A DNA stretch of 64,000 nt. It comes from Glaciihabitans sp. dw_435. GTDB taxonomy: Bacteria > Actinomycetota > Actinomycetes > Actinomycetales > Microbacteriaceae. The position numbers and the translations under genes were made by a program. The stretch covers positions 48,486-112,485 of the forward strand of contig NZ_JAAVUZ010000010.1 of NCBI RefSeq assembly GCF_018449675.1, in the 5' to 3' direction. This document shows positions 1 through 64,000 of the stretch, piece by piece. How positions within the stretch are numbered: the first letter of the stretch is position 1; each line of letters opens with the position of its first letter. The notes below the pieces were generated by a model that was not told where the DNA came from, ran no database searches, and saw nothing but the letters and a program-made list of their open reading frames with translations.

Positions 1-728
1 CTCGGATTGGAGAGTCCTTGGGTCTGCGATGGTCTTATGTCGATTTCGAGGCCGGTACCGTCGCTTTCGCCGCTGGAGTGAACCGTGTGAGGGGGAAAGG
101 CTTGGTCTTGCAGGAGTGGCTGAAGACAGATGGATCGACACGCACTATCAGTGTGCCTGCCGAGCTTCTCGACGTTCTCCGTGTGCGTCCGCGAATCAGC
201 GAGATGGTGTTCCCCTCGATGCTGGGGAAGCTCCGGGATACCTCCAATACAGAGGCCGACTGGAGAGCGAATCGAGATCGCTTGGGTTACCCGGGATTGA
301 CGAGTCATGCGTTCCGTAAGACAGTGGCCACAGCACTGGACGTTGCCGGACTGTCTGCGCGGGCGATTGCCGAATATCTTGGTCACAAGCAGCCGTCCAT
401 GACTCAAGACGTGTACATGTCACGCACCACTGGAAGCAGCGTTGCCGCATCCACTCTTAGCTCAATGTTCGGAGTAAGTTCGGAGTCATCCGCACCGCGA
501 ATCTCTGATCCCATACAAACAAAGGAAAGCGGTGGGCCCCGCGGGGCTCGAACCCGCGACCCGCGGATTATGGGTATGACGTTTCACGCGTGGTGTCGCT
601 TGACTTCTTCCGCGAGGAACATCGCGAGCTGGCTGCCGCGTAAGCGATCCTCACTTGGGTGTATATACACCCTGCCCAAAGGTATGTCTTTTAGGGGTAG
701 ACCGATAGGTCCATTAACTGGGGAGTAG
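1..728 (+). CDS. Tyrosine recombinase of an adjacent upstream element, C-terminal part with altered tail
   Basis: The gene enters from the left edge; its frame is open from base 3 (RIGESLGLRW...), so the N-terminal and core-binding parts are missing. Counting from the TTG at 18, the catalytic residues of the integrase family are visible: His97-x-x-Arg100 in SHAFRKT, His123 in LGHKQ and the nucleophile Tyr133 in DVYMSR. The frame then runs into the 3' half of tRNA-Lys, giving GGPRGARTRDPRI, the usual translation of an actinobacterial tRNA when an integrase gene abuts its attachment site. With an intact tRNA the protein would end ...RIKSPMLYQLS. Here the prophage replaces that end with an unrelated tail to 728. 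It belongs to another element that also used this tRNA-Lys. Whether it still works is unknown. Confidence 0.85.
   Translation, partial: RIGESLGLRWSYVDFEAGTVAFAAGVNRVRGKGLVLQEWLKTDGSTRTISVPAELLDVLRVRPRISEMVFPSMLGKLRDTSNTEADWRANRDRLGYPGLTSHAFRKTVATALDVAGLSARAIAEYLGHKQPSMTQDVYMSRTTGSSVAASTLSSMFGVSSESSAPRISDPIQTKESGGPRGARTRDPRIMGMTFHAWCRLTSSARNIASWLPRKRSSLGCIYTLPKGMSFRGRPIGPLTGE
533..570 (-). tRNA. 3' half of the split host tRNA-Lys(TTT)
   Basis: Read on the minus strand this is the end of the anticodon loop, the 3' anticodon stem, variable loop, T arm (GCGGG TTCGAGC CCCGC), acceptor strand GGGGCCC and discriminator A. The matching 5' half is at 47081-47121. Joined through GGATTA the two give a complete 73-nt tRNA-Lys with anticodon TTT and a pairing acceptor stem (GGGCCTC with GGGGCCC, one G-U). 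In the lysogen the halves are about 46.5 kb apart, so this copy cannot make a tRNA. Confidence 0.9.
565..570. other. attL core GGATTA
   Basis: GGATTA is the only sequence shared by the two prophage/host junctions (here and 47081-47086). To its left is host tRNA-Lys, to its right phage DNA starting TGGGTATGAC. In the rebuilt phage site, arms GTCACACCAA and TGGGTATGAC flank the core and are inverted repeats matching at 8 of 10 positions, as expected for integrase core-binding sites around a strand-exchange region. Confidence 0.85.
571..643 (+). other. Detached 3' end of the phage-form repressor gene, encoding a degradation tag
   Basis: When the prophage ends are joined at GGATTA, the repressor frame (…AAG GAT TA) continues here as TAT GGG TAT GAC and stays open for 24 codons to the TAA at 641-643. 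The encoded tail begins YGYDVS and ends HRELAAA. The small non-polar LAA/AAA end resembles the ssrA tag recognised by ClpXP. In the prophage this piece has no start codon in its frame and is probably not translated as part of any protein. The frame preservation is seen directly; the role as a degron is inferred from the mycobacteriophage BPs/Brujita systems. Confidence 0.85.
657..672. promoter_or_regulatory. 16-bp palindrome GGGTGTATATACACCC upstream of int
   Basis: A perfect palindrome between attL and the integrase start. Its central 14 bp (GGTGTATATACACC) recur exactly at 1957-1970 between two divergent ribbon-helix-helix genes. The form suits a dimeric RHH repressor operator. Its position means such a protein could control int or take part in the recombination complex. 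Confidence 0.65.
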
Positions 729-735
729 AACACTC

Positions 736-1668
736 GTGGTTCTGTATCTAGTGTCTGAAGGTATGAGCTGGAACGACGCTCTCCGTGACTTCGCGGCGTA
801 CCAGTACGCAGCAAACCTCTCCGAGAAGACAATAAAAAACCGTGAAGAAACACTCCGTCAATTGGAGCGACACTGTGGCGTGCCACCCCTTGAGGTGACG
901 ATCGCGCATCTGCGCCAAATGCTTTCCCGACCGCACCACCGAACCGGTGGCCGGCTGCAGCAGGGAACGATGCAGGCGGAGCGCTCGTACTATCAAACGT
1001 TCTTCAAATGGCTCGTCGAAGAGGGCTACTCGACAGCGGACCCGTCGGCTCGCCTGATGAAGATCAAAGTCGCCAGACGGAAAGCTCGCCCCCTCCGCGT
1101 CGACCAGATCGACAACATGGTCGACTCCGGTGCCTACGCGCGCACCCGCGACCTCATCACGCTCCTCGCGGCCACCGGGCTACGCATTGGAGAAGTCGTA
1201 AAGATCCGGGGGGAGGACGTGGACCGTGTCGCCATGATGCTCAGCACGACGCGGAAGGGTGGCCTGGAGCATCGCATCGCCCTGTCGCCGGCACTCCGGG
1301 AGCTGGTCGACCGATACCCGATGTCTGGCTGGTGGTTCCCCTCGCCCTACAGAAACAAGCTGTTCCCCGATGGGGGCGGTCACATTCTCATGGCATCCGC
1401 GAGCACTGTCGTCGCCGCGGCGATCAAGCGCGCCGGCATCACCGACGTCCGACTCACGGGCCACTCGCTGCGCCACTACTTTGCGACAACGCTGCTCCGG
1501 ATGGGCACCGACATCCGCGTCGTGCAGGAACTGATGGGCCACGCCTCACTCGCGACGACGCAGCTCTACCTCGAGGTCACCGACGAGGACATGCAGGACG
1601 GCGTGATCGTGATGCCCGTGCAGGCGGTTCGCGAGCACTCCGGCCGACGTGGCAGAATGGCGGCGTAG
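736..1668 (+). CDS. int: Prophage tyrosine integrase with a C-terminal ...RMAA end
   Basis: A 310-residue XerC/D-type integrase. The N-terminal SAM-like core-binding domain covers about residues 12-95 and the catalytic domain about 118-290. Catalytic residues are Arg150 (ATGLRIGE), His243-x-x-Arg246 (GHSLRHYF), His269 (LMGHAS) and Tyr278 (QLYLEV). The GTG start at 736 follows a GGGGAG ribosome site at 720-725. The last residues are GRRGRMAA; a terminal Ala-Ala tag makes BPs integrase a ClpXP substrate, so this may set Int lifetime. In phage DNA it lies just downstream of the repressor and attP. In the prophage it is cut off from that promoter and lies 165 bp inside attL. Confidence 0.95.
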   Translation: MVLYLVSEGMSWNDALRDFAAYQYAANLSEKTIKNREETLRQLERHCGVPPLEVTIAHLRQMLSRPHHRTGGRLQQGTMQAERSYYQTFFKWLVEEGYSTADPSARLMKIKVARRKARPLRVDQIDNMVDSGAYARTRDLITLLAATGLRIGEVVKIRGEDVDRVAMMLSTTRKGGLEHRIALSPALRELVDRYPMSGWWFPSPYRNKLFPDGGGHILMASASTVVAAAIKRAGITDVRLTGHSLRHYFATTLLRMGTDIRVVQELMGHASLATTQLYLEVTDEDMQDGVIVMPVQAVREHSGRRGRMAA

Positions 1669-1700
1669 CTCTTCCGGTATCCCCTGCTGGTTGAGTTCAC

Positions 1701-1773
1701 GGGCCGTTAGCTCAGTTGGTAGAGCATCAGACTTTTAATCTGCGGGTCCGGGGTTCGAGCCCCCGACGGCCCA
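1701..1773 (+). tRNA. tRNA-Lys(TTT), complete, prophage-borne
   Basis: A full 73-nt cloverleaf without encoded terminal A of CCA: acceptor GGGCCGT/ACGGCCC, D arm GCTC/GAGC, anticodon loop CTTTTAA, T arm CGGGG TTCGAGC CCCCG, discriminator A. It lies 32 bp after int and inside the prophage boundaries. It reads the same anticodon as the host tRNA gene that the prophage has split, but differs from it in the stems, so it is not an attachment-site duplication. At the integration core it has TAATCT where the host has TAATCC, which may stop it acting as a target. It is inferred to replace the lost tRNA. Confidence 0.95.
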
Positions 1774-1778
1774 CCGCA

Positions 1779-1928
1779 TCATTCCTCTTCGTCGACGTAT
1801 CGCTCGAGTGCTTCGCGGACAACGTCGGTCACTGTTCGCCCTTCGGCGATCGCCTTCTCCTGGGCAGCGCGATACAGGTCTTCCGGGATCCGGAAGCTGC
1901 GTGCGGGTGTCGCTGGCTGATTGGGCAC
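1779..1928 (-). CDS. Small ribbon-helix-helix protein (49 aa)
   Basis: The minus strand encodes a GTG-started protein containing RSFRIPEDLYRAAQEKA and TVTDVVREALERYVDEEE, the beta-strand and two helices of a CopG/Arc-type RHH domain, as in antitoxins and small repressors. It begins 6 bp after the tRNA-Lys in plus-strand order and is divergent from the gene at 1988. The palindrome at 1956-1971 lies between the two. No strong ribosome site is seen before the GTG, so the exact start is uncertain. No toxin gene is adjacent. Confidence 0.7.
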   Translation of the reverse strand: MPNQPATPARSFRIPEDLYRAAQEKAIAEGRTVTDVVREALERYVDEEE

Positions 1929-1955
1929 GCTGATATCGTGCCAGACCCCTTTTGC

Positions 1956-1971
1956 GGGTGTATATACACCT
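1956..1971. promoter_or_regulatory. Second copy of the GGTGTATATACACC palindrome
   Basis: GGGTGTATATACACCT contains the same 14-bp perfect palindrome found before int. It lies in the 59-bp gap between two divergent RHH genes and is a good candidate for their shared operator. Confidence 0.65.
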
Positions 1972-1987
1972 GATAGGTTCTACGCCC

Positions 1988-2158
1988 ATGACGGGCCTTG
2001 AGCCAGCGGAATCGGGCGGCGATCGCGAGGTGTTCGTCGACGCGGATCTGTATGCGCGTGCAGCTGCTCGCGCGGCCGCGCGGGGCGAGTCGGTGGAGGA
2101 CGTTGTTGCTCGTATTCTGGCGGAGTACTCCGGTGTTGCGGATCCGGCGGGGGAGTGA
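1988..2158 (+). CDS. Small RHH-like protein (56 aa)
   Basis: The ATG at 1988 follows the palindrome by 16 bp. The sequence REVFVDADLYARAAARAAARGESVEDVVARILAEY has the layout of a short strand, a helix and a turn-helix, as in the RHH family, and matches in style the divergent gene at 1779-1928. Either may be an auto-repressor acting at the palindrome, and the second copy of the site suggests an effect on int. Identification is by pattern only. Confidence 0.65.
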   Translation: MTGLEPAESGGDREVFVDADLYARAAARAAARGESVEDVVARILAEYSGVADPAGE

Positions 2159-2212
2159 GTCTCTCCCGTTTGGGGCGTGGCTGCTGGCTGGCGTCGTCGG
2201 TATGCTCCGACC

Positions 2213-2746
2213 ATGACCAACGTTGAACCATCAACCACTAGTGACCCTTCGATTCTGTGGGAAGCGGTGGGGCAGCCGTTGACTCGTATCGGTGCCGGCC
2301 GTTACAAGCTCACCGCCGACATCCTCTCGGCCGAGGTGGGCGTGGTGTCGATGCGTGGCCAGCAGATCGCAACGCACGAGATTCACGACGTCGACTTCAC
2401 GCAGGGAATGGCCCAGAAGATGCGCGGCGTCGGCACGATCGTGCTGACCGCTATCCGGTCGGTGGGGCGCGAGCAGATCTACCTGGAGGACGTCCCCAAC
2501 TTCCGTGAGGGCGTCCAGGCGATCAACACGGCCGCGCTCGGAGCGCGGGACTCGCTCCGCGTAAAGGAGCAGACCACCAACGTGAACCACGCCGGCACCG
2601 CGCCTGGAGTGCCTGTCATCGCAGCACCAGCTGCAGCGGCACCGGATTTCATGAGCGAGCTGGCCAAGCTGGCCGCGTTCCGCGATCAAGGCGTGCTGAC
2701 GGATGACGAGTTCACCGCGGCGAAGGCGAAGCTGCTCGGCCTGTAA
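2213..2746 (+). CDS. PH-like domain protein with C-terminal SHOCT domain (177 aa)
   Basis: Residues about 10-105 look like a bacterial PH-like domain (alternating strands, IATHEIHDVDFTQG). A Pro/Ala linker leads to a typical SHOCT end, FMSELAKLAAFRDQGVLTDDEFTAAKAKLLGL split over the last 33 residues. SHOCT is a short oligomerisation helix pair. The ATG at 2213 is chosen because upstream codons look non-coding. It is in the plus-strand block beside int, so it is probably made in the lysogen. A role in superinfection exclusion or host interaction is possible but unproven. Confidence 0.75.
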   Translation: MTNVEPSTTSDPSILWEAVGQPLTRIGAGRYKLTADILSAEVGVVSMRGQQIATHEIHDVDFTQGMAQKMRGVGTIVLTAIRSVGREQIYLEDVPNFREGVQAINTAALGARDSLRVKEQTTNVNHAGTAPGVPVIAAPAAAAPDFMSELAKLAAFRDQGVLTDDEFTAAKAKLLGL

Positions 2747-2862
2747 TGGATGAGGTGATCGCGCCGAACTGCCCGGAGTGCCTCGCGGCGCTCGAGGTGC
2801 TCGGCACGGTCGAGCACCCGTACTGGTGGTGCCCGGTGTGTAAGGTCGCCCGGTTGTCGTAA
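2746..2862 (+). CDS. Tiny zinc-ribbon protein (38 aa)
   Basis: The ATG overlaps the stop of the preceding gene (TAATG), so translation is probably coupled. The protein has CPECLAALE and WWCPVCKVA, two CxxC pairs about 24 residues apart, enough for one zinc ribbon. Function unknown. Confidence 0.65.
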   Translation: MDEVIAPNCPECLAALEVLGTVEHPYWWCPVCKVARLS

Positions 2863-2907
2863 CATCGTCAGCTGCAGGGCCGTGCTGCTTCGATCGTAGG
2901 AGTGTGC

Positions 2908-3210
2908 GTGGAAGGCTTTCACCGGTGGATTACCCCCTGGCCGATGATTCAGATCTCCGACTGTGAGTGGATCATCATGCGTGACGACCCGCGCAACCCC
3001 GCGGCGATCGTGCGTCGGCTGACGTTCGACGGGGAGACCTTCTATCGAATCGTGCGCTGGGCGCCGACCAGCGAGGGGCGGAAGCTGTTCGGCTACGTCC
3101 GCACTCTGGAGATCGCGGACATGTGCGTGACGTTCGTCAACGAGCCAGAGAAGACCGCTGGGCAGCTGTCACCTGATCGCCCAGGCGCGTGGGCCGACGG
3201 GCGCGCTTAA
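2908..3210 (+). CDS. Hypothetical prophage protein (100 aa)
   Basis: The GTG at 2908 follows a GGAG ribosome site at 2898-2902. The protein is rich in Trp and Arg near the N-terminus and mostly beta-strand in pattern (ICEWIIM, RRLTFDGETFYRIVRW-like stretches). No family is recognised. It is the last gene of the int-proximal block and is followed by a strong hairpin. Confidence 0.6.
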   Translation: MEGFHRWITPWPMIQISDCEWIIMRDDPRNPAAIVRRLTFDGETFYRIVRWAPTSEGRKLFGYVRTLEIADMCVTFVNEPEKTAGQLSPDRPGAWADGRA

Positions 3211-3215
3211 CGCAA

Positions 3216-3253
3216 AATGAACCCCCTCGCTGATGGCAGCGAGGGGGTTCATT
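3216..3253 (+). terminator. 17-bp perfect hairpin after the lysogeny block
   Basis: AATGAACCCCCTCGCTG pairs perfectly with its complement at 3237-3253 around an ATGG loop, 6 bp after a stop codon. It has no long T run, as is common in high-GC actinobacteria. Confidence 0.8.
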
Positions 3254-3349
3254 CGTTCCGGATCCAACCTTATCCCGTCCCGTCCAAGTTGCGCTAGCGC
3301 AACCATCCGTGCTACTTTGGGTTTACAAACAACGGAGGGGGTGATAACA

Positions 3350-3547
3350 ATGGGTAAAGAACTAGCCAAGATCTTCAAGGCAGCTGAGGCGCAGGGCTTC
3401 ACAGTCAGCCGTACCAAGAGCAATCACTACACGGTCTACAAAGACGGTGCACGAGTGACAACGTTCGCGGGAACGGCAAGCGACCAGCGCAGCATCAAGA
3501 ACGGTCTGGCCTACATGCGACGGGCAGGATTCATCTGGCCCCCGTAA
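3350..3547 (+). CDS. HicA-like small protein (65 aa)
   Basis: The protein MGKELAKIFKAAEAQGFT... with SNHYTVYKDG has the HicA fold pattern: a helix, strands and a central His followed by basic residues. HicA toxins are mRNA interferases with a double-stranded-RNA-binding fold, and the His is catalytic. A strong GGAGGGGG ribosome site lies 8-16 bp upstream. The next gene is an HTH protein rather than a typical HicB, so the two may form a divergent toxin/antitoxin pair or be unrelated. Confidence 0.65.
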   Translation: MGKELAKIFKAAEAQGFTVSRTKSNHYTVYKDGARVTTFAGTASDQRSIKNGLAYMRRAGFIWPP

Positions 3548-3554
3548 ACAGCTA

Positions 3555-3591
3555 AGCGGGCCGGAGACACTCCAATTGTCTCCGGCCCGCT
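3555..3591 (+). terminator. 15-bp hairpin between the HicA-like and HTH genes
   Basis: AGCGGGCCGGAGACA pairs with its exact complement at 3577-3591 around a 7-nt loop, starting 8 bp after the stop codon. It may limit read-through from the HicA-like gene into the next gene. Confidence 0.75.
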
Positions 3592-3621
3592 ACACCCACA
3601 GTAAGACGAAAGGCCCATCCC

Positions 3622-4158
3622 ATGGAATACAACGCACGAATCGAATTCGCCGAACGCGACAGCGACGATGCCGCTGACCGCCTCGTCACCGCGCTCGAAC
3701 CGTTCAGCCCCGCCGCCGGCGTCTCCGTTGACGGACATCTCGAAGTGGTCATCACCCTGTACGCTGCGGACGTGCGCCAGGCCACGGCGAGCGCGTTGGC
3801 GCTGGCTGGGGAAGCGTCGACGTCTGACGTCTTGGCGCTCGAGGTAATGACGACGGCCGCGTTCGATCGTCGTCGTGAGCTCACCCCCATGCCGGAGCTG
3901 GTCGACGCTACTGGCGCGGCCGAGATTCTCGGCATCAGCCGGCAGGCAGTCGGGAAGAAGCTCGACGCCGGTCAGTTGCCGGGGCGGCGCATCGGGGAGA
4001 GGGGCATGGCGTTTCCGCGTGCCGATCTTGAACGGATTGCGCTGATCCGTGGCTCACGTTTCGAGGAGGCTGCCGACCGGCTGGTTGACGCCCTGCGCGA
4101 CATTCAGGCGGTGAAGGGTCACTCGACGCAGGAGGAGTATCTCGACCCGCGCAACTAA
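3622..4158 (+). CDS. HTH DNA-binding protein (178 aa)
   Basis: Residues about 1-75 resemble an alpha/beta domain with repeated Ala-rich helices. Residues about 90-140 (VDATGAAEILGISRQAVGKKLDAGQLPGRRIGERGMAFPRADLERI) form a MerR/excisionase-type helix-turn-helix with wing. It follows a HicA-like gene, so it could be the regulatory antitoxin of that pair, but the N-terminal domain is not a clear HicB. It ends facing the late genes at a bidirectional terminator. Confidence 0.7.
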   Translation: MEYNARIEFAERDSDDAADRLVTALEPFSPAAGVSVDGHLEVVITLYAADVRQATASALALAGEASTSDVLALEVMTTAAFDRRRELTPMPELVDATGAAEILGISRQAVGKKLDAGQLPGRRIGERGMAFPRADLERIALIRGSRFEEAADRLVDALRDIQAVKGHSTQEEYLDPRN

Positions 4159-4164
4159 CGCAAA

Positions 4165-4211
4165 AAAGGCCCCGGCCTGGCACCTCGTGAGAGGACCAGG
4201 CCGGGGCCTTT
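4165..4211. terminator. Bidirectional terminator between lysogeny genes and the late operon
   Basis: AAAGGCCCCGGCCTGG pairs with its exact complement at 4196-4211 around a 15-nt loop. Runs of A on the left and T on the right give a T tract in either direction. It separates the convergent genes ending at 4158 (plus) and 4226 (minus). Confidence 0.85.
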
Positions 4212-4225
4212 GCTTTGCGGTGGTG

Positions 4226-4828
4226 CTATCGGGGCGGGTACCCGACGGATGTTGAGTTATCTGCCGCGCCTTCGAATCGCCATCCGGGGGTTCGGCCGTC
4301 GGCAAAGTCGGGGATAGTCAGGCCCGGCGTCAGCTGCGCTTTGGTCGCGTAGGCGGTTCCGTCTGGGCCGCTGTCGGCGAAGATGCGGACGCGCGCGAAC
4401 ACAGCGTTGGAGGGCGCCTTCGCTGCGGCCGAACCGAACTGTGTCCACACCCCCGGCTGCACAATGACAGTGCCGCCGGCAGCAGTACTCATTGCGCCCC
4501 GGCCCGCGGCGAGGAGCAGCGTTCCCGCGGAGTCGTGGAAACTCATATCGACGTTGAGCGTCATCCCCGCCGTGATGCTGGCCCAGACCGACGCGCGATA
4601 GTTCTGGCCGGGAACCACGGGCAGATTGATGCTCGATTGCGTGAGCACCAGCGCACCCGATACGCGCACGAACTGCAGGCCTGGTATCCCCAGCCCTGGG
4701 ACGCTGGGGTTGGCCGTGCATCCAGCGGTTACCGCCCAGTTTGCCAGTGGGGCGGATGCGGCGAAACGTCCGTTGAAACACGAGTTCCGGTACGGCTGCG
4801 CCCCTTGGTCGACCGTCGCCGACCTCAT
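4226..4828 (-). CDS. Fibre-like or carbohydrate-binding virion protein, distal copy (200 aa)
   Basis: It is paralogous to the next gene: both start MRSA, contain a beta-sandwich pattern like that of carbohydrate-binding modules and end with ...DG..P.WR(F/Y)...S.GYPP. Such modules usually sit at the tail tip and bind the host surface. ATG 4828 is chosen by alignment with the paralogue, with GGGAG upstream. It is the last gene of the late operon. Confidence 0.65.
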   Translation of the reverse strand: MRSATVDQGAQPYRNSCFNGRFAASAPLANWAVTAGCTANPSVPGLGIPGLQFVRVSGALVLTQSSINLPVVPGQNYRASVWASITAGMTLNVDMSFHDSAGTLLLAAGRGAMSTAAGGTVIVQPGVWTQFGSAAAKAPSNAVFARVRIFADSGPDGTAYATKAQLTPGLTIPDFADGRTPGWRFEGAADNSTSVGYPPR

Positions 4829-4868
4829 GCGGCCAGCTCCCACGCTGATCGAACGTAACGATCGTCAA

Positions 4869-5492
4869 CTAAGCGGGGGGGGGGGGGTAACCAATGCTCG
4901 GGCCGCTGTTGCCGTTGAGGTACCGCCACTTGGGCATCGCTCCGTCGGAGAACGGGTACAGGTTCGAGCCTTCAGTGACCATGGCTCCGGCGATGTCGAA
5001 CGTGTCGTTCACTCCGAACGCTACGGCTGCGTTCCCGAATAACAGGTCCATCCGGAGCTGGGCCGCCTCTGCAGGCGAGGTAGTGATGATGGACAGGCGC
5101 GCCCACTGGTTGGGAATCAACGTCACATCGGGCGCGTCGAAAGTCCAGCCGGCGCTGGCGGCCGCGTTCAGATACTGCGCCCGGCACCGGAGCGATTGCG
5201 CGACGCTGCTCCGGCACCAGTAGGACATCGCGTATCGGATGGCCGGGCGGACCAAAGCCGTCAAGTTTCCATCCGCGATTATGAGTCCCACACCCGCTGC
5301 ACCTGGTGTCCCAGCCGCGGTGTTGACCCGGCGCGCTGCGACGCCGTAAGGGGTGCCGGTGAGCAGCGAGGCTGTCGCATTTCCCCCGCCGGCGGTGAGC
5401 GGGACGAACCAGCCGTCATAGCTGGTGGAGGGGTGCGACCTGGCCAGGTTGATGATTGGCTGCGCCCGGGATTCCAGAATGGCGCTACGCAT
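4869..5492 (-). CDS. Fibre-like or carbohydrate-binding virion protein, proximal copy (207 aa)
   Basis: Paralogue of the downstream gene, with a shared MRSA start and a shared C-terminal DG..PKWRYLNGNSGPSIGYPP element. A 13-base C run on the coding strand makes the PPPP just before the stop. With one extra C the frame would instead run on to a TGA overlapping the ATG of the downstream gene. Its start overlaps the preceding gene by 8 bp. Confidence 0.7.
   Translation of the reverse strand: MRSAILESRAQPIINLARSHPSTSYDGWFVPLTAGGGNATASLLTGTPYGVAARRVNTAAGTPGAAGVGLIIADGNLTALVRPAIRYAMSYWCRSSVAQSLRCRAQYLNAAASAGWTFDAPDVTLIPNQWARLSIITTSPAEAAQLRMDLLFGNAAVAFGVNDTFDIAGAMVTEGSNLYPFSDGAMPKWRYLNGNSGPSIGYPPPPA
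4875..4887. repeat. G13/C13 homopolymer at the end of a tail-fibre-like gene
   Basis: Thirteen consecutive G on the plus strand (C on the coding strand) code for the last four prolines of the gene at 4869-5492. Tracts of this length slip readily in replication and in sequencing. Slippage would change the gene end and its coupling to the next gene. Confidence 0.85.
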
Positions 5493-5733
5493 CGAATGTC
5501 TCCACCTTCATCGGCGCGGGCCAGGGAACCAGGTGTGTGAGATCGGTCTCCGTATCGTCACGAACCTCGCCGAGAGCGGCGAGTACTTCGAGGGTTGGCG
5601 CGAGGGCCTGCACTCGGTAGGCCACGACGACGGTGGGGTCCGCGGCCGCGGCGAGAGGCTCGATGCTGCCGACGGATGCGCCGGCGGCGATGATGCGCGC
5701 GATCGCGTCGTCGCGTCGTTCTTCGGGAGTCAT
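5485..5733 (-). CDS. Small tail-region protein (82 aa)
   Basis: Begins MTPEERRDDAIARIIAAGASVGSIEPLAAAAD and is mostly helical, with an acidic end. It sits between a collar/tip protein and the fibre genes, overlapping the latter by 8 bp. No family recognised; probably a virion or chaperone protein. Confidence 0.6.
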   Translation of the reverse strand: MTPEERRDDAIARIIAAGASVGSIEPLAAAADPTVVVAYRVQALAPTLEVLAALGEVRDDTETDLTHLVPWPAPMKVETFDA

Positions 5734-5735
5734 GC

Positions 5736-6545
5736 TCACACCACCCATGCAGTCGGGATTGCCAGTGCGGCCGCGCCCAGGTAGGCGGACCAGGTTGCGC
5801 CGTTCCACTCGAGGCGGATGACGTCGACCGAGTTGGCGGCGGTGGAGAGCGTGATCGGCACCGCGTAGCCGGTTCGTGTGTTCACGATCGTGAGGGTGCG
5901 GGATCCGGTTGCGTCCTGCTGCAGCTCGAGCGTGCAGGAGTACGCGAGGCCGGCGGTGCCGGCGGCGAGGGTCAGCACGACGTTGCCCGTGAGTTTCTGT
6001 AACAGGTAGGTGGATTTGCTCTGCGCCTGTGTGAGGGCCACAGCGCCGGTCCACGTCCCTTGTGCTGCCGTCGCCACGATTGTCTCGTTCTTGGCCGCTA
6101 CAGCGATCGTGGCGGCCTGTCCCGCGGTCGTTGCGTAGGTGCCCGTCTGGGTGACGGCCGCTTGAATCTGTGCGAGCAGCGCGTCACCGAGAGATGTTCC
6201 CGGAATCGGGACCATGGTCGTCGGGTTGACGATGACGAGCTGGTTGAAGTTGAACGGGCCAGAGCCCGCGGGAAGGATCGCGGCCGCGTGGTATTCCCAC
6301 GTGCCGTCGGCCGCGAGGATGTCGATCTGGTAATAGCAGTCGATCGGCAGCGGCAGCAGCTGGAACGGTGTCGAGGGAACGCCAGCGGTGAGAGTGACGG
6401 TGACGGGCGTGCCGCCGATCACCGACGCCCCGTCAACGCGAACAGCGGGGTGATACCCGCGGTACACCTGTGAGGTGATGGTCGCGTTGACGGGGGCTGT
6501 GCCACCGAGGATGTCTTGCAGAGTGGAGAGATTTACGGTGGCCAT
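5736..6545 (-). CDS. Minor tail or fibre-stalk protein (269 aa)
   Basis: Beta-rich and Thr/Ala-rich over the whole length, with a central helical stretch of short A/T-rich repeats (AAVTQTGTYATTAGQAATIAVAAK) as in trimeric fibre stalks. The last 60 residues have a jelly-roll-like pattern (IVNTRTGYAVPITLS, VIRLEWNGATWSAYLG). It lies in the tail-tip part of the late operon. No catalytic motif is seen. Confidence 0.65.
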   Translation of the reverse strand: MATVNLSTLQDILGGTAPVNATITSQVYRGYHPAVRVDGASVIGGTPVTVTLTAGVPSTPFQLLPLPIDCYYQIDILAADGTWEYHAAAILPAGSGPFNFNQLVIVNPTTMVPIPGTSLGDALLAQIQAAVTQTGTYATTAGQAATIAVAAKNETIVATAAQGTWTGAVALTQAQSKSTYLLQKLTGNVVLTLAAGTAGLAYSCTLELQQDATGSRTLTIVNTRTGYAVPITLSTAANSVDVIRLEWNGATWSAYLGAAALAIPTAWVV

Positions 6546-6554
6546 CGGGGATCC

Positions 6555-6626
6555 TTACTGGCAGCTATCGCATTGCAGGTCGTCCATCGGATCTACCGGG
6601 ACGTCGTACTCTTCGGTGGGATCCAC
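6555..6626 (-). CDS. Possible 23-aa peptide ending CDSCQ
   Basis: A GTG-started frame of 23 residues (acidic, ...DLQCDSCQ) fills the gap between two late genes. The CxxC and the tight packing make it plausible. The ribosome site is weak and nothing proves expression. Confidence 0.35.
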   Translation of the reverse strand: MDPTEEYDVPVDPMDDLQCDSCQ

Positions 6627-6632
6627 CAGGTG

Positions 6633-7004
6633 TTACTCGTCGAGGTCGTTCGGGAGGGTGGATACGTCGACGGGGACTCCAGCGGTTGCGGTGCCCGCGT
6701 CGATGGGCTTCGAGGTCGCGCTCTCCACCGCGGCCGCGGTCTTCTTCGTGACGAGGGTGTAGGACGCCTGGCTGACAACGAGGCCGAGCAGCAGCAGCGC
6801 CCACCACGCGGGGATCGGATCGCCGGAGGCTGCGTAGTAGATCACCAGGGCGATCGCGCTGATGAGCAGCGAGACCACCACGGAGACGATCTTGCGCTGC
6901 GGGACCGTCCATCGCGGCTGGTTCACAACGGCGATCGCATACGGCGCGAAGAGGCCGAGCAGCGCGATGATCGCGACGGGGACGGTGGGGATATCAATGT
7001 TCAC
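6633..7004 (-). CDS. Holin candidate with three membrane segments (123 aa)
   Basis: Three hydrophobic stretches (about residues 5-24, 36-60, 65-85) are followed by a charged, Thr/Ala-rich tail. The GTG at 7004 has a near-perfect AAGGAG site 7 bp upstream. It lies two genes from the endolysin in a cluster of membrane proteins, the usual place for a holin, which would release the endolysin through the cytoplasmic membrane. Confidence 0.65.
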   Translation of the reverse strand: MNIDIPTVPVAIIALLGLFAPYAIAVVNQPRWTVPQRKIVSVVVSLLISAIALVIYYAASGDPIPAWWALLLLGLVVSQASYTLVTKKTAAAVESATSKPIDAGTATAGVPVDVSTLPNDLDE

Positions 7005-7008
7005 GGTG

Positions 7009-7398
7009 TTACTCCTTGATGTTGGCCGCGGCACGCAGGGCTGCGAGCTCGTCGGCTGGGATGGTGGCCTCGTTGGGATCGAGGTCGAGACGGTCCATGT
7101 CCATCACGGACGGCAGCGGCATCTCGCCGTGCCGGCCGATTCGGTCCCACCTGAGCAGCTCGTGGAACCAACGGCGGACAATGGCCTTCGTGGTGCGGTC
7201 GCTGCTCTTCAGCGTCGCGATCTCTTTGTCTTGCTCGTCGAGTCGGAGGTACACGCGCTCGAGCTCTTTGGCCATGCGTGCGTCGATGCGTGCGTCGACG
7301 GCGTTCTTGTTCTCCCCGCGACCCTTCACGAATACGAACACAAGGCCAATGAAGGTGACGCAGGTACCGATCAGACCAAGCCATGTTTGAGCGGTCAT
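7009..7398 (-). CDS. Membrane-anchored coiled-coil protein of the lysis cluster (129 aa)
   Basis: One N-terminal membrane segment (about residues 5-25), then a charged helical region (ARIDARMAKELERVYLRLDEQDKEIATLK) that suits a coiled coil, then a soluble tail. It resembles the DUF2746-type proteins next to actinophage lysins. It may be a second holin, an antiholin or a spanin-like factor. Confidence 0.55.
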   Translation of the reverse strand: MTAQTWLGLIGTCVTFIGLVFVFVKGRGENKNAVDARIDARMAKELERVYLRLDEQDKEIATLKSSDRTTKAIVRRWFHELLRWDRIGRHGEMPLPSVMDMDRLDLDPNEATIPADELAALRAAANIKE

Positions 7399-7898
7399 CA
7401 GTCACCCGCCCGCTCATCGAGGGCGGCCCGCCGGGCGACGTGCTCAGCCCGGCGGGTGCGACGCTCCGCACCCAACATGCCGAGCCGCCACGCGGGCAGA
7501 AGACAGAACCCGATGGCGATCGTGGAGACGAAGCCTCGCGTGGGGTCACCGTTGGCGGTGAGTGAAATAAGTGCACCCACGTATGACGAGAGCAACCCGA
7601 TAATCGCTGCCTTGGCGATGACTTCGGGGAGCCACAGGCTCGGGAAGGCGATGCCCAGCAGTGCGAGTAACCCAGCGAGTGCGAACAGCTGCGAGACGGT
7701 GTCGATCATCGAGCTCGGGTAGAACTCTTCGACTGCGGGGACGCCGAAGCGGGCGCCAAGGATCCCGCCGATGATGATGAGGACGTCGTAGAGCGGGAGC
7801 ACGACGCGTTTCAGGCTGCGGTACTTCCATTCATCGGGAGGGATTGCGCCCTTCGCCCAGATGGAAGCGGCCCACACCCGCGCGATGGGGTTCGTCAC
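7398..7898 (-). CDS. Membrane protein of the lysis cluster (166 aa)
   Basis: Four hydrophobic segments (around residues 38-55, 70-90, 92-112, 120-140) and a basic Arg/Ala-rich C-terminus. Its start overlaps nothing and its stop overlaps the ATG of the next gene. It lies between the endolysin and two other membrane proteins. A holin or related lysis protein is likely; which of the three is the actual holin cannot be told. Confidence 0.6.
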   Translation of the reverse strand: MTNPIARVWAASIWAKGAIPPDEWKYRSLKRVVLPLYDVLIIIGGILGARFGVPAVEEFYPSSMIDTVSQLFALAGLLALLGIAFPSLWLPEVIAKAAIIGLLSSYVGALISLTANGDPTRGFVSTIAIGFCLLPAWRLGMLGAERRTRRAEHVARRAALDERAGD

Positions 7899-7903
7899 GG
7901 CGG

Positions 7904-8713
7904 CTAGACCGGGATGCCGTAGGTGGCCCAGACGGCTTTGCCGTCCGCATCTTTGACGACCAGGTGCGCGTCAGCCTGGAACTGAAAGACCCCGTCGGCG
8001 GTGTTGGGTATGCGGTTCGTTCCCGACACAAAGGCGGGGATTATCTTGCCTTTTTTATTGGTAACGAACACGGCGAAGTTGCCGTCGCCGATCTTCTTGA
8101 TGAAGGCCTTGGAGCCGAACTGCTTGGTGCCGAGCTTGGCGATCGGGACGCCCTTGTACTTGATGACTGTCTCACCATCGAACTGGGGCGAAAGGGTGCA
8201 ATCGCCAGACACCATCGTGCCGCCGGTCGGTATGACTTCGCCAGCACGCAGAACTGCCGCGGCCGCGCCCTTCTTCGGGGCGACGACGGTGCGCACGGGC
8301 TTCTTCACGGGTGCGACATAGCCGCCCACATACATGAAGTGATTGGGATCCGCCGCGCCGAACTCCCGTGTAAGGCGGAATCGGGAAGCGTTTTTCAGCA
8401 CCCATGCGGCGCGCGCGCCGGTGAAGTCGGAGATGTCGACGCGCGTTCCCCAGCCATGGGTGGAAAATCCAGCGTCAGCGAGACCGATCGTTGAGGCCTT
8501 GCTGAGGTTGTGCGCTCCGGGGTGGACGTGCATGTCGACCTGAGTCTTGTAGTTCCGGTACCCGCCATCCGGTTTCACGAAACTGATGGTGATGTTTGCC
8601 TCTGCTTTTGCTGCGGCGATCAGGGCTTTCAACGCGGGTGCTGCACTCCGGGCGACTTTCACACCGCCCACTTTGGTTACTTCGAAGATGGTCAGTTTTC
8701 CGTTGGCACTCAC
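7904..8713 (-). CDS. Endolysin: M15-type peptidase fused to a bulb-type lectin domain (269 aa)
   Basis: Residues about 35-130 form a peptidase M15 (VanY-like) domain with the zinc signature S-x-H-G-x-G-x-x-x-D (His86, Asp93 in STHGWGTRVD) and a second His at 125 (PNHFMYVG). It should cut a peptide bond in peptidoglycan stems. A basic linker leads to residues about 160-268 with repeats like GDGNFAVFV and QADAHLVVKDADGKAVWA, the D-mannose-type bulb lectin pattern, probably binding wall glycan. No signal peptide, so it needs a holin. Confidence 0.85.
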   Translation of the reverse strand: MSANGKLTIFEVTKVGGVKVARSAAPALKALIAAAKAEANITISFVKPDGGYRNYKTQVDMHVHPGAHNLSKASTIGLADAGFSTHGWGTRVDISDFTGARAAWVLKNASRFRLTREFGAADPNHFMYVGGYVAPVKKPVRTVVAPKKGAAAAVLRAGEVIPTGGTMVSGDCTLSPQFDGETVIKYKGVPIAKLGTKQFGSKAFIKKIGDGNFAVFVTNKKGKIIPAFVSGTNRIPNTADGVFQFQADAHLVVKDADGKAVWATYGIPV

Positions 8714-8735
8714 GGGTGTCTCCTTAAATGACGAA

Positions 8736-8751
8736 GCCGCCCGGAGGCGGC
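8736..8751 (-). terminator. Short GC hairpin upstream of the endolysin gene
   Basis: GCCGCC and GGCGGC pair around a 4-nt loop in the 61-bp gap between tail gene and endolysin. It could attenuate or separate lysis-gene transcription. The stem is only 6 bp. Confidence 0.35.
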
Positions 8752-8774
8752 GGAAGGGGGTTGAGCGAGGGAGG

Positions 8775-9353
8775 TTATGCGGCCGGGTACGTGGCGGTGA
8801 GGCTGACCTGAACGTTGCCGGTTGTGGCGCCGTACCCGGTGATGAGCCCGGTGGCCTGGGCGAGGGTGGCCGCGAATGTTCCGGGTGCGCCTCCGTTGCC
8901 CTGCCATGCAGCGAACCGGACGTCGAACGGGGGGCGGTAGGGGGCTGCGATCGTCGCGATGCTGTCGTTGCTGTTCCACGCTGACGTCTTTGCGAAGTTG
9001 AGGTTCAGGATGATTGCGCCGGCGGCAACCGACGCGGAAGATCCGATGTCACTCCAGTTGGGCGCCGCGGTCCAGAAGGCCGTCGTTACCCGGGTGAGGT
9101 TCCAGAGCTTCCACCCGGCAGTGGTGCTGATGTACTTCCACGTTGCCTGGGTATCGGCCTGCATCACCTCGAGGCCGGGGAACACATCGCCGGCCGTAAC
9201 CAGGGCTTGGCGCCCAGCCGCGTCCGCGACGTATGCGGTTCCGGATCCGCCCATCTTGGCCATGCGAGAAGCGAGCGCGAGGAATGCCCCCGGGCCGTCG
9301 GGGATGTCCGATCCGTTCGGGTAAGGGAGTTGCGGGGCACCGGTGTTGGGCAT
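8775..9353 (-). CDS. Minor tail protein (192 aa)
   Basis: ATG 9353 overlaps the stop of the gene at 9353-9574. The sequence contains AYVADAAGRQALVTAGDVFPGLEVMQADTQATW-type text (split here), common in tail-tip proteins of actinophages, followed by a beta-rich C-terminus. No enzyme motif; probably a tail-tip or host-binding component. Confidence 0.65.
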   Translation of the reverse strand: MPNTGAPQLPYPNGSDIPDGPGAFLALASRMAKMGGSGTAYVADAAGRQALVTAGDVFPGLEVMQADTQATWKYISTTAGWKLWNLTRVTTAFWTAAPNWSDIGSSASVAAGAIILNLNFAKTSAWNSNDSIATIAAPYRPPFDVRFAAWQGNGGAPGTFAATLAQATGLITGYGATTGNVQVSLTATYPAA

Positions 9354-9574
9354 CAGGTTCCAATCGGGATGATGAGCGGGAGTGCGGGCGGCTGCCAGAT
9401 GGCGAGCGCGGGGCCGAGGGTGTAGAAAGCGCCGGGGATGCTGACGCCTTTGAGGTCGTCGGTGCCGTCGAGGGCGACGAGGATCGGTGTGAGCTGCGTG
9501 ACGGTGCACAGTTTGAGTTGTGCGAATGGTCCCGACATCTCGCGTATGGCGGCGACGCGGTTGGATCTAGCCAT
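9353..9574 (-). CDS. Small tail-region protein (73 aa)
   Basis: Starts MARSNRVAAIREMSGPF and has a hydrophobic, Pro-rich C-terminus. It overlaps the preceding gene by 8 bp and shares bases with the next start, so it is in the translationally coupled tail-tip cluster. No family recognised. Confidence 0.6.
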   Translation of the reverse strand: MARSNRVAAIREMSGPFAQLKLCTVTQLTPILVALDGTDDLKGVSIPGAFYTLGPALAIWQPPALPLIIPIGT

Positions 9575-10655
9575 CGAATTCCTCCTGGCTGCGCGTGGCT
9601 GCGGTCATGTCTCCGGTGAGGAGGTCGAAGCTGAGGGAGTCGATGAAGTGCTGGAAGATCACGGCGGGCTGGGTGTTGATCTTCGGCGTGATGGCACGGA
9701 TGACGTCTCCGCCGTCCAACGCGGGGTTTGCCACGGCGCCGATGGAGAGGGTCTCGGTCGTTCCGAGTACTCGATCGAGAAGGCGGAACGCGGCCGCCAG
9801 TGCTTCGGGGCCGGTAGCGATCGTGGGTGATGCCCACGTGTATGGGATGACGCCGACCTTGGAGGGGTGTCGCGGGTGGGTGGGGTCGGTGACTTGGGCG
9901 ATCTGCTGGGTCCAGAACTGGGATCCGTCGCTGGCGGAGGGACGGACGACAACCGTGTTGTACATCCGGTCCTGGGTTCGTTTACGCGTGGCGGCTTTCA
10001 TCGTTCCGCCGTCGCCGGCTGCGATCGTCCACACCGACTGATCAGTGGTGGAGGGAGCATCCCTGATGGTGAAGGTGCCGTCTCCGTCGAACCGTGCGAC
10101 CGTTCCTCCGTCTCGGCAGAGATCCTTGATGGCGGCGACGCGGTCGGTGTCCCAAACGACGTTGCCGACTTTGCCGGTGTCGGTCGAGATGTCGACCACG
10201 AGCGTGTTGGGTTTGGAGTCGAGGACGATCGCGCGGATGACGTCGACGCGACGCATTGTCGGAGGTGGGGAGTAGGGGCTGAGGAAGTTGGTTCGCGCCA
10301 GCCATGCTCCGTCGTCGGCGAGGGTGCAGCTCACTGTGCCGTCCCCGAAGCTCTGTGATCCGTCGACGAGTCCGCCGGAGAACATGGGCACGAGCTCGGA
10401 GGCACCGCCGAAGTCGATGCCGTGGGTGATCTTCACGTTGGCGCCCGGGGTGATCAGCGAATCGAACTGTGCTGGCGTGGAGGTCAGGGTCAGCGTTGAC
10501 GTGCGCCGCGGCGAGGTACCGTCCGCGACCGACACGGAGCCGGCGGTGATCGGGATCTCTCGCGAGTCGTCACCTGGTGGCGTCACGGTGACGACGGTGA
10601 CGAGGGTCTGAGGCTTGCGGAGCGCCTCTTGGAATCGATCAGATATCGGATACAT
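9567..10655 (-). CDS. Tail-tip / DUF5047-like minor tail protein (362 aa)
   Basis: Starts MYPISDRFQEALRKPQ at 10655, where the codon overlaps the stop of the preceding gene. The length, the beta-rich pattern and the early 'R.PQTLVTVVTVT' motif fit the siphovirus minor tail proteins encoded two genes after the tape measure, which build the tail-tip hub. An internal stretch with FDGDGTFTIRDAPS looks like a late-control/D-protein fold. Confidence 0.65.
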   Translation of the reverse strand: MYPISDRFQEALRKPQTLVTVVTVTPPGDDSREIPITAGSVSVADGTSPRRTSTLTLTSTPAQFDSLITPGANVKITHGIDFGGASELVPMFSGGLVDGSQSFGDGTVSCTLADDGAWLARTNFLSPYSPPPTMRRVDVIRAIVLDSKPNTLVVDISTDTGKVGNVVWDTDRVAAIKDLCRDGGTVARFDGDGTFTIRDAPSTTDQSVWTIAAGDGGTMKAATRKRTQDRMYNTVVVRPSASDGSQFWTQQIAQVTDPTHPRHPSKVGVIPYTWASPTIATGPEALAAAFRLLDRVLGTTETLSIGAVANPALDGGDVIRAITPKINTQPAVIFQHFIDSLSFDLLTGDMTAATRSQEEFDG

Positions 10656-11968
10656 CAGAACCCCGGTCTGCGTTTGTTGATCGCCATGTCGTTCCATGTG
10701 GCGAAGGCGGCTTTTACCTGGTTCCAGGTGGGGAAGTCGGCGGCGAGCTGCGCCCACGACCATCCGTTGTTGGCGACGTCGACGACGGGTGCCTCCACCT
10801 CGACGTAAGGAAGATCGATGTCGCGGTGCGGGTAACGGACGCCGGGCTTCAGCCGCCGCGGTGCGACGTCTCCGATCTGGTAGAAGGCGTACTTGAAATA
10901 CGTCATCCAGTCGGCGGGAATGTTGACCAGGATGGGCACCTGATCACGGAGCAGCTCGAGCACGTCGACCTCTGCTTGCCGCGTGTAGGTGCGGATCTTC
11001 AGCACACCCTCGTCGGATCCGCGGTTGCCGGGGATCGTGGTGAGTGGCTTGGATGAACCGAGGATGTCGTGCCGCGTGGCCGTGGCTTTGTTGACGATCG
11101 GGTCGAAGTCCGTTAGCGATGCGTAGTCCGTTGAAGCGGATGCGATCCGAACGGAGCGCGCGGGCGTAGCAGGATGGATCAGCCAGGCGTCGACGGGGCG
11201 GAGCCAGACCGTGGCGGACTGTTCCTCGAGCGTGGCGATCGTGGCGTACGCCTGGACGCGGATCGCGCCCACGACCATGGCGCCTGCCGGAACTGGGGCT
11301 GGGAGAGGCGCCAGCTGCACTTTTGTCAGGGTGAGCGGCGAGGGCACTGACAGGCTGCCTCCCGTGCCCTTGATGGTGACGGAGCTCTCTCCGATGTCGA
11401 TGGTGAAGGGCTGTGCCGGATTGATGGTCGTGACGTAGAGGGTGTTCCCCGACGTCGCTGTTGCCAGCGACGTGACCGACAGTTTCCCGCTGGTGTCGAC
11501 GTACACAGCGACGGAGTACCCGCCAACGTCTGTGAGCATCACCTGTCGCCCAACCAGCGACGCGATCGTCACCCGGTACTTGCCCGGAGCGACGTCGCGC
11601 GCGATCCACTGGTTGCCGCCGTTGCGTGCTGTGCCGCCAGACACGGTCCACGGCGCGCTCACGGCGGGTCCGTCGGTAGCGGCGGTCCACGCCGCCGTCG
11701 ACGCCCACGTCTCGTTCCACAGGTCGGTGACCGCGGTGGAGTAGGTTGCCGACCACCCGTAGGTGACTGGCACTCCGTAGGGGCATTCAAAGTCGTCGAC
11801 AGGGCGCGAGTCGAACCCCGCCTGCGGCTGTTCCCGCAGCGGGATCTGTTCGCCGTCGACGTTGCGCCACACCGACAGCGTCGACATGACGCTGCCGGCG
11901 GGCGTCGCGACGACGATCCGGGTTCGGGGTGGTGCGTTGGTGGGATCTGCGGTGACGGTGATCGTCAT
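10655..11968 (-). CDS. Distal tail protein-like, follows the tape measure (437 aa)
   Basis: ATG 11968 overlaps the TAA of the tape measure gene (TAATG), so translation is coupled. N-terminal residues 1-85 form an Ig-like domain (MTITVTADPTNAPPRTRIVV). A central beta-sandwich follows, and a C-terminal third resembles a distal-tail ring domain. Gene order (tape measure, then Dit-like, then hub) supports the assignment. The central sandwich may bind sugars. Confidence 0.65.
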   Translation of the reverse strand: MTITVTADPTNAPPRTRIVVATPAGSVMSTLSVWRNVDGEQIPLREQPQAGFDSRPVDDFECPYGVPVTYGWSATYSTAVTDLWNETWASTAAWTAATDGPAVSAPWTVSGGTARNGGNQWIARDVAPGKYRVTIASLVGRQVMLTDVGGYSVAVYVDTSGKLSVTSLATATSGNTLYVTTINPAQPFTIDIGESSVTIKGTGGSLSVPSPLTLTKVQLAPLPAPVPAGAMVVGAIRVQAYATIATLEEQSATVWLRPVDAWLIHPATPARSVRIASASTDYASLTDFDPIVNKATATRHDILGSSKPLTTIPGNRGSDEGVLKIRTYTRQAEVDVLELLRDQVPILVNIPADWMTYFKYAFYQIGDVAPRRLKPGVRYPHRDIDLPYVEVEAPVVDVANNGWSWAQLAADFPTWNQVKAAFATWNDMAINKRRPGF

Positions 11969-14900
11969 TAGTTGTCCTCTCCGCCCTGCAGCTCGACGGT
12001 TTCCCACACGCCGTCGACCTGGATTCGCGCGTCGACGAACTCTTTGAGTCCCACGCCGGTTTTGTTGATGATCTGGACGACGACCTTGCCGTCGTCCCCC
12101 GTCGTCGGCCGCGCGGGCGTGGTGTCTTCGGCGAGGCGCTTGTTGAGGAGCCCGGTGTCGACGACTGACTCCGCGTGGCCAGCCTCTGCAACGCGCACCA
12201 GGGTGCCGCCGGCGCGCGGAAGCACGGTGGCGCCGGCCGCCAGTCCGGGTACGTGAGGGATCTTGCCGATGTGGACATCGATCACGCCGGCCGTGATGGT
12301 CTTCACGTTTGCGGCGAGCTCGTTTATGCCACCGATCGCCCCGTTTATCAGGTCGATGATTCCGTTGATGATGCTGCCAATGAAGCTGACAACTCCAGTG
12401 AAGGCACCCTTGATGACCTTGCCGACACCGTTCTTGCCGAACACCACCCCGAAGGCATCGCCGACGTCACCGATTCGGTCAGAAATGAACTTCGAGACCG
12501 GCTTGACTGTGCTGGTCCAGAAGTCAGCGAAGATGCTGCCGACGGCCGACATAGCGGGGGCGATGTAGGTGTGCCAGAGGATGTTGAAGCCGGCACCCAT
12601 GTTGGAAATCGCGCCATTCACGAAGTCAGCGATGGGCTTGATAAATCCGGTCCAGAACCCATTGACGATTACCCCGATGGCGGCGATTGCCGGAGCCACG
12701 TAGGTATGCCAGAGGATGTTGAACCCGGCACCCATATTGGTAATCGCCCCACCGATGAAGTCAGTGATCGGCTTCACGTAGGTGTTCCACAGCCCCTGCA
12801 CGACCTGGGCGATACCGGCGATCGCCGGAGCCACGTAGGTATGCCACAAGCCACTGAAGACGTCGCCAACGACCGTTATCGCGGCAGATATCCAGTCAGC
12901 CACTGGCTTGATGACGTTTGACCAGAGCCAGTTGAATACCACACCAATGCCCTGGCCCACCGTGGTGAAAAGTGCACCGAATTCGTTCAGCGCCTTGCTG
13001 CTGTCACCAGTCATCACTCCGATCAGCAGATCGATGATGGGGAGCAGGATGGCGGAGATGACATTGGCCAGCCCAGCTATCACGGTGCCGACCACATCGA
13101 ACACGGGAGCCAGGGCAGCGAGCACCGGACCGAGCGGAGCGAGCACGGCAGCCAGCAGACCGAAGACGGGTGTTAGCAGGCCGATCAGGGGGGTGGCGAT
13201 CGCGACCACCGCGCCAAGCAGGGACGACAGAGGCGGAAGCACCGACGAAATGAGCGGCATCAGTGCTTTCACCAGCGCGAGGGCCGGTGGCACTAGCGAG
13301 ATGATCAGGTCCATCAAGGGCGGCAGGAACTTGGTCGCGACATCGGAGATGATCGGGCCGAGCTCGTCGAAGATCGAGATAAGCGCGTCGCCGAGGATGG
13401 GCAGCAGTGGCTGCACGGCGCCAAGGATCGACGACAGGATCGGCGCGAGGATCGATAGGGCGGATCCCAGTACCGGGCCGATCGTGGCGGCCAGGGTCCC
13501 GACGAAGGAACCGAGCGTGCCGAGCGCCGCGGCGATCGCCGGCAGGGCCGGTTCGATACCAGCAAGGCCGGCTTGCAGCCCGGTGAAAAGCGCATCGAGA
13601 CCTGTGGCGAACGCGGGTGAGGAAAGCGCGGAGGCGATGCTGCCGAGCAGAGATCCCACGGCCGAGCCCGCGGTGCCGAGCACGGAGGCGATAGTGGGAG
13701 CCAGGGCGGAGAACATCCCACCGATCGGGCCGAGCGCCGAGCTCAGGCCCTTCACCCCGTCGACGGCTCCACCGAAGATCGTGCCAAGTGCCTTCTGGAA
13801 CGTGGGGCTGTTGACGATTGTCGCGACGGAGCCGAGCGCGCCGGCGAGGATCCCGAGGGCGGTAGAGCCTGAGGACGCGATCCCGCCGAACAGCCCACCG
13901 ATGATGCTGCCGGCGGCGATCGCGATGTTGCCGAGATCTCGGAACCCGTCGAGAGCCAGCTGGATCCAGCCCTGCAGCTGGCCATTCCCGGCCGTCGTCT
14001 GGATGAAGGCATTGAAGTCGCCGGCGACTGTGGAGATCGCCGAAGACAGCTGAGGAAGGAACCCGACTCCGACCGAACTCAGCGTGACCAGACTGGCCAC
14101 GATGGGAGCGATCGCCGGCTTCAGTGCGTCAAGCGCGGAGGCGAAGGTGATGAGGAACGACTGCAGAGCTCCGCCGCTGAGCGACGTCTTGATCGAGTCG
14201 AAGGTCTCGCGCACGAGGCCGCCGAGCGACGTGGCCACGGCACCGAGTCCACCCTGCAGCTGAGGCAGGAGAACACCGCTCACGGCGAGAAGCGAGGTGG
14301 CGAATCCAGCGAAGAAGTTCTCCTGGATGGTTTTGCGAACCTCGGTGAGGCCGTCCCGGACCAGCAGCAACGCGACGACGGCCGCGCGGGCGTTTGGGGT
14401 GAGGCCGGCCATGGCGGCGGCGTAGGCGTCGACGGCGCCGGCACCGCCGGAGCTGGCGGTGTTCACGCCTTCCTGCGCCTGGCGAACCGCATTCTTCGAC
14501 GCGATGACCTTGGCCTGTGCGTCGACGACGGCCTGCTGCGACGCGACGAAGTCCTTTTGGGAATCGGTGACGCGCTGCTGGGCTAGTGCCTGGTCGAGTT
14601 TCGCGTCGACGACCCCCTGCACGGCATCCTTGACGGCGTCCTGAGCGTCGGCGATGTCACGCTGGCCACGGATGACCGCGGCCGCGGCATCGGCCGCGGC
14701 CTGCTGTGCGTCGGTGATGCCATCCTGCGAGGCGGCGACCTGGTCGTTGGCCCGCACGATGTTCTGCTGCGCGGCCACAACAGCGTCAGAACCCTCGACA
14801 CCTGCGGCGTCAGAGGCGGCTTTCGCGCTGGTCAGGTCGTTGACGTGGGTGGTCTGTTCGGCCAGAGACTGCTTGGCCTTATCCAGCTGCAGCTGCGCGA

Positions 14901-16308
14901 GCTCGATCTGCTTCTGCGGTGCCTCCGGGTTACCGGCGAGCTTGTCGTACGCGGCCTGCGCGTCGGTAAGGTCGATGACACCCTGCCGCTGCGCCAGCTG
15001 CGCGTCGACCAGGTTGTCGGACAGATCCCGCATAGCCTTCGCGCCGTCGACGCGAGCCTGGGTGAGCGAAAGCTCGGCAGCTTTCGCGGTGTCCTGCGCG
15101 GCGGTGAGAGCTTTCTGGGCAGAGGCAAGCGAGGCAACCGCTTGTGTGTAAGTGCGGGTCGTGGCGACGAGCTGCTGCTGCTCGTCACCGACGTTCCGCT
15201 GCGCGAGGGCGACGCCATCCTGCGCGTCTGTTACGTCGCGTGCGGCGTCCGCTGCGGCGCGCTGAGCGGCCGTCACAGCCCGTGAGGACTGCACGACGGC
15301 GTCCTGGGCGGAGACGACGTCCTTCTGCGCCTGGACGACACCCTGCTGCGCGGCTTCCACCGCGGCCGCGGACTGCGTGACGCCGGCGGCGGACGCTGCA
15401 GCGCCTGAGGTGATCCCCGACGCTTTGAGGGCGTCACCAACGCCGGCGAAGGCACCCGCGAAGGTGCCAATGGTGGCACCCAGCCCACCCAGCAAGGAAG
15501 GGATGAGCGCCGCGGCCGCGCCGAGCTGAGACACGGCGACAACCAGCGCCCCGATACCGCCGATGCTGCCGATCGCGACAGAGCCCAGCGATGCGATGCC
15601 GAGAGACATCGCGGTGATGCGCGGCAGCGATTGGTCCAACTTGGACAGTTGGGTGGCGAGTCCCTGGACCATGTTGCCCGCCAGGCGCGCTCCGGAGAAC
15701 GTGGCAAAGAACGCGAGCAGCTTCACCTGCGCTTCGCGAGTGTCGATCGCGACCCGGACGGTCATAGAGCGGATTCGGGAGAACGCTGAGATGTGGGCGG
15801 ACGCCTCGATGGTGCTGGCGTCGACGTCGATTTCCGCTGTCTTGTTGTTGACCTCGTCGACGAGCTTCTCGATCTTGGATCGGAACTCGGCCGCTGCGCC
15901 GACGTCGACAGGGATCGTTGCTTTCAGCTGTGTCTGCAGCGCGGTGAGCTTCGCGTCGAGATCTCGGCGGAGGTTCTCGCCATCGATCGTCGCGGGGATG
16001 TCCGCCTCGAGCGCCTTCGTTGCCGCTTTGACCTGGGCGCGGATTCGCGCCTGCCACTGCTTGTCGAGGTCGCTGACGACGGTCGGGATCTTGACCGGAT
16101 TCTTCTTGGACTTTTCGTTCTGCTCGTCGGTGGTCTTCTCGGTGTCTTCGGGCAGCGAGCTGTCGTCGATGACGACGCGGAGGAGTAGCCGCAGTTTTGC
16201 CTCGAGCTCGTCGAGCATCGGCTTGAGCTCTGCGCTGAAACGGGAGACGTCGGGCACGCCACGAATTGCGACGCGCCCGACTTCCTGCCCACCTGGAGAT
16301 TTCGCCAT
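11968..16308 (-). CDS. Tape measure protein (1446 aa)
   Basis: The longest gene of the window sets tail length and helps DNA entry. Residues about 1-200 are charged helices. About 290-640 is a long Ala/Gln/Asp-rich coiled coil of repeated AQ..V..AQ blocks. About 650-1150 contains many hydrophobic Gly/Ala/Leu/Ile segments. About 1160-1340 has a repeat of roughly 47 residues with WHTYVAPAI, IKPIADF and NMGAGFN, in about four copies. The start at 16308 lies 12 bp after the chaperone T stop. Its length predicts a long flexible tail. Confidence 0.95.
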   Translation of the reverse strand: MAKSPGGQEVGRVAIRGVPDVSRFSAELKPMLDELEAKLRLLLRVVIDDSSLPEDTEKTTDEQNEKSKKNPVKIPTVVSDLDKQWQARIRAQVKAATKALEADIPATIDGENLRRDLDAKLTALQTQLKATIPVDVGAAAEFRSKIEKLVDEVNNKTAEIDVDASTIEASAHISAFSRIRSMTVRVAIDTREAQVKLLAFFATFSGARLAGNMVQGLATQLSKLDQSLPRITAMSLGIASLGSVAIGSIGGIGALVVAVSQLGAAAALIPSLLGGLGATIGTFAGAFAGVGDALKASGITSGAAASAAGVTQSAAAVEAAQQGVVQAQKDVVSAQDAVVQSSRAVTAAQRAAADAARDVTDAQDGVALAQRNVGDEQQQLVATTRTYTQAVASLASAQKALTAAQDTAKAAELSLTQARVDGAKAMRDLSDNLVDAQLAQRQGVIDLTDAQAAYDKLAGNPEAPQKQIELAQLQLDKAKQSLAEQTTHVNDLTSAKAASDAAGVEGSDAVVAAQQNIVRANDQVAASQDGITDAQQAAADAAAAVIRGQRDIADAQDAVKDAVQGVVDAKLDQALAQQRVTDSQKDFVASQQAVVDAQAKVIASKNAVRQAQEGVNTASSGGAGAVDAYAAAMAGLTPNARAAVVALLLVRDGLTEVRKTIQENFFAGFATSLLAVSGVLLPQLQGGLGAVATSLGGLVRETFDSIKTSLSGGALQSFLITFASALDALKPAIAPIVASLVTLSSVGVGFLPQLSSAISTVAGDFNAFIQTTAGNGQLQGWIQLALDGFRDLGNIAIAAGSIIGGLFGGIASSGSTALGILAGALGSVATIVNSPTFQKALGTIFGGAVDGVKGLSSALGPIGGMFSALAPTIASVLGTAGSAVGSLLGSIASALSSPAFATGLDALFTGLQAGLAGIEPALPAIAAALGTLGSFVGTLAATIGPVLGSALSILAPILSSILGAVQPLLPILGDALISIFDELGPIISDVATKFLPPLMDLIISLVPPALALVKALMPLISSVLPPLSSLLGAVVAIATPLIGLLTPVFGLLAAVLAPLGPVLAALAPVFDVVGTVIAGLANVISAILLPIIDLLIGVMTGDSSKALNEFGALFTTVGQGIGVVFNWLWSNVIKPVADWISAAITVVGDVFSGLWHTYVAPAIAGIAQVVQGLWNTYVKPITDFIGGAITNMGAGFNILWHTYVAPAIAAIGVIVNGFWTGFIKPIADFVNGAISNMGAGFNILWHTYIAPAMSAVGSIFADFWTSTVKPVSKFISDRIGDVGDAFGVVFGKNGVGKVIKGAFTGVVSFIGSIINGIIDLINGAIGGINELAANVKTITAGVIDVHIGKIPHVPGLAAGATVLPRAGGTLVRVAEAGHAESVVDTGLLNKRLAEDTTPARPTTGDDGKVVVQIINKTGVGLKEFVDARIQVDGVWETVELQGGEDN

Positions 16309-16319
16309 GCTGGTGCCTC

Positions 16320-17104
16320 CTAGGGCTGAGCGATCACCTGCATAAAGGCGTCGATGCTGAATTCCGCGATCGTCGGAGCGAACAGCTGGGAGCCGTCGTC
16401 AGCGGGCGCTGCGGGTGAACCCGCCTCGCGCTGAGCGGCCGGATGGCTGGCTCGCTTTGGCAGGGGGTAGAGATCTTCGGTTGACGCCTCGAGGCCGAGC
16501 ATTTTGGTGACGAGGACGAGCCGGTCGTGCATCGCGGCCATGAGGTATTCCGCGTTTCCCCAGCCAGCGAACTGGCTGCCGCCGCGGCGAAGCGCGCCGT
16601 AGCGGGAATCGGTGATGGAGACGAGCTGCTCCGCGAGAACGCGCGCGCGGCGGACAGAGAGAGTGCCTCGCCACAGGTCGGCCAGGTCGATCCCGTAGAA
16701 CTGTTGAAAGTCCGCGAGAAGGACCTGACCGTGCTCGTCGATTAGGTCGCGGAGCTGTCGGCTTCCCCCAGGGCAGCCATGTACGCCCCGGCGAGCATGA
16801 TGACCTTCTCGTACCGATCAGCGAACGGGAACGACTTGATCCACGTGCGGAAGGCGGTGGCGTTGACCGCGAGCTCGGTCTGCATCGTCTTCACGAGCAC
16901 ACCGTGCATTTCAAGCATCTGGGAGGCCGTCATTCGGGTCTCGCCGCTGAGGCTCATCACCGCGGCGGTGAGTGCGGCCGTCTCCCACTCTTCAGTGTCG
17001 ACAGGATCGCGCAGCAGCTCCCAGCCGTCGGGGTGCTGTTCCGGCTTGACGTGCACCGACTGGTGGTCTTTCGGCGCCTTTGCGCCTTCAGGGATTTCAG
17101 GCAT
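16320..17104 (-). CDS. Tail assembly chaperone G-T fusion made by -1 frameshift
   Basis: Near the end of the upstream chaperone the coding strand has GGGGGAA. A -1 slip there enters a frame that begins GSRQLRDLIDEHGQVLLADF and stays open to the stop at 16320, adding about 145 residues. The frame shift direction agrees with coordinates (lowest codon base moves from phase 2 to phase 0). This is the conserved gpG/gpGT arrangement between the major tail and tape measure genes; the fusion recruits tail protein to the tape measure. Confidence 0.85.
16742..17104 (-). CDS. Tail assembly chaperone G (120 aa)
   Basis: The short product, made when ribosomes do not shift. It starts MPEIPEGAKAPKDHQ and is helical after residue 30, as usual for gpG. 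It lies between the major tail protein and the tape measure. It stops at 16742 soon after the slippery site. Confidence 0.85.
   Translation of the reverse strand: MPEIPEGAKAPKDHQSVHVKPEQHPDGWELLRDPVDTEEWETAALTAAVMSLSGETRMTASQMLEMHGVLVKTMQTELAVNATAFRTWIKSFPFADRYEKVIMLAGAYMAALGEADSSAT
16763..16769 (-). other. Slippery heptamer GGGGGAA for -1 frameshifting
   Basis: Located eight codons before the G stop, in the frame CTG GGG GAA GCC. G-rich heptamers of this form are common in siphovirus chaperone genes. No clear downstream pseudoknot was identified by eye. Confidence 0.75.
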
Positions 17105-17143
17105 TGCGGACCTTTCGTATTCGCGGACCTAGGAGGGGTGAGC

Positions 17144-17182
17144 CCCCGGCTGGGCGGTCCGCATGTCCTGACCCAGCCGGGG
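17144..17182 (-). terminator. 11-bp hairpin downstream of the major tail gene
   Basis: CCCCGGCTGGG pairs exactly with CCCAGCCGGGG at 17172-17182 around 17 bases, just after the major tail stop. It probably lowers transcription of the chaperone and tape measure genes relative to the abundant tail protein. Confidence 0.7.
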
Positions 17183-17203
17183 ACGTGTGGGAACGCGCGC
17201 GGG

Positions 17204-18043
17204 TTAGACGACGCGCGTGTAGGCCTTGGCAGCCGAGGCGCCAAGGGGCGTGGTGACGATGAACGGGGTGGAGCCCGCGGCACCGGCCGGCAGAGTCACG
17301 TAGATCAACGTGTCGTTGACGATAGTGTAAGCCGACGCCGGAAGTGCCGATCCGCCAACCGATACGGCCGTCGCCTGGGCGAAACCAGTACCGACGAGGG
17401 AGACGATGTCGCCGGCGCCCTTGCTGGCCGGGAGGATCGTGGTGATCGTCGCGGCAGTTCCGGTGAGGTTCGTCTTGTAGAGCTTCATGATTCCGGGGAG
17501 GCCGGTGGGGCCGACCGGAATCGCGGTCGTCGACGGGGCGAGGATCGTGGCAACGAGGGGTGCTTCCACGAACTTCTTCGAGTCGATCGACAGGGCGTCG
17601 CCGATGGTGACGGTGTTGTTCGGGATGTAGAACCCGAGCGCACCGGTGCCGTCGGTGAGGTAGACGAACAGGGCGCGGCTGATGCCGTTGTTCGACGCCG
17701 GGATGATGTAGCCACCATCGGTGTCGAAGTACCCGTTGAACGCGAGGTTCAGGGTGTTCGCGTCGAGCTGCACCGAGTTAACGTTCAGCGACCAGTGCAC
17801 GGCGTCGTAGATAACGCTGACGCCGTCGACGAGGTAGGTGTCGAGCGTGGTCGGAGCGCCGCCGTCGCGCTTGAAGCTGAAGAGGTTGTCCTTCGACGTG
17901 TGGCCGAGGTTCTCCCAGTTGGCGGGAGGGGTGCCCATGAGCGAGAACGCGCTCAGACCGCCGGCGGGCATTGCCGTGTTGGCGGGGGCCTGGAAAATGG
18001 ATCCGTGACCGGGAACGATCAAGGCGCCTGTGTTGACTGACAT
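17204..18043 (-). CDS. Major tail protein with C-terminal IPT/TIG-like domain (279 aa)
   Basis: Residues about 1-190 fit the tail-tube fold of siphoviruses (beta-rich, position before the G/T chaperones). The last 85 residues (DIVSLVGTGFAQATAVSVGG, TPFIVTTPLGASAAKAY) form an Ig-like IPT/TIG domain of the type that decorates tail tubes and may bind surfaces. Flanked on both sides by hairpins, consistent with high expression. Confidence 0.8.
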   Translation of the reverse strand: MSVNTGALIVPGHGSIFQAPANTAMPAGGLSAFSLMGTPPANWENLGHTSKDNLFSFKRDGGAPTTLDTYLVDGVSVIYDAVHWSLNVNSVQLDANTLNLAFNGYFDTDGGYIIPASNNGISRALFVYLTDGTGALGFYIPNNTVTIGDALSIDSKKFVEAPLVATILAPSTTAIPVGPTGLPGIMKLYKTNLTGTAATITTILPASKGAGDIVSLVGTGFAQATAVSVGGSALPASAYTIVNDTLIYVTLPAGAAGSTPFIVTTPLGASAAKAYTRVV

Positions 18044-18068
18044 GTTTCCTCCGTTGGGTTTGCGGACC

Positions 18069-18084
18069 CACCGGGATTCCGGTG
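18069..18084 (-). promoter_or_regulatory. Small hairpin in the major tail gene leader
   Basis: CACCGG-gatt-CCGGTG forms a 6-bp stem between the upstream connector gene and the AGGAGG-like site region of the major tail gene. It may act in message processing. Weak evidence. Confidence 0.3.
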
Positions 18085-18093
18085 CAGGAGGAT

Positions 18094-18507
18094 TTACTTT
18101 CTGAGCGCCAGGGTGAAAGACCCCGCGTATTGGGTCACGGTCCGGCTGGGTACTTCCAGCTGATTGGTCCGTGAGATTCCGGTTTCCCGGAGTAGTGAGT
18201 TCACCCAGCCGAGATTCGGAAGGTTGTAGCCCACGGGGGCAAGGAAGCCTGTGTTGTTGTCATCCCACGCGTGTACCAGGTCGTAGAACGCGGAGACGAT
18301 TTCGAAGCCGTCTCCCTCGACGAGGAACGTGAGATCGAGGTCGGCGGTGTAGAGCCCGGGTCCGTTCCCGTCTTGGACGGCGGTCACGGAATACAGGACC
18401 AGGGGCAGCTCGCCGAGCACTTCGATGTCCGCGTCCTGTTGCAGCCGCACCTCAGCCGGCTTGTCGCGGACCATGAGCTGATAAAGGAGGGTTTCTGCGT
18501 CGATCAC
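18094..18507 (-). CDS. Tail terminator-like protein (137 aa)
   Basis: Placed directly before the major tail gene, with suitable length and an alpha/beta pattern (LVLYSVTAVQDGNGPGLYTADLDLTFLVEGDGFE, split). This matches the tail terminator (gpU-like) that caps the tube and joins it to the neck. It overlaps the preceding gene by 4 bp. Confidence 0.65.
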   Translation of the reverse strand: MIDAETLLYQLMVRDKPAEVRLQQDADIEVLGELPLVLYSVTAVQDGNGPGLYTADLDLTFLVEGDGFEIVSAFYDLVHAWDDNNTGFLAPVGYNLPNLGWVNSLLRETGISRTNQLEVPSRTVTQYAGSFTLALRK

Positions 18508-18845
18508 ACTGACATCCGAGCTGCTCGAGTCATGGAGAACTGGCCCTTCACGTAGCCGATCTGGTCGCCGTTGCGGACGAGGATGTGGCCGAATTCCTTC
18601 GGGATTGCCAGGGGGTCGGTGTTGATGACGAGACGGTCGAGGCCGCCGCCGGCCGTGATGACCTTGATGCTGTCGGCGAAGCGGGGCGCACTGGGGTCAG
18701 ACCAGCTGCGGCCGTTGTGAGCTCGCGCCAGGGAACGGGCGTTGTTGGCCACGCGCTCCATGATTTGTGTCATGGCCGATGAGGTGCCAACGATTTCGGC
18801 CGCGACGCGTTGAGCGGACACGTAGACCTCAGCCAAGGCGTGCAC
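18504..18845 (-). CDS. Head-tail connector, HK97 gp10-like (113 aa)
   Basis: N-terminal helices with many Ala and Ser (SAMTQIMERVANNARSLARAH), then a beta-rich end including IPKEFGHILVRNGDQIGYVKG. Order and size match the gp10/DUF5403-like neck proteins between stopper and terminator. It overlaps both neighbours. Confidence 0.6.
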   Translation of the reverse strand: MHALAEVYVSAQRVAAEIVGTSSAMTQIMERVANNARSLARAHNGRSWSDPSAPRFADSIKVITAGGGLDRLVINTDPLAIPKEFGHILVRNGDQIGYVKGQFSMTRAARMSV

Positions 18846-19188
18846 CTCTGACGATTCGCGTTTCCCAGTGCTCTGTGCGGGGCGACATTCCCATGTGGAG
18901 TGGGTCGCCGATGGTGTCCCACTCGTAGCCGTCGTAGATCACCAGACTGAGCGCTGCGCCGGGCCACGTGCGCGACGTGATCTTCGATACGGTGTCGGTC
19001 GTCTTCACCGCGCCGCCGAGAGCGATGCGGTCTTCTGACGAGAGGGGCTGGACCGAGACCCCTTTCATGGGTATCGGTTCACCGGTGGCTGTGAGGACGA
19101 GTTTCCCGCGGACTGGATCCGGCTCGTTCTTTCGCAACTGCACGATGACGTTGTGAGGCCCGTTGTCGAGGATCCCCATCAGTGCCAC
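18829..19188 (-). CDS. Head-tail stopper-like protein (119 aa, or 116 from the inner ATG)
   Basis: A beta-barrel-like pattern with VRGKLVLTATGEPIPMKGVSVQPLSSED and a final GARLG fits the small stopper/adaptor proteins of siphoviruses. Either ATG 19188 or 19179 could be used; 19179 lies beyond the end of the preceding gene. Neck role inferred from gene order. Confidence 0.6.
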   Translation of the reverse strand: MALMGILDNGPHNVIVQLRKNEPDPVRGKLVLTATGEPIPMKGVSVQPLSSEDRIALGGAVKTTDTVSKITSRTWPGAALSLVIYDGYEWDTIGDPLHMGMSPRTEHWETRIVRGARLG

Positions 19189-19574
19189 CCCCGGTCGAGG
19201 CCGATGCTGACGCTGCCGGGCATCATGGTTTGTTCGACGCCGCAGAGCGTGGCGATGTCATTGGGTGTGAACCACAGGTTTCCGGAGGCTACTTCGCCGC
19301 GGGTGGCGTACCCGTAGTTGCCTTCGTTTTCGCTTGCGAAACCATCGGGGTTTCGGATTACGCGCAGGACCGCGTCAGCGATCACCCGGCGGTAAAGGTT
19401 GGGGGTGAGGACGCCGGTGGAGAGGCGCATTTCGATCTGCGCTCTCCACCGGCTGTCCGCATAATCCACGGCATCCTCGATCTGTGAGTCCAGGTAGTCG
19501 GGCCTGAATCGAGTGTCAAGATCGCCCTCGTAGCGCTTGATCAGGTCGTTCCTGGTCACAGATACGGATGCCAT
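19179..19574 (-). CDS. Head-tail adaptor, Gp19/Gp15-like (131 aa)
   Basis: A mainly helical N-terminus starting MASVSVTRNDLIKRYEGDLD, with RVIADAVLRVIRNPDGFASE near the middle, as in the Gp19/Gp15/Gp42 adaptor family of actinophages that attaches below the portal. It is two genes after the capsid, as expected. Confidence 0.75.
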   Translation of the reverse strand: MASVSVTRNDLIKRYEGDLDTRFRPDYLDSQIEDAVDYADSRWRAQIEMRLSTGVLTPNLYRRVIADAVLRVIRNPDGFASENEGNYGYATRGEVASGNLWFTPNDIATLCGVEQTMMPGSVSIGLDRGWH

Positions 19575-19578
19575 CGGA

Positions 19579-19881
19579 TTACTCCTGTTCTGCTGCGCGC
19601 TCGACGTCGTCGAGCGTCAGGCGCTCGATGAAATCGGGCTTGTTCCCGCTGACGGGGAGGTCGCGGTTGCGAAGCTCTTCCTGCAGCTGGGGGTTCGTCC
19701 ACTCGGCATAGCCGCCGTTGGTGGGCAGTGCGCTTTCGGCCTCGTCTTCACCGATGACGTAGGCCTTCGGGTTGGTGACGAGCTCCTCGAGCTCCTTGGG
19801 CACGCGATCACCTGCGTGCAGCACGTGGATGACGTTGGCGGCATCCGTGACGTGGACATCGAACGCGAGAACGCCGCTCAT
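19579..19881 (-). CDS. Small head protein with SAP/HeH-like end (100 aa)
   Basis: The C-terminal 45 residues (TNPQLQEELRNRDLPVSGNK, then PDFIERL) match the SAP/HeH helix-extended-helix motif, which binds nucleic acid and often follows capsid genes in actinophages. Its ATG lies at the capsid stop. The exact role in the head is unknown. Confidence 0.7.
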   Translation of the reverse strand: MSGVLAFDVHVTDAANVIHVLHAGDRVPKELEELVTNPKAYVIGEDEAESALPTNGGYAEWTNPQLQEELRNRDLPVSGNKPDFIERLTLDDVERAAEQE

Positions 19882-20930
19882 CAGAGCACGTCCAGCGACA
19901 CGGTCTTCTTCACGCCCGCGGTGCTGGGCACCGGGAGGAAGATGGCCGACGCGAGGATGTCGATGCCTTCGGGGTCGCTGCCATCGAATGCAGCGGCGAA
20001 GATTCCGGCGCGATCGCTCTCCGGGATGCCGTATTTCTCCTTGAAGGATTCCGCCGGCGCACCCCAGATCGTTTCGCCCAGAACACCACCGTCGCCGATG
20101 ACGACATCATCCTGCGACGGGACCAGGATGAAGCGGTCCTGCGGGATGACGCGGCGGGTGACGCCGAACATGTCCTCGTACTGCTTGTCGTACCGAGTGA
20201 TCTCGCGCACGTTGTAGTCCGAGAGAACCGACAGGACGTCTGCCTGACCGATGCGGGTCAGTCCCGAGCTCGATGTGCCGCGGAACGCGGTGATGAAGCT
20301 CGTGTTCGTCGACAGCGCCTGCAGCACCGCGGTGGAGAGGATGACTCCTCCCGCCTGGCCACCATTGACTCCGTCGAAGTACGCCTGCAGCGCGATGATG
20401 TCCGCGATGGCATCAGCCGCGGGGTTGGTCCACGGCGTCTGCGCGACGATCGAGTTCCCGGTGGGGCGGCCGAAGTCGATCGACACGGACAGGCCGTTCT
20501 CGGCCTGCAGGTCGACCTTGCCGTCGGCGATCGCGGCACCTCGAGCGAAGATCGCACGAATGGCAACCGACTGGCCGTTCTGGCGGGCCTTTCGCTCGTA
20601 CGCATCGCCGAGCGCTTCGTCACTGGCACCGCGGAACAGAAGCTGGTCCAGCTCACCGATCCGCAGCTTGATGCTCGACGCCGGCAGGGAGCCCTTTCGG
20701 CTACCGACCGACTTCTCCTTGCCGTACGGCGCAGTGGCGTCGTACGCACGGAACGAGGCCGCGCGGGGCAAGCCCAGCGTGTCCGCATCGAGGTCGTAGT
20801 CGAGGGTCACGTCCTCCCGGCTGGGCAGGAAAGGGGTGAGCGCGTCCGCGAGCTCGACGGCGTCGGCCGCTCCGCGTGCAACGGCGGAAAGGTCCTCCGC
20901 GTTGCGGATCTTGTCTTCGTAATTTCCCAT
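19881..20930 (-). CDS. Major capsid protein (349 aa)
   Basis: Position after scaffold and decoration genes, length, and text such as SSIKLRIGELDQLLFRG, ILSTAVLQALSTNTSF and FGVTRRVIPQDRFILVPS fit the lambda gpE / HK97-fold capsid family. No N-terminal protease-cleaved delta domain is apparent; a separate scaffold gene is present. Confidence 0.9.
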   Translation of the reverse strand: MGNYEDKIRNAEDLSAVARGAADAVELADALTPFLPSREDVTLDYDLDADTLGLPRAASFRAYDATAPYGKEKSVGSRKGSLPASSIKLRIGELDQLLFRGASDEALGDAYERKARQNGQSVAIRAIFARGAAIADGKVDLQAENGLSVSIDFGRPTGNSIVAQTPWTNPAADAIADIIALQAYFDGVNGGQAGGVILSTAVLQALSTNTSFITAFRGTSSSGLTRIGQADVLSVLSDYNVREITRYDKQYEDMFGVTRRVIPQDRFILVPSQDDVVIGDGGVLGETIWGAPAESFKEKYGIPESDRAGIFAAAFDGSDPEGIDILASAIFLPVPSTAGVKKTVSLDVL

Positions 20931-20945
20931 AGTGATCTAGTTCCT

Positions 20946-21671
20946 TTACGCGACGATGAAGGCGAATTTGCCGTTGGACGGGGTGAAGCGGTTGATGGAC
21001 CGCTGTGCCGGAACCGGGAGGTTCGCGGGGATGACGACGGCGTCGACGATGCCGGCGAAGATGACTACCGGTGCGAGGGATCCCGATGCCTGCAGAAGCG
21101 GGATCGGGTAGGCGACGATGCGCTCGATGACGTCAGCACCGGAGGCGGATCCGCCGGCCGTGGTCGTCGCGTGAGCGATCGCCGGAGTGGTGCCGCCTGT
21201 GAGCGCCGGCGTCGACGTCAGCTGCGGGACGTTGCGTCCCGTGAAGGCGCCGCCGAAGGCGATCGTGTACACGGTGCCGGCGGTGCCGGTGACGATGATG
21301 TCGCCGGGGTTGATGTTGCTCAGCGCTTCGAGCGACGCCTGCACCGCGGCGGGGGTCGCGTTGTACGCGATCGCCGCTGTGGTCTGGCCGTCGTACGTCA
21401 GCTGGAAGGTGCCACCGGTGGGTGCGCCGGTAATTGTCACCGACTGCACCTCGCTGATGCCGGAGAAGGGAACGAAGTAGTTCCCCACCTTCGACACGAC
21501 GAGGCCGGCGGGGATGACCTTGGTCACCGCGTCGTAGTGCACTCCGCTTGTCAGCGAAGCCGTCTGGATCGTGCCCGACTGCGCGGTGTCGAACGCGGAA
21601 CTGTCACCGGCAAGCCAGGTGTGATCCGCGGTCGCGCGCGCAGGGATGGACTGGATCGAAAGATCAGTCAT
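20946..21671 (-). CDS. Head decoration protein with inserted repeat domain (241 aa)
   Basis: The first 75 residues and the last 60 look like a lambda gpD-type decoration protein. The middle (about 80-165; VQSVTITGAPTGGTFQLTYDG, then TPAAVQASLEALSNI) is an added bacterial/phage surface domain of the GGTFxLTxxGxTT...AxxVxxALxxL type. Such decorations project from the shell. It lies between scaffold and capsid. Confidence 0.75.
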   Translation of the reverse strand: MTDLSIQSIPARATADHTWLAGDSSAFDTAQSGTIQTASLTSGVHYDAVTKVIPAGLVVSKVGNYFVPFSGISEVQSVTITGAPTGGTFQLTYDGQTTAAIAYNATPAAVQASLEALSNINPGDIIVTGTAGTVYTIAFGGAFTGRNVPQLTSTPALTGGTTPAIAHATTTAGGSASGADVIERIVAYPIPLLQASGSLAPVVIFAGIVDAVVIPANLPVPAQRSINRFTPSNGKFAFIVA

Positions 21672-21693
21672 TGCGTTGCCCTTCTAGGCGTTG

Positions 21694-22356
21694 TTACTTC
21701 TTGGTTTTGGACATGGACTTACGGGTTTCTTCGCGCCTCTCGGCCATGGAGCTGCCTGTTCCGCCGTGAGCCTGGCGCCCACGAGCGAGAGCAGCTGCGA
21801 CCGGGTCCGGGTTGGCACCCTTCGCGTCCTTCGTGCCGAAGGTCGCCGCGAACTTGGTGAGCTTGTCGGTGTCGATGACACCTTCTGCGTCGGTGAACGA
21901 CTTGGCGTCGACGTGCGCGAACGCTGTCGCGACGTCGTCATCGCTCTTGCCGGTGAGGAACTGGAATTTCGCCGTGACGGCGTCGATCAAGTACTTGTCT
22001 CCGACCGAACTTTTTCCCTCGAGGACGCCCGCAGCGCGTGCGTCGTTGAGGTCTTTTTCCTGCTGGGTCAGCTGGTCCTTCTTCAACTGCGTGAGCTCGT
22101 CGGCCTGGGCCTTGAGCTCGTCGTAGTTGTCACGGGATTTGCTGACTTTCTCGTGCTTGTGTGCCTTGTGGCGCCAGTACTCCGAACGCTGCTCGGGCGT
22201 CATTTCCGCCGTTGCCGTGTTCGCGGGAAAGTCGAAACCTTCCTCCTGTGGGGTCTTCGGCGTGGCGCCGTCGCCCCCGGGGTTTTCGTCGCCTTCGAGG
22301 AATCGAAAGCTGGGCAGGCAGCGAAGACGCTGCCCAAATGCGTTGAAGTGGTTCAT
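21694..22356 (-). CDS. Scaffolding protein (220 aa)
   Basis: Highly charged, with a coiled coil at about residues 65-115 (EYWRHKAHKHEKVSKSRDNY and KKDQLTQQEKDLNDARAAG) and a basic tail, typical of scaffolds that guide capsid assembly and then leave. It lies directly upstream of decoration and capsid genes. Confidence 0.8.
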   Translation of the reverse strand: MNHFNAFGQRLRCLPSFRFLEGDENPGGDGATPKTPQEEGFDFPANTATAEMTPEQRSEYWRHKAHKHEKVSKSRDNYDELKAQADELTQLKKDQLTQQEKDLNDARAAGVLEGKSSVGDKYLIDAVTAKFQFLTGKSDDDVATAFAHVDAKSFTDAEGVIDTDKLTKFAATFGTKDAKGANPDPVAAALARGRQAHGGTGSSMAERREETRKSMSKTKK

Positions 22357-22423
22357 GGTGATTTCCTCCGTGTCGGTGGGATGCGTCCCGTGGCGGGACT
22401 AAACCGGTGTGGGAACCGGTGAT

Positions 22424-23464
22424 CTATGACGCGGGCGACGCCGCGAGCTTCTTGTCGAGCACCGCGAGGTACTCGCGCATGTACTTCGCCGAACGGAAAA
22501 GAGCGATCGCCGCCGAGGTGGTCGACCCGTCTGCGCCGAATTTGACCGAGTCGGTCATCGCCGCGTAGCGGTCGTCGGCATCGGTGAGAGAAGCGGCGAC
22601 CTTGGCGCGTTCGCGTTCGTAGCCGGCGCGGATAGTTGCTGGCGTGGGTGCGACATATTCCGGCCGGCCGGCCTCTTTAGCCGTCTTGAAATGGTTGCCC
22701 TGCTTGATGAGCACCGGGCCTAGTTCGCCGTGTTCCTCGATCGAGATACGGACGTTCTGAAGGTCGGCGGCCGCGGTGGAGCCGGCGGTCGCGTAGATCT
22801 TCTTGAGGTCCGCATCGTTGAGTCGATAGCCCGGGTCATCGCCGGCGACGATGCCCATCGTCGTGCAGTTGCAGGATGGCCCGTGCATCTGCATCAGGTC
22901 GTCGGTCGTGTACACCCGCTGTGCCGCGACGACGCACAGGCCACAGGTGCCGCTCTTGGACAGCTCGGGGTGGATGACGCGTCGCCAACGGTTGACTAGC
23001 GGATCCGCCTGGAAGATGCGGAGTGATTCCTCGCGGTCGGCGAGCTTCACGTCCTGAGTAGCGACCTCGGTCATTCGCTTCGTGAACGCGTCCATGGACT
23101 CGTCGAAAGTGAGGCCGCTGCGGCGAGCAAATACGAACTGCGTTGCTGGCCGCGAGTACACCTCCGTGGCTGTCACGTTCGCCCGCGGGTAAGAATTCAG
23201 AACTGCTGGCAATGCCTGCTTTGCCGCGCCGAGCTCACGGAGAACGGCGGTTTGGAATGACCTGGTGAGCAGCCGAGAGCTCATCGTGGACGAGTCGACC
23301 AGAGTGGCCGATCGCGCGGCCATTCCAAGAATGGTTTCGGGATCGTCCCAGCGGTCGAATCCGTCCCAGAGGCCCAGCAACAGCTTGAGCAGTTTGACGA
23401 TAATGGCGTCTCGCTGCTGAGCCTGTCGTTCTGTCATACCTTGGATGCGGTCCAAGCTGGCCAT
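22424..23464 (-). CDS. MuF-like minor capsid protein (346 aa)
   Basis: It follows the portal gene and has a helical N-terminal half, then a Cys/His-rich centre (CGLCVVAAQRVYT and MHGPSCNCT) like the conserved C-x-C end of MuF/SPP1 gp7 proteins. Such proteins enter the procapsid with the portal and may be ejected into the host. Confidence 0.75.
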   Translation of the reverse strand: MASLDRIQGMTERQAQQRDAIIVKLLKLLLGLWDGFDRWDDPETILGMAARSATLVDSSTMSSRLLTRSFQTAVLRELGAAKQALPAVLNSYPRANVTATEVYSRPATQFVFARRSGLTFDESMDAFTKRMTEVATQDVKLADREESLRIFQADPLVNRWRRVIHPELSKSGTCGLCVVAAQRVYTTDDLMQMHGPSCNCTTMGIVAGDDPGYRLNDADLKKIYATAGSTAAADLQNVRISIEEHGELGPVLIKQGNHFKTAKEAGRPEYVAPTPATIRAGYERERAKVAASLTDADDRYAAMTDSVKFGADGSTTSAAIALFRSAKYMREYLAVLDKKLAASPAS

Positions 23465-23472
23465 GAGCGCCC

Positions 23473-24864
23473 CTAACTGAGAGCTGTTTCGAATGCCTCA
23501 TCGGAGCGGGCTTGACGGGCTTGCGCGATCTCTGCCGGGGTGAGGCCCCAGATCTTTTCGTCAATGAGCAGCTGCGGCAGACCACCGGCTTTGGCTTGCG
23601 ATGCGGAGCTGGACTTCTCTTGCGTGGAGGTACGGGCGACGGGGGCCCAGATCACTTCGATTTCTCCGACTGCTGACCGGACTGTGTCCCCCATTGCGGC
23701 GAATCCCGTGCTCAGTGACTGGACAATCGGGATCTCGCCGCGTTCCATCCACTCTTCGACCGAGTCCATGAACGCTTCGCCTCCGGCCTTGGCCCCTTCG
23801 GCCGATGCGTTGGCAGCGTCGGGCGAGAGGATGTAGATCGGTGTCGAGGTGACAGCGGCGACGTGCTTCGCGTCATCCTTCGTGGCGGTCAGGATCGGCG
23901 TGATGTCTGTGACGGCTGATTCCCACACCTTGGCGCCGAGCGGCAACATCCAAAGTGCGGCCGGGCCAGCCTTGTACATCTCGTTGTAGTCGATCTTCTG
24001 CCCGGCTTTTGCATGTCCCTCCGGGTAGAACTGTGGCAAGCTCCCCTCGATGCCACGCTGGCGGAACGCCTGCATCGCGCTGATTGTCAGACCGTCGCGG
24101 ATCCTGTTGGTGAGCCGGTCGAGGCTGTCCGTGTGCTTCTCGAACATCCCCATACCGCCGGGGCCCGACAGTTTGAAGATCGGGTTGGTGTCGGTGTATC
24201 CCAGCTGCAGTGGATCCGACACCCACTGCCATCCGCGACCAGGCTGCCAGCGGCTACCGTTGGAGGGGATGCTGGAGCGCTTTTCTGCCTGGCGCATCGC
24301 TTGGCGCATCGTGCCATCGCGGAACAGTGTGAGAATGTCGACGCCGTTTACCGGATCGTGCCCGACCTGCATCGACGCTTCCGCCAACCAGGGGCGCAGG
24401 GCGTACTGACGGGTGACAGTCGTGAAGCCGTTGGACGGCAGGATGAGTGGCTCAGCCTGCGGAGACGGATTCTGCGGCCCGGTGGTCGTGAGGTATGCCG
24501 CACCGAGCACGCCGGCGTCAGTGAGGAAGTCACGGACGCCGACTTTCATGCTTGAGCGTTTCCACATTGCGTAGGCGGCTGCGTCACCGTCGGTGTCGCC
24601 GGGCGCCGCGGTGCGGAAGCCCTGCGGCTTCATCCTGGCCACCTTGGTGGAGACGATGAGGTCGGCCATGTTGAGCCGGGACATGTGAATGAAGCGGCGG
24701 TAGGCCTCCTTCATCCCGGCGTCGCCCTCGTCGGGAAGGGCGTTGGTCCCATCGGCGTATGACTGCAGCTTGTGGAGGCGAGGCAGGTCGTTACCGAAGT
24801 CGGTAGCGAGCTGCATCACCCACCAGTCGTCGGTGCCGGGGGTACTCGTTTGCGTGAGCATCAT
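23473..24864 (-). CDS. Portal protein (463 aa)
   Basis: Length and order (terminase, portal, MuF) fit the SPP1/phi29-like portal family of siphoviruses. The text includes AYRRFIHMSRLNMADLIVST and the conserved ALWMLPLGAKVWES-type strand and PIYILSPDAANASAEGAKAG helix (read in parts). The dodecameric portal is the DNA channel. ATG 24864 is chosen; a GTG at 24876 is possible. Confidence 0.85.
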   Translation of the reverse strand: MMLTQTSTPGTDDWWVMQLATDFGNDLPRLHKLQSYADGTNALPDEGDAGMKEAYRRFIHMSRLNMADLIVSTKVARMKPQGFRTAAPGDTDGDAAAYAMWKRSSMKVGVRDFLTDAGVLGAAYLTTTGPQNPSPQAEPLILPSNGFTTVTRQYALRPWLAEASMQVGHDPVNGVDILTLFRDGTMRQAMRQAEKRSSIPSNGSRWQPGRGWQWVSDPLQLGYTDTNPIFKLSGPGGMGMFEKHTDSLDRLTNRIRDGLTISAMQAFRQRGIEGSLPQFYPEGHAKAGQKIDYNEMYKAGPAALWMLPLGAKVWESAVTDITPILTATKDDAKHVAAVTSTPIYILSPDAANASAEGAKAGGEAFMDSVEEWMERGEIPIVQSLSTGFAAMGDTVRSAVGEIEVIWAPVARTSTQEKSSSASQAKAGGLPQLLIDEKIWGLTPAEIAQARQARSDEAFETALS

Positions 24865-24881
24865 GACGGACACCACCTTCT

Positions 24882-26639
24882 TTATCGCGCGCGGAATGGG
24901 ACGTACTCAGATGAGATGTCCCGCTCGGCAGGTTTGCTGCCGCGGTAGTCCGCTGCAGCTTCGAATGCGAGAGTTGCCGCCATCGCGGCGTCAATCTTTC
25001 GGACTGAGTTCTTGGCTTCTTTTTCAATGACGGTGCCGCCACGCCGGTTCTTGTTGCGAGCGTTCTGGAAGTGCCGCGTCATCTTCTTGCCAAGCAGGGT
25101 GTCGTCGTCGTGCGCTGCGTCGCCGTTGAGAATCGCGGTGTGCAGGCGCTCGAGCGCGGCGTCCATCATGATCGTGTTCTTCGTGTACCAAGCGATCGAG
25201 TGCTTCTTGCTCGAGTGCACTTTCAGCTGATCGCCGAAGTCGCGCGACCACTTGTCGAGGTACGTGCGCCAGTACGGCGGGTCGGCATAGAACCCGACCA
25301 CTTTGTATTTCTCGAACGTGGCCGCCACGGCCGCGTCGAACTTCTCGAAGTCGACGATGTAACCATCTGCCTCCGGACCATCCGGAGTTTCTTCGATGAG
25401 GATCGGGAAGATGAAGTTGTCCCGGACCCGGCAGGCGACCAGGGCTGTGGCGTCGTTCGTTTCCGCGCCGTCGAAGCCGAGCGTGATCTCGTCGCCTCGC
25501 CATGGTTTGACGAAGCCGGAGTCGATGCCGGTTTCGCGTTCGACCGTTCGCAGGTAGCGGCGGCCGCGCGTGGTCCATTCCTCGACTTGGAACCACGCGT
25601 TTGCGGATGACACAAGTGCGTTGAAGAAGTACCGGCGGGTCTCGGCCTCGGATTGTCGAGTATCGAAAACACCGTCGATGAGGCCCTCGATCGAGTTCCA
25701 CTCGATCGCGTCTCCGTAGGCTTCGCGGAACGCTTCCGCCAGCGCGAGCTCGTGGATGCGTTGCGACTCTTCCGTCGACGGGTTTGCCGGGTCGCGTAGT
25801 GACGGGATCTCGCCCCATCGGTGGTTGAACAGCATGCGCGGTCGGCGCACGAGCCCTTCCTCAACAGCGTCCGCGAGGCCGTAGGTTTCTTCTGCGATTG
25901 ACGCCTCGCCTGGTGCGTACATCGTGGTTGTTTCGAGGTACCAGGTCTCCGCGATTTTCTTTCGCTTGCGGAGGTTCTTGGAGACGGTGCGGAACATCGC
26001 CTTCAGCTGAGGGGTGATGTACAGATGCGACTCGTCGAAGACGACGAACGTCTCGATACCGCCGTCCTTCGACGCGGATCCGGCTGTCGACGGTTGGATA
26101 ACGCCACCGCCCGGGAGGGCGATCTTGCTGACGCCAGGATTCATCCCGTACGCCTGCAGGGCGAACAGCGGTGCGCTCGGAGACGTCAGGTTTAGGAAGA
26201 TCGTGTCGAAGACGTTTCCGGTCTGGGTCTCTTCCGTCGCCATGATGCGGATGAAGGGCGACTTGACGCGGCGCCCCATCGGCTCGCCGGCCTTGTAGGT
26301 GTAGATCCGGCCGAGGAACTCGTAGGTTTCCCCACCCTTGGCGAAGCCAAGGAAGCGTGCGGGGCCGAGCGCCTCGAATAGTGCCAGCGCTGCAGCAACA
26401 CCCGACTTGTCGCAACCCTTCGGTCGCGAGAAGAACGCTGAGTCGTACAGCCTGCGCCCGTTGCCGTCGAGCGCGTAGCTATCGACGATGAAGCCGGTGT
26501 ACTCGTCGCCGTAGCGGACGGGTGTGCCGGCGACGTCACCCGGACCGTGGACGGTGAATGTTTCGATCCACCAGACCGCGAGCCACCCCAGTGACTGGAT
26601 TCGGGAATGTCCGGGTGCGGTGATCACCCGGACGGGCAT
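24882..26639 (-). CDS. Terminase large subunit (585 aa)
   Basis: An ATPase-nuclease that packages DNA. The Walker A variant is RPKGCDKS at residues 72-79, Walker B is FVVFDESHLY near residue 213, and the RNase H-like nuclease half starts with TLGFDGAETND near residue 398, with later acidic residues in YADPPYW and DAAMAATLA. Its ATG overlaps the stop of the small subunit. Complete. Confidence 0.9.
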   Translation of the reverse strand: MPVRVITAPGHSRIQSLGWLAVWWIETFTVHGPGDVAGTPVRYGDEYTGFIVDSYALDGNGRRLYDSAFFSRPKGCDKSGVAAALALFEALGPARFLGFAKGGETYEFLGRIYTYKAGEPMGRRVKSPFIRIMATEETQTGNVFDTIFLNLTSPSAPLFALQAYGMNPGVSKIALPGGGVIQPSTAGSASKDGGIETFVVFDESHLYITPQLKAMFRTVSKNLRKRKKIAETWYLETTTMYAPGEASIAEETYGLADAVEEGLVRRPRMLFNHRWGEIPSLRDPANPSTEESQRIHELALAEAFREAYGDAIEWNSIEGLIDGVFDTRQSEAETRRYFFNALVSSANAWFQVEEWTTRGRRYLRTVERETGIDSGFVKPWRGDEITLGFDGAETNDATALVACRVRDNFIFPILIEETPDGPEADGYIVDFEKFDAAVAATFEKYKVVGFYADPPYWRTYLDKWSRDFGDQLKVHSSKKHSIAWYTKNTIMMDAALERLHTAILNGDAAHDDDTLLGKKMTRHFQNARNKNRRGGTVIEKEAKNSVRKIDAAMAATLAFEAAADYRGSKPAERDISSEYVPFRAR

Positions 26640-27109
26640 CAGCCCTCCAGGGCGAGCCGGGTGCGGCGATCGTCGATCGACGTGACGTTGCCAACCGTCG
26701 GAGCCTCTTCGCTTTCGCCAACTCGATCCGGCATCGTGGCCGCGACCTCGACGCCAAGGCTGGTGCGATCGGCCGGGGTGGCGCCGAACTTCTGGAGTCG
26801 CAACCGGAGTCCGGCCTCCAACCCCATATTTCCGGTGCTCCAGAATTCATGGTGAAGCCGCGCAGTGTCGAGCAGGTAGTCCCAATCGGGGCCCGTAATC
26901 ATGCGAACGGCCTGCGGAGACTTACGCCAGTTGTTCCACCATTTCACGGTCATCGCGTGCCACTTCTGGGAGTTGCCCTCAGCGTCAAAGAGCACATTTG
27001 ACGGCAATGGCTTTCCGCGCGTTTTTCCATCGGAAACGAGCTGGATCAGCTTTGTGTCGTTCCGCTTTCGCGTGTGCGTTACCGCCTTCGCTGGACCTCG
27101 CCCAGCCAT
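26639..27109 (-). CDS. Terminase small subunit (156 aa)
   Basis: Starts MAGRGPAKAVTHTRKRND, with a basic N-terminus, a Trp-rich centre (WWNNWRKSPQ) and a helical GLRLRLQKFGATPADRTSLG region, as in actinophage P27-like small terminases. The GP.P...R.R motif is typical. It overlaps the large subunit by 1-3 bp. It recognises the packaging site, which in such phages is usually just upstream of the gene. Confidence 0.8.
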   Translation of the reverse strand: MAGRGPAKAVTHTRKRNDTKLIQLVSDGKTRGKPLPSNVLFDAEGNSQKWHAMTVKWWNNWRKSPQAVRMITGPDWDYLLDTARLHHEFWSTGNMGLEAGLRLRLQKFGATPADRTSLGVEVAATMPDRVGESEEAPTVGNVTSIDDRRTRLALEG

Positions 27110-27297
27110 CAGGAAATTCGCGCAAACACTGGGAACGACTGGGAAAACATGGCAACCTCCGTGACGGATGCGCTGGGCCGTGGCGGCCTCAGAGCGTGGT
27201 GTGAAAAAAGCCCCCAGACTCCTGCGCACCGCGAGCAGCAGAACGCGAAGCGGTCTGGAAAGGGGGGTGGGGGGAGGGTGGACCCCCCGTGTGCGGG
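27110..27297. other. Intergenic region upstream of terminase, possible cos site
   Basis: A 190-bp gap in an otherwise packed operon. It contains a G-rich run followed by GGACCCCCC that could form a weak stem. Terminase-proximal gaps often hold cos. No cohesive-end sequence can be identified by eye. Confidence 0.3.
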
Positions 27298-27531
27298 TCA
27301 GACGGTGTCGGCCTCGGGCGCACTGTATTCGCCCTCGATGAGGCCGGAATGGAAGATCACGTCATCGAAGATGACGACGTCGGCCTGCAGCGTGAAGGTG
27401 ACGAACGAGGGCGTCGACGGGTTCACGCTGATTTCGACCGGCCGGTGGTAGGCCAGGCGCAGCTCGGTACCGTCGACGGTGACTGTTCCGTTCTCCCTGT
27501 CGACGATGATGATGGATCTCTTGCGAGCCAT
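27298..27531 (-). CDS. Hypothetical phage protein (77 aa)
   Basis: Starts MARKRSIIIVDRENGTVTVDG and is all beta-strand in pattern, ending with an acidic SAPEADTV. It lies between HNH and small terminase genes. No family recognised. Confidence 0.6.
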   Translation of the reverse strand: MARKRSIIIVDRENGTVTVDGTELRLAYHRPVEISVNPSTPSFVTFTLQADVVIFDDVIFHSGLIEGEYSAPEADTV

Positions 27532-27540
27532 GTGGACTCC

Positions 27541-27945
27541 TCAGAACGGGAACGGCCCTTCGCTGTCCCGCGAGGCAGGCAGAGGCGGGCGGCTCGGTGT
27601 GGATGGTGATGGTGCAGGTCGGGCCATCAGCCCGGGGTGGAGCGGCTTGGCTGCTGCAGCCTTGGCCGCACGCACACGGCCCGATGCGCGGCCGCCTTCG
27701 CCGCCGCTCTTCTTGTTGTGGTGGTAGTCACACAACGACTGGAGGTTCGCGTCCTCATCGCCTCCACCTTCGCCATGGCTGACGATGTGGTCGACTGCCC
27801 GTGCCGGCGCCAGGCACCGCTTGTCCGTGTCGTACCGGATCCACTGGCACCGGTGGAAGTCACGGTTGAGGATCCTCAGCTGTGTGGCTGGCCAGTTGGG
27901 CGGCAGCGTGTCTCGGCGATCGGAGCCGATCCAACCGCTGGGCAC
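27541..27945 (-). CDS. HNH endonuclease (134 aa)
   Basis: The core AVDHIVSHGEGGGDEDANLQ followed by SLCDYHHNKKSG carries the H-N-H residues, preceded by a Cys (RCLAPA) for zinc. HNH proteins next to terminase assist cleavage at cos sites in many siphoviruses. The GTG at 27945 overlaps the TAG of the upstream gene (TAGTG). The C-terminus is a Pro/Ser-rich tail. Confidence 0.85.
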   Translation of the reverse strand: MPSGWIGSDRRDTLPPNWPATQLRILNRDFHRCQWIRYDTDKRCLAPARAVDHIVSHGEGGGDEDANLQSLCDYHHNKKSGGEGGRASGRVRAAKAAAAKPLHPGLMARPAPSPSTPSRPPLPASRDSEGPFPF

Positions 27946-28274
27946 TAATCGTCCGGGTCGTCTGCACCGGCGATGGTGTCGCCGATGCGCGATGAGACCC
28001 ATGCAGAGACCGAGCTGAGTGTGTTGGGGCTTGAGTCGGACGCGATGTAGTCGTTGGCATAACCGATGACCGCATCACCATCGACCTGCACGATGTTGGA
28101 GATCTCGTACCCGACCACCCATGCACTGATGACAGCCCTGAACCTCTCAGGCTTTTGGTCAGCGTCCGTCGTGTCGCGATGGTGAGCAGCGATCGCATCT
28201 TCGATCGCCTGCAGCGTGGCGGCGCTCACGAGGTTGCCTTGCAGTGGCTCGATGCCAGCGAGGGCACCACGCAT
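27945..28274 (-). CDS. Hypothetical phage protein (109 aa)
   Basis: Helical, with AIEDAIAAHHRDTTDADQKP early and an acidic end (ADDPDD). Overlaps the small gene upstream and is coupled to HNH downstream. No family assigned. Confidence 0.6.
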   Translation of the reverse strand: MRGALAGIEPLQGNLVSAATLQAIEDAIAAHHRDTTDADQKPERFRAVISAWVVGYEISNIVQVDGDAVIGYANDYIASDSSPNTLSSVSAWVSSRIGDTIAGADDPDD

Positions 28275-28315
28275 GCTTGACCGCAGGACGGGCAGTGGTA
28301 GGCGTCAGCGGTCAT
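28226..28315 (-). CDS. Tiny zinc-knuckle protein (29 aa)
   Basis: Its ATG overlaps the stop of the upstream gene (ATGA). It encodes YHCPSCGQACVVPSLASSHC, with C-x-x-C and later Cys/His residues. The coupling and the motif support a real small gene. Confidence 0.5.
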   Translation of the reverse strand: MTADAYHCPSCGQACVVPSLASSHCKATS

Positions 28316-28440
28316 CGAAGCCTCAGCCTCTCGACGAAGTTCCACCAACGTGGGACCACTGCGCAGGGACCAGCGTGCCGGAGCGGCCTGATGCAGCGCC
28401 ATCCAAGCGGCGGGTGTGCATGGGATTTGAGCTTTGTCAT
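28312..28440 (-). CDS. Small Cys/Trp-rich phage protein (42 aa)
   Basis: MTKLKSHAHPPLGWRCIRPL followed by RHAGPCAVVPRWWNF shows the 'R C . . P L . H . G P C A' pattern common in short actinophage proteins. It overlaps the downstream zinc-knuckle gene by 4 bp. Confidence 0.6.
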   Translation of the reverse strand: MTKLKSHAHPPLGWRCIRPLRHAGPCAVVPRWWNFVERLRLR

Positions 28441-28451
28441 CAACAGATCCT

Positions 28452-28688
28452 TCATTCTCGGGACTCGCGACCGTCCAACGAGTGGTGAACGACAACCCAG
28501 CCGTTCGACCCGTCGGGACGCATGCAGGCTTCCGTGGTCGGACCGCAGATGCAGTCGGTTGGTGCGTGAATGACGCGGTCGCGGTTCGGCACCACGTGAA
28601 CCTCCCCGACCGTGTTGAGGGGTTCCAGCGTCATCCAGTAACGCTTGTGAATGCGGTGCTGCACGAAGAGGTGCAGCCATCGGCGCAC
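28452..28688 (-). CDS. Conserved small actinophage protein (78 aa)
   Basis: The GTG at 28688 has AGGAG 5 bp upstream. The text VGEVHVVPNRDRVIHA, DCICGPTTEA and WVVVHHSLDGRE is a familiar signature of actinophage proteins of unknown function. An inner ATG at 28634 is the alternative start. Confidence 0.7.
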   Translation of the reverse strand: MRRWLHLFVQHRIHKRYWMTLEPLNTVGEVHVVPNRDRVIHAPTDCICGPTTEACMRPDGSNGWVVVHHSLDGRESRE

Positions 28689-28702
28689 TGACGCTCCTGT
28701 GC

Positions 28703-29071
28703 TCAGACGCGGGGTGGCCAAGACCAGTGGCCCGGTTTGGGCTCGACGCTGAAGGGGACGTTCTCGTCGAAGAACATGCCAGTCGGGTTCAGAACGCAGA
28801 GCGAAACGTTGACGATGTACTCCGGAACGTCTTCCTTGGTCGTCATCTCGTTGTGGTAGTTCGACCAGTACTCCTCGGCGTACTGGCGTCGATCGAGCCA
28901 GTCTTCGTCGTTCGGGGTGGTCGAGAGGTGGACCTCGGTGATGATCGCGGCGCGTGCCTGCGAGAGGTACTCGTGGCCGGGTGTGCCGTAGGACTGGTAG
29001 TGCACGGTGCGGCCGACGCTGGGCGCGGGGATGAGGCTCAGCGGATCGATGGGGCTGGTGTCGACTGACAT
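28703..29071 (-). CDS. Conserved phage protein (122 aa)
   Basis: Contains GRTVHYQSYGTPGHEYLSQA followed by RAAIITEVHLS, a pattern found in actinophage genes of unknown role that carry variable host-like inserts. It is the first gene of the late operon, right after a 510-bp non-coding stretch. Confidence 0.65.
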   Translation of the reverse strand: MSVDTSPIDPLSLIPAPSVGRTVHYQSYGTPGHEYLSQARAAIITEVHLSTTPNDEDWLDRRQYAEEYWSNYHNEMTTKEDVPEYIVNVSLCVLNPTGMFFDENVPFSVEPKPGHWSWPPRV

Positions 29072-29297
29072 GGGATCTCCTCCGGAAGCTTGGGGCGGGC
29101 GACGTGGGACCTTCGAGTACCGTCGTCGCCCGCCTGGTCGGCAGCCGTATTGGCTCAACCGAGTACCGAGCGGCGCGCAACATGTCGCTCGGTGGGATGC
29201 ACTGCGATTCGCGGAGACCAGGCCGCGGGCCGTGTGCCGGCCCTATCCGACGCGCACCACCAGGGGCGTCGGAAGCGTGTTGTCGTGAGATGACAAA

Positions 29298-29319
29298 GGC
29301 CCCGACTGAGCGGGGCCTG
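29298..29319. terminator. 8-bp hairpin AGGCCCCG/CGGGGCCT in the late leader
   Basis: Perfect stem with a 6-nt loop, preceded by AAA on the plus strand. It could be an attenuator or anti-termination target in the late leader. No gene needs it as a simple terminator. Confidence 0.5.
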
Positions 29320-29368
29320 CGTTCGGGTGAGCAGCACCAAGAACTTAGTGACAAAGAATCCACGCATT

Positions 29369-29374
29369 TGTCAA
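29369..29374 (-). promoter_or_regulatory. Perfect -35 TTGACA, candidate late promoter
   Basis: On the minus strand TTGACA is followed 17 bp later by a poor -10 (TCACTA), which suggests a need for an activator. It points into the late operon, about 300 bp before its first gene. ACAAA and TTTGT flank the spacer as an inverted pair. Confidence 0.45.
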
Positions 29375-29543
29375 GGATGTTGGGAGGCGCGTTATCGGCG
29401 TGTCGGATTCAGTGCCCCTTGGGACGCGCTTAAGGCATGCACAGAGGGCCGAACGGTGCCTAGAGCGGGTCCGCACGTGCGGGTGCTGGTTTCCGCCTGT
29501 CTACTGGCAAGCAGGGGCATCCGCGGAATGGTGAAGTGAGGTT

Positions 29544-29574
29544 GCTCCACCGGCGGGTAAGCAGCCGGGGGAGC
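29544..29574 (-). terminator. Stem GCTCC...GGAGC after the truncated HTH gene
   Basis: On the minus strand GCTCC-cc-CGGC and GCCG-gt-GGAGC pair around TGCTTACCC, 9 bp after the stop at 29583. It probably ends the early transcript. Confidence 0.5.
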
Positions 29575-29582
29575 GCTCAGAA

Positions 29583-30080
29583 CTAGGCCAAAAGTTTTTC
29601 TTTTTCTTCGGCGCGGCGGCGTGTTTCATCCGCGATTCGCTTAGCCACGAACGACTTCGAGCGACCGACGAGGCTCGCGACGGCCTGATACGAGTGGTGC
29701 TCGGCGTAGAGATCCATCAACTCGTCGTCCGTCGGGGCGGGGATGCCGGCGACGAGGCTGGCTGGACGCTCGACGGGGGCGATTTGCTGCGGCGAGCGCG
29801 GTATCTCTTGCGTCTGGGTGGTGTTTGCGGGTGTCGGTCGTGTGTGGGTGATGGCGAGGTGCGCGGCGATGAGGAGCGCTATGGGGGCGACGGTGTTGAT
29901 GGCTAAGGCGAGCGCGGGTGCTGCTGTGTCGCCTGGGGCGGCTGCGGGGATTACGGGGTTGTGGAGTGCGTTCCCGGCGATGCTGATCGCTGAGAAGAGG
30001 GTGAAGGCTACCCATGGGTAGGTCTTCTGCCATCTGGAAGTTTGGGTGATGGTGAAGTCGTGGGTGTCACGGCGGGCTGG
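29583..30080 (-). pseudogene. 5'-truncated DUF2637-like membrane/HTH gene at the cargo edge
   Basis: The frame has no start codon before residue ~122. It encodes two hydrophobic helices (WVAFTLFSAISIAGNALHNP and LALAINTVAPIALLIAAHLA) and then an HTH-like end (SYQAVASLVGRSKSFVAKRI). This is the DUF2637 layout lacking its first helices. The frame opens straight from the stop of the Dam gene, so the 5' end was probably lost when the cassette arrived. An inner ATG at 29717 could still give a 44-residue HTH peptide. Confidence 0.6.
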
Positions 30081-30962
30081 TCAGCTGACGAGCAAGGTGC
30101 TCTCCGCTGCGCTGATGCTGCGGAGCTCTGGCAGTCCTTCGACCGACATCCCCGGGCTGGTAATGAGGAGTTCGGTTCCGACTCGTTTGATGGATGCGCT
30201 GTAGTTCAGGTTGAAAGCGTATTGCGCGAAGTCCGGATATAGCTCCTGGATTTCGGGCGTGAAGTCGTAGGTAAGGACCCAGGGCTGCTCGAGGCCGGAA
30301 ATGGTTCTCGCGAGAGCGGAGTGGTCTTCCGGAGTGTAGAAGTTTGTGTAAAGGCCTGATCCCTTTCGGAAATACGGTGGATCGATGAAGTACACGACCC
30401 GGTCATTCCGAGTGGACATGCCGGTGAGGAAATCGAGGCCATCTTCTTGGTGTATCGAAATCGAGTTCCGGTATCGAGCTATTCGCCGGATCTTCTCGAC
30501 CAGGGAATCGGTGGGGTATCGACAGTCGAGAAGGTAGTCGCCGGACTGTTCGAGACCTCCGATAACGCCACCCTTGATGACACCAGAGCGGTTAGTGCGG
30601 TTCAGGAAGAAGGTGGCGAACCCGAGCTCAAGCGAGGGATCCTGCCCTGCAGTGCGGTAGACCTCGCGCTGTCGGTGCCACTCTGCCATCGTCACGGGCG
30701 TGTGCTCGATCATGTCCACGAACTGCTCGTTGTGATTCAGGACAGCGTCCCAGAACGAGTAAATACCGGCATCGATGTCATTGAGTACGATGCGCCGGAC
30801 TGCGCCCTCGAACAGGAGCGAGAGCGCAAGCCCGCCGCCACCTGCGAAAGGTTCGGCATAGGTGGATTTACCGAGACCGTTCTTCTTCAGCAGCGAATCC
30901 GCGAGCTTGAACAGCGCAGTCTTTCCGCCCGGATATCGCAGCGGAGATGGTGTAACTGGCAT
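30081..30962 (-). CDS. dam: Dam-family DNA adenine methyltransferase (293 aa)
   Basis: The AdoMet-binding motif is PLRYPGGK at residues 6-13 with FAGGGGLAL near 40, and the catalytic DPPY is in FIDPPYF near 194. The length and NRTNRSGVIKGG match D12-class N6-adenine methylases, whose usual site is GATC, but specificity is not proven here. It is co-directional with the ParB-like gene, 69 bp downstream. Base composition is less GC-rich than in neighbouring genes. It may protect phage DNA or be part of a defence cassette. Confidence 0.9.
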   Translation of the reverse strand: MPVTPSPLRYPGGKTALFKLADSLLKKNGLGKSTYAEPFAGGGGLALSLLFEGAVRRIVLNDIDAGIYSFWDAVLNHNEQFVDMIEHTPVTMAEWHRQREVYRTAGQDPSLELGFATFFLNRTNRSGVIKGGVIGGLEQSGDYLLDCRYPTDSLVEKIRRIARYRNSISIHQEDGLDFLTGMSTRNDRVVYFIDPPYFRKGSGLYTNFYTPEDHSALARTISGLEQPWVLTYDFTPEIQELYPDFAQYAFNLNYSASIKRVGTELLITSPGMSVEGLPELRSISAAESTLLVS

Positions 30963-31031
30963 AGGCGTCGACTAACTCCGATTCGGGTTCTCTTGGACTT
31001 TACCGGTGTCGATGCGTTTTGGCCAGCATGG

Positions 31032-32465
31032 CTATGAAGGCTCGATTGGGGGTTCCGAGTTGATCGCGACATAGCGGAGGATCGGCTCAATCTCGTCCCA
31101 TTTTGAAGTGAGCGTTGACCATTCCGGGAACGCCGATCCGTGAGCCACCAGCCCGAGATAAGCCGCGCTGTAGACATACTCTTGTTGCGCAACCTGATTC
31201 TTCAATTGCGCCAATGCACCATTCTCCGCCTTGGTCAACACGACAAGGGATGCGGTGCGATCTATCTCTATTCTGGTGAGGACGCCATGGACCGTCATGT
31301 GGAGCTTGTCGTTGATCTTAACTACGACGCCGCGTGTCTCGAGATACGTGACACATACCGATTCGATGAAAACCCGGACGAGCAGGGCCGCCGCGATGGG
31401 AGTCACTTTCTGAACCGCTCTCAGCTCAGCCAGCACGCGCTTCAATCGCTCGGACCGGACGCTCGGCGTAAACGTTGACGGTACAAGGAATTTGCGGTCG
31501 TTTGGATGAACGGGTTTGCCACCCGTGCCGGCGCCGCCCCCACCTGGCGCAGCGCCTTGACCGCCACCGGTGCCCGTCCCTCCGCCGCTTCCACCGCCAC
31601 CGGCCCCGGTCTCTCCGCCGCCGCTGGTCGGGGTACCAGTAGCACTCGTTTCCGGATTTTCAGTATCGGTTTCAGCTGACTCACTAATGGGCACGAGGAA
31701 GTCCTGCGCATACTTCGCCCGTTCCGCACTGTTGGTTCTCGATGTGGCCCCGTTCGTTCGGCCGACTATGTCCCCCATTAGCTGCCCAAGCCTCAGGTCG
31801 AACAGGGACTGCGTGCCGAGGAAAGCGAATTCGGGATCGGCGGCGCCAGTAGTAATCCCAAGCCCATATTGCCGAACGAACGGGTTCGAGATGAAACGAG
31901 TCACTGTGGTGATGACGCCTGAGACATCCTTTTTTCCAACCAGCTTGTTATCGACGGCGTATTCGATCAGCCTCAGCGCGAGAGCGTTCCCGGTCTTTTC
32001 GCGATAGTGACGCGCCTGCTGAGTTGCCGTCCAGGAGCGCGGGCCGATGCCTCCCCCCTGTCCGGAATGCTTTCTTTCAATCCACAAGTTCGCCTCGGTC
32101 GCGTCTTCGAAGACGGCAAGCTGAATATCGAGCACATCGGGATCAAAGGAGCTGGCGATCCGAGAAAAAGATTTCCGCTCCTTCGCAGGCGCCAGAGAGG
32201 GGTCATGAAGGAGGATGAGCGCGCAAAGACGGCGGTTGCCTTCCATGATCGTGTAGCCACCCTCTGGCGTGCGGATAGCACCAAACGCATCCAAAGGACT
32301 AAGCCCGACGTCGGCAATGTCCCGTGCCAGCCCGAGGACGCTTTCGTTGCCGACCAAGTAGTTGATGATGTCTCGTCGCAGCATCCCTGGCTCGTGACGC
32401 GGGTTGTCGGTATCGAAATCCAGATCCGCGAGGTCATCCCACCTGATTGGTACGCGCTCTGGCAT
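31032..32465 (-). CDS. ParB/Srx-like domain protein of the cargo cassette (477 aa)
   Basis: Residues about 8-110 are a ParB/Srx-type domain, with DNPRHEPG and the signature IMEGNRRLCALILL. A second helical part is followed by a striking Gly/Thr linker (about 290-330) and a C-terminal domain (TPIAAALLVRVFIESVCVTY) seen in proteins of defence-type operons. ATG 32465 has GGGAGA 3 bp upstream. It is probably co-transcribed with dam. Possible nuclease or nucleotide-hydrolysing sensor; activity unknown. Confidence 0.7.
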   Translation of the reverse strand: MPERVPIRWDDLADLDFDTDNPRHEPGMLRRDIINYLVGNESVLGLARDIADVGLSPLDAFGAIRTPEGGYTIMEGNRRLCALILLHDPSLAPAKERKSFSRIASSFDPDVLDIQLAVFEDATEANLWIERKHSGQGGGIGPRSWTATQQARHYREKTGNALALRLIEYAVDNKLVGKKDVSGVITTVTRFISNPFVRQYGLGITTGAADPEFAFLGTQSLFDLRLGQLMGDIVGRTNGATSRTNSAERAKYAQDFLVPISESAETDTENPETSATGTPTSGGGETGAGGGGSGGGTGTGGGQGAAPGGGGAGTGGKPVHPNDRKFLVPSTFTPSVRSERLKRVLAELRAVQKVTPIAAALLVRVFIESVCVTYLETRGVVVKINDKLHMTVHGVLTRIEIDRTASLVVLTKAENGALAQLKNQVAQQEYVYSAAYLGLVAHGSAFPEWSTLTSKWDEIEPILRYVAINSEPPIEPS

Positions 32466-32604
32466 GTTTCTCCCTTGAATGAAGTGATTCTGACTCACCA
32501 TATCCGTTTGGAACTACCGCGCGCTATGACCTATCCGGGGCACGTCGTGCCGAATGAGCGACAGTGGCCTGCATAATGAACCTCCGGTCGATAGAGTCAG
32601 CGCC

Positions 32605-32967
32605 ATGATCTCAGTTGAGGGCGCCTCACTCATCGCCCAAGTGTTCCCCGTCGGATTCATCGTGCTCGCGCTCGAGGCGAGGATCCTGCGTGTCGATCCG
32701 AGCGACATCCTCGGGTTGCGGATATCCAAGATCGTCACCGCGGCACTCGGATACGTGGGCTTAATCGGTGGTATCACCGTGGTGGGCTTTTGCGTGTACG
32801 CGGTAAGCGAGAGTCGGCCACTCAGCGAAGGTGAGTCCTGGGGGGCATGGATATTCGGTACTGCGCTGTCAATCGCAGTCTCGTCGCAGCTGGGGCTCAT
32901 GTACTTGGACAAGGTCATTCCCCCTCGCCGCACGAAAGCAACCGATTCACAGAACTCCGCGAGCTGA
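32605..32967 (+). CDS. Small membrane protein of the cargo cassette (120 aa)
   Basis: Three hydrophobic segments (about 7-28, 42-67, 82-105) and a short basic cytosolic tail. It is divergent from the ParB-like gene with a 139-bp shared promoter gap, and is the only plus-strand gene in this part of the prophage. Such small membrane proteins are often the effectors of abortive-infection systems; that role is only inferred from context. Confidence 0.6.
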   Translation: MISVEGASLIAQVFPVGFIVLALEARILRVDPSDILGLRISKIVTAALGYVGLIGGITVVGFCVYAVSESRPLSEGESWGAWIFGTALSIAVSSQLGLMYLDKVIPPRRTKATDSQNSAS

Positions 32968-33319
32968 AGTACTCGGCGAGCGCGTTGACTCGGGCTGCGG
33001 CGTGGATGGCGCGGAGTCCGTTGGTGTCGACCTGGTAGAGGGCGCTGGTCGACGCGGCGCCTTGGGCGTATTGGCGGTGGAGGCTTGCGTCGCTGGCGGT
33101 GACGACGGATGGTTCTGCGTGTCCGCTGATGACGCCGTCGGATTCGCCGGCGTCGGCTGCTGCGCGTTGGCGGATGGCTTCTTCGAAACCTTCGTTGAAT
33201 GCGGCGAGAAGGTCTTCTGGGTCGCCGGTGTGGATGGTGATGGTGTGGCGCGGGTACCTAGGCTCCCTGCTTGGGGGTCCTTCGAGGAAGGCGCGGTGGG
33301 CGGGGTTGAGTTCGGTCAT
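32915..33319 (-). CDS. Hypothetical early protein, C-terminus overlapping the cargo edge (134 aa)
   Basis: Starts MTELNPAHRAFLEGPPSREP with ATG overlapping the previous stop. The last 20 residues are read from the strand opposite the end of the membrane-protein gene, so the true C-terminus may have been replaced at the cassette boundary. No family recognised. Confidence 0.5.
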   Translation of the reverse strand: MTELNPAHRAFLEGPPSREPRYPRHTITIHTGDPEDLLAAFNEGFEEAIRQRAAADAGESDGVISGHAEPSVVTASDASLHRQYAQGAASTSALYQVDTNGLRAIHAAARVNALAEYFSSRSSVNRLLSCGEGE

Positions 33320-33543
33320 GATCGGCAGACCTCCCAGACGCCGCGGTCGAATTTCTCTTCGATGCCGGCGACGAGGACGGTGATGGTCTGGGCGTCTCGC
33401 GCCTGGTAGGTGCCGTCGATGATTTCGAAGGTCCACCCGTCGTTGGCGGGCAGCCAGCGAACCAGCTGAAGGTCTTCACCGACCCGCAGGGTGAGCGGTG
33501 TCGGTCTGGTGGTGGCGGTCTGGTCACTTGGTGTTGCGCTCAC
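33316..33543 (-). CDS. Hypothetical early protein (75 aa)
   Basis: GTG start overlaps the upstream TGA (GTGA) and its stop overlaps the next ATG. Beta-rich text (VGEDLQLVRWLPANDGWTFE) with a conserved-looking GTYQARDAQTI. Role unknown; coupled early operon. Confidence 0.6.
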   Translation of the reverse strand: MSATPSDQTATTRPTPLTLRVGEDLQLVRWLPANDGWTFEIIDGTYQARDAQTITVLVAGIEEKFDRGVWEVCRS

Positions 33544-34076
33544 TGGTCGATCCCCCCAGCCGGCTCGTGTTCCCATTCGGACTGCCCCTCGCGTCGACGC
33601 ACGATGATGGGATGCCCTGTGGTGCTCTTAAGGCCGGACTGTTCGGCGCTTTCAGCAGTGTCGTAGGTGAGGAAGCCGAAGACGTACCAAACGATGGCGG
33701 GGCTGATAGCGCGATCGGCGCTGTCGTACCACCCGTACTTCCACGTCGGCTCGGCAATAGCAACTTCGGCGAGCGCGGTGGGTGGTGTGGTCCAGGCGGC
33801 GCCGAGAGCTTGGTTCATGTGGGTGGTGTGGGGTCCTGTTTGGTCGCATGCCATGCGTCCGGGTGGGACGCCGGGGCCGAAGTAGAGCACCTGGTCGAAG
33901 GTCTCGGTGCAGGGGGTTTCGTCGACGGGTGGGTCGATTAGCGCGTCGTATGGGGCGGTGACTTCCTCGAGGACGCGGATGATGATTCCGTTGATGCTGG
34001 TGCGCTGGTCGAAGGCTTCCTGGCGGAGGCGTTCGTGTAGTTCGTCGGGGAGGCGGAGGCTCATGGTCTTGGTCAT
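33540..34076 (-). CDS. RHH/Arc-type N-terminus with extra domain (178 aa)
   Basis: Residues 1-40, MTKTMSLRLPDELHERLRQE then SINGIIIRVLEEV, are a clear Arc-type RHH DNA-binding domain. The rest (about 60-178) contains conserved Trp and Gly but no known motif. It could be an early regulator. Confidence 0.7.
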   Translation of the reverse strand: MTKTMSLRLPDELHERLRQEAFDQRTSINGIIIRVLEEVTAPYDALIDPPVDETPCTETFDQVLYFGPGVPPGRMACDQTGPHTTHMNQALGAAWTTPPTALAEVAIAEPTWKYGWYDSADRAISPAIVWYVFGFLTYDTAESAEQSGLKSTTGHPIIVRRREGQSEWEHEPAGGIDQ

Positions 34077-34750
34077 CGGGTGGCTCCGTTGAGGGTGAGG
34101 GAGTCGGCCGCCGCGGCGAGCAGGGCGGCCGCTTTGACGATGTTGACCTGCGGATACGGTGACGGCTTCCAGTAGCGGGCCGCCCATGGCCACATGGAGG
34201 GCACGTTGTTTTCATCGACGTCGAGCGGCCACCGGTTGGCGGGGTCGATCAGGCGGGCGGCGAGGTCGGTGTAGCACTTCGCGGCCCAGAGCAGTTCGGC
34301 CTCTTCGCCGGCGTCGTTCTCGGGGGTGTAGCCCTCTTCGGTGATCTGGCGGGTGCGTTCGGTGGCGAAGCGCTCGATCGCGGACGGGACACCCCCGGTG
34401 GCTGCCGGCAGGGTGTTGACCAGGTGGGCGGGGCACACCGGTGTCCACTCGCCTGCAGGTGGGAATTGGCGGTAGGCGATCGCGTCTTCGGCGCAGTCTT
34501 CGAAGTGGCAGACGTCGCCCGGCTCCAGATGAGGCTTCTCTGCGATCGTCGGGGTGTACAGGGCGATCCTGTCTACGCCGGAGCGGAGGGTGACTCGGCG
34601 GGTCTTGAGAGTGTCGTTGATGGTCCTGCCGGCATCGGCGGCGAGGGTCATCACGTAGGCGGTGCCATCCGAGTTGCTTGCAACCAGGTGCAGGGCGCTC
34701 GTGATCTCGCGCTCCTCGTCGACGGGCGGGGTCGTGGTCTGTTCGTTCAT
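34073..34750 (-). CDS. Conserved phage protein with ERxRQIxxEGYTPEND motif (225 aa)
   Basis: The C-terminal half has ERFATERTRQITEEGYTPEN, a Trp-rich WPWAARYWKPS and a final helix KAAALLAAAADSL, a widespread phage domain of unknown biochemical role. The N-terminal half has a Cys pair in CHFEDCAED. Coupled to both neighbours by short overlaps. Confidence 0.65.
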   Translation of the reverse strand: MNEQTTTPPVDEEREITSALHLVASNSDGTAYVMTLAADAGRTINDTLKTRRVTLRSGVDRIALYTPTIAEKPHLEPGDVCHFEDCAEDAIAYRQFPPAGEWTPVCPAHLVNTLPAATGGVPSAIERFATERTRQITEEGYTPENDAGEEAELLWAAKCYTDLAARLIDPANRWPLDVDENNVPSMWPWAARYWKPSPYPQVNIVKAAALLAAAADSLTLNGATR

Positions 34751-34822
34751 CAGGTTCTCCTGGTCTGTGCGTGGGTGAAGCGGGGTGGAGGGCGGCACGC
34801 GATCGCGCGCCACCCGGTGGAG

Positions 34823-35197
34823 CTACTCGGCCGGTTCGGTGACGACAGCGGTCTTCGTGAGCCAGGTGTAGAACTTGTCCGCGCTGGCCACGATGGTCTC
34901 GGGCATCGAGTTCGGCGATGAGAGTGAGAGAGCGGTATCTAGCGCGGTCTGACGCGCGGCGTAGTCGTGGGCAGCGATCGAATTGCGGTCCCACTCCTCG
35001 ACGTCGGGCGCAGCGGCACCTTTCTGGATCGCCCGTATCAGTTCACGATCGAGCTGCCGGCCGATGACGAGCTCCGCGAGACCCTCGTCGAAATGGGCCG
35101 GCGCTGGGAGTTGGTGCTTCAGATCAACGATCAGCTCGTCTCCCCGGGCAATGCGCTTCTCCAGATAGGCGATGGCGATCGCGTCGTCGGGTGACAT
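34823..35197 (-). CDS. Hypothetical early protein (124 aa)
   Basis: Helical and acidic; starts MSPDDAIAIAYLEKRIARGD. The ATG lies within the end of the upstream small membrane gene. No motif recognised. Confidence 0.55.
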   Translation of the reverse strand: MSPDDAIAIAYLEKRIARGDELIVDLKHQLPAPAHFDEGLAELVIGRQLDRELIRAIQKGAAAPDVEEWDRNSIAAHDYAARQTALDTALSLSSPNSMPETIVASADKFYTWLTKTAVVTEPAE

Positions 35198-35433
35198 CGG
35201 GCGAGGGTTGGTGATGTTCGACAGTCGCTCTTGAAGATCGACAGGGAGCTGCGGCCGGTCAACCGGTCGGCGATTTGCTGTGCGCGACGTTCGCGCCCGC
35301 GAAGTGCTGCAGCGGCGATCGGCTTGATGATGAAGGCGTAGATGACGCCGTACGCGAGGAGGAGGGCGAGGAGCACGAGGATGCCGAAGCCGATCCAGCC
35401 GAGCGCGTTTCCGATGAGGATCCAGGGGTTCAT
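35131..35433 (-). CDS. Small membrane protein (100 aa)
   Basis: One or two hydrophobic segments in residues 5-42 (NPWILIGNALGWIGFGILVL then LALLLAYGVIYAFII), then a basic Arg-rich tail. ATG overlaps the previous stop. It shares 67 bp with the next gene. Function unknown. Confidence 0.55.
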   Translation of the reverse strand: MNPWILIGNALGWIGFGILVLLALLLAYGVIYAFIIKPIAAAALRGRERRAQQIADRLTGRSSLSIFKSDCRTSPTLARCHPTTRSPSPIWRSALPGETS

Positions 35434-35645
35434 TTCGGTGAGGCCTTTCGTTTGAGGTAGGTGGTGTGGACGTCGGTGAATGAGTACTGCTTGGGGTGGG
35501 TACCAGGGGCGGTGCGCCATTGCTCCGACTTGGCCAGGGCGAAGGCTTTGGATCGCTTCACGTCGAGGGCGGTCATCACGACGTCGATGGCGACCCACAC
35601 GCCGTGGTGTGGTCCGTCGTTGAGTTCGTCAACGGGGTTTTGCAT
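35430..35645 (-). CDS. Small HTH-like protein (71 aa)
   Basis: VVMTALDVKRSKAFALAKSE followed by TDVHTTYLKRK resembles a compact winged helix such as in excisionase-like proteins. Starts inside the end of the upstream gene. Low certainty. Confidence 0.5.
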   Translation of the reverse strand: MQNPVDELNDGPHHGVWVAIDVVMTALDVKRSKAFALAKSEQWRTAPGTHPKQYSFTDVHTTYLKRKASPK

Positions 35646-36453
35646 GCGTGCGCAGCTCCATCCACTGGTCGCGGGTGAAGATGCCGTGCGTCTTCGGATG
35701 TGCGCTGCAGACGACGACGGAGGGGCGGATGCTGTCCGCCTCGTTGAGGATCCCGACCATCGGTGCCATGCAGATCAGGGCACCGAAGACGGTGTCGTCC
35801 ACCTCGTGCGCGCACACGCTATTGCTGATCCCGACACGGCGGACGGGGTCCGTGTCGAGTGCGCGGATGATGTTGCGGCGGTGTTCCAACGCGTCGTCCA
35901 GGAGGGACGCGCCCAGTGTCGGGTGGTGGGAAAGCCAGTTGGCCTCGTGCACGGCGAGGCTGGCGAAGATCATTCGCGGGTTCTCGGTGAACTTCGTCCG
36001 CCGCGTGTACGTCGTGGTCGATCGGCCGATTTCGTCCACGTGCACGAACGTGGACGGCAGCTCGTGTTCGGTCTTCACCGTGCGCACGATGAACGCCAGC
36101 CACTCCTCCACCTCGTGCATAACCTCGCTGATATGGGGGTTCCACATCTGCGCGATGTCCGACACCCCGGACGTCTGGACGGCCGTGTTTGCCTGCCCGG
36201 TTCCCTTCCGGTAGAGCCCCGTCTCCAGGTTCGGCCACAGGCTCGACAGATCCTTCAACACCTTCGGGAACTGCTTGTGATGCCACGTGCACAGATCCGA
36301 ACCGGGCACCGCTGTCCGCGCCAGGAACGCCTCGCCTTCCTTGCGGAAGATCGCCGCCAACAACCGCTCCTCGTCCGAGAGGTTCGGATTCTTGCAGCCC
36401 GGGGCCTGGCAATATTGCTCGGTGCTCGGCTGGGCGTACGCGGGGTAATTCAC
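35629..36453 (-). CDS. Hypothetical zinc-site phage protein (274 aa)
   Basis: N-terminal CQAPGCKNPNLSDEERLLAA and DLCTWHHKQF give Cys and His residues for one zinc site. The rest is helical with HEVEEWLAFIVRTVKTEHEL. Found in actinophage early regions without known role. GTG start at 36453. Confidence 0.6.
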   Translation of the reverse strand: MNYPAYAQPSTEQYCQAPGCKNPNLSDEERLLAAIFRKEGEAFLARTAVPGSDLCTWHHKQFPKVLKDLSSLWPNLETGLYRKGTGQANTAVQTSGVSDIAQMWNPHISEVMHEVEEWLAFIVRTVKTEHELPSTFVHVDEIGRSTTTYTRRTKFTENPRMIFASLAVHEANWLSHHPTLGASLLDDALEHRRNIIRALDTDPVRRVGISNSVCAHEVDDTVFGALICMAPMVGILNEADSIRPSVVVCSAHPKTHGIFTRDQWMELRTHAKPR

Positions 36454-36537
36454 TACTGGTTGCTCCTTCGGCGAGCGCGGGGGTTGTTCTGGTGTGGCGG
36501 GTGGGCGGCGCATGGTGGGTGCGCCGCCCGGGTGGGG

Positions 36538-36829
36538 CTAGTTGGTGGGTTTTGTGAGTCGGAATCCGGTGGGGAGGTGGGCGTCTCGGTCGGGCCAGAT
36601 GGCGTCGAGGATCGCGATGCGGTCTTTGTAGTACCGGTAGAGGGTTCCGATGGAGCAGCCGGCGATCGCGGCGACGTCGGCGGTGGTGAAGCGGTCGCGG
36701 CCGGCGAGGTTGATTGCGGTGACGGCCGGCGAGGTTGATTGCGGTGACGGCGGCTTCGTTGATCTCTTTGAGGGTGTGGACGGCACGCTTCTGGATGGGA
36801 GCGTGGCGGGTGATGGTGGCGGTGGACAT
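36538..36829 (-). pseudogene. TetR-type HTH gene broken by a 25-bp tandem duplication
   Basis: From ATG 36829 (AAGGAG 8 bp upstream) the frame encodes MSTATITRHAPIQKRAVHTL and ...EAAVTAINLAG. It then loses frame within the second copy of a 25-bp repeat (36701-36750). Removing one copy restores a protein continuing RDRFTTADVAAIAGCSIGTL and YRYYKDRIAILDAIWP, a TetR-like HTH with the characteristic GTLYRYYKDR. The reading frame is otherwise intact, so the lesion is recent or reversible. Confidence 0.75.
36701..36750. repeat. Two exact tandem copies of a 25-bp sequence
   Basis: Copies at 36701-36725 and 36726-36750 are identical, starting CCGGCGAGG and ending GTGACGG. 25 is not a multiple of 3, so the duplication shifts the HTH gene by one base. 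Confidence 0.95.
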
Positions 36830-36834
36830 GGTGG

Positions 36835-38640
36835 TCACTCCTTGGTGGTGTTGGTGGTTGGTTCGGTGGGGTTGGTGGGTGAGAGGCCGAGTACTTTCTC
36901 GGCGAGGCGGCGCGCACGGTTGGGGTCGGCGGCTGCGGGGGCGAACATCTTGCCGTCTTTGGAGAGCATGGGTTCGGCTTGCTGGCGCTTGTGCTGGAGG
37001 GCTTCGAGGATGATCGGGTCGGATCCCTCGGCGCTGTTGAGGAAGTAAATGACGGCTGGCTCTTCGCCCATGCCGTCGCGGCGAAGTCGGCCGATGGCCT
37101 GTTCGTGGACGGTGGGTGACCAGTCGAGTTCTCCGAAGACACCGACCTGGGCGTGCTTCTGGAGTCCGTCAACGCCGGCTCCGGAGCGGAGCGACATGAT
37201 GAGGATCCGACAGTCCGGGTTGGGGGTGGTGCTGTTGGGGTCGGGATTCAGGGTCGCGGCGGTGAGGGGTTGTGAGAAGCGGTCGATCGCGGCCTGCTTC
37301 TGCTTCGGGGATTCGCTGCCGGTGTACATGACGGGGTTGAAGTCAGCTAGGTGCTCCATCCAGATGTCGTAGACGTCGCGGTGCCAGCCCCAGAGGACGA
37401 TCTTGTCTTCGGACTCGAGCAGCAATCGAACCCATGCGGCGACGGCTGGTGCCTTGTCGACGCCGGTCGCTTTCCGCATGATCATCTCGATGACACCGCC
37501 GGAGGTGAACTTCTCCTGATGGGTGGTCGTGTCGTCGAGGATGAGTTTGGCGAGGGCCTTGATGTCCTTCATCGCTTCGCCGAGGGCGATACCTTCGCTG
37601 TCGACCAGGCGGGAGATCTTGATCGTGGCGGGGAGCTCGCGGCCGACTTCGGCGCGGGTGCGGCCGAGCATGAGGCCCTGCTCCCGCAGATAGTTGCCGA
37701 GCACGGACGGGTCCTTGACGGTCATGCGGCCGTTCGACATCTCGGTGCCGCCCCATTCGCGGGCGAATTCTTCGCGTGTACCGAGGGCACCTGGGGCGAC
37801 GATGTCGTAGATGTTCCAGATTTCGCCGCCGTAGTTGTGGATCGGGGTGGCGGTCAGGCCCAGGACGTAGGTGGCGTTGTCGCAGACCATCGCCGCGGCG
37901 GCGCCCTTGTCGGTCTTCGCTCCGTGGCGCAGCTCCTGCACCTCGTCGAAGATGACCGACTGGATCTGGTTCTGCATCTCCGGGGCCCAGCCGGGCAGCT
38001 TCGAGTAGGACACGATCGTGACGTCGGCGAGCATGCCGGCCTTCACCCGCGCGGAGGGCTTGCCTGTCTTCGCGATCTCGAATGACAGCCAGGGGAATGC
38101 TTCCTTCATCTCGTCTACCCAGCGCGGCGGCAGGTGGGTGGGCGGGACGATCAGGGCCGGCAGGGCGTCGCTGTGCGTGAGGGCGAGGAGACCGGAGAAC
38201 GTCTTGCCGAGGCCGACCTCGTCGGTGAGGAGCATGCGGTACTTCGCGCGCAGCAGATCGATGCCGGCCAGCTGGTACTCACGCGCTGGTTTCGTAGGCG
38301 TCATGTCGCCGTGGGTGCGCTCGTAGGTGCCGGCTGCGATCGCCCCGATCAGCTCGTCCTGGCGCACGTGTTCGGCGGCGCCCTGCTCGAGCCAGCGGGC
38401 TGAGCGGTCATCCTTGGGGAGCAGCGGGAAACGCTCCATGAACCAGGTGATGTCTCGTGCAACCTCGATCGTGTCGGCCATCACCAGAGAGGTGGAACGT
38501 GACGGAGCGAGGCGGGCAAAGACGCGCTTCGCACGCGCGCGGACGGCGGGCTCCAGATCAAGAACCCACCACCCTCGCGAGCGAGTCTCTGCCCATTTCG
38601 GCGGCCTGTATTCGTAGGTGCCGTAAGTACGATCGTTCAC
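36835..38640 (-). CDS. SNF2-like superfamily 2 helicase (601 aa)
   Basis: Motif I DEVGLGKT (near residue 140), motif II FDEVQEL, motif III LGLTATPIHN, and C-terminal motifs ILIMSLRSGAGVDGLQ and QAIGRLRRDG are all present. This is the DNA translocase type used by phages in replication or recombination. Complete; its ATG overlaps the nuclease gene upstream. Confidence 0.9.
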   Translation of the reverse strand: MNDRTYGTYEYRPPKWAETRSRGWWVLDLEPAVRARAKRVFARLAPSRSTSLVMADTIEVARDITWFMERFPLLPKDDRSARWLEQGAAEHVRQDELIGAIAAGTYERTHGDMTPTKPAREYQLAGIDLLRAKYRMLLTDEVGLGKTFSGLLALTHSDALPALIVPPTHLPPRWVDEMKEAFPWLSFEIAKTGKPSARVKAGMLADVTIVSYSKLPGWAPEMQNQIQSVIFDEVQELRHGAKTDKGAAAAMVCDNATYVLGLTATPIHNYGGEIWNIYDIVAPGALGTREEFAREWGGTEMSNGRMTVKDPSVLGNYLREQGLMLGRTRAEVGRELPATIKISRLVDSEGIALGEAMKDIKALAKLILDDTTTHQEKFTSGGVIEMIMRKATGVDKAPAVAAWVRLLLESEDKIVLWGWHRDVYDIWMEHLADFNPVMYTGSESPKQKQAAIDRFSQPLTAATLNPDPNSTTPNPDCRILIMSLRSGAGVDGLQKHAQVGVFGELDWSPTVHEQAIGRLRRDGMGEEPAVIYFLNSAEGSDPIILEALQHKRQQAEPMLSKDGKMFAPAAADPNRARRLAEKVLGLSPTNPTEPTTNTTKE

Positions 38641-39041
38641 AATCCGCCTTCGAGGAGCGGCACGATGGTCAGCGTTTTGCCGAGGATCTCGTGCGGGAGT
38701 TTGGTGTGTACAGCCTTCGTCGTGATCAACACGAGCTCACGGATTTCTGGGCACTTCGCGTACCTGGTCAACTGACGGAGGACGTCGGCGGCAGAACCTT
38801 TGATCTTCACTTCGATCCCGAGGTCGAGCGCAGGCAGGCCGTGATCGTCTGCGGTGGAAAGCATCATGTCAATGCGGGAGATGTCATCGGACAGGCGCAC
38901 CTCGCGAGCGCACGGCACGTTGTGCAAGGCGAGCAGCTCCTCGAGCGCGCCCTGCAGAACGATCTCGTTGGGAACGACCCACGTGCCGATCTGTGCCTGG
39001 TCGAGCAGTGTCGCGACGTCGGCGCCTGTCCGGATGATCAC
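38637..39041 (-). CDS. PD-(D/E)xK-type nuclease (134 aa)
   Basis: The core RIDMMLST...ALDLGIEVKIKGSAAD (read in two parts) gives Asp, then Glu-x-Lys of the nuclease fold, followed by a QL.RYA helix. GTG start overlaps the TGA of the upstream gene. It may work with the helicase downstream in recombination or branch cutting. Confidence 0.75.
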   Translation of the reverse strand: MIIRTGADVATLLDQAQIGTWVVPNEIVLQGALEELLALHNVPCAREVRLSDDISRIDMMLSTADDHGLPALDLGIEVKIKGSAADVLRQLTRYAKCPEIRELVLITTKAVHTKLPHEILGKTLTIVPLLEGGL

Positions 39042-40447
39042 TTGGCGATCGCCGCCTTCTTCACGAGTGATTCCTCGAGCTCGGACAGCGAGTAGCCCCA
39101 CGACGAGAGCTGGCGCAGGTACAGCGGGAACTTCGGATCTACCGTCGCCCAGCCTTTCTTTTCGTCGTTGCCGGCTTCGATGGAGGCCGCGGCGATCGCG
39201 AGAAGAACGTGGGGAGCCTGTCCGGGTGAGGTCGTTACGAGGGGGCTGAGCGCGTTGTACGGGTGGGCAGCGGGCTTCACCAGGCCGAGCAGCTCGTGCG
39301 CGAGATTTGTGATGCGGTTCCCGTAGTCGTTGGGGAGGGATGAGAACCACAGTGCGGGGATGACGGCGTAGTCGACGGGAAGGGTGCGGCGCTGCAGGAG
39401 TGCTTTGATCCAGTCCTGTCGAACCGTCGTGGCCGAGACCCAGAGTTTGGCGTTTACACGGGCGAGTGCGCGGGCGTCCTTCTCGGCCTGGTCTAGCGGT
39501 CCTTTCTTGGGCCCGCTGGAGTCCTTGTACACGAACCAGCCGTGCTCGGCCCAATTCGCGACGGCATATCCGATCGAGTACTTCTTAGGTTCGTTGTAGC
39601 CCTGGTACTCGACAGCGACGTAGGCGCGGAGAGAGTCGCCCGCTTCGGCCAGCGCCTCCTTCTGGGTGAGGTGGGTCCGGTTGTCGTCTTTGCTGTACAG
39701 GCTTTCGACGGTTCGAGTGGTCGGGTCGTCGTAGGAGGGTCGCTCGATGAGTGTGATGCCGGAGGCGGTGATCTCATCTCGAATGGGCTGCTTGGCCTGA
39801 TCGGCCAGTCGCTCGTCGCGGGCGACCTGGACGGCGTGCGCGAATCCACCAGGGCGGGTGGTGAGTACTTCGGTGAGGTTCTCGATGACGGAGGCGTCGT
39901 CTTCGAATTCGGCGAATGCGAGGGCGTCGTCGATGGTCAGCTGCAGGTGGGTGAATTCGTCGAGCGCGGTGGTGGCGGAGGTGGACTTGCCGACCTTGAT
40001 TGCGTCGTCGACGCGGGCGAGTTTCGTGTTGGTGCGCTTGGCGATCTGTGCTGCGGGCACGCCGAGGAGTGACAGCTGGACGAACACGCCGGCTTCCTCG
40101 CTTTGCTTGAGCGGGGCGCGGTGTTCGTTTTCGGTGTACTGGTGGGCGATGCGCTCTGTGGCTTCGGCTACGGCGGCGTCGATGACCAGGGCGGGGATGG
40201 TCTTGACCTTGCCCTCGACGGCGGCGAGGGTGCGCCGCTGGCCCATGTAGACCATGTATGCGTTGTTGGTGGGGTGCCAGTAGATGCTGATCGGGGAGAG
40301 CACGCCGTACTGCTTGACGTTGGCGAGGAATTCGGGGGTGAGGTTGGCGTCTTCGCGGACGTTGATGTCCACGACGAGCTCGACGGGGTTGATGTGGAGC
40401 AGGGTGCCGGGCTGAGCGGGTGTTGCGGTGGTGGTGGTGGTGGTCAT
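39038..40447 (-). CDS. ParB-like protein of the early region (469 aa)
   Basis: Residues about 15-110 have the ParB-type pattern (VDINVREDANLTPEFLANVK and YMVYMGQRRTLAAVE), followed by an HTH-like part (LLGVPAAQIAKRTNTKLARV). Such proteins are common in actinophage replication regions. No ParA partner is visible, so plasmid-like partition is unlikely. It differs from the cargo ParB-like protein in length and in the second half. Confidence 0.8.
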   Translation of the reverse strand: MTTTTTTATPAQPGTLLHINPVELVVDINVREDANLTPEFLANVKQYGVLSPISIYWHPTNNAYMVYMGQRRTLAAVEGKVKTIPALVIDAAVAEATERIAHQYTENEHRAPLKQSEEAGVFVQLSLLGVPAAQIAKRTNTKLARVDDAIKVGKSTSATTALDEFTHLQLTIDDALAFAEFEDDASVIENLTEVLTTRPGGFAHAVQVARDERLADQAKQPIRDEITASGITLIERPSYDDPTTRTVESLYSKDDNRTHLTQKEALAEAGDSLRAYVAVEYQGYNEPKKYSIGYAVANWAEHGWFVYKDSSGPKKGPLDQAEKDARALARVNAKLWVSATTVRQDWIKALLQRRTLPVDYAVIPALWFSSLPNDYGNRITNLAHELLGLVKPAAHPYNALSPLVTTSPGQAPHVLLAIAAASIEAGNDEKKGWATVDPKFPLYLRQLSSWGYSLSELEESLVKKAAIAK

Positions 40448-40472
40448 GGCTGGTCGGCCTTTCTTGGGTGGG

Positions 40473-40820
40473 TCAGTTGGTTGGTGGTCGGTAGGTGCGT
40501 GAGGCGCGCTGCTGGGTTTTGCGGTCCCGTGCGGAGCGGAGGCGGTTCACGAGCTGGGGATCCAGCTCGAGGGCTTCGGGGGTGTCGATCATGCGGTTGA
40601 GCAGCTGCACGTAGCGGACGATGCTGTAGCGGAACGTGACGAACATCGCGGCCCATTTGGTGCCGTTGGTGGTCGGGTACTTGTTCTCGAAGGCGAGGAC
40701 CGCGGCGATGGTTGGTGTCTCGCCGCTGCTGCGCGACCGGCTCTCGTGAGGCGTAGCCGGGGCGAGGATCCGCTCGAGGCGGCGCTCGTGTTCGGCCTCG
40801 TCTTCGTTGTGGCGTCTCAC
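40473..40820 (-). CDS. Hypothetical early protein (115 aa)
   Basis: Charged N-terminus, then a helical TKWAAMFVTFRYSIVRYVQL stretch and basic end. Coupled to the upstream gene. No family recognised. Confidence 0.55.
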   Translation of the reverse strand: MRRHNEDEAEHERRLERILAPATPHESRSRSSGETPTIAAVLAFENKYPTTNGTKWAAMFVTFRYSIVRYVQLLNRMIDTPEALELDPQLVNRLRSARDRKTQQRASRTYRPPTN

Positions 40821-41812
40821 GCGGACACCTGCTCGCGGTGGTGGTCGAAGTTCGCCGGCAGTTTCAGCTCGCGCCGGATCCGGAGTGAGGTCTGCACATC
40901 GAAGTGGAGGCGGGCGGCGATAGCGTGGTCGCTCAGCTTCATCGCGTGAAGGCGAGTGACGGCGACTCGGCGTTCCGTGCTTGTGAGGGAGACGTCGATT
41001 CCCTTGCAGGCGAGTTCAACAGCAATCTCGTCGATGACTGGGTTGCCGTCCTCGTCGACTTTGACCGGCTTGTCAGCCTTCGCTGGCTTCTCGTCGTTGT
41101 CGATGTCATCCCAGGCGATCGCGGGAACGGCGCCGCGGCGTTTTGCCGCCAAGATGGTGCGTGCCGATCCGTGGCGCGCAGCGTCCGTGTGGTGAACGGG
41201 TGTTTGATTCCAGAGTTCGTCGTGGAGTGCGACGATTCGGCGCGCCATCTTGGCCGTCACTTTGGTGGCGACGTTCACGCGGGACAGGGCAGATGACCGC
41301 ATTCCCAGGTGGTCGCACAGCTGTCGTTGTGACCATCCTTTGAGAGCGAGGTCATCAAGTCGGCGACGCGTGCCGAGCGCGGAGATCTGTGTTCCGGGGG
41401 CGAGGGCGTCGAGAGTGGGGCGAACCGAGAGGATCGCTTCCGAATTTTGCCGGAGCATCTGTTTCTTGGGCTTGTGGTGGCGCGGTCCGGGAACACCATT
41501 GATGTAGTGCGTGTGCCCGACGAGCAGCGTCACGACGATGTGGACGTTGATGCCTGCGTGCTTGGCGATGGTCTCGGGGCCCATGCCGAACGCCTGAAGC
41601 ATGAGGGCGTGTTGGCGGGCGTCGTCGGCGGGAACATATCCGCTGTCGTAGGTGCCGTAGGCAATCTGGCGGCGGCGCAGCGCTTCGCGTGCTGTTCCAG
41701 CCTCGCGGCATGGCGTGCAACCACACCGGTGGGTGTGGTAGCAGAGGGCAGTCGCACCGTGCTCGTGATCGTCGGGGCACACTGCACGGGGACGGGTGGT
41801 GGTGTTAGTCAT
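40817..41812 (-). CDS. HTH phage protein with N-terminal Cys/His cluster (331 aa)
   Basis: CPDDHEHGATALCYHTHRCG followed by CTPC gives a zinc-site pattern common in actinobacterial DNA-binding proteins. Two HTH-like segments follow (GMGPETIAKHAGINVHIV and KGWSQRQLCDHLGMRSSALS). Probably a regulator or replication factor. ATG 41812 overlaps the previous stop. Confidence 0.6.
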   Translation of the reverse strand: MTNTTTRPRAVCPDDHEHGATALCYHTHRCGCTPCREAGTAREALRRRQIAYGTYDSGYVPADDARQHALMLQAFGMGPETIAKHAGINVHIVVTLLVGHTHYINGVPGPRHHKPKKQMLRQNSEAILSVRPTLDALAPGTQISALGTRRRLDDLALKGWSQRQLCDHLGMRSSALSRVNVATKVTAKMARRIVALHDELWNQTPVHHTDAARHGSARTILAAKRRGAVPAIAWDDIDNDEKPAKADKPVKVDEDGNPVIDEIAVELACKGIDVSLTSTERRVAVTRLHAMKLSDHAIAARLHFDVQTSLRIRRELKLPANFDHHREQVSA

Positions 41813-42168
41813 CGCGTGGTCTCCTGGTCGAGTTCGCGTTCGATGGTTTTGTCGAACCAGTGGATGGGGCGCCACACGCCGGCGTCGTGGCCGGCGTTGG
41901 TGAGCGCGGCGAGCCAGATGTTCTGCGCCTTGCTGGTCTTGCCCTTCATCGTTTTGAGCTCACGGAAGAGCGAACGACGTCGGGTGGTGTGCACGAGGTG
42001 AAGGTCGGGGTAGCCGGCCTGTGAGCGGCGCGAATCGTGCGTGTGGTAGACGAGGAAGCCGCGGCGTTCGGCGGCGGCGATGACCACGTCCTGGAACTGC
42101 TTCTCGCTCATCGTCTCTGCCTGCATCGCGTGGTATTCAGCGAGGCTGATGCTCATGGGAAGGCTCAT
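41809..42168 (-). CDS. VRR-NUC domain nuclease (119 aa)
   Basis: SEKQFQDVVIAAAERRGFLV, SQAGYPDLHLVH and LFRELKTMKGKTSKAQ give the Glu, Asp and Glu-x-Lys of the VRR-NUC family (PDL...ELK). Phage members act as Holliday-junction or replication-intermediate nucleases. Complete. Confidence 0.85.
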   Translation of the reverse strand: MSLPMSISLAEYHAMQAETMSEKQFQDVVIAAAERRGFLVYHTHDSRRSQAGYPDLHLVHTTRRRSLFRELKTMKGKTSKAQNIWLAALTNAGHDAGVWRPIHWFDKTIERELDQETTR

Positions 42169-42515
42169 TTGCCGGTCTCGATATCGATGTAGCGGATCAG
42201 TTCGCGGATCCGGCCGGTGTGCCCACAGACCAGGCGCACGGGGTTGGTGATCGCTAGGGCTTCGTTGCGGTGGGTGGTGCACACGTAGGGGATCCGGCGG
42301 GCTACCTCGGTGCACGGGTGAACGACGAGCCATTGTGCTGGGTTCTGGCATTCGCCGACTTGGGTGTCGGAGGCGGTTGCGTCGGTTCCGTACTCGCAGT
42401 TCAGCGGAACGACCCAGTCGAGGTCATGGATGATCTTGTTCCGGAGAGCCATCGATGCCTGGTTATGCACGGCGTCGAGCATTGCGTTGAGGTCGAGAGG
42501 TTCTTCGGTGGGCAT
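42165..42515 (-). CDS. Hypothetical Cys-containing early protein (116 aa)
   Basis: Starts MPTEEPLDLNAMLDAVHNQA. Cys and His residues are spaced through the second half (CEYG, GECQNP, HPCTEV, VCTTHR, LVCGH), possibly one zinc site. Coupled to VRR-NUC by overlap. Confidence 0.6.
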   Translation of the reverse strand: MPTEEPLDLNAMLDAVHNQASMALRNKIIHDLDWVVPLNCEYGTDATASDTQVGECQNPAQWLVVHPCTEVARRIPYVCTTHRNEALAITNPVRLVCGHTGRIRELIRYIDIETGK

Positions 42516-42889
42516 CAGATCACGTGTCCGATCGGCTTGATGGTGCCGAGCGGGACCATGACTGGCTTGCGGCCCGGCGTTCCGTCGAGCTCGTCCTGCC
42601 GGCAGGCGTCGCAGGGTTTCGGGTAGTGCTCGTGGGTGGCGCACATGCTCGCCTCGAGCGGCGTTGCTGCAGCGCGAGCTTGGCGGGTGCGCTTGACGAT
42701 CGCGACCAGGTGCGCCGGCGTGACGTACTCCGTGCTCGAGCGGCGGTGTTCGGTGAGCGCGGCCGAGAGGTCGGAGTACTCGAAGTCCTGGAGGATCTGG
42801 TGCCAGGCGACGATGGCGGGATCGGAGACGATCCGGTTATCGATCGCTGATGCCACGATCAAGAGCTGCGCGGTTTGCATCTCGTTCAT
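42515..42889 (-). CDS. Helicase-loader-like or replication accessory protein (124 aa)
   Basis: Helical MQTAQLLIVASAIDNRIVSD followed by AIVAWHQILQDFEYSDLSAA resembles the N-terminal domain of phage replicative helicase loaders. A C-terminal CATHEHYPKPCDAC adds a Cys cluster. It overlaps the replication initiator-like gene by 53 bp. Function inferred from context. Confidence 0.55.
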   Translation of the reverse strand: MNEMQTAQLLIVASAIDNRIVSDPAIVAWHQILQDFEYSDLSAALTEHRRSSTEYVTPAHLVAIVKRTRQARAAATPLEASMCATHEHYPKPCDACRQDELDGTPGRKPVMVPLGTIKPIGHVI

Positions 42890-43718
42890 CGGATTCTCCG
42901 TATCTGGCTTGGAAGTTGGCGTAAGCGATTTCGGCATTGGTGAGATGCCGTTGCGGCGGAGATGGTGGTGTGCCCGGCGCCGGTAGTTCGTCGTTCCACC
43001 GCTCACCGTTGAGCCAGGTCGCGGCGTGGGGCGTCTTGTCGAGCGGGCGGTGCTCGACGGTGTCCCAATGGCGGGCGGCGGCGACGGCCGCGGCGACGAT
43101 GCGAACGTGCAGCTCGGCGGCGGCCGGGGCCGGCAGCTTGGTGAGGATCCGGTCGTAGACCTTGCGGGCGGTGAGGCGTTCGACCTTGCGCGGCCACACC
43201 TTCCAGAACTCGTCGAAGAGAGCGTCGACGGAGGCAATCTGAGGTGCTTCCTCATCCTCGATGAGGGTAAGTATTTGTTCTTTTCTTAAAGAGTTCTTAA
43301 TAGACAGAACATTGGGGATATTCGCCCGGTCCTGTGGTGTGTTTTCGCCCGGTCCATTGGGGATATTCGCCCGGTCGACTGGGTTGGTATCGATCAGTGG
43401 TCGGTAGCTCTTGGCACGGTCGAAGTTTCCGCCCAGACGGTGCTCCTCGGTGTCGATGAATTCATTCGTAACCAGGTGCTTGATGGCGTGCTTGACCTGC
43501 TCGGCGGAGAGCCCGGTCTCGGTGGCGATGTCCTCGCGGGTTGCTGGCCACCACACGTTGCCCTGTGCGTCGACGTGGGTGAGCGCGTTGGTGGTAGAGC
43601 AGCGGAACTGGATGCGCGTCCAGACGAGGGCGTTATTCGCCCCTCCGAGGGTCTTGACGAGGGCCGCTCTGACCATGATGAAGTCAGAAGCGGTTACCTC
43701 GTGCTGTGGTACGCCTGT
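42837..43718 (-). CDS. Replication initiator-like winged-helix protein (293 aa)
   Basis: Residues about 25-105 (ALVWTRIQFRCSTTNAL, then EDIATETGLSAEQVKHAIKHLV) form a winged helix like phage replisome organisers. The C-terminal part (DEFWKVWPRKVERLTARKVY) matches the DnaD/DnaT-like end used to recruit helicase. The GTG start overlaps the previous TGA. Within a compact early operon. Confidence 0.75.
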   Translation of the reverse strand, partial: TGVPQHEVTASDFIMVRAALVKTLGGANNALVWTRIQFRCSTTNALTHVDAQGNVWWPATREDIATETGLSAEQVKHAIKHLVTNEFIDTEEHRLGGNFDRAKSYRPLIDTNPVDRANIPNGPGENTPQDRANIPNVLSIKNSLRKEQILTLIEDEEAPQIASVDALFDEFWKVWPRKVERLTARKVYDRILTKLPAPAAAELHVRIVAAAVAAARHWDTVEHRPLDKTPHAATWLNGERWNDELPAPGTPPSPPQRHLTNAEIAYANFQARYGESDERDANRAALDRGISDR

Positions 43719-43948
43719 CACTTGCCGTAAACCTTTCGTAGTGCGAATCGCATAGCGTCGTTCCACTTTGCGAAGTAGATGTTTTTCTGTCGGAGGCGGA
43801 GGTCGGCCATCACGTGGTCTTCGACCGGGGTGGCGAACCATGCCATCGGGTTGTGGCCCGGTTCCTTGGCGACCCTCCAGCGGTCCTCACGGGTCGCGTC
43901 ACGCTTCGGCTGGTACTGCCGGGCGTAGGCGCGCGGTGGGGTGCTCAC
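43718..43948 (-). CDS. Hypothetical early protein (76 aa)
   Basis: Basic and aromatic; contains MAWFATPVEDHVMADLRLRQ. Its stop overlaps the replication gene start. No family recognised. Confidence 0.55.
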   Translation of the reverse strand: MSTPPRAYARQYQPKRDATREDRWRVAKEPGHNPMAWFATPVEDHVMADLRLRQKNIYFAKWNDAMRFALRKVYGK

Positions 43949-43952
43949 GGGG

Positions 43953-44951
43953 TCAGCCGCCGACGACGATGGTGATGGTCATGCGGGCGCCGGGTAGATC
44001 GATCACGTGTGCGGGTGTGGTGAGGTCTTCGACGTCGTTGGCGTTCTGCTGGCGAAGGCGCTTGTTTTCCGCTTTCAGTTCCCCGGATCGCATGCGCCAG
44101 TGGGCGAGTTCCTCGCGCAGCTCGGTGAGTTCGTCGGGGGTGACGCCTGCCACCAGGTTCTTTACGGTGCGGGCCTCCGCGTACAAGTGCGGCTCGAGGT
44201 CGATGTCTGGCCACGGCTCGTTGATGGCCGAGTCCCAAAGGTCCTGCGACAGCATTGGAGCTGCGACGTTTGAGAGCGCAGTGGCCATCACTGCATCGAG
44301 CGGGTGGGCAGACGCCACGTCGAACTGCTCAGCGGTGAATGCGCGGGGGGCTTCTTCGTCCGAGTCGGCCACGGGCGTAGGTTCCACGGCTTCCGTTGCG
44401 ATTGTGGTTTCGACGACAGCCGCAGCCTCAGCGATTGCGAGCTGCTCGGCTTCCCGGAGCTTCTTGGCCTGGTTCCGTTCCCTTGCCGCGCGAGAGGTTG
44501 CCTCGCGGCATTCGGGCCGGCGGCAGCCAGATGCGTAGTGACTGCGCAGCTGGGCGTCGGTGGCGGTTTCGTGATTGAACTCGGCGATGGCCGGCTCTGC
44601 GGTGGGCGCGGGCTCAGGGGCGGGTGGGGTGGGCTTGGGCGCCGTAACCGGTGCTGACGCGACCGCGACCTCTTTCAGGACTGCGGCCGGCTTGGGGTCG
44701 GCAGGAATGGGGGTGGGCTTCTCTACGCGGCTCTTGGCAAGCTTGGGCACGGGGGCGACGGTAGGTCGTTCGAAGCGGTGGCTGCTGGGCAGCTTGGCGG
44801 CGTTGTAGTCACCGCGACGGAGCATGGATGCCTCGACGCAAGTGAGGTACGTCGTTGAGCCGTGGTAGAGGCACTGTGCTGCACCCTTGCAGCCCTGGTC
44901 ATACCCGTTGGCGGTGCCGTGGGGGAAGTCGTCGGCATAGAGGTCTTTCAT
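43953..44951 (-). CDS. Early protein with HGTxNGY...GC motif and coiled-coil end (332 aa)
   Basis: The N-terminal DDFPHGTANGYDQGCKGAAQ and the middle HYASGCRRPECREA both resemble the 'HGT..GY..GCRC..C' DNA-binding signature common in actinobacterial phages. A Pro/Ala linker follows. The C-terminus has a coiled coil (TELREELAHWRMRSGELKAE). Possibly DNA-binding. Confidence 0.6.
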   Translation of the reverse strand: MKDLYADDFPHGTANGYDQGCKGAAQCLYHGSTTYLTCVEASMLRRGDYNAAKLPSSHRFERPTVAPVPKLAKSRVEKPTPIPADPKPAAVLKEVAVASAPVTAPKPTPPAPEPAPTAEPAIAEFNHETATDAQLRSHYASGCRRPECREATSRAARERNQAKKLREAEQLAIAEAAAVVETTIATEAVEPTPVADSDEEAPRAFTAEQFDVASAHPLDAVMATALSNVAAPMLSQDLWDSAINEPWPDIDLEPHLYAEARTVKNLVAGVTPDELTELREELAHWRMRSGELKAENKRLRQQNANDVEDLTTPAHVIDLPGARMTITIVVGG

Positions 44952-44963
44952 GGTGGAGGACTC

Positions 44964-45203
44964 CTAACGGTTGATGCGTGAGCAGCGCGGGCAGAATGCG
45001 GTCTGCTCGCTGTAGTTCTCGGCGGTGTTGGTGAAGAACGCCCAGCCGAGCTGCACGAGCTGGGCGGATGCGGCGGTCGGGGTCTTGGCGTGAACCGCTT
45101 GGGTCTCTCCGCACAAGAGGCAGAACACCGCGTGGGTTTCGTCGGCGATCATGTCTTCCCAGTGCGCGCGTGGTGGTGCGTCGACCTGGTCGCTATCGGT
45201 CAC
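44964..45203 (-). CDS. Zinc-ribbon-like early protein (79 aa)
   Basis: CLLCGETQAV and FCPRCSRINR form two CxxC pairs about 43 residues apart. It sits in the early operon with coupled neighbours. Function unknown. Confidence 0.6.
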   Translation of the reverse strand: MTDSDQVDAPPRAHWEDMIADETHAVFCLLCGETQAVHAKTPTAASAQLVQLGWAFFTNTAENYSEQTAFCPRCSRINR

Positions 45204-45397
45204 TAGGACCGGCTCGTTTTGCGAGAGATAGCGACCAGGAGGAGCACCAGCAGAAGGCTTGAGATCCCGGCGAGTGGGAGCGCATCTGCGGTCATGGCCT
45301 GGACTCGTGAGAGCGAGTACCAGATGAACAGGAGGAGGGCGGTGAAGAGGGTTCCGCGCACGACGGTGCGGAGCTTGAGGGCGAGGTGGTTACGCAT
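45203..45397 (-). CDS. Small membrane protein (64 aa)
   Basis: Two hydrophobic segments (about 15-32 and 41-57) with a positively charged N-terminus. It lies between the anti-repressor-like gene and a zinc-ribbon gene, overlapping both slightly. Confidence 0.55.
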   Translation of the reverse strand: MRNHLALKLRTVVRGTLFTALLLFIWYSLSRVQAMTADALPLAGISSLLLVLLLVAISRKTSRS

Positions 45398-46133
45398 CGG
45401 TGGTCGGCTCCAACAGGGTCAGTGGTGATGGTGTGGTGAGGTCGAGAGTTGCGACGCCGCCGAGCTGGCGGTGGAGTTCGTGCATGCCGCTGTGGGTGAT
45501 GCGGATCTGCGGGTAGGCGGTGAGGGTCTTACCGCGGTAGACGGCGACCTGCTGGCGGGCAAGGAAGCCGGCGGCGAGGGGTTCGGGCTTTGGTACCCAG
45601 ACGTCATTGGGGCCGCGCTCAATCCAGTTGAGGCTGCGACGCATGACATAGAAGAGGCTGTCGCGGCCGTACTGCAGGACGGGGTCGCGTGAGAGGAGTC
45701 CCGCTGCGCGGCGGACGGAGAAGGTGTCGCCGGCGATGAGTTCGGCGGCGGCGGGTTCGCGAGCGATCTTGAGCTCGGTGACGTTAGTGTCGTTGAGCGC
45801 GGCGAGCAGCCCCTCGAAGAATTCGAGGAAAGCGTCGGTGAAGTCCTGCGCGTTGGCGTAGGCGAGCTCGCGCACCTGGTCGGCGGTGTAGAGCTTCTGC
45901 AGGGGGGCGTCGCCGTCGGGCGAGTCGCGGACGTCGGGCAGCGTCACGGGATGCCCGGGGTAGCGGTTGATGACGGGGTGCCAGTGGGTCTCGCGCGTGT
46001 AGGGCACTTTGATGTTGAGTGCAGTGCAAATGTCGTTGGCGAAGAACAGGACGCCGTCGGGGGCGTCGGTGATGGCGCGCAGATCTATCCCATACCCGCG
46101 CCAGCGGAAAGGGACGATCGGTCGGCGGGCCAT
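45390..46133 (-). CDS. Phage anti-repressor-like protein with KilAC/ANT end (247 aa)
   Basis: The N-terminal part (GIDLRAITDAPDGVLFFAND) resembles a Bro-N fold. Residues about 140-235 (ELIAGDTFSVRRAAGLLSRD, VYRGKTLTAYPQIRITHSG) match the KilA-C/ANT anti-repressor domain. In related phages this counteracts the repressor to promote lytic growth, but the partner is not shown here. ATG 46133 is chosen over 46142. Confidence 0.85.
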   Translation of the reverse strand: MARRPIVPFRWRGYGIDLRAITDAPDGVLFFANDICTALNIKVPYTRETHWHPVINRYPGHPVTLPDVRDSPDGDAPLQKLYTADQVRELAYANAQDFTDAFLEFFEGLLAALNDTNVTELKIAREPAAAELIAGDTFSVRRAAGLLSRDPVLQYGRDSLFYVMRRSLNWIERGPNDVWVPKPEPLAAGFLARQQVAVYRGKTLTAYPQIRITHSGMHELHRQLGGVATLDLTTPSPLTLLEPTTDA

Positions 46134-46138
46134 GGTGA

Positions 46139-46246
46139 TCACTGGAGCCCGTTGTCGCGGGCGAACCGCACGAGGCGAATGATGATGAGACCAACGCCCG
46201 CGGCGAGCGCGATGGCGATCGCGGAAATGAGGATGTCGGTGGTCAT
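46139..46246 (-). CDS. Tiny membrane protein (35 aa)
   Basis: MTTDILISAIAIALAAGVGL followed by IIIRLVRFARDNGLQ: one membrane helix and a basic tail. It fits between coupled genes. Expression is unproven. Confidence 0.45.
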   Translation of the reverse strand: MTTDILISAIAIALAAGVGLIIIRLVRFARDNGLQ

Positions 46247-46449
46247 CGGGTGCCGCCGTGGGGTGTGGTGTTGAGCGCGGGGACTGCCAGCACTGCAGTC
46301 CCCGCGCTCGGTGCCACCGGTGGGCGCTGGGAAGCTGCAGCGCGCTTTGGGCCGGTGGTCTCTCCTGCGCTGGGTGTCTCTAGCACCTGTGTGGGGACGG
46401 CAGGAGAAGTGTTTGCGTGGTGCCTGGCGGCGGCGATGGGCGCGTTCAT
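46243..46449 (-). CDS. Pro/Ala-rich early protein (68 aa)
   Basis: The ATG overlaps the TGA of the Cro/Xis-like gene (ATGA), so translation is probably coupled. The sequence is of low complexity (Ala, Pro, Thr). No fold can be predicted. Confidence 0.45.
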   Translation of the reverse strand: MNAPIAAARHHANTSPAVPTQVLETPSAGETTGPKRAAASQRPPVAPSAGTAVLAVPALNTTPHGGTR

Positions 46450-46661
46450 GCGACTGACTCGGCATCTGCGAGGTCGTTGATCGTTTTCTTGAGGGCGGCG
46501 ACTACTTCGGGGTCGAAGAACATTTCGCCGGTGGCGCCGCTTCCCCGGAGTTCCGGGGTGATCTTCTCGGATTTGACCCACCGGGTGAGGGTGGAGCGGT
46601 CAATGCCGAGCTCATCGGCGGTCTTTGCCGATCCGATCAGGGGTGTTTTGCGAGGTGCCAT
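46446..46661 (-). CDS. Cro- or Xis-like HTH protein divergent from the repressor (71 aa)
   Basis: MAPRKTPLIGSAKTADELGI, STLTRWVKSEKITPELRGSG and FFDPEVVAALKKTI show a MerR/excisionase-type winged HTH. As first gene of the lytic early operon, divergent from the repressor across a 135-bp operator region, it takes the place of Cro (or Xis) in BPs-like phages. ATG 46661 is chosen; upstream codons run into the operators. Confidence 0.75.
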   Translation of the reverse strand: MAPRKTPLIGSAKTADELGIDRSTLTRWVKSEKITPELRGSGATGEMFFDPEVVAALKKTINDLADAESVA

Positions 46662-46744
46662 GTGGTGAACGATTCCACAATGCACAACGTATTGCAAACC
46701 TGAATATTTGGGTCGTGCCCAATTAGTCCTAAAATAGATGCATG

Positions 46745-46790
46745 AGCTTTTGCGTTACGGATTGCATTTCGCAAAAGCTTGTGCGAAGCT
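46745..46790. promoter_or_regulatory. Cluster of palindromic operators between repressor and Cro-like genes
   Basis: AGCTTTTGCG (46745-46754) and its exact complement CGCAAAAGCT (46770-46779) form a 10-bp inverted repeat. Overlapping it, 46768-46787 is a near-perfect 20-bp palindrome (TTCGCA...TGCGAA), and 46776-46790 is AGCTT-gtgcg-AAGCT. Half-sites like TTGCG/TTGCA also occur toward 46710. These suit binding by dimers of the repressor and Cro-like protein and lie just upstream of the repressor ATG. Confidence 0.65.
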
Positions 46791-46796
46791 CAGGTT

Positions 46797-47087
46797 ATGT
46801 CAATCGCATACGACGACCTCGCCAGCAAGCTTTCGTTCGGTCTCCCCGACCGCTTGGGGAAGGCCCTTCACGTCGCCGACGTGACCACCACGGACATGGC
46901 CGACTACTTAGGTGTGACGCGCAACACGATTAGCAACTACACCAGCGGTCGCACTCCCGTGAAGAAGCAGACGCTCCGCCTATGGGCGTTGAAGACCGGC
47001 GTTCCACTTGAGTGGATCGAGACCGGTGAGATTGGCGAGACTTCGCCGAGCGGGCCTGGTGGAGTCAAAAGTCACACCAAGGATTAA
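46797..47087 (+). CDS. Immunity repressor, prophage (truncated, presumably stable) form, 96 aa
   Basis: Residues about 29-60 (TTDMADYLGVTRNTISNYTS) are an XRE-type helix-turn-helix. ATG 46797 is preferred; a TTG at 46779 lies in the operator. The prophage frame ends SHTKD-TAA, where AAG-GAT-TA is phage/core and the last A of the stop (47087) is host tRNA. In circular phage DNA the same frame runs 24 residues further to 643 and ends RELAAA, giving 120 residues. By analogy with BPs and Brujita, the long form is degraded and only the integrated form gives immunity. The direction places it just before attP and int. Confidence 0.9.
   Translation: MSIAYDDLASKLSFGLPDRLGKALHVADVTTTDMADYLGVTRNTISNYTSGRTPVKKQTLRLWALKTGVPLEWIETGEIGETSPSGPGGVKSHTKD
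47081..47086. other. attR core GGATTA
   Basis: Same six bases as attL. To its left is phage DNA (GTCACACCAA), to its right host tRNA-Lys. It overlaps the end of the repressor gene. The host base that follows turns TAT (phage) into the TAA stop. Confidence 0.9.
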
Positions 47088-47121
47088 AAGTCCGATGCTC
47101 TACCAACTGAGCTAGAGGCCC
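47081..47121 (-). tRNA. 5' half of the split host tRNA-Lys(TTT)
   Basis: Minus strand: acceptor GGGCCTC, TA, D arm GCTC-AGTTGGTA-GAGC, anticodon stem TCGGA and loop CTTTTAA with TCC, then phage DNA. The 3' half is at 533-570. No replacement 3' half lies beyond the break, so the gene is inactive in the lysogen. Confidence 0.92.
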
Positions 47122-47233
47122 GCGCATACAAATGTAGTGCCTTTCGCGAGCTGGTTCGTTCAGCGCGGATGGGGCGCGGCAATCGCGGCACTTCCCGGGT
47201 AGGGCGCCGAAGTCTCGCCTAGGCTGGACGGCG

Positions 47234-47863
47234 ATGGCTGACGACTTTCACAAACCGACCCAGTACTCCAGCGACAAGTTCGACACGTACGTGGGAGGAA
47301 GCGATCCCGCGCAGATCCTGCGCGTCGCCTCCGAGACCGCGCATGCCCTCCTCGACCGCGCCCGCACCAACACCGATCCCGAGGTGCTCGACCGCCTTGT
47401 GGCATACACCGATGAGCACGGCATCGACGAGCTCGCCGAACTCTGGGCCCGCTCGAGCCCGCGCAGTCTGCCCGGGGCGCTCTGGCGCATCTACCTCGTG
47501 CGCGTGCTGATCCGTCAGGACCCCACCGGAATCAGCTTCCTCTTCCAGCGTGGCACCGAGGTGCTGCAGACCATCGACACCGTGGTCGTCGGCGCGACCA
47601 TCCCCACCGGCCCGGGTGAAATCACCGAACTGGCCGACCAGATTCTGCGTGGACTCTTCGTGGGCGACTTCGCCATCGCGCTGGACCGCGCCGCCGCGTT
47701 CTGCCGCATCACCGCGTCGGGTGCGACGAGCCTTGCGGATGACTCGGAGTTGCTGAACCCCGCCCGAGCGAGCGAGCTCACCGCCCGCGCCGCCCGCCTG
47801 GTGCTCACGGCGGAAGAATTCCGCGCCTGCGCCCGGCTCTACCGCGCCGACCAGCTCGAGTAG
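47234..47863 (+). CDS. Conserved hypothetical actinobacterial protein (209 aa)
   Basis: All-helical pattern with SDPAQILRVASETAHALLDR, IYLVRVLIRQDPTGISFLFQ and ELADQILRGLFVGDFAIALD. Such genes are conserved beside housekeeping loci in Microbacteriaceae, but the biochemical role is not known to me. First chromosomal gene right of the prophage, starting about 110 bp from the tRNA half. Confidence 0.7.
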   Translation: MADDFHKPTQYSSDKFDTYVGGSDPAQILRVASETAHALLDRARTNTDPEVLDRLVAYTDEHGIDELAELWARSSPRSLPGALWRIYLVRVLIRQDPTGISFLFQRGTEVLQTIDTVVVGATIPTGPGEITELADQILRGLFVGDFAIALDRAAAFCRITASGATSLADDSELLNPARASELTARAARLVLTAEEFRACARLYRADQLE

Positions 47864-48290
47864 CACCGCCCCGGGTGGGGACCTGCCGGGAACGAGAGAC
47901 CGCCGGAATGGGGACTCGGTAGCAGCACGAGACCCGCCCGGGGTGACCCCGAGGTGAAGCTCGGGCCGAAGTCGAGTAAAATGGTTGTTCCGGGCCGCAG
48001 TAACCCCGGGCTCCACTAATAGCCGCTTCGAGCGGCCTCGCGCCGAGAGGCGTTCTGCGGCCCGGGCTACTTCCCTCCGGGTCATCCGCCCCGCCCTCTC
48101 GTCCTGCCGGTGGAGGCCATCAGCGGGCACACAGGTCTGTTAAAGAGTTTCTGCGTTAACCAATCCGGGCGGCTCTCCGCACCGAATCGTTAGCATGTCC
48201 ATGGCGTTCAGGCCCTCCCGTGTCGAGGTAGTTGCCTCCGCGCGAGCGAACCGAGAACGACTCAGATCGCGTGCACCGGGCGAACCTGCG
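47864..48290. other. 427-bp region with no clear gene upstream of sigK
   Basis: It holds a likely promoter and a GC-rich structured segment (47970-48070), then a leader before sigK that includes an upstream in-frame extension from 48195. No credible protein frame on the minus strand. Confidence 0.5.
47970..48070 (+). ncRNA. Candidate structured RNA upstream of sigK
   Basis: Just after TAAAAT (a fair -10), CCGGGCCGCAG and CTGCGGCCCGG are exact complements about 54 bp apart. Between them are at least two small hairpins, GCCGC-ttcga-GCGGC and CGCC-gaga-GGCG. This would form a multibranched fold. It may be a small RNA or a leader element. I do not recognise a named family. Confidence 0.45.
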
Positions 48291-48893
48291 ATGCTTAAGC
48301 TTGTGCCCCGTGATCCCGACAGCAACCAAGAGCTTGGTTCCGCGCTCCCGGTTACGCAAGACGACCTGCTCGGTCGTGTCGCCACCGGCGATCAGGCCGC
48401 GTTCGCGGAGCTGTACGACCAGATTTCCCCGCGCGTGCTCGGCCTCATTCGCCGCCTGCTCAAGGACCACGCGCAGTCAGAAGAGGTGACCCAGGAGGTC
48501 TTCCTCGAGATCTGGCAGAACGCGGCTCGCTACGACGCATCCAAGGGCGGCGCATCCACGTGGATCCTCACGATGGCGCACCGCCGGGCAGTCGACCGCA
48601 TCCGTGCGTCGCAGTCGTCACGCGACCGCGACACCAAGGTCGGCATCCGCGACTACAACCCGGCCTACGATTCGGTCACCGAATCGGTCGAGATCAAGAT
48701 CGAACACGAAAGGGTGGAGAAGGCCATGTCGCGTCTGACAGAGCTGCAGCGCCAGGCCGTCACCCTCGCGTATTACGGCGGATACAGCCACAGTGAAGTG
48801 GCGACGATGCTGAGCGTTCCCATAGGTACCGTGAAAACGCGCCTGCGAGACGGCATGATTCGACTACGCGATGAGATGGGGGTGGCTTCATGA
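48291..48893 (+). CDS. sigK: ECF sigma factor, SigK type (200 aa)
   Basis: Sigma-2 region about residues 35-105 (AFAELYDQISPRVLGLIRRL, ILTMAHRRAVDRIRASQ) and sigma-4 about 140-195 (LTELQRQAVTLAYYGGYSHS, IGTVKTRLRDGMIRLRD). The adjacent overlapping gene is an RskA anti-sigma factor, which fits SigK of actinobacteria; it typically responds to redox or envelope stress. ATG 48291 is chosen; an upstream in-frame start at 48195 would add an Arg-rich leader. Confidence 0.88.
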   Translation: MLKLVPRDPDSNQELGSALPVTQDDLLGRVATGDQAAFAELYDQISPRVLGLIRRLLKDHAQSEEVTQEVFLEIWQNAARYDASKGGASTWILTMAHRRAVDRIRASQSSRDRDTKVGIRDYNPAYDSVTESVEIKIEHERVEKAMSRLTELQRQAVTLAYYGGYSHSEVATMLSVPIGTVKTRLRDGMIRLRDEMGVAS

Positions 48894-49765
48894 GTAATGA
48901 CAGTCCCGACGAACCGCTGAACCCCGAGACATCCACCAGCACCAATGATCCTGCACTCAACACCGGCGCGTACGTTTTGAACGCGCTCGATGCACACGAA
49001 CGAATCGAATTTGAGACTCAACTGGGTGAGTCCGAGGCTATAAGAAACGAGGTGACTGAATTGACTGATACAGCTGCGCTGCTTGGTCTTGCGGTCGAAC
49101 CCGTGCAGCCCTCGGCAACTCTGAAGGCGAACATCATGTCGATGATCGCCTCTACCCCGCAGCTTCCGCGGGAAGTCGCCCCGGTCCGCACCCTGCAATC
49201 CGTAGCCTCGCTCGCCCCGGAGGCTGTCGATGCTCCCGCCGCGAGTGCGGAGACGCCGGATGCCCCGACCGCAGTGACCCGCAAGGCCCAGGCCCGCTGG
49301 TTCTCCCGTCCCGTCGCCGCACTGACCGCTGTTGCGGCCGCAGTGGCGATCATCGTGTCGGGCGGACTCATCGCCAACAGCCTGAGCAGCAGCAACTTCC
49401 AGCAACAGCAGGCGAGCCAGCTCGCGGCGATCACCTCGTCCGCGGACATGCAGCAGGCTGCTCCAACCCCGGTCTCGACCGGGGGAACCGCGACGCTCGT
49501 CTGGTCGGAGGATCTCGGCAAGTCGGCGATGATCCTGAACGGCGTGAAGTCGCTTCCCGACAACAAGACGTACGAACTCTGGTACATCGATGCTGCTGGC
49601 GCCGCGACATCCGCTGGCCTGCTCGACTCCGACAGTTCTGACAAGATCTGGCGCGTTCTCGACGGCACCGCTTCGGCTGGCCTGACGGTCGGCGTCACGG
49701 TGGAACCGAACGGCGGGTCGGATGCCCCGACCACGGCTCCCATCGTCGCGATCCCGGTCGCGTAG
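48890..49765 (+). CDS. rskA: Anti-sigma-K factor RskA (291 aa)
   Basis: ATG overlaps the sigK stop (ATGA). Residues about 20-90 are the cytosolic sigma-binding domain (AYVLNALDAHERIEFETQLG). One membrane segment lies at about 143-165 (LTAVAAAVAIIVSGGLIANS). The outer RskA domain ends the protein (TYELWYIDAAGAATSAGLLD). Release of SigK would follow proteolysis of this protein. Confidence 0.9.
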   Translation: MSNDSPDEPLNPETSTSTNDPALNTGAYVLNALDAHERIEFETQLGESEAIRNEVTELTDTAALLGLAVEPVQPSATLKANIMSMIASTPQLPREVAPVRTLQSVASLAPEAVDAPAASAETPDAPTAVTRKAQARWFSRPVAALTAVAAAVAIIVSGGLIANSLSSSNFQQQQASQLAAITSSADMQQAAPTPVSTGGTATLVWSEDLGKSAMILNGVKSLPDNKTYELWYIDAAGAATSAGLLDSDSSDKIWRVLDGTASAGLTVGVTVEPNGGSDAPTTAPIVAIPVA

Positions 49766-49790
49766 TACAGCACCCGGTCATATCGACCAA

Positions 49791-49832
49791 CGCGAAAGGC
49801 CCCGACAGTTGTTACCGTCGGGGCCTTTCGCG
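49791..49832. terminator. Bidirectional terminator between rskA and pstB
   Basis: CGCGAAAGGCCCCGAC pairs exactly with its complement at 49817-49832 around a 10-nt loop, between the convergent genes ending at 49765 and 49853. Confidence 0.85.
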
Positions 49833-49852
49833 GTGTGTCGATGGATGCGTGA

Positions 49853-50632
49853 CTATCCGAACTTGCCGGAGACGTAGTCCTCGGTCGCCTGAACCGTGGG
49901 GTTCGAGAAGATCGTGTTGGTGTCGTCGTACTCGATGAGCTTGCCCGGCTTGCCGGTGCCCGCGATGTTGAAGAACGCGGTGCGGTCGGAGACGCGGCTT
50001 GCCTGCTGCATGTTGTGGGTCACGATGACGATCGTGTAGTCCTTCTTCAGCTCGCCGATGAGGTCTTCGATGGCGAGCGTGGAGATGGGGTCGAGGGCCG
50101 AGCAGGGCTCGTCCATCAGGATGACCTGGGGGGAGACGGCGATCGCGCGCGCGATGCACAGACGCTGTTGCTGTCCACCGGAGAGGCCGGAGCCCGGGAG
50201 GTTCAGGCGGTCCTTGACCTCGTTCCAGAGGTTGGCACCCTGCAGCGACTTCTCGACGAGGTCGTCGCCGTCGGACTTGCTCATGCGGCGGTTGTTGAGC
50301 TTGACGCCGGCGAGCACGTTCTCACGGATGGACATCGTGGGGAACGGGTTCGGGCGTTGGAAGACCATGCCGACCTGGCGGCGAACGAGCACGGGGTCGA
50401 CGCCGGGAGCGTAGAGGTTGTCACCATCGATGAGCACCTCACCCTCGACATAGGCGCCGGGGATGACCTCGTGCATGCGGTTGAGCGTGCGCAGGAACGT
50501 GGACTTGCCACAACCGGAGGGACCGATGAAGGCGGTAACGGTGCGGGGCTCGATCTTCAGGGAAACGTTTTCTACGGCCTTGAACTTGCTGTAGTAAACG
50601 TTGAGGTCGTTGACTTCAATGCGCTTGGACAC
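49853..50632 (-). CDS. pstB: Phosphate ABC transporter ATP-binding protein PstB
   Basis: Walker [10 protein letters not shown] (about residues 36-44), signature [14 protein letters not shown], Walker [14 protein letters not shown] and switch His in VTHNMQ are all present at the usual 259 residues. Last gene of pstSCAB. Powers uptake of inorganic phosphate through PstCA. No phoU follows it in this window. Confidence 0.97.
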
Positions 50633-50662
50633 GGGTTTCCTTTGGGTCTGTCTAACGTCGCT

Positions 50663-51748
50663 TTAGCGGCCGAGCTTGGGGGAGAAGAATCTGGCGATGA
50701 GGCGCGCGATGAGGTTCAGCGCCATCACGATGAGGATGAGCGTGAGCGCTGCGGCCCACGCACGGTTGAGGTAGTCCGCGCTGTTGGGGCCCTGGTTCGC
50801 GTATTGGTCGTAGGCGAAGACCGAGAGCGTCATCATGCGGTCCTTGAACAGGTCGTAGTTCATGCTCGAGGTGAAGCCCGCAACGATCAGCAGCGGGGCG
50901 GTCTCACCGATGACACGGGCGATCGCCAGCGTGATGCCGGTGGTGATTCCCGCGATGGAGGTCGGAACGACGATCTTCAGAATGGTGAGCCACTTCGGAA
51001 CGCCCAGGGCGTAGGACGCCTCGCGCAATTCGTTGGGCACCAGCTTAAGGATCTCCTCGGAGGAGCGCACCACGACGGGGATCATCAGCACGGCAAGTGC
51101 AATCGACCCGCCGAAGCCGGAGCGGTAGCCCGCCTGGCCGGTGAGGAGCACGAAGAGCGCGAGGGCGAACAAGCCAGCCACGATGGACGGGATACCCGTC
51201 ATCACATCGACGAGGAAGGTGATGGTGCGGGCGAGGACGCCGCGGCCGTACTCGACGAGATAGACCGAGGTCAGGAGTCCGATCGGCACCGAAATGAGCG
51301 TTGCGAAGGCGGTGATCTCGACGGTTCCCACGATGGCGTGCAGCACGCCTCCGCCGGAGTCGGTCACGTTGCGCATCGAGCTGGAGAAGAAGCCGGGCTC
51401 AATCATCCGGGCGAAACCGTTGAGCACAACCGTGTACAGCAGGGAGATCAGCGGCAGCAGCGCGACGATGAATGCCGTCGTGACGAGAGACGTGACGAGC
51501 CGGTCCTTGGCGCGACGAACGCCCTCGACCAGGTAGGAGATGACGAAGACCAGAATGTCGAACAGGATCGTGCCGAGGAAAATGGCGCCGACGAGGTTGA
51601 ACGTCGTGGTCCCACCGGCGAGCTGCACGAAGAGGAAGACGAGGGCGAGCAGCGCCCAGCTTCCGAGCAGCAACATCCAGATGGTGCCCTTGGGCAGCCT
51701 CCCCGTTGTCAGGGAGTTGGTCATCGTTCCAGCGGACGCAGCAGTCAT
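50663..51748 (-). CDS. pstA: Phosphate ABC transporter permease PstA
   Basis: 361 residues with about eight hydrophobic segments, including the extra N-terminal ones usual in actinobacteria, and the BPD permease loop (EEILKLVPNELREASYALG). Its start overlaps the pstC stop, so translation is coupled. Cytoplasmic membrane. Confidence 0.95.
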   Translation of the reverse strand: MTAASAGTMTNSLTTGRLPKGTIWMLLLGSWALLALVFLFVQLAGGTTTFNLVGAIFLGTILFDILVFVISYLVEGVRRAKDRLVTSLVTTAFIVALLPLISLLYTVVLNGFARMIEPGFFSSSMRNVTDSGGGVLHAIVGTVEITAFATLISVPIGLLTSVYLVEYGRGVLARTITFLVDVMTGIPSIVAGLFALALFVLLTGQAGYRSGFGGSIALAVLMIPVVVRSSEEILKLVPNELREASYALGVPKWLTILKIVVPTSIAGITTGITLAIARVIGETAPLLIVAGFTSSMNYDLFKDRMMTLSVFAYDQYANQGPNSADYLNRAWAAALTLILIVMALNLIARLIARFFSPKLGR

Positions 51749-52695
51749 TAGTTCGCTCCCGAGAAGGCCTTGCGGCGATTCACCACGTACCGGGCGATCG
51801 CGTTCACGATGAAGGTGATGACGAAGAGGATGAGGCCGGTCGCAATCAGCGTGTTGACTCCGAGACCGAACGCCTCGGGGTACTGCAGCGCGATGTTGCC
51901 GGCGATGGTGTTGGGGTTCTGCGAGGTGAGCACCAGGAACGACACGACGGCTGCCGGCGACAGCACCATGGCGACCACCAGGGTCTCGCCGAGGGCGCGG
52001 CCGAGGCCCAGCATCACTGCCGAGATGATGCCGGGGCGGGCGAAGGGCAACACCGCCATCTGGATCATCTCCCAGCGGGTGGCTCCGAGGGCAAGAGCGG
52101 CCTCCTCGTGCAGGCGGGGCGCCTGGAGGAAGATCTCGCGGCAGACGGCGGTCATGATCGGCAGGACCATGACACCCAGCACGATGGCCACAGTGAGGAT
52201 GGTGCGTCCGGTTCCGGTGACGTCACCGCTGAAGAGGGGGAACCAGCCGACGTTGGTGTTCAACCACTCGTAGAAGGGCTGGATGGTCGGGGCGAGAACC
52301 TTCGCGCCCCAGAGTCCGAAGACGACCGACGGCACAGCGGCGAGCAGGTCGACGATGTAGCCGAGCACCTGCGCGACACGGCGCGGTGCGTAGTGGGAGA
52401 TGAAGAGGGCGACACCGATCGCGATCGGCGTCGAGATCAGGAGGGCGAGGAGTGCTGCCCAGAGGGTTCCGAATACCAGCGGACCGACGTAGTCCCAGAA
52501 GTTGGTGGTGATTCCCGGAAGCGTGCCCTGCTTGGCGACGAGAGCGGGGATGCTCTGCGCGATGAGGAAGAGGGTGACCGCGGCGAGAACGGCGAGGATG
52601 ATCGAGCCGGCGACGATGGTGCTCGACGAGAAGATTCTGTCGCCGAGGCGGACTGTCGTCTTTCGCTTGGGGAGCGTGAACGGTGGGGTTGTCAT
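51748..52695 (-). CDS. pstC: Phosphate ABC transporter permease PstC
   Basis: 315 residues, six membrane segments, and the permease loop around HEEAALALGATRWEMIQMAV. It is separated from pstS by 123 bp with a hairpin and is coupled to pstA. Forms the membrane channel with PstA. Confidence 0.95.
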   Translation of the reverse strand: MTTPPFTLPKRKTTVRLGDRIFSSSTIVAGSIILAVLAAVTLFLIAQSIPALVAKQGTLPGITTNFWDYVGPLVFGTLWAALLALLISTPIAIGVALFISHYAPRRVAQVLGYIVDLLAAVPSVVFGLWGAKVLAPTIQPFYEWLNTNVGWFPLFSGDVTGTGRTILTVAIVLGVMVLPIMTAVCREIFLQAPRLHEEAALALGATRWEMIQMAVLPFARPGIISAVMLGLGRALGETLVVAMVLSPAAVVSFLVLTSQNPNTIAGNIALQYPEAFGLGVNTLIATGLILFVITFIVNAIARYVVNRRKAFSGAN

Positions 52696-52764
52696 TTCCG
52701 GCTTCCTGACGATCTCACTGGGGAAGGGCGGCTCGTGCGAGCCGAGTTTCTTACGGGGCCGTGC

Positions 52765-52805
52765 GAACCGGCCTGGACAACGCGAGAGCGCAGCCAGGCC
52801 GGTTC
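52765..52805 (-). terminator. Attenuator hairpin between pstS and pstC
   Basis: GAACCGGCCTGG pairs exactly with CCAGGCCGGTTC at 52794-52805, starting 14 bp after the pstS stop. It should reduce transcription of pstCAB relative to pstS, matching the need for more binding protein. Confidence 0.75.
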
Positions 52806-52818
52806 AGGTGAAGCGTTG

Positions 52819-53910
52819 TTACTTGATGGTAGCGATCGCTGCGGCAACCTTGCTCGAAAGGTCGGTCGACAGCGGAGCGGACTTGGCTGCCGTGGCGGCG
52901 GCCGTCTGGCCATCCGCGCTGGCGACGTAGCCGGCGTATGCCTTCACGAGCGTGCCAACGGCCGGGTCCGTGTAGGTCTGGCAGGTGATGAGGTAGCTCA
53001 CGAGAACCAGCGGCCAGGCGTTGGCCTCGGTGTTCTTGCGGTCGATGTTGATCGCGAGGTCGTTCGTCTCGCGTCCCTCAACGAGCGGGGACTTGGCAAC
53101 GACAGCGGCAGCACCCTCGGCGCTGATGGTCGAGAACGCGTCGCCGACCTTGAGCTGAGCCTTGCCGAAGTCACCGGCGGCCGAGTCATCGATGTAGGTG
53201 ATGCTGTTGGGCGAGCTCTTGACGGCGTCAGCGACACCCGAGGTTCCCTTGGCAGCGTCGCCGACCTTGTAGGGGTAGGTCTGGGTTGCTTCTGCGTCCC
53301 ACACGGTGGGGGCGTTAGCCGAGACCCACTGTGCGAAGTTCTGCGTGGTGCCCGAGTCATCCGAACGGTGGACGACGGTGATCTTGGCGGACGGCAGCGT
53401 GGCGTCGGGGTTCAGAGCGGTGATCGCCTTGTCGTTCCAGGTCTTGATCGTGCCCTTGAAGATACCGGCGACGGTGTCAGCGTCGAGCTTCAGGTCCGTG
53501 AGGCCGTCAACGTTGTACGCGATGGCGATCGGTGAGATGTAGACGGGAAGGTCGATGGCCTTGGAGTCGGGTGCGCACTTGCCGAACGTGCCCGAGAGCT
53601 CCTCGTCCTTCAGCGCGGCGTCGGAGCCGGCGAAGTCAGCAGCGCCCGAGATGAAGGCCGTGCGGCCAGCGCCCGAACCCTGGGGGTCGTAGTTAATGGT
53701 GACGTCGGGGTTCTCCGTCTGGAAGTTCTTGATCCAGTTGGTCTGCGCGGTGCCCTGAGCGGACGAGCCGATGCCGGCGAGCGTGCCGGTCAGTGCTGCG
53801 GCGGAGTTGGAGTCGCTGGGAGCAGCGGCCTCGTTGGACGCGCAAGAAGAAAGAACGATGGTGGCTGCGACTGCCACGGCAGCGATGCTGCCGATACGCG
53901 AAAACTTCAC
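52819..53910 (-). CDS. pstS: Phosphate-binding lipoprotein PstS
   Basis: The GTG at 53910 follows GAAGGG. The N-terminus KFSRIGSIAAVAVAATIVLS-SCAS is a lipoprotein signal with the lipobox Cys in LSSC. The mature part has the phosphate-site pattern GIGSSAQGTAQTNWIKNF and VVHRSDDSGTTQNFAQWVSA. 363 residues. Its promoter region carries Pho-box repeats at 54003-54035. Confidence 0.96.
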   Translation of the reverse strand: MKFSRIGSIAAVAVAATIVLSSCASNEAAAPSDSNSAAALTGTLAGIGSSAQGTAQTNWIKNFQTENPDVTINYDPQGSGAGRTAFISGAADFAGSDAALKDEELSGTFGKCAPDSKAIDLPVYISPIAIAYNVDGLTDLKLDADTVAGIFKGTIKTWNDKAITALNPDATLPSAKITVVHRSDDSGTTQNFAQWVSANAPTVWDAEATQTYPYKVGDAAKGTSGVADAVKSSPNSITYIDDSAAGDFGKAQLKVGDAFSTISAEGAAAVVAKSPLVEGRETNDLAINIDRKNTEANAWPLVLVSYLITCQTYTDPAVGTLVKAYAGYVASADGQTAAATAAKSAPLSTDLSSKVAAAIATIK

Positions 53911-54002
53911 AGGGTTTCCCTTCGGGAATGTTTCATTTACAGGATTGGGCCGGTGCGACCCAAGGAATGAAACTATGCGGGCAGGGTGGCCGGTGCCGTC
54001 CC

Positions 54003-54035
54003 GGCGGGTAAACAACAGGTAAACGACACCTAAAC
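54003..54035 (-). promoter_or_regulatory. Three tandem 11-bp Pho-box units upstream of pstS
   Basis: On the minus strand: GTTTAGGTGTC, GTTTACCTGTT, GTTTACCCGCC, head to tail at 11-bp spacing. This is the arrangement of PhoP-binding direct repeats in actinobacteria (GTTCACC-like units). It lies 93 bp before the pstS start, so pstSCAB should be induced when phosphate is low. Confidence 0.8.
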
Positions 54036-54038
54036 AGT

Positions 54039-54989
54039 TCAGTAGAGTGCTGGACTCGTCGTCTCGATTGCCACGATTCCGGCCTCCGGATTGGCGCGCG
54101 AAAGATGAACGGCTGTGTACTCGCCGGGCGACAGCATCGCGGCGTGACGCAGCTCTGCGGTGACGGGCGTGTTCGTCAGCCGGGCTATCTCCTCGATGAG
54201 GTCGGGGAGCACGGGACCGTGGGTGCAGAGCACGGCCGTCTCGCGCCGTGCGACGCGTTTGGCGACGAAGTCCCAGACATCCGCTTCCCCCATCTCATGG
54301 GCGTCCTGGCTGAGCGAGACCTTTTCTTTGACCTTGAGCCCCGTCAGTCGCACCAGCGGCTGCACCGTGGCGATGCAGCGGGCAGCGGTGCTGGCGAAGA
54401 TCTTGCGCGGGTTGTACGCCGCGATGCCGGGGGCGACGCTCTGGGCCTGCGTGACGCCCGTGGCCATGAGCGGGCGGGTGGAGTCCGGGCCGTCCCAGCG
54501 GTCCGGCGGCGTGGTCTTCGCGTGCCGCAGCACGATGAGGGCGAAGGTGCGCACGAGACCGGCGGTGAAGCGACGCTCGAACTCGTCGAGGATCTGCAGA
54601 TCATGCTGGTAGGTCAGGCGCTTGCGGGCCTTGCCCAGCGACAACCACTCGACGGAGGCGATCTCCGCGTTGGGCTGGAAATTCGAGAGCTCGAGGGCGT
54701 CGTCGTCGACTTCGGCGGCCCAGTAGAAGACGAGCTTTTCCCGCCCACTGGGCATCGTGTAGCGAACCTCGCCGAGCGGGGCGCCGAGCGAGATCGAGAG
54801 TCCCGTCTCTTCCTGGATTTCGCGCACCGCGGTGTGGGGGAGCGTTTCACCCGGGTCCAGCTTGCCCTTGGGCAGCGAGACATCCGAATGGGTGTCGCGG
54901 TGCACGAGGAGAACCCGTGCCTTGCCGTCCACAAGCCGCCAGCACACTGCGCCGGCGGCCAGCACGGGAGGAAGGCCGAGCGAACTCAT
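54039..54989 (-). CDS. NUDIX hydrolase fused to histidine phosphatase (MutT1-like, 316 aa)
   Basis: Residues about 5-140 are a NUDIX domain (Nudix box with [20 protein letters not shown]). Residues about 165-310 are a histidine-phosphatase domain ([11 protein letters not shown] with the RHG-like RHA). This is the two-domain plan of mycobacterial MutT1, which hydrolyses oxidised nucleotides and diadenosine polyphosphates. ATG 54989 overlaps the ppk stop. Confidence 0.88.
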
Positions 54990-57166
54990 CGAAGCTTTCC
55001 CACCCTCCTGCGGGCGGAAATATCCTTCTGCAACACGTTCTGCAGGTCGGCAAGCGGCTCGCCGTCCTCGTTGCGTGCGTGGCGGGTCCAGGTGCCGTTC
55101 TCCTCGAGCCACCACGACGACGTGTCATCCGACATCGACAGCGTGAAGAGCGCGTCGATCTCGGCGATGTGGTCGGGCTCGGTGAGCCGCACGAGGGCCT
55201 CGACGCGGCGGTCGAGGTTGCGGTGCATCATGTCGGCGCTGCCGATGTACACCAGTGGGTCGCCTGCGTTGACGAAGGCGAACAGGCGGGAGTGCTCGAG
55301 GTAGCGTCCGAGGATCGAGCGCACCTTGATGTTCTCGCTCACTCGCTCCTGGCCGGGCTTCAGCGAGCAGATGCCCCGCACGACGATGTCGACGGGCACT
55401 CCGGCATTGCTCGCCCGGTACAGCGCGTCGATGATCGCTTCGTCGACGATCGAATTGACCTTGATGCGGATGCCACTGGGCAGTCCAGCCCGGGCGTTGG
55501 CCGTCTCCACGGCGATGGCCTTGAGCAGGCCCTTGCGCAGGTGAAGGGGAGCAACGAGCAGACGCTTGAACTTCTTCTCGATGGCGTAGCCGGAGAGCTC
55601 GTTGAACAGGCGGGTGAGGTCCTTGCCGACGGTGTCGCTGTCGGTGAGCAGGCCCATGTCCTCATAGATGCGGCTGGTCTTCGGGTTGTAGTTACCGGTG
55701 CCGATGTGGCTGTAGTGCTTGAGCGTGCCGTTCTTTTCCTGACGAACCACCAGCGCGAGCTTGCAGTGGGTCTTGAGTCCGACGAGGCCGTAGACCACGT
55801 GCACGCCGGCCTTCTCCAGCTTGCGTGCCCAGCTGATGTTCGCGGTTTCGTCGAACCGCGCCTTGATCTCGACGAGGGCGAGCACTGCCTTGCCTGCCTG
55901 CGCGGCGTCGATGAGTGCCTCGACGATGGGGCTGTCACCGCTGGTGCGGTACAGCGTCTGTTTGATGGCGAGCACGTTCGGGTCGGCGGCCGCCTGCTCG
56001 AGGAAGCTCTGCACGCTGGTTGCGAACGACTCGTAGGGGTGGTGCAGCAAAATATCGTGCTTGGTGATGGACGAGAAGACGTCCACGACCTCCGTCGGCT
56101 CCCCCGGCAGCAGCCCCATGCTGGTCGTGGGAACGTGCTTCGGGTACTTGAGCTTCGGTCGGTCGAGCTTGTTCATCTCGAACAGGCCACCGAGGTTCAA
56201 CGGCGCCGGCAGGCGGTAGACCTCCTGCTCGGTGATGTCGAGCTCCTGCATGAGCAGGCTCAGCGTCACCGCGTCCATATCGTCGGTGATCTCCAGGCGG
56301 ATCGGCGGGCCGAAGCGGCGCTTGAGCAGCTCCTTCTCGAGGGCCTGAATCAGGTTCTCCGACTCGTCTTCCTCGATCTGCACGTCCTCGTTGCGCGTGA
56401 CGCGGAACTCGTGGTGCTCGAGAATCTCCATGCCCGGGAACAGGTCCTCGAGGTGATTGGAGATCAGGTCTTCGAGGGGGATGAACCGCAGCTGGCCGGT
56501 TCCGTCATCGGGAAGCTGCACGAACCGGGGCAGAACCGATGGCACCTTCAGGCGCGCAAACTCCACCCGGCTCGTCTTGGGATTGCGAACCCGGATCGAC
56601 AGGTTCAGCGACAGCCCCGAGATGTAGGGGAAGGGGTGTGCGGGGTCGACGGCCAGGGGCATCAGTACGGGGAAGATCTGATTGGCGAAGATGTCGGCAA
56701 CGCGCACGCGGTCGGCCTCGTCCAGGTCGTTCCACGACTCGATGTGGATCCCGGCCTCGTCCATCGCGGGCTTCACGAGGTCGTGGAAGGCGCGGGCATG
56801 ACGGTTCTGGAGGTCGTGCGCGGCGGCGCTGATGTCGGCGAGCGACTGGCTGGGGCTGCGGCCGACGTTGGTCGGAACGGCAAGGCCGGTGACGATGCGG
56901 CGCTTGAGGCCGGCAACGCGCACCATGAAGAACTCGTCGAGGTTGCTCGCGAAAATGGCGAGGAAGTTTGCCCGCTCGAGCAGCGGCAGGTCGGGGTCTT
57001 CGGCCAGTTCGAGCACGCGCTGGTTGAACGCGAGCCAGCTCAGTTCACGGTCGAGGTAGCGCTCTTCTGGCAGAGTTCCATCGTCTTCTGCGGACGATTC
57101 ATCGTCGTAGTCGTCGAGGTAATCGGCGCCAACGGCGGCGTCGCCCAGGTAAGTCTCGGAGTCCAT
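54986..57166 (-). CDS. ppk: Polyphosphate kinase PPK1 (726 aa)
   Basis: The autophosphorylated His lies in [12 protein letters not shown] near residue 490. A second conserved His is in [14 protein letters not shown]. The N-terminal domain starts [20 protein letters not shown] as in all PPK1 proteins. It makes polyphosphate from ATP reversibly. Its place beside pstSCAB and MutT1 suits phosphate storage. Confidence 0.96.
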
Positions 57167-57301
57167 GTCCCAATACTTGCACCAGTACCGGCCCGGAGAG
57201 ACGGCTGCGCGTGAACGTTGCGTAAACCAGTGCCGGGAGAGGGTGTCTTACGCGGCGAGTATCGTGTGCGGGGAAGACTTTTGTACCCAAAGGGGATGTC
57301 A

Positions 57302-57955
57302 ATGCGCCTGCTGCTGATCCGTCACGGACAGACTCCGTCCAACGTGGAGGGGCTGCTCGACACCCGGATCCCCGGGCCGGGTCTCACCGAGCTCGGGTTC
57401 GAGCAGGCGGCCGCGGTTCCGGCGGCGCTCGCCGGCGAAACAGTGGACGCGATCTACGTGTCGGTTCAGGTGCGTACGCACCTGACATCCGCTCCTCTGG
57501 TGGATGCCACGGGGCTGGTGCCCGCCGAACGTGCGGGTATCCGCGAGATCCAGTCCGGCGACTACGAGATGCTCGGCGACGAGAAGTCAGTGCACGGCTA
57601 CATGTCGACAATCTTCGCGTGGACGCAGGATCCCGACACACGGATGCCCGGGGGCGAGTCTGGCACCGAGGTCATGGACCGGTACAACGCGGTCATCGCC
57701 GAGGCCTACGAGGCCGGCTACGGCACCGTGGCGATGTTCTCGCACGGCGCCGTGATTCGTGCGTGGGTGGGACACAACGCCCTCAACGTCGGCCCGGACT
57801 TTGTGCGCGACAACTCGCTCGGCAACACGGGCATCGTCGTGCTGGAGGGCTCACCCGAGACCGGCTGGACCGCCATCAGCTGGATGGGCGCGGCCGTGGG
57901 CGGCCCGTCGGTCGACGATGTCGCACACGCCGGTCCCACCGGCGAATCCGCCTAA
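57302..57955 (+). CDS. Histidine phosphatase family protein (217 aa)
   Basis: MRLLLIRHGQTPSN has the catalytic RHG. A second His is in MFSHGAVIRAWVG. This is the phosphoglycerate-mutase-like superfamily, but the substrate is not defined. ATG 57302 is chosen because AAAGGGG lies 7 bp upstream. Confidence 0.88.
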   Translation: MRLLLIRHGQTPSNVEGLLDTRIPGPGLTELGFEQAAAVPAALAGETVDAIYVSVQVRTHLTSAPLVDATGLVPAERAGIREIQSGDYEMLGDEKSVHGYMSTIFAWTQDPDTRMPGGESGTEVMDRYNAVIAEAYEAGYGTVAMFSHGAVIRAWVGHNALNVGPDFVRDNSLGNTGIVVLEGSPETGWTAISWMGAAVGGPSVDDVAHAGPTGESA

Positions 57956-58004
57956 GTCCGTGCTGGCGACCGCGGGGAATTCCCCGCGCAGACGGAGACG
58001 CGTC

Positions 58005-58883
58005 ATGATCGGCCGCTGGGTGGCGCGCGTACCTCCCACGGTGCTTGTGCTGCTCGCGATCCTGTCGTCCCAGTTCGGGGCGGGACTCGCCCGCACGCAA
58101 TTCGACGCCGTGGGCTCTCTCGGAGCGACGTTCCTGCGACTGCTCTTTGCCGCGATCATCCTGCTCGCGGTGCTGCGTCCGCGGATGCGCACGTGGACCC
58201 GCCGCGCCTGGCTGTCCGCGCTTCTCCTCGGCGTCGCGCTCGCCGGAATGAACACCATGATCTACCTGGCGTTCGAGACGGTGCCGCTCGGCGTCGCGGT
58301 CACGATCGAGTTCCTCGGTCCCCTCGTTCTCGCCCTCACCCAGACGCGCAGGTTCACCGATGCCCTGTGGGCGGTCCTCGCGCTGGTCGGGGTGGTGCTG
58401 CTCGGCTTCGACCTGCACGGATCGATCGGCTTCATCGGGCTCGTCTTCGCCGCGGGCGCCGGAACGTTCTGGGCGGGCTACATCCTGGCCAGCGCAAACG
58501 TCGGCCGGAACATCCCGGGCATCGACGGCCTCGCGGTCGCCATGGCCATCGGCGCCGTCCTCGCGGCACCGCTCGGCTGGCACGGTGCCGTGGCCGCCGT
58601 GCAGCAGCCGCTCGTGCTGGTGGCGTTCGTCGGGGTGGCCGCACTCTCCAGCGCGCTGCCCTACGCGCTCGAGCTGACGGCACTCCGGCGCATCCCGACG
58701 CGCATTTTTGGCGTGCTGTCGAGCCTCGGCCCGGCCGTCGCGGCAATCGCCGGCTTCGTGGTGCTCCGGCAGGCGCTGGGGCTGCAGCAGATCACGGCGC
58801 TGCTGCTGGTGACCATCGCGAGCATCGGCATCACCCTTGCGGGCGGGCGGCGGGAGAAGCCGCGTCTGGAGCCGCTCGGCTGA
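58005..58883 (+). CDS. EamA-family exporter, RhtA type (292 aa)
   Basis: Ten hydrophobic segments in two repeats, with ALAGMNTMIYLAFETVPLGV and FLGPLVLALTQTRRFTD as in RhtA threonine/homoserine exporters. Start uncertain: ATG 58005 is used, GTG 57960 would add a basic leader. Downstream of the phosphatase, same strand. Confidence 0.85.
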   Translation: MIGRWVARVPPTVLVLLAILSSQFGAGLARTQFDAVGSLGATFLRLLFAAIILLAVLRPRMRTWTRRAWLSALLLGVALAGMNTMIYLAFETVPLGVAVTIEFLGPLVLALTQTRRFTDALWAVLALVGVVLLGFDLHGSIGFIGLVFAAGAGTFWAGYILASANVGRNIPGIDGLAVAMAIGAVLAAPLGWHGAVAAVQQPLVLVAFVGVAALSSALPYALELTALRRIPTRIFGVLSSLGPAVAAIAGFVVLRQALGLQQITALLLVTIASIGITLAGGRREKPRLEPLG

Positions 58884-58904
58884 CACCGCGCGCCCAGGCG
58901 TGCG

Positions 58905-59786
58905 TTAGCGGGCGGGTGCCCGGTACTGGATGTCGATTGAGTCGTCGGTGAAGCCGAGCGAGCGGTACAGGCGCACGGCGGCCGTGTTGTCGCCCTCGAC
59001 GTAGAGGTGGGCGAAGCGGATGTCGCGCTGCCGCAAACGGGTCAGCCCGGCGGTGGTGAGAATCCGTCCGAGGCCCATTCCCTGCGAGTCCGGGTCGACC
59101 CCGACCACGTAGAACTCGCCGGAGTCGCCCTCCACCTTGAGCCAGCAGTAGCCGACGAGCTCGTCGCCGATGTGGAGAAGCAGGAAGTCGTCCGCGCGAA
59201 ACCAGGGCTCCGCGATCAGCTCGTCGAGGTCGGTGCGGGTAACACTTCCCTGCTCGGCGTGGTGGGCGAAGGCGCGGGCGTTGAGGTCGAGCCAGGCCGC
59301 CTCATCGGTGCCGACGCGGAAGGTGGAGAGGCGGGCGTCGTGGGGGAGAGGGGGCGAGGACGCGGGAGCGGCGGGAGCGTCGGCGGGTGCGGGTGCGGGT
59401 GCGGCTGCGGGGTGCGTCATCTCCATGCGGAGGTGCAACAGTTCCCGCACGGGGGTGAGCCCGTGGCTGGAGGCGAGAGCGCGGGCGGCGGGGTGATCGC
59501 CGTGGGCCCAGACGAGCAACCCGGTGCTGGGGTGAGCGTGTGCGAGCAGGCGGTCAAGCAGCTGCGTGCCGAGACCCGCGCCCCTGGCATCCGGATCCAC
59601 CACAAACTCGGCCTCGGTCGCAGACGCGAGTGCGACAGCGGAGGTGCCGATGCTGATCAGCTCGCGTTCGCCGGTGCGCAGGTCGACGAGGCTCTGGTCA
59701 GAGAAGGGCGGCTGTCCGTCGGTCGCGCGCGCGCGCTGAACGAGCGGCGCGAACCAGTCAGGAACCGACGGAGTTGAGTCGCTCAT
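58905..59786 (-). CDS. mshD: Mycothiol synthase (293 aa)
   Basis: Two tandem GNAT acetyltransferase domains (about 40-120 and 155-290) with acetyl-CoA loops [14 protein letters not shown] and [14 protein letters not shown]. It acetylates Cys-GlcN-Ins in the last step of mycothiol synthesis. A low-complexity Ala/Pro stretch (about 125-145) joins the halves. Overlaps the glnR-like gene by 29 bp, the same neighbourhood as in mycobacteria. Confidence 0.93.
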
Positions 59787-60447
59787 TGTCGTCTTCGTAG
59801 ACGTTGAAGCGATACCCCACGTTGCGCACGGTGCCGATCAGGGATTCAAGGTCGCCGAGCTTGGCACGAAGGCGACGCACGTGGACGTCGACGGTTCGGG
59901 TGCCACCGAAGTAGTCGTAGCCCCACACCTCGCTGAGCAGCTGCTCGCGGGTGAAGACGCGGGAGGGGTGCGTTGCGAAGAAGCGGAGGAGCTCGAACTC
60001 CTTGAAGGTGAGGTCGAGCGGGCGGCCGTGCACCTTGGCCGAATAGCTGGCCTCATCGATGACGACGCCGGACGCCTGAATCTTGGAACTCGACTTGTCC
60101 TGCACCATGCGGCCGATGACGAGGCGGATGCGGGCATCCACCTCGGCGGGGCCGGCAGATTCCAGGATGACATCGTCGACACCCCAGTCGGCGCTGACGG
60201 CAGTGAGGCCGCCCTCGGTGAGAACGAGCATGAGCGGCACGTTGAGGCCGGTGGTGTTGAGAATCTTGCACAGCGACTTGGCCGCGGCGAGATCCTGGCG
60301 GCCGTCGACGAAGATCAGGTCGCACGTGGGCGCGCTGATCAGGGACGCCGGCGATGCCGGAATCTGACGGGTTTTATGACTAAGAAGACCTAATGCGGGT
60401 AAGACGTCAGTGTCGACCGCAGAGGTCAAGATCAACAGCTGCGCCAC
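59758..60447 (-). CDS. glnR: GlnR-like orphan response regulator (229 aa)
   Basis: The receiver-like half lacks the usual phosphorylation pocket ([12 protein letters not shown] in place of the DD...D set). The C-terminal winged helix is typical OmpR type ([42 protein letters not shown]). This plan and the adjacent mshD fit GlnR, the nitrogen regulator of actinobacteria. No partner kinase is adjacent. Confidence 0.85.
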
Positions 60448-60500
60448 AGGGCCTCCATAAGTGCGTGGTCGTTAGTCTACAAGCGCCTTAACATGGTCTT

Positions 60501-60761
60501 GTGACCTTCAAGATTGCCAGCATCGTGCCCGTGTGGTTTCTGGCATTGGTGGGAGGACTTCTCGTCGGCCTATTATCGCCGTCCGACGAGTACTTCACCT
60601 GGCTGCCGATCGTGTTCGCCGGGGCGGTACTCATCACCTTCGTGATCCAGCTGGCGGTCGTGCGAAAAGACGGTCTCGTGCTGCGCGTGATGTCGAGCAT
60701 CGGCGGATCGCTGGTAATACTCGCCGTCACCACCGGCATTCTGGCGCTCGTAGCCGCATAG
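60501..60761 (+). CDS. Small membrane protein (86 aa)
   Basis: GTG start; three hydrophobic segments (about 5-24, 35-55, 66-85). Conserved-looking actinobacterial membrane protein, divergent from glnR. Function unknown. Confidence 0.7.
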   Translation: MTFKIASIVPVWFLALVGGLLVGLLSPSDEYFTWLPIVFAGAVLITFVIQLAVVRKDGLVLRVMSSIGGSLVILAVTTGILALVAA

Positions 60762-60770
60762 AATTGCGGC

Positions 60771-60881
60771 ATGCTGCTCGCACTTGAACTCTTCTTCGTA
60801 GGGCTCCTCGGCCTGGCGTCACTGTCGATCGGATTCGTCTCGGTCGTCGTTCTCCTGCGCCTGTTCAAGGGCCAGCGCTAG
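60771..60881 (+). CDS. Small single-helix membrane protein (36 aa)
   Basis: MLLALELFFVGLLGLASLSI then GFVSVVVLLRLFKGQR: one hydrophobic helix and a basic end. It lies 9 bp after the previous stop, so probably co-transcribed. Short but with good coding character. Confidence 0.55.
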   Translation: MLLALELFFVGLLGLASLSIGFVSVVVLLRLFKGQR

Positions 60882-60928
60882 GTGCCTGCCTTACCTCTCG
60901 CGGTTATTTCCACGCCGGAAGTGCCCCG

Positions 60929-61525
60929 ATGATCGAGCTGAACAGCGATCTTCCCGCGGAACTCGTGCCCCTGTCCTGGCTTCTCGGCGTCTGGGAGGGC
61001 ACCGGCGTCGTGCACTACACCGTCGGCGACGATGTGCTCGATTACGAGTTCGGACAGCGCGTCTCGTTCAGCCAGGACGGCCTGCCGTACCTGAACTACA
61101 ACTCCTACAGCTGGTTGCTGGATGACTCGCTGAAGCCCCTTGTCACCGAAAGCGGCTACTGGCGCCTTAACCGCCCCGCGGTAGCCGGCGACCCCGGCCC
61201 GGGCATGCTCTCCGGCACCGGAGACCGTCCGTTCGCCACCGCCGAGGACGTCGAGACCTTGCGCAACGCTAACGAGGGCTTCGACCTGCAGGTCTCGATC
61301 GTGCACCCCGGCGGCATCAACGAGCTCTACCTCGGCCAGGTAAAAGGCCCACGTATCGATTTGGCAACGGACGCCGTGATGCGCGCGTCCACCGCCAAGG
61401 AATACGCCGCCGCCACGCGCATCTACGGCCTCGTCGAGGGCCACCTGCTCTGGGCGTGGGACATCGCCGCCCTCGGCCAGGACCTGCGCACCCATTCCTC
61501 CGGAAGGCTCGCCCGTGTCGATTGA
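60929..61525 (+). CDS. Nitrobindin-like heme-binding beta-barrel protein (198 aa)
   Basis: The signature WLLGVWEGTGVVHY (GxWxGxG) starts a lipocalin-like barrel, with a distal YLGQVKGPRIDLATD and His residues for heme. Family members bind heme and react with NO or peroxynitrite. Overlaps the next gene by 11 bp. Confidence 0.85.
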   Translation: MIELNSDLPAELVPLSWLLGVWEGTGVVHYTVGDDVLDYEFGQRVSFSQDGLPYLNYNSYSWLLDDSLKPLVTESGYWRLNRPAVAGDPGPGMLSGTGDRPFATAEDVETLRNANEGFDLQVSIVHPGGINELYLGQVKGPRIDLATDAVMRASTAKEYAAATRIYGLVEGHLLWAWDIAALGQDLRTHSSGRLARVD

Positions 61526-62615
61526 CCCGTTCACCCAGTTGCCGGCCGCGGTCGGCACGCCACCCGAGCACTACGGCAACCCGCTCGGCGAACAGCGCGC
61601 GCTCGCCGAGGGCACGGCCATCGTTGACCTCTCCGACCACGCGGTGCTCACCATCACCGGTCCCGACCGCCTCACCTGGATCGACTCCCTCACCTCGCAA
61701 GCGGTGTCGCAGCTTGCTCCGGGCGAATCGGCCGAGACGCTTCTGCTCGACCCGACCGGCCGGCTCGAATATGCGGTGCGGATGATCGACGACGGGGTGA
61801 CCACCTGGTTGCTGTTGGAGCCCGCCGAGGCATCCGGTCTCCACACCTGGCTGGATCGCATGCGCTTCATGCTGCGCGTGGAGGTCGCCGACCGTACAGA
61901 GGACTTCGCGACCATCGGGACGCTGGGCTCGCCCGCCCTCGATGTCGCCTCACCCAACGGGGTTCCGCTGGTGTGGCGCGACCCGTGGGCCGCCGTCGTG
62001 TCTGGCGGACACCAGTACGCACAGGTCGCCGAGCACCCCGGCACCGCCTACACCTACAGCGAGATTCTCATTCCCCGCGACGGTCTCGCGGCGGCGGCAC
62101 TGCTGCCCGCCGCCGGAACGCTCGCCCTCGAGGCCCTGCGCATTGCGGCCTGGCGTCCGCGTCGGGCGACCGAGGGCGACGAGCGCACCATCCCGCACGA
62201 GCTCGACTGGCTGCGCACGGCGGTGCACCTCAATAAGGGCTGCTACCGCGGGCAGGAGACGGTGGCGAAGGTCCACAACCTGGGGCACCCGCCCCGGCGT
62301 CTGGTCCTGCTGCACCTGGACGGCTCCGAGGGGCAGTTGCCCTCGCACGGCGATGTGGTGCTGGCACCGGACAAGCGGGCCGAGGTGCCCGGAACGCTCG
62401 CGGACGTCGGGCACGTGACATCCACCGCACTGCACTATGAACTGGGGCCGATCGCCCTGGCCGTCGTGAAGCGTTCGACAGATGCGACAGCCGATCTCGT
62501 GGTGCAGGCCGGCGACATCGCGATCGCGGCGGCGCAGGAGATCATCGTGCCAACGGATGCGGGCGCGGAGGCCGACGTGCCACGACTGCCGCGGCTCGGC
62601 GCAGTCAGGCGCTGA
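61515..62615 (+). CDS. ygfZ: Folate-binding YgfZ/GcvT-like protein (366 aa)
   Basis: The YgfZ signature KGCYRGQETVAKV is present, preceded by the GcvT-like fold (LTITGPDRLTWIDSLTSQAV). It helps maintain Fe-S proteins in a folate-dependent way. GTG start overlapping the previous gene end suggests coupling. Confidence 0.9.
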   Translation: MSIDPFTQLPAAVGTPPEHYGNPLGEQRALAEGTAIVDLSDHAVLTITGPDRLTWIDSLTSQAVSQLAPGESAETLLLDPTGRLEYAVRMIDDGVTTWLLLEPAEASGLHTWLDRMRFMLRVEVADRTEDFATIGTLGSPALDVASPNGVPLVWRDPWAAVVSGGHQYAQVAEHPGTAYTYSEILIPRDGLAAAALLPAAGTLALEALRIAAWRPRRATEGDERTIPHELDWLRTAVHLNKGCYRGQETVAKVHNLGHPPRRLVLLHLDGSEGQLPSHGDVVLAPDKRAEVPGTLADVGHVTSTALHYELGPIALAVVKRSTDATADLVVQAGDIAIAAAQEIIVPTDAGAEADVPRLPRLGAVRR

Positions 62616-62617
62616 GC

Positions 62618-63733
62618 GTGCCACCGGCGGCGTCCGGCGATGCGCTGCGCCGTTTTGAGCGGCGCATCCGGATCCGTCTCGACCTGACAGTCGCACTGAA
62701 GCGCGCACTTGCGTCGATCCCGGCGGCCGTACAGATCGTGATCGCCGCCATGGTGAGCTACTCGATCGCTCATTTCGGGTTCGGGCACGCGACGCCGCTG
62801 CTGTCGATCACCGTCGTCATCTCGACCCTTGGCTTCGGCCGTGACGCCCGGCCGCGGCGCGTGTTCGATTCGGTGGTGGGGATTCTCATCGGCATCCTGT
62901 TCAGCGAGGTGCTGTTCTCGCTGTTCGGATCGGGCGTCTGGCAGCTGGCCACCATCCTGTTCCTCACGCTCGTGGTGTCGCGGTTTGCGTCGCCGAGCGC
63001 GGCGTTCGCGGCGGCCGCCGGCACCCAGTCGATGCTCGTCATGCTGCTGCCTCCACCCGGCGGTGGCGTGCTCACCCGCAGCCTCGATGGGCTGATCGGT
63101 GGGGTGATCGCGCTGCTGGTGACGGCGCTGGTGCCGCGGGATCCGCGCGGCATCGCCCATCGGGACGCACGGCGCCTGACGTCCGCCCTCGCTGAGTCGA
63201 TGGACGCACTGCTCTCCGGTCTGCGGGTCGCTGGGGAGCCGGCGGCCAGCCTCTCGGTCGAGCGCCTGCGTCGAACCCAGGCCCTCGTCGACGACTGGAC
63301 CTCGTCCCTCGACTCCGCCATTGCTGTCGCGCGCATCTCGCCCTTCCTGCGCAGGCACCTGGCGACGCTGCGACATCAACAGCGCGTGCTCACCGGCATG
63401 GACCTCGCCGCGCGGCACCTGCGGGTGATCGCCCGCCGGGTGTCGTTCCTGTTGCGGGATGGCACGCTGCGGCCCGAGCTCGCCGACCTGCTGCAGCCCG
63501 TGGCCGAAGCAATCGCCGTTCTCGGGGCGAGCGTCGAGCATCTGGAGCGTCGCCACGAGGCGCTCGCGCTGCTCACTCCCGTCGCCGGGCGCCTGGACCC
63601 GGCGAGCTCGATGCCGGGTGCCCCGGTGACCGAGTCGATCATCGTGCTGCTCGTGCGACCGCTCGTGGTCGACCTGCTGACCGCTGCGGGAATGACCGCG
63701 GACGACGCCCGCGCGCTGCTCCCGCCGGTCTGA
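62618..63733 (+). CDS. FUSC-family membrane protein (371 aa)
   Basis: Six hydrophobic segments in the first half (about 34-165), then a helical cytosolic half with LRRTQALVDDWTSSLDSAIA, the FUSC/ArAE-type plan. It may export aromatic acids or be a paralogue of unknown substrate. GTG start 2 bp after the ygfZ stop. Confidence 0.78.
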   Translation: MPPAASGDALRRFERRIRIRLDLTVALKRALASIPAAVQIVIAAMVSYSIAHFGFGHATPLLSITVVISTLGFGRDARPRRVFDSVVGILIGILFSEVLFSLFGSGVWQLATILFLTLVVSRFASPSAAFAAAAGTQSMLVMLLPPPGGGVLTRSLDGLIGGVIALLVTALVPRDPRGIAHRDARRLTSALAESMDALLSGLRVAGEPAASLSVERLRRTQALVDDWTSSLDSAIAVARISPFLRRHLATLRHQQRVLTGMDLAARHLRVIARRVSFLLRDGTLRPELADLLQPVAEAIAVLGASVEHLERRHEALALLTPVAGRLDPASSMPGAPVTESIIVLLVRPLVVDLLTAAGMTADDARALLPPV

Positions 63734-63781
63734 CTTCGCGGCTCCGGCCGGGCTCGTGCCCGGGGCATCCCGTCGCACTGA

Positions 63782-63890
63782 ACCGGGCGATGACGGCGGA
63801 CCGGGCGAATGCGGCCGACCGGGCCCAATCCGGCGGACCGACGATTGCGGCCAACCGGGCGATTGCGACAAACCGGGCCAGTGCGGCGCG
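63782..63890. repeat. Degenerate tandem repeats of 17-19 bp (ACCGGGCGATTGCGGC-like)
   Basis: About six imperfect units with ACCGGGC...GCGGC follow one another between the FUSC gene and the putative IS end. No gene is supported here. They could be a decayed repetitive element or a non-coding spacer. Confidence 0.6.
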
Positions 63891-63958
63891 TCGGGGCGAG
63901 CGCGCACGGGTGATTTCAAGTCGTCGTTGCAACACCTCTAGTGAGGGTGGTGGTAGTT

Positions 63959-64000
63959 GTGGCGAAGCAGCGGGTGGATCGAGTGGCGTTGTGGGTGGCG
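63959..64000 (+). CDS. Start of a possible transposase gene (14 codons visible)
   Basis: The frame VAKQRVDRVALWVA opens from GTG 63959 and leaves the window. Upstream, 63914-63937 (TTTCAAGTCGTCGTTGCAAC...) resembles terminal sequences of actinobacterial IS30-type elements. Too short for certainty. Confidence 0.3.
   Translation, partial: MAKQRVDRVALWVA

Follow-up and report, generated by a model that had tools for sequence, protein, structure and literature searches.

The window, the whole 64,000-nucleotide stretch of Glaciihabitans sp. dw_435 DNA that was analysed, holds a prophage with a repressor gene at its right end and, at its left end, a tyrosine integrase gene followed by a complete tRNA gene (Table 1). 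The repressor matches the transcriptional repressor family phrog_2328 at 6e-21 and scores 46% against the repressors of cluster P phages over residues 1–91. The integrase ends in GRMAA, and its best phage matches, at 33–35%, are Butters/Kevin1, Arthrobacter phages such as Cole, and Charlie and its kin (34% for the Charlie integrase itself).

Prophage junctions and the split tRNA gene

In the integrated form the repressor ends in KSHTKD, with a TAA at 47085–47087. The prophage ends share only the 6-bp core GGATTA, and host tRNA DNA begins at 47087, which is also the last base of that TAA. When the prophage ends are joined (47086 to 571), the frame stays open for a further 24 codons, reading KSHTKD-YGYDVSRVVSLDFFREEHRELAAA, up to a TAA at 641–643, which is separated from the int start by 92 bp. 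The predicted attP thus falls inside the repressor ORF, and the predicted circular phage form of the protein has 120 residues, versus 96 in the integrated form. Its end, RELAAA, is ssrA-like by sequence resemblance only, the comparator for ELAAA being the host tmRNA tag ADSKRTDFALAA, which ends in ALAA. The host-completed stop codon and the 24-codon extension had been described in the initial annotation, and end joining reproduces both exactly. This arrangement recalls the integration-dependent immunity (IDI) that Broussard reportedly described in 2013 for mycobacteriophages BPs, Brujita and Charlie.

The crossover point lies in the anticodon loop of the host tRNA-Lys(TTT) gene. Joining the host flanks into an empty site restores an intact tRNA-Lys(TTT) according to ARAGORN, which calls no tRNA at the attP join or at either prophage junction. 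The prophage carries its own tRNA-Lys(TTT), identical to the host gene at 65 of 75 positions; neither the loss of the host tRNA nor this replacement was remarked on in the initial annotation. Among the 47 RF00005 matches in the window's genome, which is the scope of this census (50 contigs, 99.99% complete), the prophage copy is the only intact tRNA-Lys(TTT), and there is one tRNA-Lys(CTT). An intact tRNA-Lys(TTT) occupies the corresponding place in the same-genus genome G052, and G122, the third genome available for this genus, yielded short matches only. A consensus search found no sigma-70-like promoter for the prophage tRNA.

Table 1. Features of the prophage ends, by position in the window.
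Feature	Position	Strand	Basis or remark
Host tRNA-Lys(TTT), 3' half	531..570	-	ARAGORN on empty-site join
Left-junction shared core GGATTA	565..570		End joining
Tail beyond predicted attP, reached via the 47086–571 join	571..643	+	Same layout in relatives
Tyrosine integrase, 310 aa, start GTG 736 (ATG 763 possible)	736..1668	+	Pfam Phage_integrase 1e-28
Complete tRNA-Lys(TTT) of the prophage	1701..1775	+	32 bp past int
Small Cro/Xis-like gene, divergent from the repressor	46446..46697	-	phrog_66 excisionase and transcriptional regulator 8e-5
Candidate operator between the divergent genes: inverted repeat of 15 nt, 87% complementary	46740-46754 / 46770-46784		
Repressor gene, integrated form, HTH (CI-like), 96 aa, start ATG 46797	46797..47087	+	Pfam HTH_3, Phage_CI_repr; phrog_2328
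Right-junction shared core GGATTA	47081..47086		End joining
Host tRNA-Lys(TTT), 5' half; phage DNA does not rebuild the gene	47087..47121	-	ARAGORN none

Prophages and phages of related layout

The same combined layout was found in 11 further prophages, among them elements of Leifsonia, Cryobacterium, Glaciibacter, Rathayibacter, Microcella and Arthrobacter, so that 12 are available with the window included; several of the closest relatives of this layout belong to the Microbacteriaceae. The tRNA concerned is either tRNA-Lys(TTT) or tRNA-Arg(TCT), and the repressors are varied and cut at the same point. In 11 of the 12 an HTH ORF (a weak match in G300) ends in D followed by a TAA or TAG completed by host tRNA DNA, the exception being G302, in which both contigs stop at that point. 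A tRNA of the same isotype adjoins int in all 12, in 11 as called by ARAGORN and in G308 by pattern alone, with two bases masked. Of the tails predicted for the viral forms, 11/12 end in A and 6/12 in AA, two Lys-type tails ending in RRSA and LVGA, and 11/12 integrases end in AA; in G306 neither the tail nor the integrase ends in A. All eight Arg(TCT) genomes for which attR sequence is available lack an ARAGORN call there, and a TCT-anticodon pattern matches only the split half and the prophage tRNA in them, with the qualification that this pattern fails to pick up the prophage tRNA known from G302 and that divergent TCT tRNAs could escape it.

The integrase alignment covered 39 genome and 9 viral loci, 27 of which (18 + 9) were scanned and 21, the weaker ones, left out. 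Integrase relatives fall into two tRNA-carrying clades, Lys and Arg, and both tRNA-splitting and tRNA-rebuilding modes occur among them; L165, a close integrase relative, has no tRNA or site nearby. Scanning the viral contigs with the repressor alone gave no relative, but the integrase alignment did find relatives, and four of its nine viral-contig loci encode an uncut long repressor ending in AA or TA, the other five being one combined-layout prophage and four loci that start at int.

The isolated Arthrobacter phages of cluster FF (Cole, Ryan, Nandita, Popper, Zaheer, Gusanita and QuinnAvery; the cluster name comes from the QuinnAvery paper and the other six were assigned by likeness) resemble the window in having a related integrase and, in 7/7 records, an uncut long repressor ending in AA or TA together with a nearby tRNA-Arg(TCT). 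They differ in having genes between repressor and int, and a second tyrosine integrase is listed in 7/7 records. QuinnAvery forms lysogens (PMC13097055), and the available portion of that paper names neither an attP nor a repressor and assigns the tRNA no role. Judging from the prophage relatives, attP would be expected to lie within the repressor of these phages. When the tails of 15 Arthrobacter-group sequences are compared codon by codon, pN is lower than pS in 90 of 91 pairs, with a median dN/dS of 0.42, a pattern indicating that this tail is under protein-level constraint.

A wider survey started from 25 non-own repressor matches, of which 17 were pursued and one (G062) was dropped for too little contig. 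The eight left out (G250 twice, G178, G275, G292, G279, G086 and G257) were set aside because their contigs were short or broke off, or because no tRNA call was made where the repressor ends. Tails end in AA in 3/16 and in A in 7/16 of these relatives, and integrases in AA in 5/16; the tag is therefore not universal in the family. The tails compared here have ancestry in common, and binomial values calculated from them are not independent tests. In G033 the viral form of the repressor is shorter than the prophage form.

Proposed mechanism and alternative readings

According to the model that we favour, free phage DNA would direct synthesis of the 120-residue repressor, whose ssrA-like end would then mark it for degradation, probably by ClpXP, and the free phage would confer no immunity. 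An integrase that itself ends in AA would have to escape its own turnover and recombine attP with the tRNA gene. This single recombination would remove the tag, let the first host base complete the stop codon, and stabilise the repressor. At the same time it would destroy the host's sole tRNA for AAA codons, and survival of the lysogen would require expression of the phage tRNA. From the layout of the locus we consider it likely that integration stabilises the repressor and that the prophage tRNA-Lys(TTT) keeps the cell alive; degradation, immunity and tRNA dependence are what we infer from that layout. The initial annotation had proposed a switch of the BPs, Brujita and Charlie type, and this proposal gains support from the position of attP within the ORF, the host-completed stop, the AA ends of both tail and integrase, the homology of repressor and integrase to those of such phages, the cutting of related prophage repressors at the split tRNA in 10/11 cases and the uncut long form in free phages.

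Integration might also switch the repressor without proteolysis, the tail, as long as it is present, blocking oligomerisation or operator binding. Relatives of the same layout without AA ends would fit such a switch, as would the Mycobacterium abscessus systems without AA reported in the accessible part of PMC8092301, but the tails differ in length and sequence and yet end in A in nearly every combined-layout prophage, and BPs gp33 is described as binding operator DNA similarly whether long or short (PMC4557955, in the passages available). We regard this reading as unlikely, though it is the one to be taken most seriously.

The tRNA dependence would in turn be lost if the chimeric tRNA at attR still worked, the prophage tRNA then being a luxury. 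The chimera (47051–47121) reaches 33.1 bits with RF00005, above the gathering score of 29, and forms 6 of 7 acceptor pairs, so residual tRNA function there is possible. Against this, ARAGORN calls none, the Rfam alignment shows five non-standard stem pairs, and its crude pairing score is equalled at 6.5% of window positions and its acceptor match alone at 1.4%; the sisters G307 and G300 have no attR tRNA according to ARAGORN and form no more than 5 and 4 acceptor pairs, respectively. A working chimera thus seems quite improbable to us. The idea that the repressor retains a tRNA-half relic of an ancestral rebuilding core was dropped in view of the same crude nulls and the weaker pairing in the sisters.

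The tail could, furthermore, be nothing but DNA required by the integrase, with its open frame and AA end coincidental and both repressor forms working alike, since recombination alone would conserve any site adjoining int. Among background frames (reading starts within the prophage that stay open for 10 or more codons), 1.26% end in AA, 0.61% in [LVIMFA]AA and 10.0% in A, so that the tail by itself is suggestive and the weight is carried by the comparative evidence. In the wider family 13 of the 16 relatives are without AA; on the other side stand the constraint on the 15 Arthrobacter-group tails, which stay in frame, begin with DYKV and end in AA or TA despite differing repressor bodies, and the AA end of all but one of the combined-layout integrases. 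Coincidence is, in our judgement, very doubtful. Finally, mis-assigned ends, with the prophage and its left neighbour forming one composite element, were rejected as extremely improbable: a prophage of ~39 kb does lie directly to the left, both of its ends carrying a 41-bp copy of the 3' half of the tRNA, but this neighbour encodes a terminase, portal, head and tape-measure set of its own, a join between the repressor and the neighbour's far end would run straight into a TAG without any open tail, and the int–tRNA cassette lies at 736–1775 as in sister elements.

Returning to the preferred model of a proteolytic switch coupled to tRNA replacement, we think it probable, if with less confidence than for the window itself, that the temperate phages of Micrococcales include a lineage in which one anticodon-loop crossover serves both to untag the repressor and to destroy an essential host tRNA that the prophage alone replaces. 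Immunity and dependence would then start together, safe exit would be by exact excision only, and repressors would be swappable: because the phage carries a whole tRNA, the 3' end of the repressor need not double as a tRNA half, and being free of that role it would permit repressor exchange. The model predicts addiction, in that loss of the prophage by any route other than exact excision should kill the cell, and it is testable, since isolated Arthrobacter phages, one of them a reported lysogen-former, carry the same parts.

Comparison with known systems

IDI is on record for Mycobacterium, Gordonia and Bifidobacterium, and a Streptomyces phage that uses a serine integrase has been claimed to have it as well; in line with the initial annotation, none was found for Microbacteriaceae in the literature searched. 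The IDI phages (BPs, Brujita, Charlie and clusters G, N and P) share with the window an attP in the 3' end of the repressor and the order repressor–attP–int, which the initial annotation had noted for this prophage and which is the usual one for IDI according to the consulted parts of PMC4557955 and PMC9262239. They also share a junction stop completed by host DNA, AA-like ends of repressor and integrase and a tRNA attB. The phage had further been taken as otherwise unrelated, which fails for the cassette, homologous in both repressor and integrase, although the first 25 kb of the prophage, the part compared by megablast, has a single match among 50,697 phage records, namely the tRNA gene. The main difference concerns the core: that of IDI phages, ~35 bp long, keeps the tRNA intact, and a review states, in the section available, that a core lying within the repressor has to include the 3' end of the tRNA as well if the tRNA is to survive (PMC9262239). 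This usual, though not defining, tRNA-preserving core is absent from the window, where a phage tRNA substitutes for the split one. Elements of the combined layout represent another solution, recurring with two tRNA isotypes and several repressors.

The second known system is the tRNA-dependent lysogeny of Fionnbharth, BrutonGaster, Gaia and others (PMC10865867, mBio 2024), which like the window, as far as the accessible text goes, combine a short core (8–17 bp versus 6 here), a split host tRNA-Lys(TTT), a phage tRNA of the same isotype and a tyrosine integrase; here, too, the only host tRNA of the isotype is the one disrupted. In the portion of that paper available, IDI is mentioned only as a system of a different kind. 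No phage in its Table 2 is said to carry attP within the repressor, and a tRNA-Arg site, as used by the Arg(TCT) prophages described above, is not listed there. The combined layout bears on a question raised there, namely how tRNA-dependent and tRNA-rebuilding integration are related, because both modes occur among related integrases. Each of the two systems is known separately, and no description of both in one element was found in the literature searched. A related case is the tandem pair prophiT36-2a/2b of M. abscessus, in which, from what is available of PMC9934374, both prophages use IDI, the tRNA-Thr at one junction is impaired and a compensating tRNA-Thr carried by the partner is proposed. 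There, however, two prophages divide the work and the damage consists of two unpaired acceptor positions, whereas in the window a single element carries all parts and the tRNA gene is cut in two.

Repressor frames and a split tRNA gene at the prophage junctions

Both ends of the prophage carry the hexamer GGATTA, and the coordinates proposed in the initial annotation for the repressor and its junctions proved correct (see table). In the chromosome, the repressor ends in KSHTKD, with a TAA stop whose first two bases belong to the core and whose last is host DNA; in the join of the circular phage, the frame continues as YGYDVSRVVSLDFFREEHRELAAA, giving a total of 120 residues. Because 1.26% of the prophage frames open for at least 10 codons end in AA and 0.61% in [LVIMFA]AA (10.0% end in A), the AA-ending tail by itself is only suggestive of a tag.

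The repressor has matches in PHROG (2328, transcriptional repressor; 6e-21) and in Pfam (HTH_3, Phage_CI_repr), and its residues 1-91 share 46% identity with repressors of cluster P phages such as Fishburne and Phegasus. The integrase (Pfam Phage_integrase) ends in GRMAA, its best phage matches, at 33-35%, being Butters and Kevin1, Arthrobacter phages such as Cole, and Charlie and its kin. A Cro/Xis-like gene and an inverted repeat complete the usual switch layout. The prophage also has identifiable genes for terminase, portal, protease, major head, tape measure, helicase and a ParB-like protein.

Features of the prophage and its flanks (window coordinates unless a contig is named)
Feature	Position	Strand or orientation	Remark
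Core GGATTA, left	565-570		
Core GGATTA, right	47081-47086		
Repressor ORF	46797-47087		chromosomal form
Cro/Xis-like gene	46446-46697	divergent from repressor	
Inverted repeat	46740-46784		15 nt
Host tRNA-Lys(TTT)	531-570 + 47087-47121	minus	75 bases when joined
attR chimera	47051-47121	minus	RF00005, 33.1 bits
Prophage tRNA-Lys(TTT)	1701-1775		32 bp behind int
Second prophage	G000:C2:10018-49055 (own genome)		~39 kb; right end is window 1-570

Joining the host flanks yields a tRNA-Lys(TTT) gene that is not rebuilt by phage DNA, a point absent from the initial annotation. ARAGORN makes no tRNA call on the host-phage chimera at attR; despite this, the chimera scores over the RF00005 cut-off, and could possibly be a decayed tRNA half, a reading that is weak against simple nulls. 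The single tRNA called by ARAGORN in the window is complete, belongs to the prophage and shares 65 of 75 positions with the host gene. Among the 47 RF00005 matches in the whole genome, ARAGORN typing gives one tRNA-Lys(CTT) and one intact tRNA-Lys(TTT), the latter being the prophage copy. Since AAA codons are in use (3/6 host ORFs and 9/9 phage ORFs counted) and a CTT anticodon is not expected to decode AAA, the lysogen should need the prophage tRNA. Two further genomes represent the genus: in G052 an intact tRNA-Lys(TTT) adjoins the same host gene, and the search for this site in G122 returned short matches only.

Expression of the prophage tRNA would be expected in a lysogen with int silent; a consensus scan of 540-1900 found no sigma-70-like promoter upstream of it. 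Megablast of the first 25 kb matched one record only, from a Listeria phage without annotation, and only at this tRNA gene (1699-1773; 75 bp, 89% identity). On its left, the window prophage abuts a second one, which has portal, terminase, head, tape measure and helicase genes and a 41-bp copy of the tRNA-Lys 3' half on either side. The tRNA at the right end of this neighbour is where the window prophage is inserted, so that the two form a tandem pair at one tRNA.

Relatives with and without a carried tRNA

Of 299 host-family genomes, 24 (counting the window's own) have a repressor homologue, and 17 of the 25 non-own matches were examined further. The order repressor-attP-int is kept in 16 of these 17, since a second core copy lies at most 1 kb upstream of an integrase. 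At the repressor end, ARAGORN finds an intact host tRNA in 15 of the 16 (Arg-ACG, Lys-CTT, Thr-CGT, Thr-TGT or Asn-GTT). Joined tails end in AA in 3/16 and in A in 7/16 (binomial excess over background 1e-3 and 5e-4, kinship ignored), integrases in AA in 5/16, and in one genome (G033) the viral repressor form is shorter than the prophage form. Thus, this arrangement is common without the AA end being general, and PMC8092301 reports likewise for M. abscessus prophages.

The sixteenth relative, G270, has the window's design with another tRNA: the host tRNA-Arg(TCT) is split and not rebuilt, a tRNA-Arg(TCT) lies directly behind int, whose product ends in GRRRAA, and the repressor ends in GRPRD in the chromosome versus GRPRDYMAAVSRPVRVMRLQSIGAAA after the join. 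Further relatives were sought in named genomes and IMG/VR with an alignment built from three integrases (window, G270 and Arthrobacter phage Cole). tRNA-Lys(TTT) adjoins int in Leifsonia aquatica H1aii (G300) and in a viral record that is a host-flanked provirus (G307); tRNA-Arg(TCT) does so in Cryobacterium fucosi (G302), Glaciibacter superstes (G303), Rathayibacter (G304), Microcella (G306) and Arthrobacter (G308, G310, G311, G312), giving a set of 12 with the window and G270. An HTH ORF ending in D, its TAA or TAG stop finished by host tRNA DNA, is found in 11/12 (HTH identity is weak and below the Pfam cut-off in G300, and by homology in G270). In the twelfth, G302, the contig with the repressor stops at the core, after TMD, and the 5' half of the host tRNA is found at the end of a separate contig. 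For G300, G302, G304, G310 and G311, whose two ends lie on separate contigs, we infer membership of one prophage. The repressors are of the PHROG 2328 or PHROG 4583 type, cut at the same residue in both.

Predicted viral tails end in A in 11/12 and in AA in 6/12 (Lys type: window LAAA, G300 RRSA, G307 LVGA; Arg type: G270 GAAA, G302 RQAA, G303 AAHA, G304 RPAA, G306 GRAR and, in Arthrobacter, G308 and G310 EIAA, G311 and G312 RKTA), and all integrases except that of G306 end in AA. ARAGORN finds no tRNA at attR in any of the eight Arg-type genomes with attR available. A TCT-anticodon pattern, not exhaustive in that it missed the divergent prophage tRNA of G302, matches nothing in the eight Arg-type genomes besides the prophage copy and the half of the split host tRNA (in G308 the prophage tRNA is a pattern match alone, with two bases masked). 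Next to attL, on its outer side, there are additional tandem copies of the tRNA-Arg 3' half (G270 left junction; locus L180:5390-5510), which would fit integration of other elements into this tRNA.

The repressor tail in free phages and the integrase tree

The long repressor is uncut in all seven Arthrobacter phage records inspected (Cole, Ryan, Nandita, Popper, Zaheer, Gusanita and QuinnAvery) and in four viral contigs, ending in RKAA, RKTA, ETAA, EVAA or EIAA. The core that they share and the prophage relatives suggest that attP of these free phages lies within the repressor. The G310 prophage repressor is cut after RPPLD, and its free relatives have PLDYKV at this point. Across 15 tails, 14 of them distinct (seven phages, four viral contigs and four prophages), the tail appears to be kept as a protein sequence, because pN is below pS in 90/91 pairs, the median dN/dS is 0.42 (87 usable pairs) and codon variation is greatest at third positions.

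All seven phage records annotate a second tyrosine integrase, as well as a tRNA-Arg(tct) close to int. In all of these (L012, L221-L226), the two integrases flank or neighbour the one tRNA-Arg(TCT), and several have a second HTH gene near it; this is perhaps a second, rival switch. QuinnAvery forms lysogens, and the available part of PMC13097055 assigns no role to its tRNA.

In a tree of 45 integrases, the tRNA-carrying members fall into a Lys clade (window, Leifsonia, the viral record and, lacking a tRNA, L165) and an Arg clade that includes two Arthrobacter rows with no tRNA nearby. The tRNA label needs four changes, of which well-supported branches force three or more; the tree leaves the branching between the two clades open and is compatible with one origin of tRNA carriage or two. 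The L165 integrase (Lacisediminihabitans profunda) shares a small clade with that of the window, to which it is 58% identical; it has no AA end, and neither a tRNA nor a tRNA half was found near it.

Proposed switch and known systems

Given the junctions, the two repressor frames, the split tRNA, its sole spare copy and the AA ends, the long repressor would be turned over in the free phage, as would the integrase; immunity would arise only after integration, whereupon the cell would depend on the phage tRNA. By analogy, BPs is the model for the repressor step (gp33 of 136 residues degraded versus 103 residues stable, in the available part of PMC4557955), and Fionnbharth for the tRNA step, where a tRNA-defective mutant gives clear plaques (available part of PMC10865867). 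In a search that mostly excluded subscription literature, so that absence is no proof, one paper was found to treat integration-dependent immunity and tRNA-dependent lysogeny, as separate systems in its available part, and none joined attP, repressor, Microbacteriaceae and prophage.

Arthrobacter phage Galaxy is reminiscent of integration-dependent immunity, yet its attP lies outside the repressor and no tag is recognisable, according to the accessible part of PMC5513430. Fishburne, like the window, has AA ends on both repressor (NELAA) and integrase (VSAA); the respective ends are LAA and DAA in Ewald, AAA and SAA in Savbucketdawg, HAA and WAA in Rahul, and SAA and AVS in Charlie, and the BlueFeather repressor ends in HRA. 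The nearest precedent, from the part of its description available, is the tandem pair prophiT36-2a/2b of M. abscessus.
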